This document shows positions 1-64,000 of a DNA stretch of 64,000 nt, piece after piece. The translations under genes were made by a program, and so were the position numbers. Under the pieces are notes generated by a model. The model searched no databases and was not told where the DNA came from. It saw nothing but the letters and a program-made list of their open reading frames with translations. Position 1 is the first letter of the stretch. Each line of letters starts with the position of its first letter. Origin of the DNA: Tribonema minus (Eukaryota; Sar; Xanthophyceae; Tribonematales; Tribonemataceae); the NCBI GenBank assembly GCA_017506865.1, contig JAFCMP010000047.1, forward strand, positions 62,001 through 126,000. The letters run 5' to 3'.

Positions 1-794
1 CAGGAGATCATCATCAAGATCAAGGGCGACGTGCACATGCAGGTGCGTCACTTCAACTGCAGCAGTATACTTCAATTAAGAACCTAAAGCATGGAGCTCA
101 TACCAGTCGCGTTCACATTTATACAAGCATGGGCTATGCCACATTGCGCATGGTGCATTCTCAACGAAAGTCACTGCAGCGCCATTAGCTTGGCATTGCT
201 CACTGGCTGGGTAGGCCTTGCATCCCCATCAGCGCTTCATTGTGATTTCCTGCTTAGAGCCTCTCTTGGCAGGTGGCAGCTCCAGACTACATTAGTACGG
301 GGATTTGCACTTGAGCGCCGACTTCAATGCTTACCTTTCCCACAGCACACCTCAAGTCAGCTGCTTCGAGCAACAGCATGGCGGCAGATTTCGTCTGTGT
401 CAATCCATCCAGCTGCAGCAGTATCAATGACTGGCAGAGGTGTGTCCAACACTCAACTCAGTCCCATCATTGTTGCCTAACAACATGTTTATGGACAACA
501 AGGCAATGAGTATGAATGTGTCAGCGTAGCAGTAGATCTAGCTTGTCATTACTACGGCGTGATGAACACACTTCAAGTATATAATTTGATCTCCGAGCCC
601 ACCTGTTGACATTCTGTTCTGCTGGTGCGTCAACCGCAACTTCGCAGATCGACGGCGAGCCCTGGAAGCAGGCAGCGACGACCGTTCATATCAAGCGCTA
701 CGGGCAGTCGACGTGCCTCATACCGCGCAAGCACGCGCCCAAGGCATCGGAAGATCACCACGGCCACGCCTTCGGCCAGCACACGCCTGTATAG
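1..794 (+). CDS. Diacylglycerol kinase, C-terminal end (partial, 5' end outside window)
   Basis: Two exons: 1-42 and 648-794, joined in phase 0 across a GTGCGT...CAG intron; the stop TAG is at 792-794. The joined protein reads ...GDVHMQ|IDGEPWKQ and goes on to a GQST(C)L block. The QIDGEPW signature followed by a GQ-x-x-hydrophobic-L stretch is the hallmark of the end of the diacylglycerol kinase accessory domain (DAGKa), which packs on the catalytic domain of enzymes that phosphorylate diacylglycerol to phosphatidic acid. Only the last 62 residues are in the window, so the catalytic domain and any C1 or EF-hand regions cannot be seen. The short His-rich tail after the domain (EDHHGHAFGQH) is family-atypical. 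The family call rests on the signature motif; which DGK class it is cannot be said. Confidence 0.72.
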
Positions 795-1816
795 GGTTGG
801 TCTAGGGTCAGCGCGCTCGGCGCAGGCATAGACCCCCATTGGTGGCCTGTAGCAGCCCGACGATCAGGGGCGAGCTCAATGCCTAGCCCTAGCCCTAAGA
901 ACGCGCGCCCGCAGGCCAGCTCCGCACGTGCGAGCATGTCAAGGCAAGAGGCTGGTGAAGACCCTGAGGGGCAATGCCGCCGCTCGTGCTCGGGACAGAG
1001 CGGCGAGCTTGTGCTGCTGTGCCAACTTGAAGTCTTGTGCAGAGTGCGGTACGCTCTCTGGCGTGAAAGTCCAGGTGCTGGCTCAACAACAGCTGCGTCT
1101 GTCGTGTGATGGTGGCACAAGGTTGCAGGTGGCACAGTTGCTGTGGATGGAGCCGTGCGCGCACACTTCAACATGGAAGTTTTCGCCCGGTGCGCTGCGG
1201 AGAAATGCGCAGCGTGCACGCTCCCAGATCGCCCCAACACCTTGGGATGTTATTGTGCTGTTGAGAAGTGGTGAATGATGCATGTTCCCCCCCCGTGGCG
1301 GCAGCACTGTAGTAGCAGCGGCAATCGCTGGAGTCCGGCTGCGCAGACCCTTGCAGAACAATTTTGAGCAGCATGTTGCTTTCCTCATGCAGTCTATACA
1401 GAACATGGCACATTCCCCCCCAAATATGACGCCCGTCCGTGATCGCTCTTCCAGGTCATCCTAGTGTGTTGCGTGTTGCCAGGCCAATGGTCATAGCACA
1501 CATTGCTGTTTGGTCAGGCACCAGATTTTGATCCCATGTATTTGCTCACCTTGCCTTGGCGCCATGATTCGCATGTGCTGGCTCTGCAGCTACACAGAAG
1601 TGAGAAGTCATGGATGGCCTAGAGAGCCTTACTGCCGATAAATTTTTGCTGTCTGTTCTGATTGTCGTTAGTGCGCGCTTCCTTGACAGCTTTGCGCCTT
1701 GGTGAGGTCAGATTTCTAGCAGAGCTTTTGTGTTCAACTTCAAGAATTTCAGGAGGGAGACTCTCCCACTGGAGGTTCTCAGTGTTTTGTAGGTTGCTTG
1801 CTTGCCTAGTGATAAT
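795..1816. other. Intergenic spacer between DGK and MOCS2B
   Basis: About 1 kb with no convincing exon. It should hold the DGK 3' UTR and the MOCS2B promoter and 5' UTR. Short open frames on both strands (for example an antisense frame at 1619-1885 across the MOCS2B start) lack family motifs or a splice-consistent context. Confidence 0.5.
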
Positions 1817-4275
1817 ATGCCCGAGGGAGCCGGCAACAGTCCACAAGATCAGAGCAGCAGCAGCGCCACAGCCACTAGCCCTCATGATCTTGTGATGGTG
1901 ACAGATCAGCCTCTCGAGCTGAGCGCCATGGTGGCAGCAGTAGCAGGCCCGAAGTGTGGCGCCATCTCAACATTTCTTGGCGTCACTAGAGACACGCATA
2001 ATGGCAAGACAGTAGTGCGACTGGAGTACGAGGGCTACGCGCCAATGGCAGAGAAGGAGCTCAGGAAAATCTGCGAGCAGGCGAGGTGAGCTCTGCTTGC
2101 CGAAACAACAGAGGCAGCTGCTGCTGAGATGGGGCTTGCATCCGCATCAAAGATGCATACGTGTGGCAAAGGGCACTGTAAAACAGCAAGATGCCTTTGG
2201 AGCACCCTTACTGCAACTTGGGGTGCATCGCCGGGTGCATGTATATCACGTTATCATGACAAGTATTAGCGTCAGCCGTAAAGATACTTGCAGCTGCTGT
2301 GACCCTTACTCCTATGCCATCAACTGCACTGGGACCTTCATGCAGCAGTTCGAGCAATGCGTATCCTCAAGCAGTACGATTGCAGCCGACTGCTAAACGC
2401 CCTCCGTCACGATGCTGCTGACGATCCAGAGCCAGCACCCATTGGTTGTAGGGCGAGCAGTGCTGCACCTTCTGGCTGCCTCTTGACAGTGATAATTACT
2501 CCAGGCACATCACCACTTCTTCTGCGTTCTCGCTAGTTGAACCTGATTCTCTGTGGCAACGCCCTGGCAGTGCCTCTGGCAGATGTATGTTTCTGCACAA
2601 CGCTCGTCCCTGCTTGCAGTCGCAGGTGCTCAGCGGTAACGTGGGCATGCTCGCTGCCCAACTGCACCGTACCGCCGCGCATGCGGGCGAGATATTACAT
2701 CTGTGTGTACATGCACAATCATTGCTGTAGTCATCTTCGACAGGTTGGTATACATCTCCTGCACCCATACATACTTACCACCTGCCTCGGCCAGCGCTGG
2801 CAGTCTCACCGTGATTGCACGCTGCTGTCACTGCTGCCGCAGGCAAAAGTGGAGCATCGAAAAGATAGCCATTGCGCATAGGCTGGGTGTGACGGCGGTT
2901 GAGGAGGCGAGCGTGATAATTGCGGTTTCGTCGGTGCACAGGAGGGAGAGCCTGGAGGCGGTGCAGTACTGCATTGACACGCTCAAGGCGACAGTGCCCA
3001 TATGGTATGTATGTATGTATGGTGCATTGACATGCTCAAGGCGACAGTGCCCATATGGTATGTATGTATGTATGGTGCATCGACACGCTCAAGGCGACAG
3101 TGCCCATATGGTATGTATGTATGTATGGTGCATCGACACGCTCAAGGCGACAGTGCCCATATGGCATGTATGTATGTATGGTGCATTGACACGCTCAAGG
3201 CGACAGTGCCCATATGGCATGTATGTATGTATGGTGCATTGACACGCTCAAGGCGACAGTGCCCATATGGTATGTATGTATGGTATATGCACAGCACTGC
3301 TCAACCCATACAAATTTATGTATCGTACTTCGACGTATGTGTGTAATGCGCAGATACGCTGATAGCGACGGTGCCCACATGTAAAGCGACAGTACCCATA
3401 TAGCAAGCGCAGAGGACTACAGTGTAGCCACGAAGGGCATATAGAAGTAGACGCATACACGACTGAGCAGCTAGCTAGGCATGGCGGCTAGACATGAGGC
3501 GAGAGGCGTGTCATGTCAGCGCTCAACTTAATGTTCTCTTTGCTGTGTGTATACGGCGCTGAGCCACGGGCAATGGTGGCGAACTGCTCCAGGATAAAGT
3601 GGCAGAGGTCAACACGTGTCAGACTGGCGTCAGCTTGCTTTCATCCTGGCAGGCCGTAGACAGAGGACGAAAGGCGACTGAGGCGTGAGCACAACACAGC
3701 AGTTTTACCTCACCTCAGTGCTCTAACAAGCGCAATGTGGACGTCATGAATGGCATGTCTCAGCAGACTAGCATCGTAGCTTGTAAGCTTTGCGGCATGT
3801 GAAATGTCTCCATGGATAACAGCAGTGCCTTGAATAATGCTGATGCAGCATTGTTGGAACGTAGGCAGTTCAGTCAGGAATACGTATGCTCGCATCTATG
3901 ACAGGCAGCAATCAATGCACTTCAGGTGAAGTGGGCTTCAGAGCACAACACAACAACTGGCTTGCACACAGGAAGGACTGCCAGCCCACCATCTCACACC
4001 AATTATGTGTTTGTACTTTACTCATGCGTGTCTGGCATTGAGAGGCAAACTTAGCAGAACATCGAAGCAGCTGCATGCCCTGGAATCGTGAGGCGTTGCA
4101 GTTGCACAAGTGTGTGGCAGCAGGGGCAGCGCAAGGCGCACCTTGTGAAGTTGGCAGCGCTCATATACGTCTAATAGCACCTTCAGCCATACCGCAATGG
4201 GCCCGTGACTCTGTTTGCGCATGCTACCACCGTTACCTCCTTCTAGAGCAACAGCGCTGACAATCCGCGTGTTTT

Positions 4276-4307
<32 letters not shown>

Positions 4308-4547
4308 CACAGGAAGCTGGAGGTATACGAAGGGGACAGCCGAGTATGGAAGGAGAATGCGGAATGGAGCGGCGGTGGTTGCTGCAGACAAATGGTGCCC
4401 ACAAATACCACAGTTGATGGCACATCGGTTGCTGCCAGTGCTGCGGGCGGAGCGCAGTGTATAGAGACAGTAGCACATGAGTTGCATGATAGCGGCAGTG
4501 GCGCTGGCCAGCACCACCACCACCATGGTCATTGCCATGACTGTTAG
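1817..4547 (+). CDS. MOCS2B: Molybdopterin synthase catalytic (large) subunit, MoaE/MOCS2B
   Basis: Three exons: 1817-2085, 2843-3004 and 4313-4547 (221 aa). Both introns are phase 2 and the junction codons rebuild AR|Q and the tryptophan of VPIW|KLE. The enzyme moves sulfur from MoaD/MOCS2A onto precursor Z (cPMP) to make molybdopterin, a cytosolic step of Mo-cofactor synthesis. Family motifs follow in order: GAIS-x-FLGVTRD, GK-x-V-x-x-LEYEGYAPMA, IAIAHRLG, SVIIAVSSVHR, YCIDTLKA and VPIWK. Two lysines in the LKATVPIWK stretch match the catalytic lysines of E. coli MoaE (K119, K126). The ATG at 1817 is the first in frame. The N-terminus is a Ser/Gln-rich extension. The C-terminus has an unusual His/Cys tail (QHHHHHGHCHDC). 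The donor of exon 2 lies in a six-unit minisatellite, described separately. Confidence 0.93.
2970..3287 (+). repeat. 53-base minisatellite, six copies of the MOCS2B exon 2 donor edge
   Basis: Units start at 2970, 3023, 3076, 3129, 3182 and 3235. Each holds the last 35 bases of exon 2 (coding CIDTLKATVPI-W), then GTATGTATGTATG donor sequence. Copies differ by a few C/T and A/G changes and a shorter GTAT run in the last. The first unit is the true exon end because only it is contiguous with the exon body. All six carry a usable GTATGT donor. Two further degenerate scraps lie at about 3366-3405. Confidence 0.93.
4275..4310. repeat. GT microsatellite next to the MOCS2B exon 3 acceptor
   Basis: A (GT)n tract passes into (GC)n and then CACAG at the acceptor of MOCS2B exon 3 (exon starts 4313). 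The purine-containing tract replaces a normal polypyrimidine stretch just before the splice site. Confidence 0.85.
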
Positions 4548-5396
4548 CGTGGTTGTAAAAAGCTGTTCTTGACACTGGCAATGCTGAGGGCTGCATGTAC
4601 AGTGGTTGCACTCTTGACAAGGGAAGAACTTCTTGCAATTGGCTGCAATTTTCTGCGGCGGTGTGAGTGTGCAAATGCGGCAGAGCACAATGTATGGAAT
4701 CCAACAGCAATGCTGAGCACTGTGACGAGAGCCACCTGCACTAAGGCCGTGTCATTACTTGGCGCACAACTTGGCTGCTTTTTTCTGTTGACACAACCTC
4801 AATACACAAACAAATGTATGCTGTCAGCAGCAAGCTTGTACATCAAACCACTCCACGCATCGCCAGAACTTCGCATGCATGCACAAGGCCTGCCTTCCGT
4901 CGACGATGCCATGCACGAATTGATCGAATTCGGTGGCTTGATGTGATGATTGCAAAATTGCTGCACGCTGTGGGCCATACTGCTCCCTCTGCTGCTTATT
5001 CGAACCTGTCAGAGCCGTCTGCAATGTGTTAGAGGGGGGTTAGGGTCATGTAGCCATTGTGAGGTTGCACCATGGGTTGCCCGAGCCCAGTAGCCATTCT
5101 CACACAGTAGCAACTAGTTGTTCGTTCCAGCAAAATTTGTCTTTGTTTGCAAGGCCGGCTTCCCTTGCCCGCCAGCCTGCGCGCCCAAATAAATGACCAA
5201 CTGCCAGTTTTTTGCAAATCGTACCTCGCGGCAACACAGCCCGCTTACAGTTGCACATCTCAAGCTAGAGTGCTACAGTCATCTTGTTCGCTGTGGCACG
5301 AGTTGTTGCTGTTCAGCCTAGCCATCAGTCGAGGTGTAGAGCGGTTTGGCCGTGCAGAGGAGCAGCATTCAGACTGCCCCCGATTACACTGCAAGC
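4548..5396. other. Spacer between MOCS2B and the KEN-box gene
   Basis: No recognised coding exon. It should contain the MOCS2B 3' UTR and the upstream region of the small gene at 5397. Short frames here have no family motifs. Confidence 0.45.
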
Positions 5397-5699
5397 ATGG
5401 CGACAGTCGTGGTGGCTACACCGAGCATCTTCGACGGACCAAACAAGGAGAACATCTGCCCACTTACAGGCGCGGTAGCAGGAAACGGGGGCAAGCACAG
5501 CAGCAACAGTCAGGGGAACAAAGCTCACAAGAAGCAGCGGCTCACAATACTGGGAGATCACCAGACCAAACAACCAACTGGGCTGCGCTCGAGACAAGAC
5601 TGCGGGAAGGACAGCAGCAGCAGCAGCGATGGCGCAAGTCGACAAGCAATGAACGCCTTACGACCAACGCCCTCCCTGAGTTTCACGATCTACTCGTGA
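5397..5699 (+). CDS. Small KEN-box protein, single exon (unrecognised family)
   Basis: An ATG-initiated frame of 100 codons plus stop. No enzyme domain is visible. Near the N-terminus is PNKENICPLTG, which contains a KEN box, the degron recognised by the anaphase-promoting complex. It is followed by a basic stretch KKQRLTIL that includes an RxL-type cyclin-docking motif, then a Ser-rich, low-complexity tail. KEN plus RxL in a short disordered protein is typical of cell-cycle regulators (cyclin N-termini, CDK inhibitors, mitotic regulators), but no homologous family is recognised, so this is inference from short motifs. The frame could also be the first exon of a longer gene. It converges with PRP31 on the other strand. 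Confidence 0.45.
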   Translation: MATVVVATPSIFDGPNKENICPLTGAVAGNGGKHSSNSQGNKAHKKQRLTILGDHQTKQPTGLRSRQDCGKDSSSSSDGASRQAMNALRPTPSLSFTIYS

Positions 5700-6880
5700 T
5701 CAGGCAGCAATAACGAGCCCCACGGTTAGTGACAGTTGGAAGCTGCTGCTGTCCCTACCATGGTGCACTCTGCCTGTAGATACCTTCCCCAGCTTCCTCC
5801 ATCAATTTACGACATCATTTACACAGCATTATGATGTGTGTCTATACGTTGCTGCATCGTTGTCACGTCACACTCGTCTCGCTGGTGCAACTGCCAAATT
5901 CAAATTTCGAGTGCGCAGATGCTCTGTAGTCCTCGCATGCATGTTTGCACACATTGGCCTGCGATATGTAGCGATACCCTATCTGTTTCCTGTTCGCTGC
6001 TGCTGCTGCCACCCGTGGCACAGCTGCAACACGCTCACATTGCAAGCATCAGCCAAGGCTCGCATCTGCATCGCATCAAGTCATGATTGATTTTCTGATA
6101 TTGGTTCGGATGAACCATGTGCAAGTAGAGACACGTGCCGTTATGTGCACTCCAGATGTGCTTCTGGACAAAAGCTGTGTGCGTAGAAGTGCATTGCATT
6201 CGCTGCACATGTTTCTGTCTGGGGCACAAGCACGCTCACAAACTCCGAGGACAGGACAGTGGCGCTGCATGCGGAGCTGCTTATGAGAGAACGGACGCAT
6301 GGCCAACGGCGTTGAGTGCTGAGCACTGCTGCATGAGGTGAGGCTTGTGAGCGCAAGTCATCGGTGCTGCCTGCAGATGCGCTTTGTAGCAGCACCCGAA
6401 CCTCACACGAAAGTACAGTACGCCATGTAGCAAGGCAAGGCAGACAGGCATGTACAAGTCAAGTGCGCGAACAGCACTAAAGCCTTTGTCGCATTGCCAT
6501 TTACAGAGTAAATACATGTGTGCACGTCTACGTGGCACGTATTGTGATGAACGCACTGTACGCACACGCATGCCCCCACCACAAAATACCATCGCGCTGC
6601 CTACGCCTCCCAATACTCCAGTGCCATGCGCAGTGGCAGGCACACACAGCAGAACACAGCTATTGCACGCGTGTCTGTGTACGCCAACACTCACAGCGCA
6701 GCCAATTGCCTGAGAGTTGTGCTGCCATAGCCACCATTGGCCATCCCCCATGATCGCACTGTGGCAAGGCGACCGACCATGCGCCCGAGACTGTGCGTCG
6801 CATTCTTGCTGTTGAAGTAGACTGGAGAAGTTGAGGTTGAAGAATCGAGGCGTGTGCAGCGGTGGCCCACTGTGGCGTGT
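5700..6880. other. Convergent spacer between KEN-box gene and PRP31
   Basis: About 1.2 kb between two convergent 3' ends. No exon with family motifs was found on either strand; overlapping short frames are typical random openings. Confidence 0.45.
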
Positions 6881-9800
6881 TCACTTGGGCTTGGCGGACA
6901 TGAAGCCTGATGTTGTGTCGAACCACTTGGCGTTGGCGGCCTTGACCTTGGCCTCTTTGTCCGCATTAGGGTTGACAAGCTCTATGCCCTGTGAAATGCG
7001 GTACAGTGACACGATGAATGAAAGATGGGCAATCCGAAAGAGTTCCACACTGCAGTTGGTGTACCACCGCAACTTGCTCTTGAAAGGGGTTGAGGCGAAA
7101 CCTGGCGCGCATCAAGTTGCAAGTGCGCTTAGCCTGACCATAACCTTAGCACACAAAACATCATAGCGGGTCTGAGAGGGTGTCAAACGCAGCAGGATCA
7201 GGTGAACACGTCACCTGACAACCTCAACAACTGCTCGCCGCACCTGCGCCAACATTGCATGTGCGTACATAGCATAACGACACGCGCACATGCACGTGCG
7301 TATTATGTTGCGCGAATATACCGGCAACAAAAGCACAAAATATGAGTACTGGCATACATCTACATACTGCCACACAATCATTAATGAAGTATACACACAC
7401 ACCACACAAACACAGCGTTCCACTATACCAACATACCTGCACGGGCGTGAAGATGATACTTGAAGACAGCCCGTTGGTGTTGCCAGAGGACACGGCCGCC
7501 ATGCGCAGCTTCTTTGCCACACCAAGCTGCTGCGTCTTCTTCTGCGCCGGCGCGCGCATGCGGTTGCCCGCCTTGCCGAGCATGCCAAAATCGCGCCCCT
7601 GTTGAGCAATGGGTGTTCAGTGATGGCGGAGGAGAGTCAATGAGTCAGAGTCATACAATGCGCGGTTGCCCGCCTTGCCCAGCATGCCAAAATCGCGCCC
7701 CTGTTGAGCAATGGGTGTTCGGTGATGGCGGAAAGAGTCAATGAGTCAGAGTCATACAATGCGCGGTTGCCCGCCTTGCCGAGCATGCCAAAGTGGCGCC
7801 CCTAGTGAGCAATGGGTGTTCAGTGATGGCGGAGAAGAGTCAATGAGTCAAAGTCATTAGATGCGTCACCAATGCGCTCGTGCAGTGGGCAGGAATTTTG
7901 ACATCATGACTACAGCACGGTTCGAGAAATGTTACTTCAAAACATGCATTCCATCACCGTCAACAGCATCGCTTGGTCGCCAGCAGCACATGCGTCAGCG
8001 AACCATGCATGCTCGTGCCCAAGTAGAATACCGTAGGAAACGGATTATAATACCCCCCCCTTGTAGAAGACCCCCCCTTTGTATAAGACCCCCACTTTGT
8101 ATAAGACCCCCCCGTCTTGTTGTTTTGTGCTTCTCGTTGCTAAGACAGGGGCCACTTTGTATAAGACCCCCCCTCTTATAAGCTGATGCAGATGATCAGA
8201 GACCAGACAAGATGGAGTGCTATAAATAACATAAATGCTTGCGGCTAACCATCCTTTGTTACCTAAAGCTCTACGACCTTTTAATTCGTTTCTATAAATG
8301 TTGTCTCCTGAACCTTTTTCGATCAAGCCAAATTGCAAGTTTAACCAATTTGTTGTTGAAGTTCGTGGCGCACGGTTCACGTACCTGTAGTGGCCTGTGC
8401 TGATACTTGCATGCGCTCCCAGCGCAGCGAGCTCTGAGTAACGCGCAGCTATGGCATATGTTGTGCTGTGCGCTTGCTGCGCACAGCCTAGCCAGGCTAG
8501 GGAGCAGCCCTGAATCTGGGTACGTTCGGTGTGCTGAATGCCTCAATTGTGCTGCACGATGCTGCAGATATACGTGAAAACCAGAAGGCTGGTGTTCCCA
8601 CCATCACGATGGTTTAATTGACCAGCAGATGAGGCTATCGCTGCTTGCTCCAGAGCGCAACTTAAGTACTTCGAAGTAGATAAATTTGCCGAGGACGGGG
8701 GGGTCTTGTCAACACGAGGCTTGGAATGATGCTAAGACAGGGGGAACTCTGTATAAGAGGGGCTACTTTGTATAGTACCCCCCCGTCTTAGCAACAAGGG
8801 CGTGAAACTGCAAGACGGGGGGGTATTATAATCCATTTCCTACAGTACAGAGAACATCCTGCCAAACTTTCTTCATTACCAAATCATATTGCAGAGAGCG
8901 ACAGTGGCTGACTGACACACGTGTCTTCCTCTACATTTGAACCACACTTCTTCAGCCTGAGAGCACTATAGTGGCTGCTTTGTTTTCACGATTGCGAACC
9001 CGCAGCAGCGGTGCAACACATCTACATGTGCACTCAAGCACATTCTGCGCCGTGCGGACAGCACATAGAGAGTAGTGATGTCTTACACCTACACAAGGCA
9101 ACAACTCGCGCTTTGTGATGGTGAGGTTTCTAATGACATGGACGATGCATACGTACCATCGCACTGTCGCCGTACTCGTACGCCTGACTTGCAAACCCCA
9201 TCTTGTTCTGCTCCTTCTGTATGTCCGTCAGCGTGAACTTCTCCTTCAGCCGCCGCACCCTCTTGCCTCCGCGCTTTGATTTTGGTGCCTCATCGGGCTT
9301 CGGCAGCGCGCGCTTGATCTTGGCCTGATCCGGTTCTTGCCACTTTTCAAGCTGCAGTTTGAGGCAGTAGTCAGAAACGACCGTGTTGCTGTCAGAGGCT
9401 GACACTAGCATGGGTTGCAGCAGCCAAGTACAGAAAAGCACGCAGTAATCACTCTGTGCGGAGGGTGAGGTATCATACTTCAAATATGCATGCGCGTCAT
9501 TTGCCTTCACAAAGCGGTTACAGTGACGTATGGATCAATCTGCCTTGACAAAGCGGTGACAGAGCTATATGGAAGTGCCCAACACCGACATTGGACCAGC
9601 AGATTCCTATGTGTGCATCGCACGCCCTGCCCGTATACGCATCATTCAGTGCAGCAATTGTTGCCCATTTGCCAACAAATTGGCCCCAAAGCTCTGGCTC
9701 GCATCAACGCCACCTGTTCACCTGCCAACTTTATGTGCAGCAGTTTTCGCTGAAAGACACACAAGTTTCGCTGAAAGACACACAAAGCCAGGTGCAGCAG

Positions 9801-12774
9801 GTTCAACGCAGGGACCATCGTTTGACAGCACAGCACCACAATAGCCCCCCCTTTACCACGCACCTTTGCTTCCAGCTCCGATCGAAACCGCCTGCCCACC
9901 GCCGGGTCCTGGTTGTGCAGGTCACACCGGACCGCCAGTGTCACCTTCGCCGATGCCACCTGTGTGAGTGTCCGGATGGGGTATGCATGTATACAACAGG
10001 CATAGCGTATTGTCAGCCCCTCATGTGCACAATTGCATCATGGTTGAGTGGGTGCACTGCGCCGTTGCAGCGGTGGGTGGTGGAGGGTTTGAGTGGGCGC
10101 ATGTGATGATGCCATGTGGGGAAGGGGGGAGGGGGTGCGCGCAGCCGTTGTGCACGCATACCAGAAGCACCTGTCACGATGGATGTAGCTGTACGCCTGT
10201 CGCCGCCTTGCGGAGGCCGGGTGTCATGTATAGTCAAAGAGGTTGCTTACCTTTGTATGCATGTATGTTTGTCGTGTGTGTGCGAAGTAGCGGGGGTGTG
10301 CAGAGCATGCGTGTGCAGATTTCACCATGAGCACACCATCGCCAAGCACGCCAGCGGCTTTGAGTGCACGCACTGCCGTAACTGTGCAATGCACGAGTTC
10401 TACACACACACCACAGACACGTTGGAGTTGAAGTTGGACATGCTTGAGTGCGACCCGCTGGCGTACAATATGACAATGCACAAATTCAACACCGAATCAA
10501 CCAGACGCGCTTGAACTTGAAGTTGAACATGCAAGCTGATCCTGATCACCAAGACTCATGACTCACCTCCCGACTCCTAAAGGTTGCCTGCTGATTTTCA
10601 CATTACGTTACAGCCGCCGCGCAGCAGCTCACAGTGCCAGTCGCGACTGCACAACGACCATTTCAAATAAGTCCTAACCCTAACCCTAACCCTAATTTCA
10701 CCCCTAATTCTAACCCTAACCCTGACCCACCTTGAGCAGCTTCCGTCTCAGGTACACCGGCGCGCTTTGCACAAGGTCACTGTAGAAGATGAGACCCGCG
10801 TGTGCCGTCCCCGTGGCGGTGGTGGCGAATCCCGCCAGATGCCGCCGCTCCTGCCCCATCGTCTGCCAATAAACGAAAAATGCCACCATATTACCGTTAT
10901 GCTATCGATTTACATGCATCGCACACTCTTCTGATGCTGCGGCAGGGTCAAGAGTGCAGCACCAACATGAGTGCAGATTCAGGGAGGTGCGCGTGGAGTG
11001 AGCTTCAGAACAGAAACTTGCATGTGCATACACGTTTCTTGAGGTTTGCATTTGTGGAAGTGAGCATGAAAGCTCAAGTTACAACCTCCAACCTGCGAGC
11101 TGCTGCAAGCTGGCTGCAAGATTGTGCATGCATGGTGCAGCAACAGGCTGCGACACTGTGCAAACATGCATAGCTACATCTCTGCTCATATGACTCTGGC
11201 AGTTCTGTCATATATGCTGGCAGGATTACTCTTTGAGCCCTACACAAACCAATCAATGAGTCATTTGCCACATGACTGGCTACAAGCAGCTGCTCAGCAA
11301 TGCGTCGTTCAAAAAACTTCAACTGAATATGTTAACTTCAACAGGACAAAATCAAGTCTGCACTAACAGTTTGCAGTGGCGTTGACATGTCGTGTGACAG
11401 CCATTATCGGGCTGGCCGCTTGTGAAAGTCGATATGGGGTCTGCGGACGATGAGAGGCCTGCTTGCGCGTCACTGCTGACAATAAACCATGTTTATAGAT
11501 GAATGGCACAGCAGGCGTCACCAGCGCAGCATTGCGCAGACTCGCGTTTGAGTGCGCATTTACGAGCGGCGCAGTGTACACACGTCCTTGGAGACGCGCC
11601 TGATCGCACACAAGTGACACTGATCGCACGGTAGCGATACAGCAGTTGCGCCGCTGTCATTTCTTTAGTTCGACAGCAGATTGATGGTACACTGTACGAA
11701 AGCACGATGCTGACAGCGGAACCTCATGCTGTATGTACATTCTGGCTTGCGCGACCAAATGGTTATCCAATCAGGCCAGCGCAAATCGCCCCTAAGCTTG
11801 ATTGATGGCCAGCAACCGCACTCAGCCACTGCGACCCTAATTTCCTCAAAAACCTACATGGAGCAGGCAGTCCTCGAGTTCGTGCAATGGCTGCCATATT
11901 CAGCTCAGCTGCTGCTGCCTCGGAATGCATGGTCATTGAGCGTGCACACACGTACCTGCAAATTACACGCCGGAATATTGCTGAGCGCTGCTAGCCCCCC
12001 AGCCTGCCCCATCAGCTGCGCCGCAATCCTGCTCCCAATGATGGCGCACATATTCGGCGCGATCGCGCTCATCTTCCCCTCCACGAACGTCAGCAGCGTC
12101 GACTTTGCCTCCGCCAGCGCCGTGAATTCCGCGCATCCCTCTAGCACTCGCTTGAGCTCCGCCTCGCCGAGCGCCTTGCCCGGGGTCGTGGAGCCGGTGA
12201 CGCTGACCACCATGACGGATGTTTGCGGCAAGACGGTGTCCAGAGGCAGCCGCGTCATGTCCATCTCGTTCTTCATGAGCTGCACCGTGCGGATGTAGTC
12301 CCCGGGGTCTGTGACGATGGACTCCAGCTCTGGGAACTTAGGGGAGTAGGCGTCGACGACGAAGCGATGCACCTGCACTAGCTCGTCGTCTATGTCTGCG
12401 ATGAACTCGTTGGACTTGACGATAAGCTGATACTGAGGGTCCTGCTCCACTGAGCCCACGGCACCCTCGCCATTGGCGCTGGGTTTGCCGTCGTCGTCGG
12501 CGTGCTGCATGGACTCCAGCACAGCCTTCATGTGGTTCAGATACCTCTCGCTGCGGAGCACCTTGGCGACTGACGTTACCTCCCTGCTTTCAAGGGCCTT
12601 CAGGGCCTTCGCAGTCGCATCGTGATCCTCCGCTCTACCATCGTCCATCGCTGCATCGCTATCTTCCTCGCCGCCTGCAGCTCCGGCTGCTGCTGTGGGC
12701 TGCTCCTCCTGAGACTCCTCATCGCTGTCCAGCTCATCCAGATCTTGCAGGAAGCTGTCGGCAAGAGTTGACAT
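6881..12774 (-). CDS. PRPF31: U4/U6 snRNP splicing factor PRP31 (PRPF31)
   Basis: Six exons on the minus strand: 12774-11956, 10862-10731, 9959-9864, 9351-9157, 7598-7437 and 6988-6881. All junctions are phase 0, giving 503 aa, close to the human length (about 499). PRP31 binds the 15.5K-U4 snRNA complex and bridges U4/U6 to U5 in the nucleus. An acidic Ser/Glu-rich N-terminus is followed by the NOSIC/Nop core: FPELESIVTDPGDYIRTV, MVVSVTGSTTPG, APNMCAIIGSRIAAQLMGQAG, GLAALSNIPACNLQ. After that come the GLIFYSDLVQ block (human GYIYHSDVVQ), LEKWQEP, KRGGKRVRRLKEKF and the PRP31_C region ending in FTPVQGIELVNP and SGFMSAKPK. Start: first ATG, whose upstream in-frame codons do not resemble the family. 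The acceptor edge of exon 5 is triplicated and a MITE lies in intron 4. Upstream it is divergent from the DprA-like gene. Confidence 0.95.
7558..7857 (-). repeat. Three tandem copies of the PRP31 exon 5 acceptor edge
   Basis: A unit of about 100 bases is repeated at about 7558-7655, 7660-7755 and 7760-7857. It contains the intron end CTCAACAG and the first codons of exon 5 (GRDFGMLGKAG). The lowest copy (acceptor at 7599-7600) joins the exon body. The upstream copies are fossils in intron 4; the outermost has a changed acceptor region. Confidence 0.9.
8031..8845. mobile_element. Non-autonomous TIR element flanked by TA (Tc1/mariner-like MITE)
   Basis: The ends are inverted repeats of about 29 bases with two mismatches: CCGTAGGAAACGGATTATAA... 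on the left against CTGTAGGAAATGGATTATAA... read inward from the right. A TA dinucleotide lies just outside both ends (8029-8030 and 8846-8847), the target duplication typical of the Tc1/mariner group. Subterminal arms repeat blocks of poly-C plus TTTGTATAAGAC and GTTGCTAAGAC in inverted order. No transposase frame is present in about 815 bases. It sits in PRP31 intron 4 and contains one copy of the dispersed 80-base repeat. Confidence 0.78.
8235..8300 (-). repeat. Dispersed 80-base repeat family, copy 1
   Basis: Read on the minus strand: GAAACGAATTAAAAGGTCG, then TAGAGCTTTAGGTAACAAA, then GGATGGTTAGCCGCAAG. It shares these blocks with seven other copies in the window and lies inside the MITE at 8031-8845. 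Confidence 0.75.
10673..10729 (+). repeat. Interstitial telomere-type CCCTAA block
   Basis: Several CCCTAA units, some degenerate, lie directly beside the PRP31 exon 2 donor (minus-strand donor at 10730-10729). Similar short blocks occur in many other introns of the window. Confidence 0.85.
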
Positions 12775-13158
12775 GATGCTGCCGCTGCTGCTAGCAAACC
12801 GGTGTCTCAGCAACACAACTTCAACACCTATTTTCAGGAAGTTGTTCAAAGGGGCCTCAATCAAGGCAGTACCAGGCGAAGCTCGCTGGAGTTTGCGAGC
12901 CTATCGTGTTGGCAGCAGGCGCTGCATATCGGTCTGCACGCCCGAGCACAGGAGACCGAGACGGACACCTGTACATAGCTGCGGAGGCTGGATATTTGCG
13001 CAGGTGAGCCTGCAAGATCTGTAAACAGCATGTTGCTTTGCTGCTGCTTGAAACCCTTGCTCTGCCCGCAGACCAGTGCTGTTCATTCAACTTCTCTGCT
13101 CTCACTTGATCACTGGTCCCCATGATCCCTTGTTGCCTGCGGCGTTGTGCTGTACTCC
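12775..13158. promoter_or_regulatory. Divergent upstream region, PRP31 / DprA-like gene
   Basis: The two genes start in opposite directions about 385 bases apart (465 if the second ATG of the plus-strand gene is used). Both promoters and 5' UTRs must lie here. No clear TATA box was identified. Confidence 0.5.
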
Positions 13159-15352
13159 ATGAATTTCACGCCAATCCCTGTGTTGTGCTGTGCCTCAAGC
13201 AGGCGCTCCACCTACAGGCGTAGGAGTGGGGGCGGCTACATGGGACGCCAGTTGCGGGCGCGATGCTCACCACTTGCGGCCCTCGCGCAGGTGGCGCTTC
13301 TCCAGTGGCTGCTGGTCCTATGCCAAGGCTTCGCCTTGATATCCCCTAAGCTTCACCGCCCCGTGCACAGCCGATCGCCGGCCTGTCCCCAATCAGAATT
13401 TGCCAGGACTCTTCGGCCAGCGTTGCATATGGTGGGCAACACGCCAGAGCTGTCATCGCCGCAGCCGACCACCGTGAAAATACCCACCAAAGTGGCGGTT
13501 GTGGGGAGGCCCCAGATCCGCGTCGAGAAAGAGTACTCCATCGACACCATCCTTAAGGAGCTCGCCGAGATTCAGAGGCAGGGGCCCAAGAACTACTGCA
13601 TCCTGGGCACGCGGCACTGCTCTTTTTTGCACCAGCAGATCATAGAGCTGCTCGCCTATGCTCTGGTGCTCAGCGGCAACCACGTGTTCACTTCTGGGGC
13701 GGGGGGGACCAATGCGGCCACGATTCGGGGGGCGCTGCGGGCGGAGCGGCCGGATCTGCTTACGGTGGTGCTGCCGCAGAGCCTGGCGAAGCAGAGCGAT
13801 GAAAGCCAGGAGCTGCTGACTCAGGTGCGCACACGGTGTTTGGCATGAGTGCTGACAGTGCCCCGTTGTTGGTACAAGCAGCGCCGCGCGGACCTGCGTA
13901 ATCCGTGCTTTGGGACTGCCAGTATCAGTGTTTCTGCGTTTGATGCTGTGCTTCAGGCATTGGATTCCTGTTGTCAGTATCAGTGCTGCTCTCAGCGCTG
14001 CTGTGTGCGACACATGACCCACAACAGTCACAGAGGTAGCACGCTAAGGTTGAGGATTGCATGTGACTTGCCAACTTGTAATCTGGCAGGTTGCCATGCA
14101 CAATGTAGCCATCCGCAGCCTTCTCCACTGTGTGCTCACTGCCGTGCGTCGATGCATTTCCGTATGCTGGGGCGACCAACTGCACGATGGGTGACATACA
14201 TAACCCTAATGATCCTAACCCTCTCGCGCGCACTAACAATGAAAATCAGGTATGACGCTGCACACGTATACAAAGGCCGCCTGCAGTTGAGCACTGTCGC
14301 AGTAATACCTATCAGTAATATCTATCAGAGGTTCTACCAGTATATCAACTACCTAGTCAGTTTTAAAGTCACAGAAAAATGTGCGGCAGAAGTGCACAGT
14401 CTCTGAGCTGCGCTCAACAATAGTTGCCCTGTTGCGCACGGCTTCATCTAGCATGAACTTCAAGTGGGCAGTTGATTCACCTATTGAGTGCCCTTGCAGC
14501 GCACTACGGTCTGTATACAAGCTGGAATTTGCGTCTTCATGGAGCCCTGCGCAACTTCATCACTTGAACTTTCACTTCAACTTTTGGCATATCGGGGCGT
14601 GTCGTGCGGCGCAAAGAAACAGGTAATCGCTCGCTGTGCCACACAGCGACCGCTCCACTTTTCAATGTGGCCTCACGGCCTAGCAGCAGCAGCCTGTCAT
14701 TTGCTGACACCATCCGCTGGGTGTGCCGCTTGCTTGGTCACCAATCTGGTGTGGCCGCTGCCTGAGGCCACACGAGACCCGCACTGCACACACGTATGCG
14801 ACGTCGTGAATGCACTATACATCAAAACTTGGCCACAGGACATGCCTCTGCACCCGGCCTTGCGGCTGCTCGCTGTCCAACTGCACTCGAAACGACCTTG
14901 ATTACAACTAACGCTAACCCTTGTACCCCCAACCACTGCCCCTCTACCCGTCAAACCTGCCTGGCCCTGACTTCACACCGAGTCTCCAGTACCTCTCCTC
15001 ATTGCTCCACCCGCTTCCCCCCCCCCCCGCCCCCCTCAGGTGCAAAACGTGATCGACGCGTCCCTGACCTTAAACCTGTCTCAATCACCTCACCTCATTG
15101 CTCCACCCCTTAAACGCCCCCCCCCGCCCCCCTCAGGTTCAAAACGTGATCGACGCGCCGCAGAACGACCACCTCCCCCTGGACGTCGCCTCGCGGCTCT
15201 GCAACAGCGACCTGCTGTCGCGCGCGGACCAGCTCATCTGCTTTGCCTTCCACGACTCGCACACCATCATCGAGACGGCGCGCGAGGCGCGCGCGCTCGA
15301 CATGATCGTCACGGAGCTATTCCTAGACAGGGGCGGCCCTGTCGATGAGTAG
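13159..15352 (+). CDS. DprA/LOG-like Rossmann protein of cyanobacterial/plastid type, with targeting leader
   Basis: Two exons: 13159-13824 and 15137-15352, phase 0, 293 aa. The core has VEKEYSIDTILKELAEIQRQ, YCILGTRHCSFLHQQIIELL, the glycine-rich GNHVFTSGAGGTNAATIRGA with RAERPDLLTVVLPQSL, and CFAFHDSHTIIETAREAR. These match the conserved protein of cyanobacteria and plant plastids annotated as 'DNA recombination-mediator protein A-like', related to the DprA/LOG nucleotide-binding fold; the biochemical role is not established. The first 65 residues are non-conserved: a basic segment, a hydrophobic stretch (LAALAQVALLQWLLVLCQGFA) and a Ser/Pro/His/Arg-rich part, consistent with a plastid-targeting leader. 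The start could be 13159 or the ATG at 13240. The exon 2 acceptor edge is duplicated upstream at about 15000-15060. Confidence 0.85.
15000..15160 (+). repeat. Duplicated acceptor edge of DprA-like exon 2
   Basis: The stretch CATTGCTCCACCC, poly-C, CCTCAGGT-x-CAAAACGTGATCGACGCG occurs twice, ending near 15059 and 15157. The second copy joins the exon. The first keeps a complete poly-C tract and CAG acceptor but then runs into intron sequence. Confidence 0.9.
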
Positions 15353-16589
15353 CGCGCGCTGCTGTAACCCTAGGGCTAGGATTTTGGGGTGGCGTGAGCT
15401 GGGACTCGGAGCGGACGTGGCGTCACAGCTGAGGAGAGGAAAATGGGGGGGAGGGGGGGGGGGGGGGGGCTGTCGGAGACGCACTCAGGTGGGGGTGGTG
15501 CGTGCTCACGGGCTTCTGTAAGAGTGCGGCAGCAGGAGAGGGTGGCAGGGAGGGGGGGGGGGAAGAAGTGGGGGGAGGCGGAAAGGAGGGGGGCGGGGAG
15601 GGGGCAATGCAATGGGCACTCCTCCGCAAGCCAGCAGCATTGTGGCAGCGAGTCGGAAGTGCGGAGGCTGCCCCCTGTGCATGATGCCGGGAACGGCGTC
15701 TGTAAGCCGAGTGATTGCACTGTGAGGGGGAGAGGGGGGGGGGAAGTCACACGTACATCAGGTGGGTCACATGATGGGGGGTACCCATTCGTGGAGGGAG
15801 GGCGGATGGTTACAGAAGTTGGTGCTGCTTAGTTTAGTTGGGGAGAGGAGCGGGGGGAGGGGCGGGGGATGCATGCACACTGCATTTCCATGCAACAGTT
15901 TGTTGCAAGTTGAAGTCTTGGTGTGCCCGCTTGCGGTGGCAGAGTGCGGGCCAGTGTACATACGCAGCACTGGCGGCGCCTGGCAGGGTAAGGAGCGCTG
16001 TTGGTGTGACGGTTTGTGAGGGAAGGCCGTGCGCGGGCGCGCTAGCGCGGCCCTTGCGGACGGCATTTAGAATATTATTACACAGATGTTTGGAGGTGAT
16101 GCTTTGTGCGCTACGCCTTGTGTGCCATATGTGTGTTGCCATAGCCTAAGGTTGTCCTGGACAGATGGCATGGTATCTATGTCTAGCCGCCAACCTTATG
16201 CACTGCGTTGCCACCTTTTCAAGAGCTCTGCAAGCGTACATCAGGAGCATTGGATGTCTCAGTGCACATACATTGTCAAAGCATCAGGCCTGGATCCTAC
16301 TTGACAACACCTGTTGGGTGAAGCACTTCAAACATACGTTTCAGTCGTGGACTTCAATCAGAACAGTGCCACCCGTTGAAACTGGGTGCACGAGAAGCAG
16401 TGCGTTGGCACCAAGCGACAGTGCTCAGAACACAGGGGGAAGGTGCATGCTAGCGTGGCCCCTGTACTGCTGTGCAGCGGCAATGCACACCGTAGACCTT
16501 TGCCAGCACCATTCGAGTTTTTAAACATATGCGCATCAAGCAACACTTCATGAGCAACACACGCAAAGTGCGTGTCATATGTGAATGAT
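15353..16589. other. Convergent spacer with poly-G tracts
   Basis: About 1.2 kb between convergent 3' ends. The first 500 bases are strongly purine-skewed (long G and GGGA runs at 15443-15475 and 15550-15605). No supported gene; open frames on both strands follow the base skew. Confidence 0.55.
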
Positions 16590-19342
16590 TTATCCCCCTG
16601 GGAGCCCCTTTGTCCAGAGCATCAAATCGTCCACACCCTCACCTTCTAGTGCTAAGGTGGCTTCATAATGCGGCAAAGCCTGCTGCAACTCTTTAACCTG
16701 CCCTCGCTTCCTGACTTCGTCCGTGCTATGTGCAGAGAGATTTGCCGACATGCGATCATTCTGTGCACCGGTGCTGCGTTGAGGTTGTGAATGGGCATAC
16801 GGTAAAGGCATTTCCTGCGGCGCTTGATGCCCATCATGATCAGCAACTACTGCACTGTCAGCTGCGCCACTGCTGCTGTCGCCGCCGCCGCCGCCGCCGC
16901 TGCTGCTGCCTCCACTGCCCTCATGACCTATGCCCGCAGCGTCACTTGTAGTAGCTGTGAAGTTACCGGCGTCGCTGACACTACCGCCGCCGCCATCCCA
17001 GTTTCCAAAATACTTGAGCACGCGTTGCAATGCACTATCATCGATCTCCATGTCTGGAACAACAGCGCTCGCCGGTGCTGGCACCACACTCGCGGCCGCC
17101 GCTGCTGCTGCTGCTGCTGCCGCTGCCGGCGTTGCTGGCGTAACAGCAGATGGCACTGCCGACGCTGCCGCTCCCATTGCGGTAGGCGCACCGTCGCTGA
17201 AAGAGTGTGCACTTAACGCAGCTGGCCGTGCCTGCTTGCCTTCTGAGTCACTGACGCCGGCATCAGCAGCAGCAGCAGCAGCAGCAGTAGTGGTGACCGC
17301 ACCAGCGACTGCTGCTTCAGGCACAGCAGAAGCAGGTGACACCTGTGATGGCGTGCGCATGTACAGACTTCGCATGCGCCGAAGCTCCTCCAGACGGGGC
17401 TTCGCCGCCACCGCCACTGCTGCCGCCGCCTGCTGCTGCTGCTGCCGCTTGCGCCTCGGTCGACTGCTGACTGCAGCAGCGGCGGCAGCGGCGGCGGCTA
17501 GCGGCGGGCGCCGCTGCTGCTGCCGCGCAGCGCGCAGCACCACGGCCGCCTTTCGTGTGTCGTACTGGCCACCTACTGCGTCAGGGTCGCTGCCGCCGCC
17601 GTCAGCAGTGCTCATAGTCAAGCTGCCGTTGCTGCTGCTGCCGCCGCTGCCGCCGTGAGCGCTTGCCGCCAGACTCGAGATGGAACCCGCATTGACTCCC
17701 TCTGATGAGTTTGCAGCAGCCACCCCGCGATTGCGGTGAGCCAACAGCTTTAACTGAGCCTGCCTGTCGCCACCGCTGCCACCGCTCGTGCCGCCGCCGC
17801 CGTGGTGCTGCAGCTGCGGCGCCGACGCAGCGGAGTGGCGGCTGCTGCAGTCGCTTCTCGGCGAGCTAGAGCGCCGCAGCAGCGGCACTTCGTCCCTCGC
17901 AGACAGGCTGCCCACACGCGTCGGCCCCCCCAGGTGACGCGGCGGCAGCGACGCGCGCCGCCCGCCGCCACCGCCGCCGCGATTACTGCTGCTGTCAGCG
18001 GTGGCAGCGGCGGCGGCAGGGGAGCTTGGTGGGTCTGCAAAGGGTGCTAGCTGGCCCACCGGGCGCTGCCGCTTGCGCAGCTTGCGGGCTACGGCGGGGG
18101 CCAGGTCTTGCGGCGTGTGACTGCGTGCGCTGGCGCGGGGTGACGCTCCGGTCGCTCCCGCGTCCAGCAGCGGCTCCAGGATTCTGCGCGTGATTGCACA
18201 TGTATGGAACATCAACACACCTAGTGAAACTACAGCGCTGTATGGTTTTTGAGCAAGTTCAGTTTGAATGTCATGGCGTGGGATGACTCTCCAGTCGCTT
18301 CCGCGTCCAGCAGCGGCTCCAGAATTCTGCGCGTGGTTGCACATGTACGGAAAGTGAGTTCATGGTGAATCTGCGGTGTGGTTTACGAGCTTGTTCAGTG
18401 CGCTGGTCCAAGTGGGCTTGAAGTTTTGTCATGGCTGCACGATTTCAGACGCGGCAAGGCCCTAGGCATGTGTGGCAAAGTCGACCTGAAGTGGTAAACA
18501 ACCAGACGAACCTCTGAAGGTCCCTACCGCCCTGACCAGGTCCAGTCGTGAAAGCCAGCCCGGCATGTCCACAAAAGCGAAGCGCGTGCCTCTACAATCT
18601 TTCACCTGATGCAGCAGATGAAGTGCTCTATGGCCCCCAGGTGATCTTGATTGCAAGCGCACCGAAGTCGAGTGCTGCGTCAAGGATGCAACTTGACAAA
18701 GGTCGGCCTTTTCTGCGTCACAAGCAGAGGTTACGAGAGGCATACCTGTTCTAATCCTATCCCGGCCTTATAATATCCAACTTGTGGCATCTGCCACCAT
18801 GTCAAACTTTGACTGGTGTCCGATGACGCATCTTTCCAGCATCTGTGTATGTCGCCATGTTAAGCACATGAGCACTCTGCTAGGTGCAAATACCCCGCGG
18901 TGGTGCTTTCGCGATTGTAACTTCCAAGCTCCAGGCGCTTAGGAAAACCCAATGAACTGTTGATATATATATATTGTCATGAACCCCTTTCCAGCAAAAC
19001 ACAAGGAGGATGGGCGAACTGCTGGCGATCACATGATAATCTGATCTGCGATGCTCGACTGGTGCACCTGAAATTCTTTACATCCAAGCAAGCGCAGGTG
19101 TCTATTACGATTTATGCTGCACCATACCTCTGTATTTTGGCTGCCTCTGCCGTGGACAAGCTGCTAGCAAGCGCTTGCTGCAGGGATGCCCTGAACGCCT
19201 CCACATTTCCAGTAATGGCGCCGCCAGCTGCGATCAAGCTGCCATGCTGGCGCTCCGCCGCCTTCACACGCTGCGCCAGTTTGTACTCCTGCCATGGCCC
19301 GATGTATAGCATCCTGGTATAGTGGCGTGCCTGGGACACAGC
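16590..19342 (-). CDS. Low-complexity protein of unknown function
   Basis: At least two exons on the minus strand: 19342-19128 and 18183-16590. The junction is phase 2 and rebuilds an arginine (KIQ-R-ILEPLL), giving about 602 aa. The first exon codes an ordinary-looking segment (MLYIGPWQEYKLAQRVKAAE, then GGAITGNVEAFRASLQQ). The second starts with ILEPLLDAGATG and then becomes a long Ala/Ser/Gly/Gln/Arg-rich stretch with poly-Ala, poly-Gly and poly-Gln runs, ending in a less biased tail (EATLALEGEGVDDLMLWTKG). I do not recognise a family. The 5' end is uncertain: an in-frame TGA lies just upstream of the first exon, so either more exons exist further right or translation starts at the internal ATG of MLYIG near 19310. 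The long GC-rich repeat makes both strands open, but only this frame joins to a non-repetitive exon. Confidence 0.55.
18138..18352 (-). repeat. Duplicated acceptor edge of the low-complexity gene, exon 2
   Basis: About 70 bases covering ATGTGCAA-x-CACGCGCAG acceptor plus the start of the exon (ILEPLLDAGA) are present at 18138-18206 (used) and 18280-18352 (fossil, further up the intron). Confidence 0.88.
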
Positions 19343-20793
19343 CTGCCCCAATCTTCACTTTCACATTTTACGACGGTTACAGCAGTTGAAACTGTTGAAA
19401 AAAAAGACAAAAGGGAAATCAGTGAAGGGAGCGGGCGAGGGTGAGGGGCAGGCTGCTTTGTGGGTCACTGGTGATATCGATTAAGCCCTCTTTTCATGTG
19501 ATGACCACAACGATGTCATGATCACGCCTGACCAGCTGCCCTGAGCAGAGCGAACGAGGCTCTGAGAACACACACTTTCCAGGTCAACAGGTCATGCATC
19601 AAATGATGTGCAACACGTAGGCAATGCGCTCTCCAGTGACCTTTGAAATGGGTTGCTCAGTTATGGCCTGGCAACCCTTTGTGTGCACGTGCATCCACAA
19701 ATTATGGTTCACTCAATGATACTCCTGACAGACAACACGACCAGCATGGATGCACCACAAAAATACCGAAGATGCTGCAGGGCAGGCTTGCTCACAGCCA
19801 AAGCGGAGGAAAGCATTACCATGGTTGCAACAATGTTTTGAAAAGCACACACATAGTGTATCTATCGAAAAAAGAGTACAGCACGGAGGCTTCCCACGTG
19901 GTCCCCCACCGTAGTACTAGCTCCGCTCAAGGGTGCTTAACTTCAGCGATCGGACGAGAGCTGGTGCTGTCACCATGATATGGCCGTACCCGACGCAGTG
20001 ACTCATGCCAGCAATGTCAGGCAACATGGCTGCCCACAGCCACTAAGCCTTACCTTTTTTGTGCAGCAGCTCAGTACGTTGAGACGTCTAAAGCGGGACA
20101 CATCATGTCCCACATGCCGTACCCGAACGCAGGGTATTGTCACAGCAACCACACCTCTCCTGTGGTTCACAGAGGCAGTGTTGAGCATGGATATGAAGTG
20201 TACACTCCTGAGCAAGAATCAACAACATGTGCATTCCTTCAGTTAATAGCCTTCTTCATTCAAGCATACATGCTATCCTGGCCAACCGGCAGGCACACAA
20301 GTGATGCAGAACAATGACTGAACGGACTGCGTATTCATCTGTGCCTCTGTGTAATAATACGCCTTTCGTGACACCCCTACGCGCGCAGTTACGTCAACAG
20401 CAGGCTGCTGCTGCCTAGAATAGCAGCTTTGCACAGACAGCTTGTGCGTGCTCATGACCCACAAGACCTCTGGTGAGTAGCTGAGAACCACACGCGGCTG
20501 CTGAAGCAACCCATCTGTCCCTACATAGAAGCACAGATAGAACAGCTTGACCTCTCCACTCCCCGCTTCTCATTACACCCGGACCCCGCTGCCTTGCCAG
20601 GAACAGCGTGTCTGCCCTTCAATCAGGGCCGGCGACGCGCCAACCAGCACCACCGACAACGCCCCCGCGCGCATCGACCGCTTGTTCAACTGCCGTTCGC
20701 AACTTCAAACGCCGTCGACCGGGTCCAGCGCCCTGTGCATGTATTGCCGTCGCAACTTCAACTGCCGTCACAACTTCAAGCGCCGTCGCAGCT
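19343..20793. other. Spacer between the P5CS 3' end and the low-complexity gene
   Basis: No supported exon. It may hold upstream exons and the promoter of the low-complexity gene, and the P5CS 3' UTR, including a second copy of the P5CS terminal exon end at about 20705-20760. Confidence 0.4.
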
Positions 20794-20830
20794 TCAAATG
20801 CCATCGACCGGGTCCAGCGCCTTATGCGTG
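20705..20830 (-). repeat. Duplicated 3' end of the P5CS terminal exon
   Basis: GTCGACCGGGTCCAGCGCC with its surroundings occurs at about 20715-20745 as well as in the terminal exon (20803-20822, coding ALDPVDG). Between them are four short repeats of CTTCAA-x-(C/T)GCC(A/G)TC. Confidence 0.75.
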
Positions 20831-23800
20831 TACGCCCTCCCGCTCTCGCCGCCCATGCCCGCCACCGTGTGCGCGTCGCTGCTGCGGAGCACCCACTTGG
20901 TGGTGAGCAGGCCCTCCACGCCTACGGGGCCACGCGCGTGAATGCGGCCCGTGCTGATGCCAACTTCTGCTCCGAGGCCGAAGCGGAAGCCGTCGCTGAA
21001 GCGCGTGCTCGCGTTGTGGAAGACGCACGCGCTGTCCACGCGCTCCAGGAACGACTGCGTACGCGGCGATTGAAGTTGATGGTTTGAGCATTGATGAAGA
21101 GGTACGAAAAGCCAATGGGCGTTCGTTGATAGTTTGGAAAAGTTGGCGAGGATGTGCGAAATGGCCAAGCTTTGTGGGAGACGCATGCGTAGTCCATGGC
21201 TCCAGGAACTACTGCGCGTTGCAATTGAAATTGATGTTTATGATTGAAGTTGAGGTTTATCATTGAAGTTGGTGTGTATGATTGAGGTTAAGGTTTATGA
21301 TTCATTGTGTGTGCGTTGCTGTGGGCGTCCTCGAGGGTAGTTGTGGAAGACGCACACGCTGTCCACGCGCTCCATGAACGACTGCCCGCGCGGCGATTGA
21401 AGTTGAGATTTATGGTTGAATTTAAGGTGTATGATCAAAGCTGATGTTCACGGTTCGTTTCGTGTGCGTTTCTGTGATCCTCTTCAGGGGTAGTTGTGGA
21501 AGACACATGCGCTGTCCTCGCGCTCTAGGAACGCCTGTGCGCACAGCCGCAGTTGTGGTGCTGAAAGTGGAGTATGTGGGTGGATTTGAGCATTGACGAT
21601 CAGCCAAGATGCCCCATTGCGTTCATTGATAGTTCTGGAGAAGTTGAATGATAAGTGGAGTATGCCCGCGCAGTCAAGGTGCTTCAGGAACGACTGCGCG
21701 CAGAACTACAGTGAAGCAGAGATGCGTTTGAGTGCATGAAAGTGTTGACAACTGCGATACCCAATGCCCTCAATCGTGATAGCTGTATAAGGCACCTGCA
21801 CTGTCCATGTGCTCCGGGATTGACTGCACGCAACACAATATTTGAATCTCGTGTTGGCGTGCATGCAACACATGCCCGCATGCAATGAAGTGGCACGGTT
21901 CCAGCATGCCTCTGGTCAGCATGCCGCCTGCACCTCTTCTTTGACAGCACAAAGCACGCGAACGACGACAAAGCGCGGGCATTTAGGTATCGCTCCCGCA
22001 CTCCGTCACGACTGAGACAGACAAGTGAATGCAGTATGAAATGGCATCGTGACAATGATTTCAACCAACGCTCATGCGCGCTCTGAGACGTGCTGCCGCC
22101 GCCTGCAGCGATAACCGCGTGCAGGTGCATATGCGAGTGCCACCTCTCCTAATTCAACCCCTACCTCTCCTAACCCTAACCCTAACCCTTGCGATTGCCG
22201 CGAGTCCCAACTCCCCAGCGCCAAACCAGACACATGCATTATCGCACTGCGCGGTGACTGATGGCTTTGCACGCTGAGATGTGCCGCCCATTGGAGGCGA
22301 AAATGGCTCCATGAGCTGACTATGACTTGATGACTCCGATCCAGGCACTCAGAGTCAAGTAAGTGTGACTAGGGTGACGGTTAATTTGTGCAACAATGAA
22401 CCTGAGGTGAAGTGAGCACGCGCAGGCAACGCGCCTGAGCAGTCGCCGCCTTGCAGTCAGAGTGAAGTGAGCGTGCTTAGGGTTAGGGTTAGGGTTAGAA
22501 TTAGAGTTAGGGCAGTGCACCTGAGCAATGAACCTGAGGCGAAGTGAACGCGCAGGCAACGCACCCGAGCGAACACCACGACTCCACTAAGACTCGGTGA
22601 CTCCCATCCGGGCACTCAGAGTCAAGTCAACGCACCTGAGCAGTCGCCGCGTCCTCCGTCACGATGGCCTCCGTGTGGCCGCTGCCAAAGCGGTGGATGT
22701 GGTCAATCGCCGCGCCGGCATCGTCCACAACTTCAAGACTCAGGCTGTTCTCGCCGTACTCCGTCTTGAAGCTGGGCGTAGGCTCGGTCGCGAGGCCCGC
22801 GGCGATGGCGCGCGGGCCGCCGAGGACCTTGCCGCCTGCGCTGACCAGCGCATCTGCCACCTGCGATGACATATAACGATGGGTGCAAATGGGAACCGAA
22901 AGAGTTGAAGTTAGAGCGTGCGCACAATGGCGGAATGGATGGAGGTGTAGCGGCCTTAAGGTTGTTGTGTTGTGGCATGCGTGGGGGGGCGGTGAGGACC
23001 TTGACGCCTGCGTTGACCAGCGCATCCGCCACCTGGCGATGATGAAGCAAGTGATCGCTTAAAGAGTTGAAGATGAGGTGCGTGCGTGTACAACGCTAGG
23101 ATATATGGAGGTGTAGCGGGCTTTGAGGTAGTTGTGTTGTTGACGTTTACAGGGGCCCTGCGACTGACCAAGGCGTAAGACACACCGAGAACCGGTGTCG
23201 TACCTGCAGCCAAACGGGCTGCGCGTTGTTCTGTCTTGCTTGTGCCGCGCTGAGCACATCGGAGCGCCTCTGCGCTCTTGCGTGCAGCAGTGGAATGCTT
23301 CGTTTGCGGCATCAATCGCTGCGTCGAACGCTTGCTCAACAATCAGCTTGTCATCCGCCATGCGCGCTGGCGGCGTGACCGTACTCTCGCGCTGTCGAGC
23401 AGCGGTGTGAGCACTGTGTCCGACTCTCAAAGCAAGCGCGCTTGATAGGTACGCGACATAGCTATCGTGGTGCGCCAGCAGCACGCCAGGAGCGTCGCGC
23501 GCAGCAATGTACTAATGAAGTCTGCCATACATACCCTCAGCAAAGTGTTATACCTACTTGCTGATCCTTCAACAACTGCTCTGCGCATGCACTGCAGTCA
23601 CGCCGCTCCTTGCTGAATCAAATCGATTCATAATCGCCGATGCACTCGGTCACCCGGCGATACAGTAATGTAGTCGTCCGAAGTACATTAATAGCGAGGC
23701 CAGTCGCGACGCAATCCTGGTACACCTGTAGACTATGCCCTCATCACCCGGTACCTGCGTATGTGGCTGCCAGAAGTACCTTCTTAGCGAAGCAGGTCGC

Positions 23801-26800
23801 AACGCAGTCCTGGTATACACATGTGGAGTATCTACTTGCGTATGCACCTCCTTGTGATGTCATCGTCAAACGGACACGGAAATGGACATGGGAGGCACAC
23901 ATAAGACGGTTTGTCCCTGTTATACTGTAGCTTTCAGAAGTACCTTCTTAGCGAGGCCTGTCGCGACACAATACTGGTACATCTGTAGACTATGCCCTCA
24001 TCACCTGCTACCTGCGCATGTAGCTGTCAGCAGCAATTCTGGTAAGCCTGTAGACTATACCCTCATCACTCGCTACCTGCGCATGTAGCTGCCAGAAGTA
24101 CCTTCTTAGCGAGGCCGGTCGCGACGCAGTCCTGATGAACGAGCAGCGTCTCCAGCGCGTTGCACGCGGCCGGGTAGTTGATCTTGGCATCCACCGCCAG
24201 CGCTATCGCCTTGGCCTCGTCGGCTGCCGTGTCGATGAACATGTGACAGACGCCTTCCGCGTGGCCCAGCACTGGGATCTGACGATTGAAGTTGAAGTGC
24301 AGCATTGAGCAGCAACATTGTGTGAGCTTCACAGGACCTGGCGGTCGAGCAGCAGTTGACAGCGATTGAGCACTGGGGTGTGATAGTTGAGATGTTTGTT
24401 TAGCAGCAAAACGATAAACTACAAGGGAGTAGATGGTCCAGCAATCAAGGAGGGGGGTGTTGATTGTGAAAGTTGAGGTTCTTTGTGATGAAGGCGAGAG
24501 TGCAGCAGCAACCGGCGGCGTTCGGTACACTTGCAGGGAGGCAGGTGAGTCAGCAACGCCAGTGGGGTTGGAACAGGCAAGACTGATTGATCGATCATTG
24601 ATATCGATATCAGTGGAGCTTGTTTCAGAAAAGTCTGGTCGGTTGATTGTTGAAGTTGAAATGAGGGCAGTCCCATCAGCAGCAATGAGCAACGGCGTTA
24701 GACCGGCGTCACGCAGACTCTCACAGAGCCAGCTAGCGACGTTACAGCCACAACAGACAACAGCGCGACAGTAGACTGGGGTATGCTCCCCCGCGCAGCA
24801 TACCACAATCCATGCAAGGATTCTGCAAACTACTTAGCGCACCTTCGTAGTGGACTTGATGCGGTTGACGAGCTCTCCCGAACCCCGGGGGATGACGAGA
24901 TCAATCAGTGCGTCGAGTTTGAGTAGCTCAGCCACCGCTTGTCGCCCTACGACGAGGCCGATGACTTCGCGGCACACGCGGCCGCCCGTTGATTCAAATA
25001 CGGCGTCGGCGATGATGCCGTGCAGGCAGGCATTGGAGTGCTCCGCCTGCGCGCGCGGCAGACATTTAGGCGTGTGAGCAAAAGCGGAATATTAAGTGTC
25101 TCAAATAATGCACACATGTATACTGCAACGGCGGTGATGCCATGCAGGCAGGCGTTGGAGTGCTCCGCCTACGCGTGCGGCGGATGTTGAGGAGTGAACA
25201 TCGTGATCAGAAGCGATGCATCACTGCGACAAGTGATGCACAGGCTCGCTGGTTGTCAGATTAACAATCAGTACGTTGGCAATGACGAGGCAACACGATT
25301 CATGTTCTCCTCCTTCTGGCACGATCTGCAGCTCATGGCTTTCTTCTGCACGGCAGCAGGGGCATGGCAGATACTGCAGACTCAGCGATAACACACTGCG
25401 CGCAGGCAGGTCACATGTCGGAGCTGCTTCGTCAGCGCCAGCTGCAGCAGCAACTGCAGCGGCAGGCCGCGCTGCAGCCCCGATGAAGAGTGGCCTTAAT
25501 GCACGGTTTGGCATGATATCTTGAATCGAACACTCTGTGCAGCAGAGCTGCTTGTGTTGGCCTCTGGCACTGACCGGCAGTGGTCCAGAGGGTCGCGAAA
25601 CATGCATGTCTGAAAGGGTGAACTGCATACATAGTACTTTAAAGTTCTTGATGGAAAGGGATCCAGACACGCATGTCTGAAAAGTACTAGTACTGTTATT
25701 GACATAGTTCTTTTTAATAGTACTTTGAGACCTTGCGTTGACGTCAGGCAATTACCTCCTTGCCCCCATTGAGCAGCAAGGGATGACCTCAATGCACGGT
25801 ATGACATGACGTCATTGATCACACACTCTGTGCAGCAGAGCTGCTTGCGTTGGCCTCTCGCAGATAAGCATGAGAAGTACAAGACCTGCACGGCATAACT
25901 TCAAGTAGTGCTTTGAAGTTATTGTATTGCCCTTTGGCAATCACCTCCTTGCCCCCCTTGAGCAGCAGGCCGTTACCGGAGCGCAGTGCCAGCGAGGCGA
26001 TCTGCGGCAGCGAGTCGGGGCGGCTCTCAAATACCACCAGCAGCACGCCGATGGGCGTTGTCACCTGTAAACGACGCGGGAGAAGAGACGACGATTGCAC
26101 ACTTTTAAGTTTCATGCATGGTTTGAAGTTTCATCATTGGTTTGAAGTTTCATGATGGTGTGAGGCTCTCAGAGACCACCAGCGGCACGCCGAGGGTGTT
26201 ATGACCTGTGCACGTCGCAGGAGAAGAGACGGCAGTTGCGCACTTGGAAGTTTCATCAATGGTTTGAAGTTTCATGTGCCATGATACGGCAGGTGATGCA
26301 GCGGGTGCATGTTGTGATCCCCTCACAGCGTGCCAACGCACGCGGTCTTCTGCTGCAATTGCGGATGACTAGTAATAACGCGAAACAACGTCAGCTGCAG
26401 ATTATTGTAGTGAGAATAGGTGTTGCAAACATCATCGGCCTGCCGTAAAGCATTCCACAGCAGTGTCGCCCAATGATGTCACCAACGGTGATAACATCGT
26501 GGTTGCCTAACTCTGAGCCTAGGCCTGACCCTAACCCTAACCCTACGTAGTTTGAAGTACACTTCTATGCAGCTGGCAGGCCACTGCAGCGGCATGAGCT
26601 GCACTGCAAGCCAGACGAAACAATCCTAACTTCGCAACATCGTCCAAAACCAGCCAAACACTCCTTTTGCTCTGGCTGGAGATGATCTGTGGTGATTCTG
26701 CGTAGGCCTGTGCGACGACTGATCAAGTTCACTGCCATGCTGCAACAAGCTGTACAGCGATGCCAAGCACCTATCCCTAACCCTAACCCTAACCCTACGC

Positions 26801-29800
26801 ACAGAGAGGCAACTGAACTTGCGTGTCGCCCCACAAACTTGTTTGTCTGCATGTGCAGCAGTGCAGCAGTGCAGACCACCGAGACTTCTCCGCAATAACA
26901 ACGGTGGCGAGCAAGCACGCCCAGTGATAAACGCACTTCAATAATTTCATACAAACTTCAACAGATCTCATACATGCCCTACTGCAATTTGCTCACCTGC
27001 TTCAAAACCAGGCCCTCGCTAACTTCAAGATGGCTCATGCACTTCCCGATAGGCTCGGGCTGGTCCGCTAAACTGCAACAGGGAAGGTGATGGGTAGATT
27101 TAGGGCAGACGGTTGAACAGCGGTTTGGCACTGTGCAATGAGACATCCATGCACCATCGTAGACTTGCAATTAACTCACATGAAACAAGGGGTGCGTAGG
27201 TGATGGGTGCGTAGCCGCGCTGAGCGCTGTTGACATACATCAACCGCACGCCACTTGCGCGCGCGCGTCATCGTTGACATGCGCAGGAAATGATCATGTG
27301 AAAACGGGTTCAGACGCCATGAATCGCTTATGATGCAAGTTCAAGTAGCTGGCCTCGCATCAACAATGGTTCGCCTGTCCTTGCTTGTATCGGTGCTCCG
27401 AAAGGCAGGCACGCCATGCAGGTCGAGCGGCTCTTTGTTGTCAGGCATGATCCCAGATGCCTCAAACTTCAATTTGAAGCAGCTGACTCTCGCTGCAAAA
27501 AAAAACCCACAGGCTTACAGCTCCGCCGTATGCAGCAGGACAATAGTTGAACTTGACAGTGTGAACCAAGCTCTCAACAGATGCTTACTCGCCACCTCCC
27601 ATTTCTGTCTGCGGGTCAACACAGTGATACACGATGATACAAAGGCGCATGCTGTTGTTGTCACTATTCTCTGCAAGGGATAGATTCCAGCAGTGCATTA
27701 CACCATTTCAACAGGCTCACAGCTCCGCCGTATGCAACGGAACAATAGTTGAACTTCACAGTGTGGGCGAAACTCTCAGCAAATTTCTACTCGGTACCTC
27801 CCATGTCTATCTGCAGGTCCAAACATTGATATAAAGGCGCACACCGGTGTTGTCACTAGACTACTCTCTGCAAGGGATAGATTCCAGCAGTGCATCACAC
27901 ATTCCGCACCTGTTGATGCCATCAACCAGCGTCTGTATTTTTGCTGGCGTCAGTTGAAGTCGTTTCAGCAGCGGCCCCGCAAGCTGCGCGCAGCCAACGA
28001 GTGAGTCAGCAAGTGAGTCGACAAGTGATTCAACAAGTGAGTTGCAATGGCAAGTGACTAACAGAGGTGCAACATAAAAGGCGTAGCAGCAACAGCAGCA
28101 AGTGACTCGCAGACTCGCAACAGCAAAGGCACACCAACAAGTGACTCGTTCTTCTAGATCGGTAGACGCAGGCGGATCAGGCATACACGCAAGAGAACCG
28201 CGGGCAAGATGCACAATCATCGAAACGATGAGCACCAGCAGTCATTCTCACTCCCTGTTACATCTGATTAACAATGGAGTGAATGCTGCCAGACGGTGCA
28301 TGTTAACAGTGATCAAGTCTGTGCTGTGGGCCGCGTTTGCTTCAAGTCCTCAGCAGCAGGCCCTAATGTAAGCACCCAACTGCAGTACCGTGCGCGAACT
28401 TCAAGCACCGTGCACAAACTTCAAGTGTGTACGCCTTCTCGCTCGACGTGCTCCATCACCAGTAGCTGAGCACTGCACACATTATTGCGTGAGCGCGTCG
28501 TGTTTGGTGTATCGTGTATACAAAGTCGTGTACACCACCAGTGCAGTCTGTCAAAGGACTGAGACAGCATAATCTGACATCAGTGTCAACCTGCACACGC
28601 ACGCCTCCAAGGCAGCAGCTGTTGATGCCAACCTGGCGACAGTATCTGATGGCACACCTCGTTGATTCTCGACTTGACAGCACGTCTATCCCGTGCACAG
28701 CGCCATGGCCAAGTGTAAGGACACTACCAAATCAAGAAGCATCACAAGCTGTCGTAGGGTGCGAGCTGACAGTAAAGTTCAACAATGAAGTTACACCCAG
28801 ACATCACCTTGACGTGTTTTATTTCCTGTATATCCCATGTACTGGCCGCTAGCACACACGAGTACTTCCCCTACACTGATGACTCCACCCAGTGCCCAAT
28901 CTTCAACTTTTACATGAACTTTACTTGACGCGCTCCGCCTCCTGTCGCGCGATTGCCGCTAGCCCACCTCCAGAATGAATACGCCACCCCCCCCCCCAAA
29001 TTCAAAGTGTCCTCAGCATGAACTTCACCTTGACGCCCTCCGCCTCCTGCATATCGCCCGCGTTCGCCGCCAGCACCTCCAAAATAAATATGCAACCCCC
29101 TCAAGTTCAAGAAGACCTCAACATAAACACTGCACGTTGACGCGCTCCGCCTCCTGCATGTCGCGCGCGTTCGCCGCCAGCACCAAACAAGTGCCCCCAC
29201 CCAATATGAAAACTTTAAGTTGTGCCTGAACTTTAAACCTCAAGTTCTGCCTGAACTTCACCTTGACGCGCTCCGCCTCCTGCATGTCGCGCGCGTTCGC
29301 CGCCAGCACCTCCGCCTGCCGCGCCCCCAGCGCCTTGGCCACCGCGTGCAGCGCCTGCGTCCGCTCCTCAGTGCTCAGCTGACACAGCGCCCGCCCGCCT
29401 GCGCGCGCCGCCTCCGCTGCGACGCGCACCTTCTCCGTCAGTGCCTCGTCCTCTTCGGGCTGCGAGAGGCGCATACACAGGCAAGAAGCAGGCCATGACC
29501 ATGTGGCAGGGGGCGTACAGAGTCAAAGCACTTTAACTTCAATGTTCAAGTATTGATGTATATGCCAGCGCCTCGTCCTCTTGGAGCTGCAGAAAGCGGA
29601 GGCAGGGGAATGGTTGTGAGCGTGTGGCAGGGGGCGTACAAACAGGGAGAGTGCACATTCACTTCAATGTTGAAGTATTGACGCATCCGCCAGTGCCTCG
29701 TCCTTTGCAGGCTGCAGAAGGCAGGAGCAGGGGGTTGGTCATCAGCATGTGGCAGGGGCATTGCACGCACACGACTGAAGTGGCACTTCAAAGTTCAAGT

Positions 29801-32800
29801 ACGGTCAGAGCGTGAGTTGGGCACACACGCAGACCAGCCCGTGAGTTCCCCCGTGGTCCGTTTTGTTGGAGATGTCAGTGCAACGCTTCACATTTGCGTC
29901 ACCATTCCATTCCTGTGCCATGCCAAAACATGCAACAAGAACTTCCGTTGGACAGACTCATCGCAGTAGGTAGGTATGTCACCAAAAGCTCTACGATCTC
30001 TTGATTTGTCTCCATGTATGATTTGAGACAAAGGCCCCAAGCGTTGGTCTTAAAGCTGTTTGAAAGAAAGGCTGACCAATTACCCAACAGTTGAAGTTAG
30101 GGTTTGAGATATGCGCGTGTTTGATTTCAGCACGGTACCAACAACACCAAGCATGCAGACGACACATCAAACTCTAGCTTACAAGCATGTTGAACACAAT
30201 GAAATGGGAAATCAGGCAGGGCCACGAACATGTACGATTGGAGACTCGTTAAAGCTGACATTGTTTGTGATATTGCAGCAGTGCTCACCAGGTCTCTTGC
30301 CGCCATCGCCGCCGCGTTCTGGCAGAAGAGCGTGCCCACCTTTTCGCCACAGCAAACCTGGACGCAGTCAGGTATGGTGAAATAATGATACATAAGGTTC
30401 TCGTCAACACATGCAGGGAATTTCAGTGCCTGCATGCTGCTTACAAGCCATGAGCATGGCCTGATCGATCTGGTAAAGAAACGGGTGGACACGAAAGCGC
30501 AAGCGGTAACCCTAACCCTAGGGTGGCACACTCTTCAACTCTGATGGTATATACATTTGGCATACACTTGAATGCACCTGCTCAAGGGTGAATCGGCAAC
30601 TCTGACGAACAGGCGTAGGCACCAACCCTTGCCCTAATGCAGCACCACGTCTTAACCCTGCTGGTGCCTACTTCACATACAAGTGCACCTGCGTAATGCT
30701 GAATGGGGCTGCAGCCATTGGCAAGGACGACACTCGCCACTCCCGCCTCCACCGCCCGCATGGCCGAGCTGATCTTAGCGCCTATACCAACGTGGCACCA
30801 TGTTCATCATTCAAGCAGTACCTACCGTATACCATATACATATTGGAAATGCACCTGCTCAATGATGAATGGGTTGCAGCCATTGGCACTAACCACGCTC
30901 GTCACTCCCGCCTCCACCGCCCGCATCGCTGCGCTGATCGTAGCGTTCATATCACCGTGGAGCCACGTCTTCATTAGCAAAAAACATACCATATACACTG
31001 AAAGCGCACCTGCTCAATGCTGAATGGGTTGCAGCCATTGGCAATGACCACGCTCGCCACTCCCGCCTCCACCGCCCGCATGGCCGCGCTGATCTTAGCG
31101 CTCATTCCCCCGCGCCCGCCCACGCTCTTATCACCAATCTGCAGTACAGCAATGGTTGTCAAATAGTTGCCAAATGACAGGTCTCAGCGGACATACATAT
31201 ACATACATGTATATATGTGTGTGTGTGTGTGTGCTGCCATTGCGGAGCGCAACACACTGCGAGGCGTTGTGCGCTTGCTCTTAGCACCCACTTGAAAAAC
31301 AGCAGTTGTCATGATGAACATACAGTAAAAAAACTGGTTTTGCCGCCATTGACAGTTGCAAAGGAAACGGCCGTCCATTGAGTACAGGCTGAGTGTACAC
31401 AGTGTGTAACGGTTAACTGTACCAGAACAGCTGTGCATTTGCGCATCAACTGATGCTTTGAAGCTAGCTGGCACTTTGCACGTAATTCATGTCAGCAGAT
31501 GATCTACTCTCACGCAACAGCACCTCCTTAAGGCCAAGTTATATTGCGATACATCAAGCAGTGCTCCATCACAGGCAAGCAGGCCAAATGGCACACTGAC
31601 TTCATCAAGATGTATTGTACACTACACGGTGACACACTTCACCACTCACTCCAACGATCTTCAAGACCTCGCCATCACGTCCCATTAACATTCAGACCAC
31701 AAGCACCCACTTGCACTTCAGTAGCGGGGAGGTATGTACAATGCATGCCCATGCCGACGGCAGCGTTATCATAGCGACCACCGCATCCCATTCCAAGGGG
31801 ACTGCACTTCAGTAGCGGGCAGGTATGTATGCACTTCTATAATGCGCGCCCCCGGCAGCGTAGGCGCCTTGTCGCATTACAAACTGTGATCATGACGCTC
31901 ACCTGCACCTCAGTCGCGGGCAGATAGGTATGTATAATGCGCGCCCTCGCCAGCATTATGACCACCCGCGTCGCATTCCAAAGCGACTCACCTGCACTTC
32001 AGTTGCGGGCAGGTAGGTATGTATAATGCGCGCCCCCGGCAGCGTGGGCGCCTTGTCGTACACGCCGTCCACGTCCGTGAGCAGCACCAGCAGCTGCGCG
32101 CCCATCTGCTGCGCCACCACCGCCGCCAGGCCGTCGTTGTCGCTGAACGTTCCATCCTGGACACATGGGATCCAGTGAGAAACCGTTACATTTGTATAGA
32201 AACAAATCAAACGTTTGTGGCGCTCTGGGTGACAAGGTGTGGTGAGCCACCAATGCCTCCCACCAATTTGCTTCAAGGTACTGTTGAAGTATGTTGCTCA
32301 TGTGTAATGGTTGCTCATTGAGCAGGCGAACGTGTCTGCATTCTTCATAGACATGAGGCACTGTAACATGTGCTGCGCCAACGGTGCTGTCAGTGCATCA
32401 TTCATGGGTCCGAGTATTGGTCCGGCAATACAACCTCGCAAATGACGACACTGTGGTGTAAAGTGGGCTGTACAGGAATACCCTAAGGCAGTTCGCGGCG
32501 CTACAGTATCATACATCTTGCTGCACTCGAGCGAATACTGCACCGAAGTGAGTACGCAGGCGGGGAGCGCACAAGTCCCAACATGTTGAAGTTGAAGTTG
32601 CAGCAGCACTTAACATTGCAGCCTCTGTCACGATCGGCGGCGCGCGATATGTCGTTTGCACCAATGTGAGAAACGAGCACAAGCCCTACACCAGCGAACT
32701 CTGTGATGTCGCAGAATGCGATGCGCACCTTTGTGTAGCCCTGATTGGCGCTGACCGCGTCGTTCTCATTGACGATGGGGATGACGCCGAGCTGCAGCAT

Positions 32801-35051
32801 GGTGTTCATGGTGTAGCGCAGGTTGCGGCAGCGCTCCGGCGTGCCAAAGTCATCCGCAGTCAGGAGCATCTGCATTGCGAGCATGTGCACATGATGGCAT
32901 GAAAAACCGTCGCATTGCGCGCATGTGCACACAATGACATGAGTTCATGGTGCAGCGCAGGTTGCGGCAGCGCTCCGGCGTGCCAAAGTCATCCGCCGTT
33001 TGCAGCATCTGCATCGCACGCGCATGCGCACATGATGACACGATAAGCTGACGGGACGCAAGTGCAGGAAGCTGCAGCCTTCGCTTTTTACTTAGCCGTA
33101 GTTTGCACAAAGCATCTGCATCGCGAGCATGTGCACACAATGACATGAGAAGCCGGCGGGATGCAAGTGCATGAAGCTGCAGCCCTACTTGAATGTAGTT
33201 TGGTGGATGTAGTTTGGACAGAAACGACGCCAGGCTTTGCAACTTCAAATTGAGTTTGAGAGCGAAAAGCCTAGTATGAATGTATGACACCAGCACCAAC
33301 TGCATGCACATCAAAAGGCCGCGCAATGCACCATACGATCTTTTGATTCGTTTTCATGCGAATACCCAACTTTCACTGCTGTGGGTATTGCTTTTTCTAC
33401 ATCAACTGACGCAACACAGCAAACTGCAACTGGTCCCAGCAGCGCTCTTGATGGGCGCTGACACCTCCTGCACCTTTTCTACAGCCACAACAGCCGTCCC
33501 TCGACTGCCTGCTGATGCAGCGAATGAAAGAGGTTATCAGCCCGCGAGTAATCACCATGGCCATCAGTGCCTGTACCCTCCCGATGATGCTGGTAGTTTC
33601 CCTTCCTGCCTCCACCAACACAGAAGCGGCGGCGCCTCACGAAGCAAAAAACGTACCTGGCTGGTGGCCCACCCACCGAAATGCGCAGCAGCGGCAACGA
33701 AGCACGAAGCACAAGCATACTTGAAAACACACCTGGCTGGTGGCCGTATCGCACTGGCTGAAGAGCGTGTCGTACAGGCTCATGAGGCCCAGCTGCCCCG
33801 CCGCGGCGCACGCCGAGTTGTAGCTGTTGCTCTTGGCCTGCAGCAGCGCGGCGCCATTGCCGTCGTGGCCGTCCAGCACCTGCCCCAGCGAGCTGTTGAG
33901 CAGCTGCTGCTTCCTCAGCAGCTGCCGCCCCACGCCCACAGCTCCGGAGGACACCAGCAGCACCTGCGAGCGGGGTAAGAACACGTTGGTGTGAATGGAA
34001 ACGAATCGAAAGATCGTACAGCTCTAGGTGACAAGGTGTGGTTAGCCGTCAAATTGAATGCCTTCCAACAATAATGTGAATGTTGGTGGGGGCAGTTACT
34101 GTGTAACAGGTGTCGCTTGCAGGGTGCCTGTACGAGGAAGATATGCAGGTGTTGAGCAGCTGCCGCCCTACGCCCACTGCTCCGGAGGACAGCAGCAGCA
34201 CCTGCGCACGGGGCGGAAACACATTTTTTGTGTGTTACTGTTGATGCGTGTAGGTAGCTGCTGTGTAGCAGAAGTGTCTTGCAGGGTGCCCGTATAAGGA
34301 GTTCATGGTGATGCATGCGTTGTGAGCTAGGAGCAGCACGACTCGTTGTGTGACCGGCTGCACGCCATGCACATTTGCGTATGCTCTTATTCATTGTGTG
34401 TGTTTCACAATGTGATGCGCAACACTTGATCTGCCCCCGTGCTCCCAAGACGAGATTGCAACAATGATGTGCACCTTTCCAGATCAGATGCGCACAGTTG
34501 AAGTTGCGCCATGTTCTCAGCATGGAAGCAACTTCATGACTTTTTGATTAGAACGTCGCCTGATGCATAAGGCGCAAAGCGCACGACCTTTGCACCAATA
34601 GAGCCCGTGGACAGCGCGTTCATGTTACCGTGCCTGCAACCTCAAAGCTTGCAAATTTTGGACGATATTCTCATGATTTTTTTTTGCTGCCATGGAAAAT
34701 TTGCTGGCATCAAGCAACCACGATTGAGTATTGTTACTCTGCACAAGCTCTCTATCCTTAATTGCAATACATGCGCAACTGTGGATTCCTGCTCACCTCC
34801 TTGCCCATTTTTCTCAGCCATGCACACTGCTCCACGATGGCGCCCAGCCTGGTGAGCGACGGGTAACCCCTCTCATCCGACACCACGCTGGTGCCAGCCT
34901 TGATCACGATGCGGTGGGCATGCAGCACTTTTTGCCGGGATTCCACTTCCTTGCCGGGGTTGACTTGCCGCCTGGTGCAGCTCCTGAAGTTATTGGCTGG
35001 GAGCGTTGAGGTCAGCAGCGGACTCACGGGCGGAAGGCCATTCGTCGACAT
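20794..35051 (-). CDS. P5CS: Delta-1-pyrroline-5-carboxylate synthase (glutamate 5-kinase / gamma-glutamyl-phosphate reductase)
   Basis: Fourteen minus-strand exons: 35051-34797, 33963-33733, 32869-32729, 32156-31992, 31138-31010, 30357-30289, 29459-29262, 27983-27910, 27072-26997, 26064-25945, 25046-24843, 24278-24102, 22860-22636 and 21054-20794. All are phase 0 except the exon 8/9 junction (phase 2); total 774 aa (human about 795). It converts glutamate to glutamyl phosphate and then to the semialdehyde/P5C, the committed step to proline (and ornithine). Kinase half: [64 protein letters not shown]. Reductase half: [79 protein letters not shown] with the catalytic cysteine, [14 protein letters not shown], and [20 protein letters not shown]. 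Introns are large and carry extra copies of many exon edges. Confidence 0.96.
21178..21840 (-). repeat. Five fossil copies of the P5CS exon 14 acceptor edge
   Basis: The true edge is at 21000-21065. Extra copies of 'acceptor + [13 protein letters not shown]' sequence lie at about 21178-21215, 21336-21402, 21485-21545, 21670-21705 and 21790-21836. They are spaced 130-160 bases apart and are separated by TTGAAGTTGA-type sequence. Divergence and shortening tend to grow with distance from the exon. Confidence 0.9.
22155..22190 (+). repeat. CCCTAA telomere-type block in P5CS intron 13
   Basis: Three to four CCCTAA units on the plus strand. A block of the opposite orientation (TTAGGG units) lies at about 22478-22515 in the same intron. 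Confidence 0.85.
22428..22460 (-). repeat. Fossil copy of the P5CS exon 13 donor edge
   Basis: CGCCTGAGCAGTCGCCGCC matches the end of exon 13 with its donor (true copy at 22632-22655). A repeated GACTCxxATCCxGGCACTCAG block lies beside it and again beside the exon. Confidence 0.8.
22985..23045 (-). repeat. Fossil copy of the P5CS exon 13 acceptor edge
   Basis: Read on the minus strand it repeats CGCCAG|GTGGCGGATGCGCTGG, then a VNAGVKV-type coding stretch, copying the true exon start at 22860 ([12 protein letters not shown]). About 150 bases upstream in intron 12. Confidence 0.87.
23680..23985 (-). repeat. Three fossil copies of the P5CS exon 12 donor edge
   Basis: AAGTACCTTCTTAGCGAGG plus GTCGCGACGCA-TCCTGGTA recurs at about 23680-23730, 23770-23830 and 23935-23985; the true edge is at 24095-24140. 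A further partial copy of the flanking CCTCATCAC...CTACCTGCG(C/T)ATGT block lies at 23997-24050. Confidence 0.88.
25128..25190 (-). repeat. Fossil copy of the P5CS exon 11 acceptor edge
   Basis: GATGCCATGCAGGCAGGCGT, TGGAGTGCTCCGCCTACGCG repeats the exon 11 start ([11 protein letters not shown]) and its CGCAG acceptor; true edge at 25010-25055. Confidence 0.9.
25740..25790 (-). repeat. Fossil copy of the P5CS exon 10 donor edge
   Basis: GGCAATTACCTCCTTGCCCC followed by CATTGAGCAGCA copies the exon 10 end (LLLKGGKE) and donor; true edge at 25935-25975. The ATGACGTCATTGATC/CTGTGCAGCAGAGCTGCTTG blocks near 25530 and 25825 show that the flanking intron was duplicated too. Confidence 0.85.
26158..26232 (-). 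repeat. Fossil copy of the P5CS exon 10 acceptor edge
   Basis: TCTCAGAGACCACCAGCGGC, ACGCCGAGGGTGTTATGACC repeats the exon 10 start ([13 protein letters not shown]) with its intron edge and the adjoining GTTTGAAGTTTCAT stretch; true edge at 26028-26070. Confidence 0.85.
26515..26545 (+). repeat. CCCTAA telomere-type block in P5CS intron 9
   Basis: Two to three CCCTAA units; a second block is at about 26773-26798 in the same intron. Confidence 0.8.
27510..27900 (-). repeat. Intron-internal tandem duplication, P5CS intron 8
   Basis: A block of about 190 bases (ACAGCTCCGCCGTATGCA ... AAGGGATAGATTCCAGCAGT) occurs at about 27510-27700 and again at 27716-27900. The second copy ends a few bases from the exon 8 donor. 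It shows that local tandem duplication is not confined to exon sequence. Confidence 0.85.
28918..29190 (-). repeat. Three fossil copies of the P5CS exon 7 donor edge
   Basis: TTGACGCGCTCCGCCTCCTG, then CGCGCGTTCGCCGCCAGCACC recurs at about 28926-28975, 29030-29085 and 29135-29185; the true edge is at 29258-29312 ([14 protein letters not shown] plus GTGAAG). Spacing is about 105-125 bases. Confidence 0.92.
29560..29735 (-). repeat. Two fossil copies of the P5CS exon 7 acceptor edge
   Basis: GCCAG(C/T)GCCTCGTCCT followed by a GCTGCAGA stretch occurs near 29566-29605 and 29690-29735, copying the exon 7 start (PEEDEALT) and its acceptor at 29440-29475; flanking GTGGCAGGGGGCGTACA is also duplicated. 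Confidence 0.85.
29978..30015 (-). repeat. Dispersed 80-base repeat family, copy 2 (partial)
   Basis: Read on the minus strand: GGAGACAAATCAAGAGATCG then TAGAGCTTTTGGTGACA, matching the first half of the family, in P5CS intron 6. Confidence 0.7.
30685..30950 (-). repeat. Two fossil copies of the P5CS exon 5 donor half
   Basis: CACCTGC-x-x-AATG(C/A)TGAATGG, then GCAGCCATTGGCA and ACTCCCGCCTCCACCGCCCG occur at about 30688-30790 and 30850-30945; the true edge begins at 31007. About 90 bases of exon are copied in each (coding [19 protein letters not shown]), with a 155-160-base period. Confidence 0.92.
31195..31235. repeat. TG/TA microsatellite in P5CS intron 4
   Basis: An ATACATATACATACATGTATATATG stretch runs into (TG)n at about 31213-31231. 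Confidence 0.8.
31708..31965 (-). repeat. Three fossil copies of the P5CS exon 4 donor edge
   Basis: TGCACTTCAGT(A/T)GCGGGCAG, GTATGTATAATGCGCGCCC and sometimes CGGCAGCGTAGGCGCCTTGT lie at about 31708-31750, 31799-31880 and 31901-31960; the true edge is at 31987-32060 ([18 protein letters not shown]). Copies are about 95 bases apart. Confidence 0.92.
32195..32275 (+). repeat. Dispersed 80-base repeat family, copy 3
   Basis: ATAGAAACAAATCAAACG, GCTCTGGGTGACAAGGTGTG, GTGAGCCACCAATGCCTCCC: a diverged full-length copy in P5CS intron 3. Confidence 0.72.
32935..33145 (-). repeat. Fossil copies of the P5CS exon 3 acceptor edge
   Basis: AGGTTGCGGCAGCGCTCCGG, CGTGCCAAAGTCATCCGC and AGCATCTGCAT are repeated at 32946-33022 (a long copy), and a short copy of AGCATCTGCATCGCGAGCATG lies at 33112-33135. 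The true edge is at 32815-32885 ([18 protein letters not shown]). Confidence 0.9.
33323..33358 (-). repeat. Dispersed 80-base repeat family, copy 4 (partial)
   Basis: Read on the minus strand: ATGAAAACGAATCAAAAGAT then CGTATGGTGC, in P5CS intron 2. Confidence 0.68.
33648..33690 (-). repeat. Fossil copy of the P5CS exon 2 donor edge
   Basis: GTACCTGGCTGGTGGCCCAC copies the exon 2 end (ATSQ plus donor) found at 33730-33750. Confidence 0.75.
33993..34075 (+). repeat. Dispersed 80-base repeat family, copy 5
   Basis: GAATGGAAACGAATCGAAAG, ATCGTACAGCTCTAGGTGAC, GTGTGGTTAGCCG and GCCTTCCAACAATAAT, in P5CS intron 1. Very close to copy 7 at 57490. Confidence 0.8.
34144..34215 (-). repeat. Fossil copy of the P5CS exon 2 acceptor edge
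   Basis: GTTGAGCAGCTGCCGCCCTA, CGCCCACTGCTCCGGAGGAC and AGCAGCACCTGCGCACGGGG copy the exon 2 start ([16 protein letters not shown]) and acceptor at 33910-33975. The copy lacks a block around QQLLRK, so it is a slightly deleted duplicate. Confidence 0.9.
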
Positions 35052-35817
35052 GGCGCTGGATAGCAGAGCTGCAAAGTGACGCGAGCACAGTGGGACACAA
35101 ACTTCAGCTGTGTGTGGCCGGCATTTACGGCAAGTGCGTGTGACGACAGGTGAGCTTCGCGGCGTGTTGCGGTGCTGAACTGCATGCAAGGCGGGCGCAG
35201 AAAAGCACAGACGACAAACATCTTACTGCTTTACCTGCCAAGCCACGGGGTCGGGTGCAGGATTTTACCTTTCTTTTTCCACCATCACATCAGCTGCTCA
35301 GCCATTTCATCCCCCCTGAAGAAAGCTAAACGGGAGCTCGCGGGAGGCGGTGCAGCAGTGCTAGGTAAGCGGCTTCATATCGAGAGTTCCTCTGCTGCAG
35401 CGCACTCCTTGCCTCTCGAACACAGCGCAATTGGGTCGTCCAAATCTTTCAGCAGCCTGAGCAAGCATTGATGATCGGCGCTCGCACAGAACACAGATCG
35501 AGGCTTCACGCTTCACGGCTGGCATTGCCTGTGCATGGCCATCCTCGCAGTTTTGAACTGTCTCTCTCTTTGCCTTTGCCCGATGTTTAGACCTGCCGCG
35601 CACGCAGAGCCTGTCTCAGAAGCTCTCAGCAACTGCAGCAACGGCTTGGGCTCAGGCGGTCCAGATCATTTTCATGCCATGTGATTGCTTGCCGGTGCAT
35701 GCGAAGTGCCATGCGACATCATGACAGTTGAGCAAGCGCTTCTTTAGCAGTGCATGCCATGATACAACACGGCCCCTCTGTGCGATCCTGCAGCCGTCGC
35801 ACGGCATCAGCAAGCCT
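35052..35817. promoter_or_regulatory. Divergent upstream region, P5CS / G3BP-like gene
   Basis: About 770 bases between two divergent start codons, so both promoters and 5' UTRs lie here. No convincing exon or core promoter element was identified. Confidence 0.5.
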
Positions 35818-38800
35818 ATGGCCTCCTCCACTGTCGACACTCAGCCATCCGCTGCGGTTGTCGGCGGGCACTTCATCAAGCAGTACTACGGCCAGGTGCT
35901 GCCCAACAAGCCCACCGAGCTCTTCCGTTTTTACCACGAGAAGGTGAGGTGTTTGACTGTTATATTCGCTTCGCTAATGGCATCGCTGCTGCGACACTCC
36001 GCCAATGCGTTGTCGCAGATACGCGTACGGAGAACGACACAGTCTGCTGAGCTGAGCAAGCCTGCACACCAGAGGCTGCCGTTTTGATGGCACCACTGCT
36101 CTGCCTTGTTCTACATTTCAACTACACATTGCTGCATCACGTGTCTCGTGCGCTGTGTCATGGCCTCCCCCACTCCCTTCCCTCTGACCCGCCACCGCTG
36201 ACCGCGAATTAAACTGGCACCGCGTGTAGAGCACTTTTTGTCATGCGGACGGGAGCAGCCAGGAGGATCCTGTGACAGGCCTGGAGAATATCAAGGCCAA
36301 AATCCTGAGCCTGGGGTTGGCGGATGCCACTGTGGATCTGGACTGCGGCTCTGTGGATGCGCAGCCCTCTGTCGACGGTGAGTGCGCTGTTGAAAATGGT
36401 CATAAAGGGGGCTCATTGCAAGCACTGGCGATGAAGCTCACTGTGGCAGTGATTGCACTGGCTGAACCATCCATGACCAGAGACCATGCAACTCACGGGG
36501 GTGCGACGTTGAGGTATTGTTCAGAGTGCAGGTATGTGGATGTGTGTGTCAACGGCATGAGCGCCGACAAGCTCAGGCAGCTAGAACGATGCTGCAACCG
36601 CAGTGGAGATGGCGTGCAATGCGGCAGCGCTCACACCCGACCGCGTTGTGAGAGCAGAGCTGCTGTTTTGTTGAGAGTCCAAGCTCACCACAGTGAAGTT
36701 GTACTGTTGCTCTGTACCTTGCATGGCACTTGCCAGTGTAGGGGCTGTACTGTAGTTTTGGCAGCCCGGATCGACTCCCTTGCTCATTACAGCTTGGCTG
36801 TGGCAGCATGGCAGCTCACCCAGTCGTGCAGCCAACTCAATCGCGCTATACTATCAACCAAGTTCCAGTTTGCTGCCTGCTGGCAAGTGTGTAGGCTGCG
36901 CTGGCATCAAGAGGCATAAAGTTGTGCACCTCTGCCATCAGGCGACATCAGGAACTGATTACAATCACATACTTCAAGCAGTAGCTGTTGAACGCCTGGC
37001 AAACGCGCTGGTACATTGAAGGTTGGCTTTTCTGATGGCAGTGGCGAATCGCGATCACCGCCACTGTTGTTGAAGCAAGAAGATCACGAATATGCTTTGC
37101 GTGCCCGCCAAGGCATCCGGTGCAGATCGTGTTGCACGTACGTCTGCACCGTGGAAGCCCAGCCTTGCAGCTGACAGACTGTCCGAAGCAGCTGCTGCCT
37201 TAGGCAATGCATCACCTACCCCTGCCCTAGATGCCTCAATTAGCACTGTGCCATGCTCTATCTGGGAGCGGCACTTTGCCATCATGATGATAATCATTAT
37301 CATCATTTACGGCAGCGCACTTTTCGATTTGTGATTCCTGCATGCACTGGTGCTGCGCGACCCTGATCCGACCATTCACTTGAAGCCGTTGTTGAAGTTC
37401 TGTTTTGGCCAAGGCAATGCACACGATCAATGTTTGGGTAGAGGCACCGGCACAAGGGAGGGTGTTGAAGGTCAACATCCATGTTGGTCTTTGATGGCTT
37501 GGCTCCCGCCTGGTTTGCCCGCGGTGCACATTCTGCCAATGATACACAAGGCCGGTCAGTGTCAGTCCATGTAACCGTCGAGCTCTTGTGCGGCATGGCA
37601 CATGACATAAACTTAGGTAGGGCTTGAGCGCTGGTCATTTCAGAAGTACATGTACCCGAATTTGTACCTAACCTTAGGCGGCAGCATGAGAACAACCCAC
37701 TAGCCAAATTAATGCATATGGGTTGTGTCGTTATGTGTTATGCTGGAGCACTTAGGTTTAGGGTTAGGGTTAACCCTGGCAGCACGGCTGTTTTCCGTTG
37801 GCCATGTAGAGAGGCACCTAGGCGGGCTCTCGTCATCAGTGCCTGCTCTCACACCAATCCTTGTCGGCTGCGCGCAACGGTGACAACCTGATGGTCATGT
37901 TTCCGCACTTTGTGCTGCATGCACTGTTGGTGCCCAACCTCACGTCAATGTCTCATTGCTGCGCACGATATAGCGGCAGCTGATGTCGCCTGCCCTAGCC
38001 CTCTCAGCGCTGGCAGCATCCAAAGCAAACTCAATGGCCGTGCTGGGTCACTATTAAGCTGCATCATACTTTGAAGCATTAACCCGTCATGACGTCAAGT
38101 GCTCGTCGGCTTTGCACGGCTACGATTTTTTGATTTGTTTCCATTGACAGATGGCATCATGCTCTATGTTGTTATAATACTTCAACCGACATCACTCCAA
38201 TTTCTCTATGTTGTCAGATGGCATCATCCTGACGGTGACGGACTCCGTCAAGCTGCAGGGGCAGTCATGCTTTGAACCACAAAGTTCTACTTTTCAACTG
38301 ACCTCACTTCAACTTTTCTATGCCTCGACGCTGTCAGATGGCATCATCCTGATGGTGACGGGCTCCATCAAGCTGCAGGGGCAGCGCCTGCGGCAGTTTG
38401 CGCAGACGTTCTTCCTGGCGCTGCAGCTGCAGAAGAACGGCCGCCACAACTACGTCGTTATGAACGACATCTTCCGCCTGCTGGACACCATCCCGGACGT
38501 TCTTAAGGTGGGCCATGCAGCTGCTTGTGCGGCCAATAAGCATTTTGCGATGCATGTAACCTGAGGTCGTGCGTCTAATTAAGCGGTTTTCGATGCATGT
38601 AGACTAATCTGAAGTATGTCACACGCTACGTCGTCATGAACGACAGCTTCCGCCTGCTCGACACCATCCCGGACGTTCTCAAGGTGGGCCATGTGACAAG
38701 TCTTATATATTTATATGCGTTTTTCGATGCATGTACATGTAGCACGCGATGTCTTGTAATCTGAAGTATGTAACACACTGTGTCGTCATGAACGACAGCT

Positions 38801-41800
38801 TCCGCCTGCTGGGCACCATCCCGGATGTGCTCAAGGTGATGCATTAATTTATCCTATCAGCGCCGGCTCAATGCATGTACTTGTGGACTTGTGTCGGGTG
38901 TAGACCACGCGGACAAAACAATGCTATTCATTAGCGTGCTTTTAGGTCTCCAAAGCTGCTTCATGCAGTACAACGCGTGACGTCACTATCATGTCATCCT
39001 GCATGCTGTCTGCCTGCTCGACGCTGTTCCCGATGTGCTCAATATGAGCCGTGCACATGATTCAATATGAGCCATGCACATGAGCATACTTCAATGGTTG
39101 CAGACCTCTCATCCTGGGAGCTCTCCTCCTGGTATGTATTTGAAGTAGCAAGGGGGTGGCAGTTGAAAATCTCGACAGAGTGCTTGAAGTGCCTTGATGC
39201 GCACTTCAAGTGCTGATGAACACGTCTAGTGCTGCAAGTGGACCTTTTTGTACAACAGTTGGCGTTCAGTCATACACAACTGAATATTGTTTACTGGCAT
39301 ATTTCTAGGATGGCACGAGTGTGCCAGTGAGTGCTCATCTACAGCAGCGCTCACCCAGCTCCTTTTCACCCTCTGTGACTATGCATGTATGTTTATATGC
39401 ACATGTACGCATGACCATCACCATCAGATTGTGTACTGCCGCAGCGTTCAACCAGCCCCCCCCTCCTGCCCCCCCCCCCCCCCCCCCCCCTTGCCACCCA
39501 CACAGGCCGCAGTGGACGCTCACGCCACCCCAGACCACGCCCCCCCCTCCCCCCTGCGCTCCCCCGTTGCCCCCCCCCAGCCCCCCCCCGAGCCTGAAAC
39601 CACCCCCCAGGAGGCCCCTGTGTCCCCCCTGCGCCCCAGTGACGTGTGTCCCCCGCGCTCCCCCAAGAGCCCCAAGGGGGGGGCGAGCCCCCCCCGCTCG
39701 CGGTCGCCGTCGCCGGTGCCTCCCAGCCCTAAGGCGAGTCGTCAACGTGAAGTGATTTCGGTTGTGCAACGCGTCGCTTTGAAGATGAAGTTGCATGTGT
39801 GTGCTTGAAGTTCTGGGTTCAACCGGCGCTGCGTGTTGCGGTGAAGCTGAAAGCTGCTTAAGGGAGAGGGCGCGTGCCTGCGCAGTAGGCTCAGGGTTAG
39901 GGCTAGGTTTGTTAGGGCTACGCTTAGGCTAGGGCTTGCGCGCACGCTGAGCGTTGACGCTGAGCACTGATGCGTCATTGCCGCAGAAAGATGAAAGTCA
40001 TGGGGTGACAATTTGCTTCTCTTGACTTGCAACAAGTTATCATGCACATGGCAGGTCGATGTTGATGTAGCTTTAGGGGTAGGTTAGGCTTCAAGCTGGT
40101 AGGGTTAGGTAGGATTTAAGTTAGGATTGACAGACATGGTAACGGCAGCGCTGTTCACATCGTCCTCTAGCTCATCTGCGACTTCAATCTGTGACGTGCC
40201 TGTGTGGCCCTCGGCGTGCAGGCATCCCCCAAGGCCGCAGCAGCGGCAGCGGCAGCGGCGCCGGTAGATGCGGAGAAGGCAGCAGCGGCGGAGCCTGCGC
40301 AGGCAGCAGCGGAGGCACCCGTGTCACCTGCTGCAGCAGCAGCAGTGTCGCCAGCAAAGACTGGCGCTGGTTCTCCGGCGCGTTCTCCCGCGCGTTCCCC
40401 GGCGCGTTCTCCGGCAAAGGTAAACGCCGCAGCGCGTGCTTGCGTGGTGCTCTGTCAGCGCAGTGTGATAGTAAGCCAGGCTGATGCTGGGGCAACTGTA
40501 CCCTAGTATTCAGTAGCCACCTGGCATGCACTGCACTGCACTAATTGCCTTGTTTGCTGCACCAGTTCTTTTGTGTGTTGTCGAGATGCTATGTTGCGCG
40601 CTATGTGTGAGGATCAGGACCTGCCTGTAACTTCAACTGTCTGCTGCTGACCGACCTCATTCTACGCTTGTGTTTAATACGGTGACTCAATGAGCCACTG
40701 CGCACGCATGCACTTTGCAAAGTGCTCATTCCACAGTGCTTACTCCAAGCACTTACCACCCCACCCATCTCATACGTTCACCTTCATCCTGCACAACTCC
40801 CAACCAGCGCTGCGCAATTGCAGTGGCATCTGCTTCTGTTTCTATCGTGCTCACTCCCGCTCTTCACTTTCACTGACTATCACGCGCAGAGCCCCAAGGC
40901 AACGGAGGCACCCGCGGCAGCAGTGGCGACGGCAGCACCAGCAGCAGCGGCGGCAGCGGAGGACGGAGGCTGGGACACTGCGGGCGCAGACGGCGGCTGG
41001 GGAGAGGCAGAGGCGCCGGCGCCTGCAGCAGCAGCGGGGGGGGCTTGGGGGGGTGGCGCGAGCGCTGCTGCCGCTGCTGCTGCGCCGCCAGCAGCGGCTG
41101 CCGCTGCGGCTCCCGCTGCTGCTGCCGCGGCGGCACCGGCGGCGCCCGCAGCGCCTGCTGCAGCTGCGCCGCAGGCGACGGTACGTGTGCGAGGACTGGC
41201 TTGAAGTTGCAGTTGCAGTTGCTTAGACATCAGCAAGGGCACGTGACAGCTGCTGCTGCGCGTTCGGCGACTGCTGCTGCTGCTGCTGCTGCAGTGCTGG
41301 TTGCCACTGAATCCCGGTTTGATACAGCACATCTGGCAATGGTGGACCCTGACGTAAGCCAAAGAAGGTATCATGTCATGTCAATGGCCATCGGCATCGC
41401 TCCTAAAATTAGTTGTTTTGAAGTGAGTCAAAAAGGTAACTCTTTGACTTGCTAACTGCGGAGCCGGGAACCTGTTGGACTTGCTGTTGCATGCAATGAC
41501 AACGTACAGTATAAGTTCATCAGTTGCAATGCAATTGATCCGCGAGGTTGGACTGACTGATTGAAAGCAATGTTTGTAAGCACGAATGTACGGAGCTGTG
41601 GCAACAGCGGTTGGTTGCCATGCATATATGCCTGTGTGGTGAAGTGAAGCAAGCGCACAGCAGTAGACGTCAATACATTGAAGAAACAGTTTCTGTATGG
41701 CGTATCACAAGGCACATCTGTACCTTTTCTGTGGCACTTTGTCGCTGCACTGCCCAGCCATACACATGTACCTTTGAGTGCACTTCATGTGTACACGTGG

Positions 41801-44800
41801 ATCATGTATCCTGTGTTCATGATGTGTGACGCCTCCTCAAGCTGCTCTGACCACGCTCTCTGCGCGGCGCACGACACAGTCGGACGAGGGCTCCCGGAAG
41901 AAGTCTTGGGCCTCAATTGTCACCAAGGGGGGAACGGAGGCGCCCCCCGCCGCCGCGGCCCCCGCCCCTGTTAAGCCCGTAACTGTCAAGCCTGTAAATG
42001 CCGCCGCCAAGCCGCCGAGTGCTGCTGTCACGGACGCGCCCGCTGCCGCCGCGCCCGCGCCGATTGCATTGTCGAGCCCGGCGCCGCGGCCGCCGCAGGT
42101 GCGTCACACTTCAACAGCATGTTGAAGTATGCGCTTTAGGAGGCGATGGCTGCGTAGTCCAGGTGTCACTGTGCCCATTATTGCATGACTGCATGCGACA
42201 ACACAAAGCCAAAAACTATACCTGTATCATGGTATGTAGGATGGTGCAACAAACTGCACAGATGTTTCGCATACGTGTCCCCTGCTCGCCGCCCAAAAGG
42301 GTGCGCGATGGTGGTACAGTGGGTGAGGCCTCATCTACTGCCCATTGCTTGCGCGGCATTAGGCTTTGGCACCACTACAACTTTGGTTGAGCGCTGCTGC
42401 AATTCAACCATACATACGTGCGCGTGCTTGCAGTGGTCGCTGGGCATGCGCGGGCCCTCGGTGCTGCTGCTCGAGTGAGTTGCGCACTGCTTTATTCATC
42501 CAGCTTGCATGCCCCCTCCACCACTTCACCCCCCCCCCCGACCCCTCTCGGGGCCCCAGTAGTCGCAACTTGCATACCACAAACCTTTGCTGTAACCCTT
42601 ATTTAGCCTCCGCCACCCCCCCTCCCCCTGGCCAGCAGTCTTCGAGGGCCCCAAAACTGCACAAACTCAGCCAGCAACCCTCTTGGAGCACATTCTAACC
42701 CCCCCACCCCCCTCACTGACTCCCACCCCCCCCCTGCCCCCCCTCCCCCTGCCACCAGTCCTCCGGGGCCTCCAACGGCGGCCCCGTCATTGAGTCCTCG
42801 GCCAACACGCTCTACGTGCGCGGCATTGACCCCGGCGCCACGGACGCTGACGTTATCGGTCTGTTTGAGCGCTTTGGACGCGTGGCCAACGCCAACGTGC
42901 GTCCCGACAGGGGCTTTGCCTTTGTAGTGTTCTCCGACCCCGCGTCGTGCACCGCCGCGATCGCGGCGCGGGACGCGCGCCAGGTGCGCAGTGCTCAACA
43001 CTTTTACCTCACCGCTCGAACTTTTTAAATGACTACAGTAGCTCAAGTGCTTGCCTACTCCAAGTATAGCACAGAATTCACACAGTATGAACTCAGTATG
43101 TTCTCCAACCCGGCGTCGTGCACCGCGGCGATCGCGGCGCGGGACGCGCGCCAGGTGCGGGCGCGCAGTGCTCAGCACTTCAACTCAACACTCCAACTGT
43201 AATGACTAGTTCAAGTACATGCCTACTTCAAGTGCACAGGCAACACGGTCCAAAACCCTTTTCGCCGCACACCGCGGCAGTTGCGGCGTGGGACGCGCCG
43301 CAGGTGCGTGCGCGCAGCGCTCATTGCTCCAATTTTGATGCAATACTGCAAGTGCATGCCTACCTCAAGTGCCGTGCAGTCACATGCCCGCTTACAGAAG
43401 CACCTTGCGTGCACGCAACGCCTGCTTCTTCAAAGATCCTCGTTTAAGATTCGGCCATGGCATCGCAGCAGGCACGTTGTCAAGGGGTTAGGGGTTGTCT
43501 TTGCGCGCCCTTCTGAGCTATCTGCTCGGCGGCGGGCTTGCATGCTTGATTTGATTAGGGGTATTCAGGCGAAGCTAGGAATCGCAAACAGCCCATCAAC
43601 TGCGTTGGCTTACTATTATCTGTAATACCGTAAATACTATGTTGTTGCCGTTGAGAGGCTCATGGCAGTGTGGTCAGGGGGTGAGGGTTGGCATTAGGGT
43701 TGCGTTCAGGGTTGACACATGTACAAGCGATCGCCTGTGCAGCCTGGTGAGGCAGTTGCCGTTGTGTTTGCCAGCAGTGTCCACAGTGGCGGCGGCGTTG
43801 CACTGTCGCAACCACAGCCATGTACTCGGCCTAGCAGGCTTATGTTGAAGGAATCACCATCAGCACGCACTGTTTACCACAGGCATTCGTCACAACCTCG
43901 CATTTTGTGCTAGCTGCTTGGGCCACCGATGGAACAGGGTGTGATCATGCACAGGTATCACTGCCATCACCGAATGGGTCTTGCGCACTGTTTATCAACA
44001 ACGTCGTGCATGCTTTTTTTTTTTCCGCACCCGCAGGACGTCCTTCTGCTGGGACGTCCGTTGAAGTATGAGGTCAAGAGTGACTTGCCCAAGGATGCCA
44101 GATTCAAGGGCGGCGACCGCGGAGACGGAAGGTGACTTGCCACTTGCCGTTTTGCTAGGGTTAGGGTTAGCAAGAGAGGAGCACCTAGTTGATTGTTCAC
44201 CATGCTGTTCATCGCTTGTCCTCAAGGCTGACAACATATAGCTGCAAGACTTGTGGTAAAGTGGATGTGGCTCCAAATGCAATATCTTGTGATTTCGCTG
44301 TGAAGTCCAGAAACCCGTTGCAGGGTTTCAGAAGTGTGCACTCTACCACAGGTGTGTGTTTCATGCTATGTAAGAGTGAGAAAAAAACCAAGAATAACTG
44401 GGTTTGCGCAGATGTGGCTTTCAATGCCCGCTGACTTCCACGTACAATCATGCCATCTACAGACAATCTTTCACAGAGCTGTGCAACAATTTGGGTCTGA
44501 TTTGTGTATTCAGTTCTTGCTTTAATTGCGCGCTCCGCTGCTGCAGGGGGCGCGGCCGAGGACCTATGCGAGGGGGGCGCGGGGGCAGGGACGGGGAGGG
44601 GGAATACCAATACAGAGGGGGGTATGGCGGCCGGGGTGACTACAGGGGGGGAAGGGGGGGCGAGGGCCCTTCCGAGGTGCGTGCCTAATATCAGGTTATT
44701 ACCAGCTTGCATGCAGTACCAGATGCAATCAGAGGCATTAGTATTTCGCAGTTCATGATGCAACAAGGACCTTTATTCTGTACTCAGAGGGAGGAAGGGG

Positions 44801-45274
44801 TGTTTGATGGCATGGGTGTCCATGTTCCATGTCGATTGCAGTGTTTAGTACGTTGTTTCGAAGTGTGTAGCATTTGGTTTGGTATGGTTGTTTTGAAGTG
44901 TGTAGCATTTGGTATGGTTGTTTTGGTTTGTAGCACATGCCTCGACGTGCGGACAGTTAAATCTCATGAAATTCAACGGCTGCCAGCGGTTCTTGTTAAG
45001 CTTGCAATTTCGCACCTCATTGAAGCCTCAAGCCTGAAATGAGTTCATATCATCACACAAATGAACCAAGCGTGTTGTATTTCAACAGCCTCACGTCACT
45101 GCCACAACACGCCTCAGCGCCTGTCACCGCTGAAACGCTGACGTCATTGTGCCACTCGCGCAGACTTCCGAGGAGGGGGGGGGCGGGGTCCCCCCGGGGG
45201 TCCCCCCGGCCCGCGCGACGCCCCCGCACCAGCGCCAGAGCCTGCTTCATCCTGAGCATCAACACCTGCCCTAG
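35818..45274 (+). CDS. G3BP-like RNA-binding protein (NTF2-like domain, low-complexity linker, RRM, RGG)
   Basis: Eleven exons: 35818-35943, 36230-36377, 38338-38507, 39506-39733, 40222-40419, 40890-41180, 41880-42098, 42759-42983, 44037-44131, 44547-44676 and 45164-45274; about 646 aa. Exons 1-3 code an NTF2-like domain (VVGGHFIKQYYGQVLPNKP, ELFRFYHEKS, GLENIKAKILSLGL, DGIILMVTGSIKLQGQRLRQ, FAQTFFLALQ, YVVMNDIFRLLD). Then come Pro/Ser and Ala-rich linkers with SPAR and SPK repeats, a KKSWASIVTKG box, an RRM (NTLYVRGIDPGATDADVIGL, RGFAFVVF) and an RGG-rich tail. This order is that of G3BP/Rasputin, cytoplasmic RNA-binding proteins that nucleate stress granules. Intron 4 (39734-40221) uses a GC donor (AAG|GCGAGT). 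The last junction is uncertain: ending exon 10 at 44676 reads exon 11 to TAG 45274, while a donor near 44635 would put it in an RGG-like frame ending TGA 45255. Confidence 0.93.
38118..38148 (-). repeat. Dispersed 80-base repeat family, copy 6 (partial)
   Basis: Read on the minus strand: GTCAATGGAAACAAATCAAA then AAATCGTAGC; it shares the TGTCAATGGAAAC start with copy 7 at 57490. In G3BP intron 2. Confidence 0.68.
38214..38265 (+). repeat. Fossil copy of the G3BP exon 3 acceptor edge
   Basis: TGTCAGATGGCATCATCCTG, then GTGACGG-CTCC-TCAAG and CTGCAGGGGCAG precede the true exon start (38330-38385, coding DGIILMVTGSIKLQGQ) by about 120 bases. A shorter ACAGATGGCATCATG copy is at 38147. Confidence 0.92.
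38622..39045 (+). repeat. Three fossil copies of the G3BP exon 3 donor edge
   Basis: CGTCATGAACGACAGCTTCC, GCCTGCT-GCACCATCCCGG and a TCAAGGTG donor occur at 38627-38690 and 38781-38842, and a decayed copy at 38995-39045; the true edge is 38455-38515 (VVMNDIFRLLDTIPDVLK). Period about 155-200 bases; the furthest copy is the most diverged and has lost the donor. Confidence 0.93.
39468..39505 (+). repeat. Poly-C tract at the G3BP exon 4 acceptor
   Basis: About 25 C residues, nearly uninterrupted, lead to TTGCCACCCACACAG. The polypyrimidine tract here is C-only; the same is seen at several other acceptors. Confidence 0.88.
42600..42660 (+). repeat. Fossil copy of the G3BP exon 8 acceptor edge
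   Basis: CCACCCCCCCTCCCCCTGGC, CAGCAGTC(T)TC-GGG-CC resembles the true acceptor and exon start at 42730-42780 (poly-C, CCACCAG, SSGASNG). A weaker copy may lie at about 42525-42560. Confidence 0.7.
43095..43330 (+). repeat. Two fossil copies of the G3BP exon 8 donor edge
   Basis: TTCTCCAACCCGGCGTCGTG, CACCGCGGCGATCGCGGCGC, GGGACGCGCGCCAGGTGCG is repeated at 43097-43165, and a shorter copy at 43265-43325; true edge 42928-42990 (FSDPASCTAAIAARDARQ). Confidence 0.92.
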
Positions 45275-45282
45275 GGTTCAGT

Positions 45283-45400
45283 GCCAGTAGGTTTTGGTGC
45301 CCCGGGGGTTCGGTGCCCTAGGGTTTGGTGCCCAGGGTTCGGTGCCGTAGGGTTCGGTGCCCCTAAGGTTTGGTGCCCCTTAGGTTTGTTGCACTGCCTC
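45283..45400 (+). repeat. Minisatellite, GGGTTCGGTGCCCTA-type units
   Basis: About seven imperfect units of 15-18 bases (GGTTCGGTGCCCTAG, GGTTTGGTGCCC) follow straight after the G3BP stop codon, probably in its 3' UTR. Confidence 0.82.
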
Positions 45401-45647
45401 AAAACCCAGCCGCGCTGCGCCAAACCCCACCAGCAGCCCTGGCCTTGCAGCATGATCAGAGCGTGCTGGCGCGAACCAGCGGGTGGTGCTGGCGGTGCAG
45501 TAGCGCGGCGGAGCTCGCGTGCTCTGTCGCCGCATGCCCAGTGCTGGGCTAAGAGAGCAGTTTCTACCACAAGGTGTGCACTGGAAACATGCGCTCAGGG
45601 GGGGCGGTCGTGCGAGCCGGTGTTGTCGGAGGAGGATGACCGTCAGG

Positions 45648-45682
45648 GGAGGAAGGGGGGGGGGTGGAGAGGGAGAAAGAGA

Positions 45683-45713
<31 letters not shown>

Positions 45714-45720
45714 TGGGGGG
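45648..45720 (+). repeat. Poly-G tract
   Basis: Runs of G, the longest about 25 at 45687-45712, broken by AGA and TGGAG. The strand skew resembles other poly-G/poly-C tracts in the window. Confidence 0.85.
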
Positions 45721-48451
45721 TACAGACCCCTCTCGAAACTGGTATCGTAGCCTTCAGCTGCTAAAAGCAGGAGGGGAGCTGGGTTGGGGGCAGTAGGACG
45801 GTCCGTGATTCACACAAACAGCAGGCAAATGTGGAGGTGGTGTGCTCTGTGTTGGCTTGCATGTGCGCTGTTTCGTTTTTGTCGCGGGTAAGGGAGTGGG
45901 GGTGCTGAGTAGCTTGGGGGTTGGGGGGGAGGGGAGGGGGAGGGGGCGGTTCTCACACAAGTGAATGAGAGAGGCACTGGGTGAGGTTCGATGACTACAG
46001 AAGCTCGAGAGCTTGCTCTCTCCTAACTCTCTTAGTGCACAAATATCAGGCGCACATATACAGTATCGACTTGGCGTCTGTGTCTGGTGCTCATGCCACG
46101 GTGTGCTTTTATTGGTTGTTGCTGAGGGCATGCGACAGTCAGGTAAATTCGCAGTGCAATGCGAAAAGTCCATTGTCCCATTGACGGTATGACACCAATG
46201 CGCAGCCACGCAAATAGTCATTGCAACACCCCCGTGTTCAACCAGCTACATGACGTTGCGATACCGCATCACCCATTCGATTGGCTGTAATCCCCAGCCA
46301 GGCGCCAGAAGCGTCAGGTTGTGGGGCATTTTAGCAGCAAGACCTGTGTCCTGTGCTGCTCACCACTAGACAAGGCATTGGCTGCATAACACACATGTAT
46401 GTGCCTTAATCCTCAAAATCAAATCGCACAAGAAATGCGGAGAGCCGAAGCAAGTGCCATGATGATGGCGTTTTTTCAGTTTTTGTAGCGTCTGCAGACG
46501 ACTCATGGAGGCACACTAGGCACCTGCATGCTGCATGTCCAACGCAGCAATGAGTCAAGCTTGAAAAAACATCACAGACAGCACTGGGCTTGCTGGCGGG
46601 ATGTATTCCGAAATGTAGACTCAGTGCTCAGCAACGAGGCAGAGTGAATCTACTGCATGTAGTGAGAAAATTGAAGGATCAGTCAGGGATAGGGTTATGG
46701 TTATACTTTGAAGGACTATATCGGACCGTACTGCAGAGCGCAGGGATGTCAACGTGTGGCAGTACATATGTATGACTCAGCCGGAAGTGATTCAGGCTTG
46801 CTGTAGTATGCTCAGTGCAAGAAGCCGCACTCCAATTTGTGTCAGGCTTGAGAGCTCTACACACATTTTTTTTGCTCTCTGCGGTACCTAGTTCAACAAC
46901 GGTCGTCAGTGCACATGCTCAACTCAAGGCCCTGAGCTGAGCGCCAGCAGGCACACACGAGCGAACACAGAGCCTCATTCAGCTGCACAATGGGTTCCAA
47001 TGATACCAGCAGGCATGGGGCATTGAAAAAGCTGCCAGCGGTGCCCGGTGCTTTGAAGAGATGCATGATGCACGCTTGGCAGTTACGTAGCAAAGGATTC
47101 GCATGTCCCAAGTCACAAGTCACGTGTCCCAAGTCAAGTCACGTGTCCCCGGCCCAAAGGCACCATCCACATTACGTATCCAAGAACAGAGCAAGTGAAG
47201 CGCGCAAGCAGATAAAATATCATGACGTGCTGAGCTAGCAACAGAGGAGCTAGCAACAGCGACAGCAAGCAACACCACACTGCACACAAACTTCCGAGTA
47301 CAATCAAAGGATGGAGTGGCATTTGCAGGTGCGGGCTACAGAGATATCCGCGCAATTAGTGACACACAGGCCTGCCGCTCACGAGAGGGAAAGAGGGTGC
47401 GGCGCGGCTGCAAAAGAACGGCGGTGCTTGATGGTGCTCGCTGCTGCTGCTCCTTCTGAGCGCTGCTGCATCAGCAGCGCAGCTCAGCAGTGGGCCGAAG
47501 CAGCAGCAGACGCCGCAGCAGCAGGCGCGTATAGTCGGCAAAGGAGTCAAATCGACCCCCCCTCTTGTGCGCAGCGGCAGTGTGCCCCACCGTTACGGCA
47601 GATTGAATACAGTCCCGTCAGGCGATGGAAACCATGACACCTACCGCCCCGATACACCACAACTTAGAGAGAGGGTGGACGACTGCCAGCGCCGCACTGC
47701 TGCTGCTGCTGCCGCTGCGGCCAATATATACTGATTTGGACAGCGCAAGAGGCCAGCCGAAAAGGTGGCTGCTGCCGCCGTCTCCACTCACCCGCATACG
47801 CTGTCGCCGCCGCCGCTGCTGTCCATTACCCCCAAGCTGAAGACTGGTACTACTGTCTGCCGCCGCCGCTGCCGCTGCCGCCGCCGCAGCCGCTGCCGCC
47901 ACTGATCGCAGCAGCAGCAGCAGCATCAGTGGCAGCACCGCTGTCCAGCGGCAGCGCTGCGCCGCAACACGAATAGCCACCAACCGTCCCGCCTTTACGG
48001 CAGCAGCAGACCCTACTAGAGATTTACCTCCTCCTCTCGCGCGTCTCTCGCTCGCTGTCTCCCCCTCTCCCCCCAGACCTCTCTCCCTCTCTCTCAGTCG
48101 CTCTCTCTCACACGGTCCCGCTCACACTGCCGCCGGCTGCTGCCGCCGCCCGCCGCTGCTGCCGCCCGCGTGCGCGCGCACGCATGCAGGCGCGTTCGAG
48201 TGCCAAAAGGAGCGTCGCTGCAGAGCCACAGCGCGCCCGACCGCGGCCGCGCAGGCAAGAGGGAGCACCCTCACAAACCCCGTCGCATCGGTGTGTGTGT
48301 GTTGTGTGTGTGTGTTTCGGATGTGCTGCGCGCGGCGCTGCCGCCCCCCAAGACCCCCTCGCGCTCTGCCCCCCCCTGCCCCCGTACTAGGGGGATAGGG
48401 GTTGGATCAGCGAGGTTAGGGGGCGGGGCGCCACACCCAGCACACCTGAGC

Positions 48452-50777
48452 TCACGTCTTGAAGCCAAAGCCCGGGACGAAAGCGGGCGCGTGAGGGTTC
48501 ATACCATCCACGCTCACGGTCAGCGGTACGAACGTGCGGGCGTTGGCGCGCAGAGAGGCGTCGGCGCGCGCCGCCGCCGCCGCTGCTGCCGCCGCCGCCG
48601 CCGCTGCGTTGCTGGCCGCCACCGCTGCGCGCTGCTGCTGCAGCTGCTGCTGTTGCTGCTGCAGCTGCTGCTGCTGCTGCATGAGAGCCTGCTGCTGCAG
48701 CTGCTGCTGCGACAGCAGCGGCGGCGCCACGGGGCGCGGCGCGACCGCCTGCTGCTGCTGCGGCGGCGCGGCGGCGCGCGGCAGCACCACGGCGGCGGGC
48801 GGCGACACGGCGCGCGGCGGCAGGTGAGCGCCGCCGCCGCCCCCCATGTGCGGGGGAGGGCCGTACAGGGGAGCGTGCAGCGGGCCGCCGGCTGGCGCGA
48901 AGGGGGCGTGCGGGGAGGGGATGTGAGGGCCCGAACGGGGGCCCGGAGGGGGGCCGCGCCCCCTGCCGGGAGGGGGCCCCCTGCCGCCGCGGCCGCGCCC
49001 CCTGGCGGTGTTTGCGCGCCTTCCGCCGCCGCGGATCGCGGCGGAGGGGGGGGCTCACTGGCGCGCTGAGCATCGATGTCAGCGGTGGTGGGGTGGGGGG
49101 GGGCGGGGGGTTGGTGCGGGTGGCGGCGCGGGAGCGGCGGTCTGTTGCCGCTAGGGCTTGCGCACCCCAGAGGGCGTTGGCCGCCTTGATGTGCTGCTCG
49201 CGCTCGGCCTTGTTCACGGAGCTGCGGGGAGTGTCACAGAGTGAAGTGGGTGAGTGGGTGAGGGGCGGCTGCTGGTGACTTGAAGCAAGTGGGCACCGCG
49301 CATCAAGTGGCAGTGTCAGGCACTGGGCGAGTGTCACGGGGCGTTAGGAGGGGAGCGTCACGGAGTGAAGCGCGTGCCTCAAGCGCGTGCCTCAAGCGGT
49401 AGGCACTGTGCTTTCAAGTGGCACTGTCAGGCGCTGCGAAGGTGATGGTTTTGAGCAGCTGGAACAAGTTAAGCTGGCGTTAAGGCAATCATCCAGAGCA
49501 CCGGATGAGGGGGCGCAGAGGCAGCAGAGCAGGGGGCACACCGTGAGCGGTGGTGAGATTCGCCTAAGATAACTATTTGTACTTGAAGGTATATATATAT
49601 ATGTGTGCAAGCATGGCTGCTGCCTGTACCCCAGTACAAAACCCTCCCCGCCAATGGTGGTGTCCTGGTACGACAGCGGCAGAGGACATGAGAGCTGTTG
49701 CGCTTGGCGCTAGCAGCCGCCTGCTGTGGCGCAGCTCTCGCCGTGGCTTGCAAGATCGCCAGAGACAGCAACAGAAGGGCATGCACTGCGCTCACAAGCG
49801 CTACCTATCCTTGGCGCTAGCTGGCACGGCGTGGAGTGAATTGAAGTTTGTCATCAGTTCCCGGCTACTGCAAGCTGTATGACACAGAGACGCCGTCTCA
49901 CTTGATGCGTGAGGTCAGCCTCCACTCATGTGTCATTCTAGCGTTGTAGCATCTCCGGAGTGCCCAATGCTCTCTCGACAGAACTCTCACTGCAAGAACA
50001 CTTTCACAGATTGCTTCAAGACGTTCACCAGCAGACCGCTTTTGTCGTACCACACGCGGGGAAAGCGCGTTCACCTCCACCCTGCACATCGCAACTGCAA
50101 GAATGTTTTGCCAACGGATTTGACATTGCACGCAAGGTTGCACCCTTACATAGAAGTTCGTAGGCAAGTTGTGAGAAAGCGACGCCACAATTTCACCCCA
50201 GTGGTCACCAAAAGCAGCCAAGCGCTCAGCCAATGATAGGCAGGGTGTGTGCAAAGAGCATTGATGCACGTAGTACACTATGACATTCACAAACAGACGG
50301 TATCACTCACTCGATGTCCCTGCTGTAAGAAACCTCCGCCAGGGACAGCACCGCCACAGGAGCTGCTTCCCCCTCCCCCTCGTCCAGAGCGTCCGGGTCG
50401 ATGCCCTGGCTGCGCAGCCATTCGCTCTCCGTCAGCGTGGGGTCCACATCAACGGGCCCAAACGCCTCCAAGTCATAATCAGAAGCCGCAGAGCCCTCGC
50501 TCCCATACATAAGCTCGACATCCGCCTCGGGACCCGAGTAGCGGCGAGGCAGCTGCGGAGGGGAGGGCTGGCGCTTCGAGGGCCTCCTCCCGCTGCTGCC
50601 GCCGTAGGGGGCCTGCTGGTGGGCCCTGTGCCTGCAGCTAGCGAGGGAGGCGATGTCAGAGTTGTATCCACGGCTGCCTGCTCCGTTCGAGCTGCAACGG
50701 ACGGCGTGGGCCTCGATGCACCAGCGCTGCCGGTTCGCAGTCTGAAGCAAGCTAAAAGGCAGAAGCGAGGTATACAT
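48452..50777 (-). CDS. Probable PAM2-motif, low-complexity protein
   Basis: Proposed exons on the minus strand: 50777-50311, 49221-49166 and about 49053-48452 (374 aa; stop TGA at 48452-48454). The first junction (phase 2) reads SRDI-D-SVNKAEREQHIKAANALW; the second is less certain because the acceptor lies in poly-C/GC-rich sequence. Exon 1 has a folded-looking acidic part (YGSEGSAASDYDLEAFGPVD, TESEWLRSQGIDPDALDEGE). Exon 3 has Gly/Arg/Pro-rich (GRGRGGRGPPPGRGRG) and then Gln/Ala-rich stretches. The C-terminus is DGMNPHAPAFVPGFGFKT: MNPHAPAFVP fits the PAM2 consensus LNPxAxxFxP bound by the MLLE domain of poly(A)-binding protein. A role in cytoplasmic mRNA handling is inferred from PAM2 plus RGG; the family is not recognised. 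The start ATG is a guess; more 5' exons are possible near 50870-51000. Confidence 0.55.
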
Positions 50778-51205
50778 GAAGCTTTCACTGGCAGCGGCTG
50801 GAGAGTGTGAAGCCACGGTAGTTTACTCACACACGCCCGCTCAACAAAATTCAGGGTGTCTCACTGCACCTGCTGTCGAAGCCGGCGGGACTCCTCCTAA
50901 CGTCCTTGTGCGGGGGGCGCATGGCGCTGACCGCTAGCATCGCCTGTGCGCCAGCCTGCTCCTGCAACACCGGCTGCTCCGATGGCCTGCTCCTGCGTGT
51001 GCAGGTGTATCAGCGCACTGCAATAATCAGTTTTTCTATCATGCCTTCAGAGGCAAAACACCCGAAGTCGTGGGGGCAGACAACATCACTCGAAGCTGAG
51101 GGGATGCAAAGTGTCTTACCTCGGTTATGATCAACAGGAGAGCTCCTATATTCGCCTGAGCGTCCGTGGCTGGCTGACTCTTCTCAGTTGCTGCAGCTGA
51201 GGGTG

Positions 51206-51233
51206 GGGGGGGGGGGGGGGGCGGGGGGGGGGT
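51206..51233 (+). repeat. Poly-G tract
   Basis: G runs broken by a single C, just upstream of GTTCATGTGGCC. Confidence 0.85.
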
Positions 51234-52141
51234 TCATGTGGCCACGTGGCAGCTCTGAGAGAAAAATTGAAGAGGGGGGGCTGGGTGAGTGAGTGATCCT
51301 CTGAAGATCTCAGGAGAGATGGCGCAGTCACGACACAGGCAGAACCCCCATCAGCTGGCCGGCAGGCTCTTGCTGTGTCGTACATAATCCACGCATGCGA
51401 TTTCCTGTAAATTTTGTGTCTCAAAAACTCAACTCTACACTTGCTGCTTCGCATGCGCACACAGTGGGCGCATTGGTGCAATGAATCTACAGTCCTCTTC
51501 CTTCTCTGCGAAACTTGAAGTCGGGGGCGGGTGATAACCATACTAATCACACTTGCAGTTTGACGTTCTGGTTGCATTCAGGCCACCACAAGGAGCCCCA
51601 ACAAAAGCCTCAGCGACAGGGCGACAGGACCGCCCCTGCATGGTCTCATGGCCGCATGCCGTTGCGCAGCGCAATGCGGTCGCCACATCAGGAGCTGCCG
51701 CGCTCCTGGCAATGCGCTCATTGCAAGGCGGACCTGCAGCCCGCGCCACCAGCACTGTACCCCCACCACCTGCCTAAGCGCCACCGCAGCAGCCTGGCAG
51801 GCACCCCCTAACGAACATATACATGGTGATGGGCTAGCAATTCCTGGCCCACTAACCCTCGTCACTGGGACACGGCTCACAGACCCAAGCTGATGTTACA
51901 TCACAGCAAAGAGGGAAGTTGTAGCCAACAATTTAAACAAGGCCTGACAGCCTTCTGTCGTCAAAACTTTCATGAAATGACGCGCCAATGCTGCTAGCAG
52001 CATTCACATCACAGACGGTGGCAGAGGAGTACAACATAGGTAGATGCCGGCACACAGGCAACAGTCCATCTGTGACGAGTACAACGCTGCAGAACGCTGC
52101 AGGTGCACAGGGCAGACTCCTTCATGAGCTACGTTGGCTAC

Positions 52142-52289
52142 GTGTCTCAGAAGAGGGGCGTTCACACGCCCTCTGCTGCGACGCTGAACCGTGCGGCGAG
52201 GCGGCGCAAAGGACACACAGTCTCTGTCGCGCCGCCTTGCCGCACGGCGCAGCGTCTCGGCAGAGTGCAGGCTGGCCCTCTTCGACACC
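52142..52289. repeat. Long imperfect inverted repeat (hairpin)
   Basis: The inner arms pair CTGCTGCGACGCTG, CCGTGCGGCGAGGCGGCG (52173-52206) with the complement of CGCCGCCTTGCCGCACGG, CAGCGTCTCGGCAG (about 52229-52262), five mismatches in 34. Outside an unpaired stretch, GTGTC(TCA)GAAGAGGG pairs with CCCTCTTCGACAC (about 52276-52288). The loop is about 22 bases. No terminal duplication or TIR was found, so it may be a hairpin transcript or a decayed inverted repeat. Confidence 0.75.
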
Positions 52290-52632
52290 GCACAGCATAA
52301 TGTCGCTACGCCAAAAGGAGAAGATTCCGGCGGGCCGTCCCTCGGCCAACGTCAACAGGTTCACTGTGTCTGCTGACCTCTGCTCTCATGCCGGAACGGA
52401 TGGAAAAAACTCTCCACCAAGCTCAACCGTTAACGTCAACAACGGCTTGAAGTTCAGTTTTTGGAGAGCACTTTGAGCTTCTGAGCAAGCCATGGGGGTC
52501 GACCCGGTCGGTTTGCCAGATCAGCAGCACGAGGTTTGCCAGGCAAGAGCTCTTGATCAGCCTGGGAGCACAGGAAGTGACTACTAGACTATCAACCCGC
52601 AATATCCAGAAAAGATCGCGTTTGTTCCCAAG

Positions 52633-55600
52633 ATGCGCCGTCGAAGACAAGCGGGTCTGAGGGGATGCTGCTGTGGTTGCGCGCGTTTACTGCTCGTTTC
52701 ATTGCTACATACAACAAGCGCCTGGAAGGAGTGGCAGAACAATGGCTACACAAACTCATCGTGGGCCAGCCTGTGGAACAAGACGGAGGGCCCGGGAGGG
52801 AGAAGCGGGCACAGCCTTGTTCTGTTTGACGGGGGAAACACCGTGGTGATGTTTGGGGGGAGGGACAATGACAGAACGCGTCGGCATGTGCCCCACACCT
52901 ATGAGGTGACCAGGGTGGACGGCACACTGGAGTTCGTCAGCTACGATGAGAAACCCGTCATCGAGTGCCAGGTGGGCAGAATTGCTGTACGGTACTTACC
53001 CATCTCTTGTGAGGGCAATCAGGGCCGAATCTGGAGAAAGATGAACATGTGATACTAGTTCGATGGCGTCGTTCAAACGAGCCAGACATGCAGAACGTCT
53101 ATTGTAGTATCAGAGTGCTGCTCTCAAGCGATTAAATGTCGCGGCCAGCAATTGCTTCCTGTCAACTTGCAACAACGGCTCGCTCCGTCTGATTTACAAA
53201 AAATACCTGTCAACTTGCAGCAATGGCTCACTCCGTTTGATGCACAACTCCAGACGGTGACTTGACAAGTGCGTAATGTCTGTCAAAACATGTTGCGTGA
53301 ACCACATCAAATCGGGCAAAGTACTTCACCAGGCTGGCTGACTGGTTGCGGTCGCTGCTCATTGCACAACATGCAGCTCTAGTACGCACTTTCGACTGTT
53401 GGAGCCAGCAGCAGCATTCCACCATACCATATCCGTCAACAAGTGTCAATCCGATGCAACCCAGCAATGCCTGTCAAGACGCATGACACAACCGACACAT
53501 GGGGCGGGAGCTGAAACAGCTGCCTTTTTCAATGGTGGTTATGCAAAGCAGCGCATTTTGGCTGCACATTTTGAGCCTGGAAGTCAGGAGGCGGGTGCCT
53601 TGTCCAATGACGACTTGCTCATTCATTGGTCAAGGGCGCGGTTGCGCTGAAGTGCGCTTGAGCGCATAGACGACCACGTGTTCTACTGCAGAGTTGATCA
53701 GCGCGCACTGACACTCGCGCATACACGAGCCTACATGCATTCAGCGAGCATGCAGGTGGTGGCGTGAGAGGGCGTCTTTGTGAATGAATGCAAAGGACGC
53801 ATCGCGCGGTTTGAATGCGCCACGCGGCTGCTGCCACTTAACCCTCATCTCAACTCTAACTTCAAACCCTTGCTTGCGGCGCCCGACACTTTTGCTCACC
53901 TTCAAACACTTTAACGCGTGCTGTTTCGTGCACACAGGAGGACCTGATCAATGCGGGGAACACCAGCTCTGGCTCATGCTCTCTGGAGGTGCCCGTGGGC
54001 CTGTACTACAACGATGTGTGGGCGTACAATTTGACGTGCAAGAGGCCGGACGACTCTGACCCGTGTCCCAACGACGGCTGGAAGCTACTGCACGAAGGTG
54101 CGTGGTGGCTCCGAAAAGTACTAAACGCTGGTGTACGTAGACTAGGTATGAGAACGTTTGTCAAAAAAAAATCACAAGAAAATGGAGTTTGAGCAGTCTC
54201 TACATAGCGCTGCTTGTTGTAATTCGCGCACACTCTTCAACAATCATCTTATACGCACATGGCACATGGACAGTAGCAATTGAGTTGAGTTTTTGGAAGT
54301 GAGAGCATGGGTCTACAGCCACGTGACCAAGCATTGGTACGAACCAGCATCATTGGAGTTGTAACCCGCACATAACATCCGTTGCATGCAGTGCTACAGC
54401 AACTGCACTGGCGTGGATGAAATACGCGTGTGCGCCTTGCTTATGTCCATTTACTTCTAGTGTGGACTCCCCTACGTGGGGTAGCCAGAGTGCCGCCATT
54501 AATCAATTGAAACAACTCTATGTTCTGTTGTCAATTTTCGCTCAGTGCGCAATTACGTCCAGATCCTTGCGGTTAGAATGAGCGTTAGTAGGGTTAGGCA
54601 CATGCGTATCCCCTCGTCAATCACTGATTTCCTCACGAGTGACCCTCGACCCACATCCTACCATCATACCAATTGTCTGTCTGGCAGGGGCGCGCCTGGG
54701 CGGCTGCAAGTTCTACAGGGGACTTGAAGTTTGCAGCACGCCCGGCGAGCGCTGGGGCCAGGGGGCAGCCGCATTCGACGACGGCACCATGCTGATATAC
54801 GGGGGGTACAGCCACCGCTGCGGGGACTACTGCGATGACATGTGGGCCTTTGATTTGCGGCGGGGAAAGTATGCCAACACGTGGATGGAGATCTACGAGC
54901 CGGGACACTTCAGCGCCGGTGAGTTTATGTTAACTTCAACTGTGACTCAAGCTTAAAATGGAGGGTGTTCATCAATGCTGTGTATGCATTGGTAGGTATT
55001 TTACATACAGAGATGGGCTGTGAGCTGCAGGAGCCGCTTGCTCTCATCCTGACCCTGACGCGTATCATTTGCGTTTTGTCCAAAACTTGAAGGAGAAGTT
55101 GCAGTAAGGGCCATGCCTGCACGCGTCAAGTCTTCCACGCTGTAATGAGTGCTGACGTCATCATGCATAGGTGGCATGTAGGACAATGAGGTAGCTGAAG
55201 CGCAGGCTTTGAGGCCATGGCAGTTCTTGAAGACGAGGCTCGCTCGCGGTAGTTTGTTTGCAGTTGCTTTGGTGGGCATGTGGTTCATCGCGGTGGCAGC
55301 TTCTGTTGTTGATCATAAGCGGTGCCGTGCCTCATACCAACCGCTCGTGGAACCGCTGCTGCCGCTCACCGACATTCAGAACCTACGTACAATACAAAGC
55401 CGCCAACCACATCTGCGCACACTTGCTTGGCGAGCGCAGTCGCCCCTTACTGCACTGCCCCATGAACTCACCTGACATCGCATCTGCTAATACACTCCGT
55501 GCACAGACACCGGGCCCGGAAAACGCTGGAAATTTAGCGTGGCGAGTGACGGCGCGCGCATGTTTATATTTGGGGGTCACCGCCTGTGGCAGGGATTTGC

Positions 55601-58600
55601 GTCCGACAACTCTCAGGACAACGACTGGAACAGCACCGCGCTGCTGCCCGCCGGAGGGTATCTGAGCGATCTGTGGATCTACACAAAGAGACAGGTGCGG
55701 CGTGAGGCGGCAGTGCTGCCTGCCCTTATACGTCTAGGGTTACAATTAGTTTGCGTCCGACAACTCTCTGGACAACGACTGGACCAGCGCAGTGCTCTGG
55801 GCAACGACTGGAACAGCACTGCGCTGCTGCTCGCCGGAGGCTACCTCAGCGATCTGTGGATTTCGCAAAGAGACAGGTGCAGGGGGGGTGCAGCATGAGG
55901 CGCCAGTGCTGGCTGCCCTTGTGCGGTTAGGGTTAGGGTTAGGGTTATGGAGACGGGTGAGGCATGAGGCATCAGTGCTGCCCCCCCTTGTACGGTCAGG
56001 GTTAGTATTAGGTTAGGGTAAGGGTTGAGGGTTGAAGTCAGCATGCTGCAGGCGTCACTGCGGGTTATCTTCACAATTGACTGGCTTTGACAGTTCAGAA
56101 ACCTGAGAATGAACGTAATCACAATCACTATTGAGGATTTAGAGATTTGAGGTTCTCGCCCTAAGAAATCCCATTGCATCACTGAGTCGACGGCCTGAGC
56201 CCATGCCTACCCGTACCCTCACCCCCCTAAATTGAACCCTATGGCTGATGGCAACACTAATTTCGCAGCTGATGAGCCCACGCCGACCCTAACCCTACTA
56301 CTCTGGGGCCGATGTCAGTTGCCAGCTGTCATAACCCTACTCTGATAGCATTGCTTAATGGGCAGCCCGAACCCATGCAGCCTCAATCCTACTGTAACCC
56401 CACCCCGAACGCGTTCAAGCCCTATTTCTAACCCTAACCCTAACCCTAGTCTGATGGCATTACTCAGCTGGCAGCCGGTGAGCCCGTGCCAACCCCAATC
56501 CTAGCCCTAACACTCACCCCAACCCTGACCACATGATGGCATCGCTCTTGGCTGCCAGCACCTATACCAGCCCCCTGTATAATCCTAGCACGCCTGAGCC
56601 CGTGCCAGCCCTACTTTTTAAACGTTAACCCTAACATATTTCCAATGGCATTGCTCAGCTGGTAGCCGGCGAGCCCGTGCCGACGGATAGCAGCGACTAC
56701 GGCAACTTCCGCTAACCCTAACCCTAACCCTCACTCTGATACTAACCCTACTCTGGTGACATTGCTCAGCTAATAGCCGGTGATCCCGTGCCGACAGACA
56801 GCAGCGACTACGGCAACGTTCTCTAACCCTACATACCTCAATTCTGATGGCATTGCTCAGCTCGTAGCCGGCGAGCCCATCCTTTTAACCGCAGCCCTAC
56901 TTGTAGCCTGAGCCCGTGCCTGGCCTAGCATCAGCTTGACCCTAATCCTATCTGTTAGCCCTAACTCTAATGCAACTCTGATGGCATTGCTCAGTTGACA
57001 GCCGGCGAGCCCGTGCCCACGGACAGCAGCGACTACGGCAACTTCACGCGCGCCGCAGAGCTGCAGGACTGCGTCGTGGAGCCCGGCGAGGCGTGGGCGG
57101 ATCGGAGCGATGTCACCTGCAGCCTGGTGCGCGCTGCTGCTTTGCCTCATTGTTTGAGAACAGCAGTGGTATGAATAACAAGAAGGTCGAAGCAATGTCA
57201 TGTCTAGCTTGGGGAGCACTGCTGCTTGCCTTGGTGTCTGAAGTTAGAAAGACGGGAAAGTGCGCATGCGCGATTGAACCGGTTGAGGCGTGGACAAATC
57301 GGCGCGATGTTGATGTTCCCTGCAGCTTGATGAGCGCTGCTGCTTGCCTCGATGGTCCTTGCAATTGACGTACGCGACGTGCACGTGAATGTGATGCATT
57401 CATCGCTATACGGCAGCGCGAACATGCCCGCTTCTAATGCCGGGCAGCAGCGCTCAACAAGCCGCTGCGGCTCAAGCCTCTTCTCTCGCATTGTCAATGG
57501 AAACGAATCAAAAGATCGTAGAGCTCTAGGTGACAAAGGATGGTTAGCCGCAAGTGCCTTCCACCAATAACCGTGGTCGCCGCTGCTGCAGTCATTGCTG
57601 CGCCTTGCCTCGGTGTCTGGACATGGGCATGCGGACAGTGCATGTCAATCTCCAACGCAGCTGACATGGTCGACTCTCCGCGTTCTCCCTTCCACTTCTA
57701 CCTTATTAGGCATGGCCATCGCCTCGAGCCGGCCACCAGATGGTCTGGGACGCCGAGCGCCAGGGCCTCTGGGTGCATGGCGGCTATACCACGTATTTCC
57801 CCTATATTGACACAAACGGCGCTGGCAGCGGCTTGGGCGTAGGGGTAAGTTCGAGAACTTAAGGTTGGGATTAGGGCAAGGGTTTGGGTTAGGTTAGGGT
57901 TGCGGCGCAGCGACACAGCCACAGTACTTGAAGTTTGAAGTGTGAATGACATCTTTGATTTGTGCGCGCATCAGAGATGGCACGTTAACTTGTTGCACCG
58001 GTACGAGTACAAGTTTTTGTACCGGTTTTAACCCGTAACCGGTGGCCCGCTGCGCCACACGCGTTAACCGGTACGTGTAACTTGCCGTGGGAGGCAGCGC
58101 GTAAACACCCATTGGTCCCCAGCTGATAACTTGCGGTACAAGTTCAATGCCTGTTCCGCTTTATTCTGTCGGTGCTCGTAGTTTTGCCGAGGGAATATCG
58201 TGATGGTTGGTAGTAGCGACCAATGACACGAGCGATGTTTGCCACTTCTGTACGATTGAGCAGCTCGAAAAGGCCTTCTAGCTTTGAGCAGGGCAAGGTC
58301 AGAATTCGTGAAACTATGTGTAGCGACCCACGCACGATCAGCTGCCTGCAGAACACAGGTGCCGACAGCAAGCAGTGCTGCACGGCACGAGGCTTTCAGC
58401 TTGATGCGTTCACTTCGTGAGTCATTTGTAGAGGACACGCTGTGCGTGCATGCTGCTGTTGTGACGTGTGTGCCGCATGCTATGCATATCATGCAAATTA
58501 CAATTTTGTGACATTCGCGTGCAAATACGTGCCCACCTCTTACGCCTTCACACACATGCCAGTTGTGAGCAAGTACATGAGCATACTATGACGTTTGCAT

Positions 58601-61600
58601 GACACGAATACTGGTAGTCCTTTCAAACAACTGGTGCAGCTGGTGAAAACTTGTTGAACCAGTAACAACCGGTGCAACAAGTATATGGGTACCGGTTGGC
58701 ACAGCTCACCAGTTAAATTTGTACGGGTAGCCACAGCTACAAGTTTTGGAATACTCGTACGCGTACTTGTCAGAAATGTTCTCGCGCTACGCGCGACCGG
58801 TGCAGAGATGGCACTACGCGCCATCTCTGGCGCGCATGCGTGGCGCGTGTATTGCTATATACTTGGATATGCAGTTGTGTAAGCGTGTACCGCTGAGCAT
58901 CATCGCGGCCTGTGATGTGAGTCCATGGAGCGAGAAAGATGCATCGACTTGCCAGTTGTTGAGACCAGTCATTGATACGCCCCTCTGCTTGATGTGTTCT
59001 CTTCGATCTGTGCTCCTGCCCCAGTGATGCTTCACTGCTCTCGTGCCTCCCCTCACTCTGCCCTTCCGTCTGCGTTCACTCGTGCTTGATTTGATCTCTC
59101 AAACCCGTGCTCCTTCTCTACTTGGTCCCCGTTTCACTCCTTGTTAGCGCAGCCACTTGTCCCTTCGCTGCTCCGTCCTTCAGCCTGAGTTGAATTCAAA
59201 CTTGCAGCGCTTGCGCTCTAGTACCTGCCCATTCATATATGGCATCCCCTCTTCTGCGGAGCGTTAAGTCCAGGTTCAAGGCCAGACCTAGTTCATGTTC
59301 AGGTTGATGACTACATTGGGCTAGTACTTCTCTTCTGTAATCCCGTATTTCCCCACCCCTCCCGTCGCTGTGCCATTCGCTCCCCTCAGGCCAAGGCAGG
59401 CTTCAGCGAGTTTTGGCCTTGTACGCCTCGCCATTTCACTCCTCTCTTTCACCCCCACTCTTCCCTTCGCCTACTACATGCTCCCCGCAAACCAAGGGGG
59501 GGCCTCAGTAATTCTCTGCCTTACCCAAACCCCATGCCCCCCCCCCCCCCTCTTGATTCCCATTCCCCCCTTCCTTTCCCCCCTTCGCTGTGCTGTTCGC
59601 TTGCCTCAGACAAAGGAAGGCCTCAGTGAGTTTCGACCTTACCCAAACCCCATACCTTTACCCCCCCCCCTCTTTATTCCCACTCCCCCCTTCCCTTCCC
59701 CCCTTTGCTGTCCCATTCGCTTGCCTCAGACCAAGGAAGGCCTCAGCGAATTTCGACCCTACCCAGACCACCCCTTCTTTTTATCGGACCTGTGGTTCTA
59801 CGACCTTAGCAGCGGGCGCTGGTCGCAGATACAGCCCGCATCAGTGGCACCGCCCGCGCGCATGGACCATTCCATGGTCAAGGTGCGCTGACCCTAACCC
59901 TAGATTTGGCGAGATATGCATGCTGCGTTCAGCACCCCCTGCTCCTCTGCTGCTGCTCTTGGGAGCAAAATCAACAACCATAAAAATGTAATCATCTACC
60001 TGTATGTTGATGAGGATTTATTAGGTCAATATTTTCTTGTTCCTTTTTCTATTTTTTCTTTGTGTCCAACATTTGAATATGTTGTGACTGTTGACAGGGC
60101 CAGCTGTGTCCGGCGACACTGCGCAACGCTGGTGACGATGTGATGCCGCAGCTCAGACCTGTGTCTAGGGTTACTTCAAGAAGTACTTGGGGCGGAGGTC
60201 GGATGCGTAGTGTGATGATGTGGCGCTGTGCAGCGCAGCGTTGGAGGTAGGGCTGGGGTTTGCACTAGGGCTTGAGCTAGGGTTAGGCTTAGTTAGAAGG
60301 GGCGCATGCAGCACGCTTGCCTGCAATGTGCGCCCACATGCCTGTGCAACTTTGCTGCTCAGGCCCAGTGGTGATGCGGAGCTTGGTTGAAGCTCGGAGC
60401 ACTCAGTAGGGGCAGTGAATTATGCTGTGTCACATGAAAACGATTCAACAGCCCGTAGTGCTCTAGGTGACCAGGAGTGGTCAGCCGCAAGTGTTGCATA
60501 TACAGTAGCTCTATCCTCGCTGGTGCCTGAGTCAAGTTTGCTTACGCTCGTTTGAAACTGCTACAAACTCATTGCATGCTGGCGTGCTGTTCTTCATGCA
60601 CCAGTTTATGTGCGGCGATCAGGACAGCCCCCGCTGGCACCATTAGCGCAGAAACTCTGTGCACACAGGACACGCATACAAACAGTGCGTCAGCGATCCT
60701 GCCATGTACCCGTTCTGCACTCCAGTTGGCGGACGGTTCAGTAATTGTGGCCACTGCCACTATGGCAACAGACCATAGTGAACCCCCATCTTGTATTCTT
60801 AATGAAACATGAACTCATCATGTGCCCACTCTGTAGTCAGTGGGCAGACGCTCTGATTTTGATAGGGGGCTGCCACGACACCAACCACTGTTTCATTTTC
60901 GAATTGTACACATGTGCATCAGTGAACTCACGATGTACACATTGTGTACTCCAGGTGACGGATGCTCTGGCGATAATGGGCGGCTACCACGACCACTTTT
61001 TCAGTTAACAAGTGCAGGTGCAGCATGACGACCACCACTGTTGCTGAAGTAGTACAGATGTGCGTCAGTGAACTCACAGTGTACATGACGTGTACTCCAG
61101 GTGGCGGACGCTCTGGTGATCATGGGTGGCTACCTCGACAACCACCACTACGATGACACGTGGCAGTTCAACATCACTACGCGCAAGTGGCGCCAGCGCA
61201 CCGAGTTTGTGTACCCCGAGTACCCCGACTCGTGCACTGACGACCTCGCCTACATACAGGCAAGTCACACTTGTACTTGAAAGTACGCCAGGCGCACCTG
61301 AGTACAATGATGTTGAATGCATGTAGTATATGCCTCTCTGAGCTTTGGACCATAACTGCTACCCCGACTCGTGCACTGACGACCTCGCCTACATTTGAGT
61401 GATGTCAAATGTCTCTATGCCTCTCTGAGCTGCGGGCCATAATCGGCATGTGTATGTATGTATATGAATGACAGTGGGATTGCATGCATGGGTTCACCTG
61501 CGAACCACTGCGCTGATGCTGATGTCGCCTGCACAAGTACTTCATAGAAGCAAGCATTAACTTCCAGGTGTCATTATTGCAAGTATTTGAGTGCGGCGCG

Positions 61601-63791
61601 TCACACCGAGTCGCACTCACGAGTACTTGGGACTCACTACAGGCGCCAGGCAAGCGCAGCCTACCTGTCACGCAGCAAGGCCTCACCGCGACAGGCGTCA
61701 AGGCCGCCAGGCGCAAGAGCTGCTTAAACTTGCACATATGCCCCCCCCCCCCTCCCCTGCCCCCCTTACAGGCCCCCCTTCTGTCACCCTTAGGCGCAGC
61801 TCATTCACTCAAAGCTCTCTACTCAACGCAGCGCTCATCCCCTTCCCCCTTCCCTTCCTAATATACCTCTCCCCCTCCCACCTTCCCTTCGTCTGCCCCC
61901 CCCCCCCCCGCCCCCCCCTTCCCCTCCCCGTGTCTCCTCCCCCCCCCCCCCCTGCTCAGGCGCACGCGGCCGAGTGCGTGGAGCTGCAGTGGCCGAGCGA
62001 TCTCCATCGCAGCGCTAAGGCGCCATGGGGTGTACTTCCATATGCGGAGCAAGACTACTTCTACTACAATGGCAGCGGCGCCACCGACTACGGTGTGCTG
62101 ACGCCGGAGCAGGTGGCACTCGCGGCGAAGGAGCGCCCGGCGGAGATTGCCGATGGCACGCCTCAGGTGCGGCAGCGCTCCATAGTGTGTGAACTTCAGC
62201 TAAAGTTGAGGCAATGCTTGCACGAACCTTTGCAAGCGGCCTCTCATTGCGCATGCTTTGAGGTTCGTGATGACGAAGGTGGCGCTCGCGTCGACAAAGC
62301 GCCCCGCGGAGATTGCCGATGGCACGCCTCAGGTGCGGCAGGGCAGGGGCTCCATGTTGTGCCGATATCCAGTGTTGACGCTTATGCTGTGGCCTTGGCA
62401 GAGTTGTTGAAGTTTGTGGTGGCACGCCGGAGCAGGTCGCGCTCGCGGCGACGGAGCGCCCAGCGGAGATTGAGAATGGCACGCCTCAGGTGCGGCAGCA
62501 GCACGCCTTGTGTGGTGCCTACTTCCAGTGTTGATGTTGGTGCAGTGCTTGTGGTGAAGTCCCGTGATGGCTCACGAGAGCAGGTGGTGAGCTGCGCTCC
62601 TGCGTGTGTGTTCTTCAGAAGTGCTTTCTTAGCATTGATTGGGCCGGCGCTGTGCGCAGAGCTGTCCACCGATGGTGCGCAATGGCACAGGGCAGCGCAA
62701 TACAGCCGCATATTACATCTTCATGTCGGAACTGCGCACGACTTGTGTCGCTGAGTGCTGGGACACAAAAGTCACTGGCACGGCCCGCACTGTGGCGGGG
62801 CCATGACCCAAGATCCCCCGCAACAACCGCGTTCACCCCCCCACGCAACCACATCACTAACCCTAACCCTAACCCTAAGCGCCCCCCACCACACTTGACA
62901 GGTGTAGTCGGAGCATGGCAGTCACCACAACGGACGCCCGTCAGTTGAAATGGCGTACATTAAGTGTACCAACGTACTTCGAAGAATTATCAGCCCCTGC
63001 AACCGCATTTCAATGCTCGCGCGGCAGCCACCACAACAGATGCCCATCAATTGACATATTACATGAAGTGTGCACACCAATATATCAGCCCCTGCAAACG
63101 CATTTCAACGCTCAATCGGCAGCCACCACAACAGACGATCATCAATTGAAATTTCAGACGAAGTTACCAATTTTTGTCAGCCCCCTGCAATCAAATTTCA
63201 AATTTCACCCCCCCCCCCCCCCTCCCCCCCCCCATTGCAGGTCCCCTACGCCGCCACGGGCCTGCGGCAGTACGTGCGGCCCTTCTCCTTCAGCCCCGAC
63301 TGGGCTAAGGGCAAGGCCGTGACACTGAGCGAGAGGTGCACCAGCGTATTCGGCGAACCCACGCGCGGCAAGCCGCTGGATGGTCTGAACGGGCGCGCCT
63401 CGGACCCCGTGCTCATCGCTCAGCCACGGTGCGTCACCTACTTCGTGCTGAACCTGACGCTGTAGGCAGGCCCCGATTTTTGTTTTTGTTGCAATGCAGC
63501 GGACGCACGGCAAACGCACTTGCGCACAGCACGCTAGTATTGTGGTGAGACGCTGATTAGCCTGAATGAGCGGGCCTCGGACCCCGTGCTCATGGCTCAG
63601 CCACGGTGCGTCACCTACTTCAAGGTGAAGTGTACCAGTGAGGCCGTGTTGTGCATGGCACGCCTGCGTCTCTGTGCGTGAATGGCCTGAACGGGGGCGC
63701 CTCGGACGCCGTGCTCATCGCTCAGCCACGGTGCGTCACTTACTACTTCAAGTAGAAGTGTACCGGGCACGGCTGGTCGGCCTCGATGATG

Positions 63792-63842
<51 letters not shown>

Positions 63843-64000
63843 CGCGTGGCTTGTGCACAGCGAGCTAGCATTGCAGCAAGCCGCTGACGGCCTGAACGGG
63901 CGCGCCGCGGACCCCGTGCTCATCGCTCAGCCACGGTGCGTCACCCACTTCAAGTTGAAGTGTACCATAATGGGGGGGCCATGTTGTGCATGGCACGCCT
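52633..64000 (+). CDS. Secreted or membrane kelch-repeat protein (attractin-like), 3' end outside window
   Basis: Ten exons seen: 52633-52971, 53938-54097, 54688-54918, 55507-55694, 56995-57126, 57710-57844, 59730-59882, 61101-61259, 61960-62166 and 63241-63428, giving at least 630 aa. All phases agree. The N-terminus is a signal peptide (RARs then CARLLLVSLLHTTSA). Kelch-type blades follow: GRSGHSLVLFDGGNTVVMFG, YYNDVWAYNL, RWGQGAAAFDDGTMLIYGGY with DDMWAFDL, ARMFIFGGHRLW with YLSDLWIY, AGHQMVWDAERQGLWVHGGY, FLSDLWFYDLSSGRWSQIQP, ALVIMGGYLDNHHYDDTWQF. Cysteines and N-x-S/T sites suit an extracellular beta-propeller; ligand unknown. Intron 8 has a perfect GC donor (CAG|GCAAGT). Exon 10 could end at TAG 63465 as a terminal exon, but duplicated edges point to a donor at 63429, with the gene running on. 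Confidence 0.88.
55750..55890 (+). repeat. Fossil copy of the kelch exon 4 donor edge
   Basis: TTGCGTCCGACAACTCTCTG, GACAACGACTGGA, then GGCAACGACTGGAACAGCAC, GCCGGAGGCTACCTCAGCGA, AAAGAGACAGGTGC: the last 115 or so bases of exon 4 with its donor (true copy 55585-55700), with an internal doubling of CAACGACTGGA(A/C)CAGC. Confidence 0.92.
55920..55950 (+). repeat. TTAGGG telomere-type block in kelch intron 4
   Basis: GGTTAGGGTTAGGGTTAGGG, one of several; CCCTAA blocks of the opposite orientation are at about 56425-56450 and 56713-56735 in the same intron. Confidence 0.87.
56260..56994 (+). repeat. Array of fossil copies of the kelch exon 5 acceptor edge with CCCTAA blocks
   Basis: The unit 'GATGGCATTGCTCAG + (C/T)TG-x-(C/T)AGCCGG(C/T)GAGCCCGTGCC' recurs near 56340-56380 (decayed), 56455-56495, 56645-56715, 56757-56825 and 56845-56880, with a weak first copy near 56265-56290. 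Two copies include GACAGCAGCGACTACGGCAA. Many are followed by CCCTAACCCTAA. The true edge is at 56980-57050. Confidence 0.9.
57280..57350 (+). repeat. Fossil copy of the kelch exon 5 donor edge
   Basis: GAGGCGTGGACAAATCGGCG, CGATGTTGATGTTCCCTGCAG, CTTG then ATGAGCGCTGCTGCTTGCC copies the exon 5 end and the start of the intron (true copy 57088-57150); the donor GT has changed to AT. Confidence 0.85.
57490..57570 (+). repeat. Dispersed 80-base repeat family, copy 7 (best preserved)
   Basis: TTGTCAATGGAAACGAATCA, AAAGATCGTAGAGCTCTAGG, TGACAAAGGATGGTTAGCCG, CAAGTGCCTTCCACCAATAA. It serves as reference for the family; in kelch intron 5. Confidence 0.82.
57972..58829. mobile_element. Non-autonomous hAT-type element with 8-base target duplication
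   Basis: Both ends are CAGAGATGGC(A/G)CGT in inverted orientation, and both are flanked by the perfect direct repeat GCGCGCAT (57964-57971 and 58830-58837). An 8-base duplication with TIRs starting CAGAGATGG is the hallmark of hAT transposons. ACCGGT occurs four times near the left end (57997, 58021, 58038, 58067) and three times near the right (58668, 58691, 58796) and not in the middle, like subterminal transposase-binding repeats. The right TIR is itself part of a small palindrome. No transposase frame exists in 858 bases. It sits in kelch intron 6. Confidence 0.88.
59365..59655 (+). repeat. Three fossil copies of the kelch exon 7 acceptor edge
   Basis: TTCGCT(C/T)GCCTCAG + ACCAAGGAAGGCCTCAGYGA + ATTTCGACCTTACCC copies occur at about 59368-59415, 59478-59530 and 59588-59650 before the true edge at 59712-59770 (TKEGLSEFRPYPD). 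Spacing is about 110-120 bases and the poly-C tract is copied each time. Confidence 0.93.
60432..60500 (+). repeat. Dispersed 80-base repeat family, copy 8
   Basis: ATGAAAACGATTCAACAGCC, CGTAGTGCTCTAGGTGACCA, GGAGTGGTCAGCCGCAAGTG, in kelch intron 7. Confidence 0.75.
60835..61010 (+). repeat. Two fossil copies of the kelch exon 8 acceptor edge
   Basis: CAG-TGGGCAGACGCTCTGAT, GGGGGCTGCCACGACACCAA (60838-60890) and CCAGGTGACGGATGCTCTGG, GGCGGCTACCACGACCACTT (60952-61005) copy the true exon start at 61095-61150 (VADALVIMGGYLDNHH). The intron stretch GTGCATCAGTGAACTCAC-TGTACA is duplicated with it. Confidence 0.92.
61355..61400 (+). repeat. Fossil copy of the kelch exon 8 donor edge
   Basis: CTACCCCGACTCGTGCACTG, ACGACCTCGCCTACAT repeats the exon end (YPDSCTDDLAYI; true copy 61220-61262). 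The GC donor itself is lost in the copy. Confidence 0.92.
61740..61957 (+). repeat. Pyrimidine-rich (poly-C) tract at the kelch exon 9 acceptor
   Basis: More than 200 bases of almost pure C and T with several runs of 9-14 C lead to CTGCTCAG. It opens a spurious proline-rich reading frame across the acceptor. Confidence 0.85.
62275..62510 (+). repeat. Two fossil copies of the kelch exon 9 donor edge
   Basis: GCGCCC(A/C)GCGGAGATTG, CC/AGA(A/T)GGCACGCCTCAGGTGCGGCAG recurs at 62280-62345 and 62405-62500; the true edge is 62105-62175 (PEQVALAAKERPAEIADGTPQ). Confidence 0.93.
63208..63240 (+). repeat. Poly-C tract at the kelch exon 10 acceptor
   Basis: Runs of C broken by one T, ending CCCATTGCAG before exon 10. 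Confidence 0.85.
63560..63965 (+). repeat. Three fossil copies of the kelch exon 10 donor edge
   Basis: CTGAACGGGCGCGCCTCGGA, CCCCGTGCTCATCGCTCAGC, CACG|GTGCGTCACC plus ACTTCAAG occurs at 63568-63632, 63685-63752 and 63889-63962; the true edge is 63390-63440. Each copy keeps GTGCGT intact. Confidence 0.93.
63796..63840. repeat. (GT)n microsatellite
   Basis: About 22 uninterrupted GT units lie between the second and third fossil copies of the kelch exon 10 edge. Confidence 0.95.

Follow-up and report, generated by a model that had tools for sequence, protein, structure and literature searches.

Many exons of a 64,000-nt stretch of the Tribonema minus (Xanthophyceae) genome appear to be accompanied, in the adjoining intron, by further copies of their own edge and splice site. 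This raises the question of what makes such copies, and why the genes tolerate them. The window (assembly GCA_017506865.1, contig JAFCMP010000047.1, positions 62,001-126,000, forward strand) is the whole stretch that was analysed; for seven of its genes a first-pass annotation had claimed about 31 such edges. We counted an edge as matching when a copy of its 45 edge bases in its own adjoining intron scored at least 18, used 100 dinucleotide shuffles per edge as the null, and checked gene models against homologues. A Pfam scan of translated frames, complete in six frames for 1-15 kb and for 35-50 kb and covering some frames in the rest of the window, located P5CS, kelch, PRP31, MoaE and G3BP, and a multi-gene protein query returned PRP31 and P0195 alone. 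In Rfam, a 5S rRNA was the sole match. Four 10-kb pieces of T. minus were also taken at arbitrary positions.

The P5CS gene, all 14 exons of which align in the homologues P0002, P0003 and P0005, has a copy in its own intron at 12 of 26 internal edges at a score of at least 18, while shuffles reach at most 16 and the other introns of P5CS at most 15. Fifteen edges had been claimed for this gene; two further ones are weak matches (scores 13 and 15). In the kelch/EGF gene, the annotated P0121 model has 15 exons and 12 of 28 edges matching, and once exons 8 and 13 are corrected by homology, the model has 14 exons and 13 of 26. Eight of these 13 edges fall within the window, which is the number originally proposed.

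Single matching edges were correctly reported for PRP31 (1/10 edges), MOCS2B (a clear donor in a 53-bp array) and the DprA-like gene (a clear acceptor copy), the latter two edges being placed by eye. For G3BP, with four edges claimed, both donor copies are clear, as is the upstream copy at the NTF2 exon, whose start is provisional; the RRM acceptor scores 17. The edges of this gene were taken from ab initio prediction. The edge in the low-complexity gene has its repeat pair, on a provisional gene model. Altogether, about 25-27 of the roughly 31 edges were verified at a score of at least 18 (Table 1).

Table 1. Exon-edge copies and related features in the window (positions of the window)
Feature	Position	Strand	Remark
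MOCS2B (MoaE) exon end and donor	2970..3282	+	53-bp array of some six units with 97% similarity; donor set by eye
PRP31 exon 5 (7598-7437) acceptor edge, upstream copies	7437..7865	-	period ~102
DprA-like exon acceptor edge, upstream copy	15020..15164	+	period 97; acceptor placed by eye
Low-complexity ORF edge, tandem pair	18131..18399	-	period 143; gene model provisional
P5CS gene	20797..35051	-	14 exons, all introns GT-AG; exact spliced alignment of T. minus protein P0001
P5CS exons 1-7	35051-34797, 33963-33733, 32869-32729, 32156-31992, 31138-31010, 30357-30289, 29459-29262	-	
P5CS exons 8-14	27983-27910, 27072-26997, 26064-25945, 25046-24843, 24278-24102, 22860-22636, 21054-20797	-	
P5CS exon 2 acceptor edge, upstream copy	33917..34225	-	period 238
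P5CS exon 3 acceptor edge, upstream copy	32804..33184	-	period ~139
P5CS exon 4 donor edge, downstream copies	31679..32058	-	one copy without GT
P5CS exon 5 donor edge, downstream copies	30681..31112	-	period ~155-166
P5CS exon 7 acceptor edge, upstream copy	29434..29801	-	score 18, weakest accepted
P5CS exon 7 donor edge, downstream copies	28775..29313	-	
P5CS intron 8, intron-only tandem duplication	27509..27900	-	period 202; control class
P5CS exon 10 acceptor edge, upstream copy	26022..26275	-	period 141
P5CS exon 10 donor edge, downstream copy	25718..25967	-	period 189
P5CS exon 11 acceptor edge, upstream copy	24998..25242	-	period 122
P5CS exon 12 donor edge, three downstream copies	23666..24134	-	
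P5CS exon 13 acceptor edge, upstream copy	22814..23140	-	period 172
P5CS exon 14 acceptor edge, upstream copies	20991..21712	-	
G3BP NTF2 exon, downstream copy of donor edge and upstream copy of 5' part	38204..38693	+	exon start provisional
G3BP RRM exon donor edge, downstream copy	42939..43174	+	edge ab initio
Kelch/EGF gene (P0121)	52633..64000	+	continues beyond window end, to 68891
Kelch exon 4 donor edge, downstream copies	55612..56014	+	period 183
Kelch exon 5 acceptor edge, upstream copies	56173..57045	+	
Kelch exon 5 donor edge, diverged downstream copy	57070..57350	+	period 197
Kelch exon 7 acceptor edge, upstream copies	59316..59769	+	period 120
Kelch exon 8 acceptor edge, upstream copies	60874..61180	+	period ~146-150
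Kelch exon 8 donor edge (probably the true one), downstream copy	61221..61396	+	exon end 61259, GC donor; period 139
Kelch exon 9 donor edge, downstream copies	62094..62585	+	period 166
Kelch exon 10 donor edge, downstream copies	63365..64000	+	

Over 11 genes with 162 edges (exon-13-corrected kelch model, without the edges of the misannotated kelch exon 13 and the first P0195 "intron", which is a coding repeat), 44 edges match, and among the 16,200 shuffles (100 for each of the 162 edges) not one scored 18 or more. This corrected model also underlies the periods, chi-square, pseudo-edges, GT/AG retention and intron lengths given below, whereas the 101-copy divergence, the frame and strength counts of the decoys and the copy numbers at 49 edges come from the kelch model that predates the exon 13 correction. 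As the first-pass annotation expected, edge copies are found beyond its genes, on other contigs, in CCT8 (8/12 edges), CCT3 (5/16) and a partial CCT5 without its 3' part (4/8). In CCT7 one of 10 edges matches; none does in CCT1 (0/16), in Cpn60 (0/10) or in CCT2 (0/18, with a model that stops at template residue 419 of 475). Seven of the ten chaperonin loci were covered, the others being C279:803k, C544 and C516, and the main bias is that C5, C51 and C135 were picked partly for already overlapping HMM rows: these hint-picked loci have 17/36 matching edges, the four picked without prior hint 1/54. The proposed "genome-wide habit" is too strong a term, because the frequency of matching edges is very uneven among the 11 genes (chi-square p=1e-6) and the unhinted chaperonins are nearly free of copies. 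Among other gene-like regions of C47, 31 of 151 edges from ab initio exon prediction score at least 18, a hint only, since this prediction over-predicts, fires on both strands of one locus and may call edge copies exons.

Periods at the 44 matching edges run from 89 to 710, with 29 of them within 120-210; of the 53-200 initially given, the 53-bp case is the MOCS2B array. Edges with one copy (23/49) are about as frequent as those with more (26/49). Identity of the best copies to their edge is 80-100% (median 0.93), and edge copies continue past the splice site into the intron beside it, with a per-base match of ~0.88 in the exon part versus ~0.82 in the intron part (101 copies). That donor copies always lie downstream and acceptor copies always upstream is true but mere geometry, because whichever copy adjoins the exon body is by definition the used one.

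Most decoy splice sites carried by the copies are intact. Use of an intact decoy would cause a frameshift or an in-frame stop for 39 of 40 donors and 43 of 46 acceptors, and 20 of the 40 donors and 9 of the 46 acceptors equal or exceed the true site in score. Since almost any decoy use would thus damage the reading frame, the protein requires the exon-proximal site, and from the DNA and the conserved protein we infer that it is the site used in RNA. The original proposal of local tandem duplication buffered by splicing is supported. The copies also go with longer introns, as had been suggested: the median length is 515 without a copy (n=45), 843 with copies at one edge (n=28) and 1154 with copies at both (n=8; p=4e-7), and the relation holds within genes (permutation p=0.0006). 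The probable direction is that copies lengthen introns.

The probable explanation is, in our judgement, that some T. minus genes undergo local tandem duplication that is for the most part undirected and is buffered by splicing, probably via exon definition. Segments mostly of 120-210 bp would duplicate in tandem at a high rate in these genes, and exon edges would be favoured mildly at most. A duplication within an intron or across a single splice site would leave the mRNA unchanged because the spliceosome, by exon definition and proximity across the exon, would keep to the site adjoining the exon body, an arrangement that T. minus splicing presumably follows, and duplications of whole exons or exon middles would alter the protein and mostly be lost. 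Surviving copies would decay and make the intron longer. As a guess, the duplications may arise by replication slippage or by break repair with re-copying. In a control, copies of exon middles are far from being as common as edge copies: only 1/19 mid-exon 45-mers in P5CS and 1/26 in kelch match a flanking intron at 18 or more. Tandem-duplication coverage in the introns of these two genes is 0.35-0.59 from the edge to ~325 bp and 0.27-0.41 at 325-400, and is zero more than 100 bp inside exons (just 4 exon sides are that deep). A 129-bp repeat within the coding sequence of P0195 counts against this explanation, since it shows that exon-internal duplication can survive.

Alternatively, duplication could be targeted to exon edges, through transcription- or splicing-coupled breaks or exon-placed nucleosomes, with units near nucleosome length; we regard this as rather unlikely. 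We compared real edges with pseudo-edges, positions inside introns, confining detection to intron sequence for both. P5CS and kelch have 17/52 matching real edges against a pseudo-edge mean of 7.9 (about twofold, P=0.0002), and CCT3 and CCT8 have 8/24 against 8.2, no excess; the four genes pooled give 25/76 against 16.2 (P=0.003). The excess in P5CS and kelch and in the pool goes beyond what a plain uniform model would give, which speaks against largely undirected duplication and for targeting, as does the fullest period bin being 160-180 (17 of 160 binned pairs, 256 kb). However, some excess would arise in any case: there are more pseudo-edge positions in duplicated introns, and introns may at first have been short; short ancestral introns would yield the same excess. 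Targeting also sits poorly with the lack of an excess in the two CCT genes, with the flat coverage into the intron and with intron-only duplication, which is common too.

Selection could keep the copies, either in reserve for splicing or because unproductive splicing at decoys tunes expression. AG is kept in 49 of 51 aligned acceptor decoys versus 161 of 212 other AG of the same exon copies (p=0.0007), so plain decay, as undirected duplication would have it, is insufficient for acceptors; the excess drops to p=0.015 when three unaligned copies are scored as lost, and alignment bias may contribute. Donor decoys decay like neutral sequence, with GT kept in 41 of 49 aligned decoys, as compared with 135 of 174 for GT in exon sequence. 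Since subunits of one complex, CCT8 and CCT1, moreover differ so widely in matching edges, we consider selection improbable.

It is quite improbable that the copies are relics of introns gained when an exon segment containing AGGT was duplicated in tandem (Rogers model): tandem duplications that carry splice signals do occur, but 18 of the 21 donor-edge copies stop no more than 350 bp from the donor instead of abutting the acceptor, and no edge matches the wrong-side intron (0/18 in P5CS, 0/24 in kelch). An assembly or haplotype artefact is very unlikely because the copies diverge, the intron part more than the exon part, instead of being near-identical throughout; the pattern is also found on several contigs, and other genes lack it. 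Transposon-like introners, or some other dispersed repeat family, beside splice sites are likewise very unlikely: two P5CS introns are weakly similar (63%) near their acceptors, but every unit copies its own exon edge, and within P5CS no other intron scores above 15 against it. Chance similarity is ruled out by the shuffles and by the other introns.

A bolder version of splice-buffered duplication, doubtful as a whole, would have two locus states, one in which nucleosome-sized duplication keeps adding edge copies and about doubles intron length, the other silent with short introns. These states would be independent of expression, as the difference among CCT subunits may indicate; splicing would be strictly exon-defined and ignore equal decoys, and decoy acceptors, not donors, would be kept by selection.

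The statement that no named description of such a habit is known is not supported as put, as the pattern is close to internal gene duplication, which Gao and Lynch, whose paper is cited in PMC4974935, reportedly described in 2009, with any such duplication in 8-17% of genes. Both involve local segments, intronic and exonic, duplicated within one gene near their source and often including splice sites and exon sequence; here, however, as many as half of the exon edges or more are affected within individual conserved genes, and the protein is unchanged. Our best reading is that exon-edge copies are an extreme, patchy form of this process. Among the titles and abstract openings searched, we found no earlier description of the exon-edge-copy pattern itself.

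Other systems share parts of it. Intron gain by tandem duplication (Hellsten 2011; PMC4974935; review PMC3443670) likewise reuses splice signals, and potato RdRp is reported to show both such a gain and an intron-internal 83-bp duplication (PMC4974935); in T. minus, by contrast, no new intron or junction was seen and existing introns are longer. New Daphnia introns are described as containing internal direct repeats, ascribed to staggered breaks, and resemble T. minus in intron growth with repeats, but their exon-shared repeats measure 4-12 bp whereas the T. minus spacing is ~50-350 bp and copies span the edge (PMC4202315). An intron length cycle is reported for repeated LRR exons of Tetrahymena (PMC6564038), and a word search of the introner paper PMC9860276 gave no mention of Tribonema. 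Minisatellites and VNTRs form tandem arrays of similar unit length, and the MOCS2B array is one; T. minus, unlike them, mostly has diverged copies in small number, tied to a splice junction that functions. Minigenes and database analysis have led to an exon-centric proximity rule, by which the exon-proximal of equal 5' sites wins under exon definition (PMC9225289); in T. minus, a stramenopile, the series of duplicated sites occurs naturally and is deduced from DNA and protein.

Edge copies are a way to watch introns lengthen, and because each is anchored on a constrained exon, the events can be dated relative to one another. They also amount to natural competitions between near-identical splice sites at many junctions, which bears on exon versus intron definition in a stramenopile, and the contrast among CCT subunits is a starting point on what makes a locus duplicate. 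Edge copies mislead gene prediction as well: the deposited kelch exon 13 appears to be an intronic copy mistaken for an exon.

Tribonema minus is a xanthophyte with a 158 Mb assembly in 554 contigs, and C47 (JAFCMP010000047.1), which carries the window at bases 62001–126000, measures 407,301 bases. Pfam places MOCS2B/MoaE, PRP31, P5CS, G3BP and a kelch gene in the window. Exact spliced alignment of the T. minus P5CS protein (P0001) gave 14 exons with introns of 564–1581 bases, all GT-AG, and every exon aligned in three homologues (P0002, P0003 and P0005). For the kelch gene, comparison with protein P0122 points to two wrong edges in the deposited model (P0121). That model ends exon 8 early, at an internal GT; the true end probably has a GC donor. 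Likewise, an intronic edge copy (a tandem copy of an exon's end together with its splice site and adjacent intron sequence) upstream of conserved exon 13 appears to have been annotated as exon 13 in the deposited protein.

Each exon edge, taken as the first or last 45 coding bases, was compared by alignment with the intron next to it. In P5CS, 12 of 26 edges scored at least 18 (highest 44), as opposed to maxima of 16 for shuffles (100 per edge) and 15 for the other introns of this gene; copies are present as the first-pass annotation claimed, but fewer edges reach this score than the 15 it listed. When flanking sequence was included, alignments ran through the splice site at most matching edges, so that a copy comprises the end of the exon, the splice site and the intron sequence beyond it; this alignment did not resolve the copy at the exon 7 acceptor. 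The kelch gene has copies at 12/28 edges on the deposited model and 13/26 on the corrected one, eight of the latter in the window, exactly the number claimed earlier. PRP31 has one at 1/10 edges; for G3BP, the DprA-like gene and MOCS2B a direct check used edges predicted ab initio or placed by eye. Mid-exon 45-mers, used as a control, matched a flanking intron in 1/19 and 1/26 cases. P5CS introns 3 and 1 resemble each other weakly at their ends (63% over ~247 bp), possibly through a dispersed intronic repeat.

A search for chaperonin exons returned overlapping partial matches beside exons on contigs C5, C51 and C135, and exon edges at seven of the ten chaperonin loci were placed with templates, some of them PDB-derived. 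Copies were found at 8/12 edges in CCT8, 5/16 in CCT3, 4/8 in CCT5 (partial) and 1/10 in CCT7, while 45-base edges of CCT1 (0/16), CCT2 (0/18) and Cpn60 (0/10) had none in their own introns; the gene matched by transcript P0195 had none at 10 edges. Since CCT8, CCT3 and CCT5 were chosen partly on the hint of overlapping matches, their joint 17/36 overstates the general rate, and the 1/54 in the other four chaperonins may understate it. Across all 11 genes, copies accompany 44 edges out of 162, and the genes differ strongly (chi-square p=1e-6). Tandem duplications cover 15% of bases over 256 kb of C47 and, in four arbitrarily placed 10-kb pieces of other contigs, 38% of one and 0, 2 and 8% of the others; one shuffle of each piece yielded none. 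The pattern extends to other contigs but is patchy, as the gene differences and the four copy-poor chaperonins indicate; the proposed genome-wide habit goes too far. CCT subunits form one complex in equal amounts, so expression level is unlikely to decide which genes gather copies, given 8/12 in CCT8 against 0/16 in CCT1; local sequence or chromosomal setting may do so. Two long-ORF regions of C47, resembling mobile elements in ORF pattern only, have little tandem duplication. Over 256 kb of C47, tandem periods cluster at 100–259 (74 of 160 binned pairs); the 160–180 bin is fullest, with 17, and 320–340 shows a smaller rise, with 11, values close to nucleosome spacing.

We consider it likely that local tandem duplication is undirected and buffered by splicing. 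In P5CS and kelch, its coverage is 0.35–0.59 throughout the ~325 intron bases nearest the exon, without peaking at the edge, and 0.27–0.41 at 325–400 bases; inside exons it is 0.11–0.15 at 76–100 bases and zero deeper, where only four exon sides reach. Duplication targeted to exon edges, which we regard as improbable, would account for the excess of real edges over pseudo-edges (control positions inside introns) when intron sequence alone was used on both sides: 17/52 against a mean of 7.9 in P5CS and kelch (P=0.0002), the genes picked in the first-pass annotation, and 25/76 against 16.2 in the four genes pooled (P=0.003). However, CCT3 and CCT8, which had not been so picked, show no excess (8/24 against 8.2). 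Corrected for detectability, edge duplication exceeds intron-only duplication twofold in one pair and not in the other, a mixed outcome for the earlier emphasis on edges. This count makes undirected duplication slightly less likely, and targeting slightly more so, than an earlier version of it did. Undirected duplication would itself be expected to give a factor above one: introns would grow as copies accumulate, diluting the pseudo-edges, and a short ancestral intron would have no room for a 160-base unit unless that unit crossed an edge.

Median intron length rises from 515 bases without edge copies (n=45) to 843 with one edge copied (n=28) and 1154 with both (n=8; p=4e-7), and the trend holds when labels are permuted within genes (p=0.0006, one-sided). 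The steps of ~310–330 bases equal about two units. These medians support the earlier suggestion that introns lengthen from their ends, with copying as the presumed cause.

Among 101 copies, intact decoy donors (splice sites within copies) equal or outscore the true site in 20/40 cases and decoy acceptors in 9/46, and their use would bring a frameshift or stop in 39/40 and 43/46, respectively. Exon-proximal sites must serve for the normal product, because conserved homologues align through the junctions. According to a published rule (PMC9225289), exon definition favours the splice site proximal to the exon, whereas intron definition favours the intron-proximal one. Exon definition would be the natural reading for P5CS, kelch and CCT8, judging from their short exons and introns near 900–1000 bases. 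In the final count of 106 copies, the donor GT is kept in 41/49 aligned copies, as expected from exonic GT (135/174). The acceptor AG is kept in 49/51 aligned copies (54 copies, 11 genes) against 161/212 for exonic AG in the same copies (p=0.0007; p=0.015 when the three unaligned copies count as lost), an excess that could be partly an alignment effect.

Internal gene duplication was reportedly treated by Gao and Lynch in 2009. It is already described, as is intron gain by tandem duplication (PMC4974935, PMC3443670). Titles and abstract beginnings in the literature searched described neither so dense a set of copies within single genes, nor buffering across this many junctions, nor a comparable contrast from gene to gene; the pattern is a variant of known internal duplication in which these three features look new.

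A coding tandem repeat of ~129 bp on C47 seems to differ in copy number from the related transcript P0195. The window also contains a 5S rRNA gene, its sole Rfam match at gathering thresholds, and short telomere-like arrays internal to the contig.

Coordinates of features in the window and on contig C47
Feature	Coordinates	Strand	Reference
Kelch exon 8, probable true end and GC donor	61259; 61259-61261		window
Kelch exon 13 region (conserved exon starting at 67528)	67053-67131 and 67528-67815		window numbering, past window end on C47
Similar ends of P5CS introns 3 and 1	32032-32267, 33836-34072		window
5S rRNA gene	19873-19991	-	window
CCTAAC / TTAGGG arrays	10673-10728, 22477-22512		window
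Coding tandem repeat	221599-222121	-	C47
Long-ORF regions	142000-166500 and 199000-211500		C47
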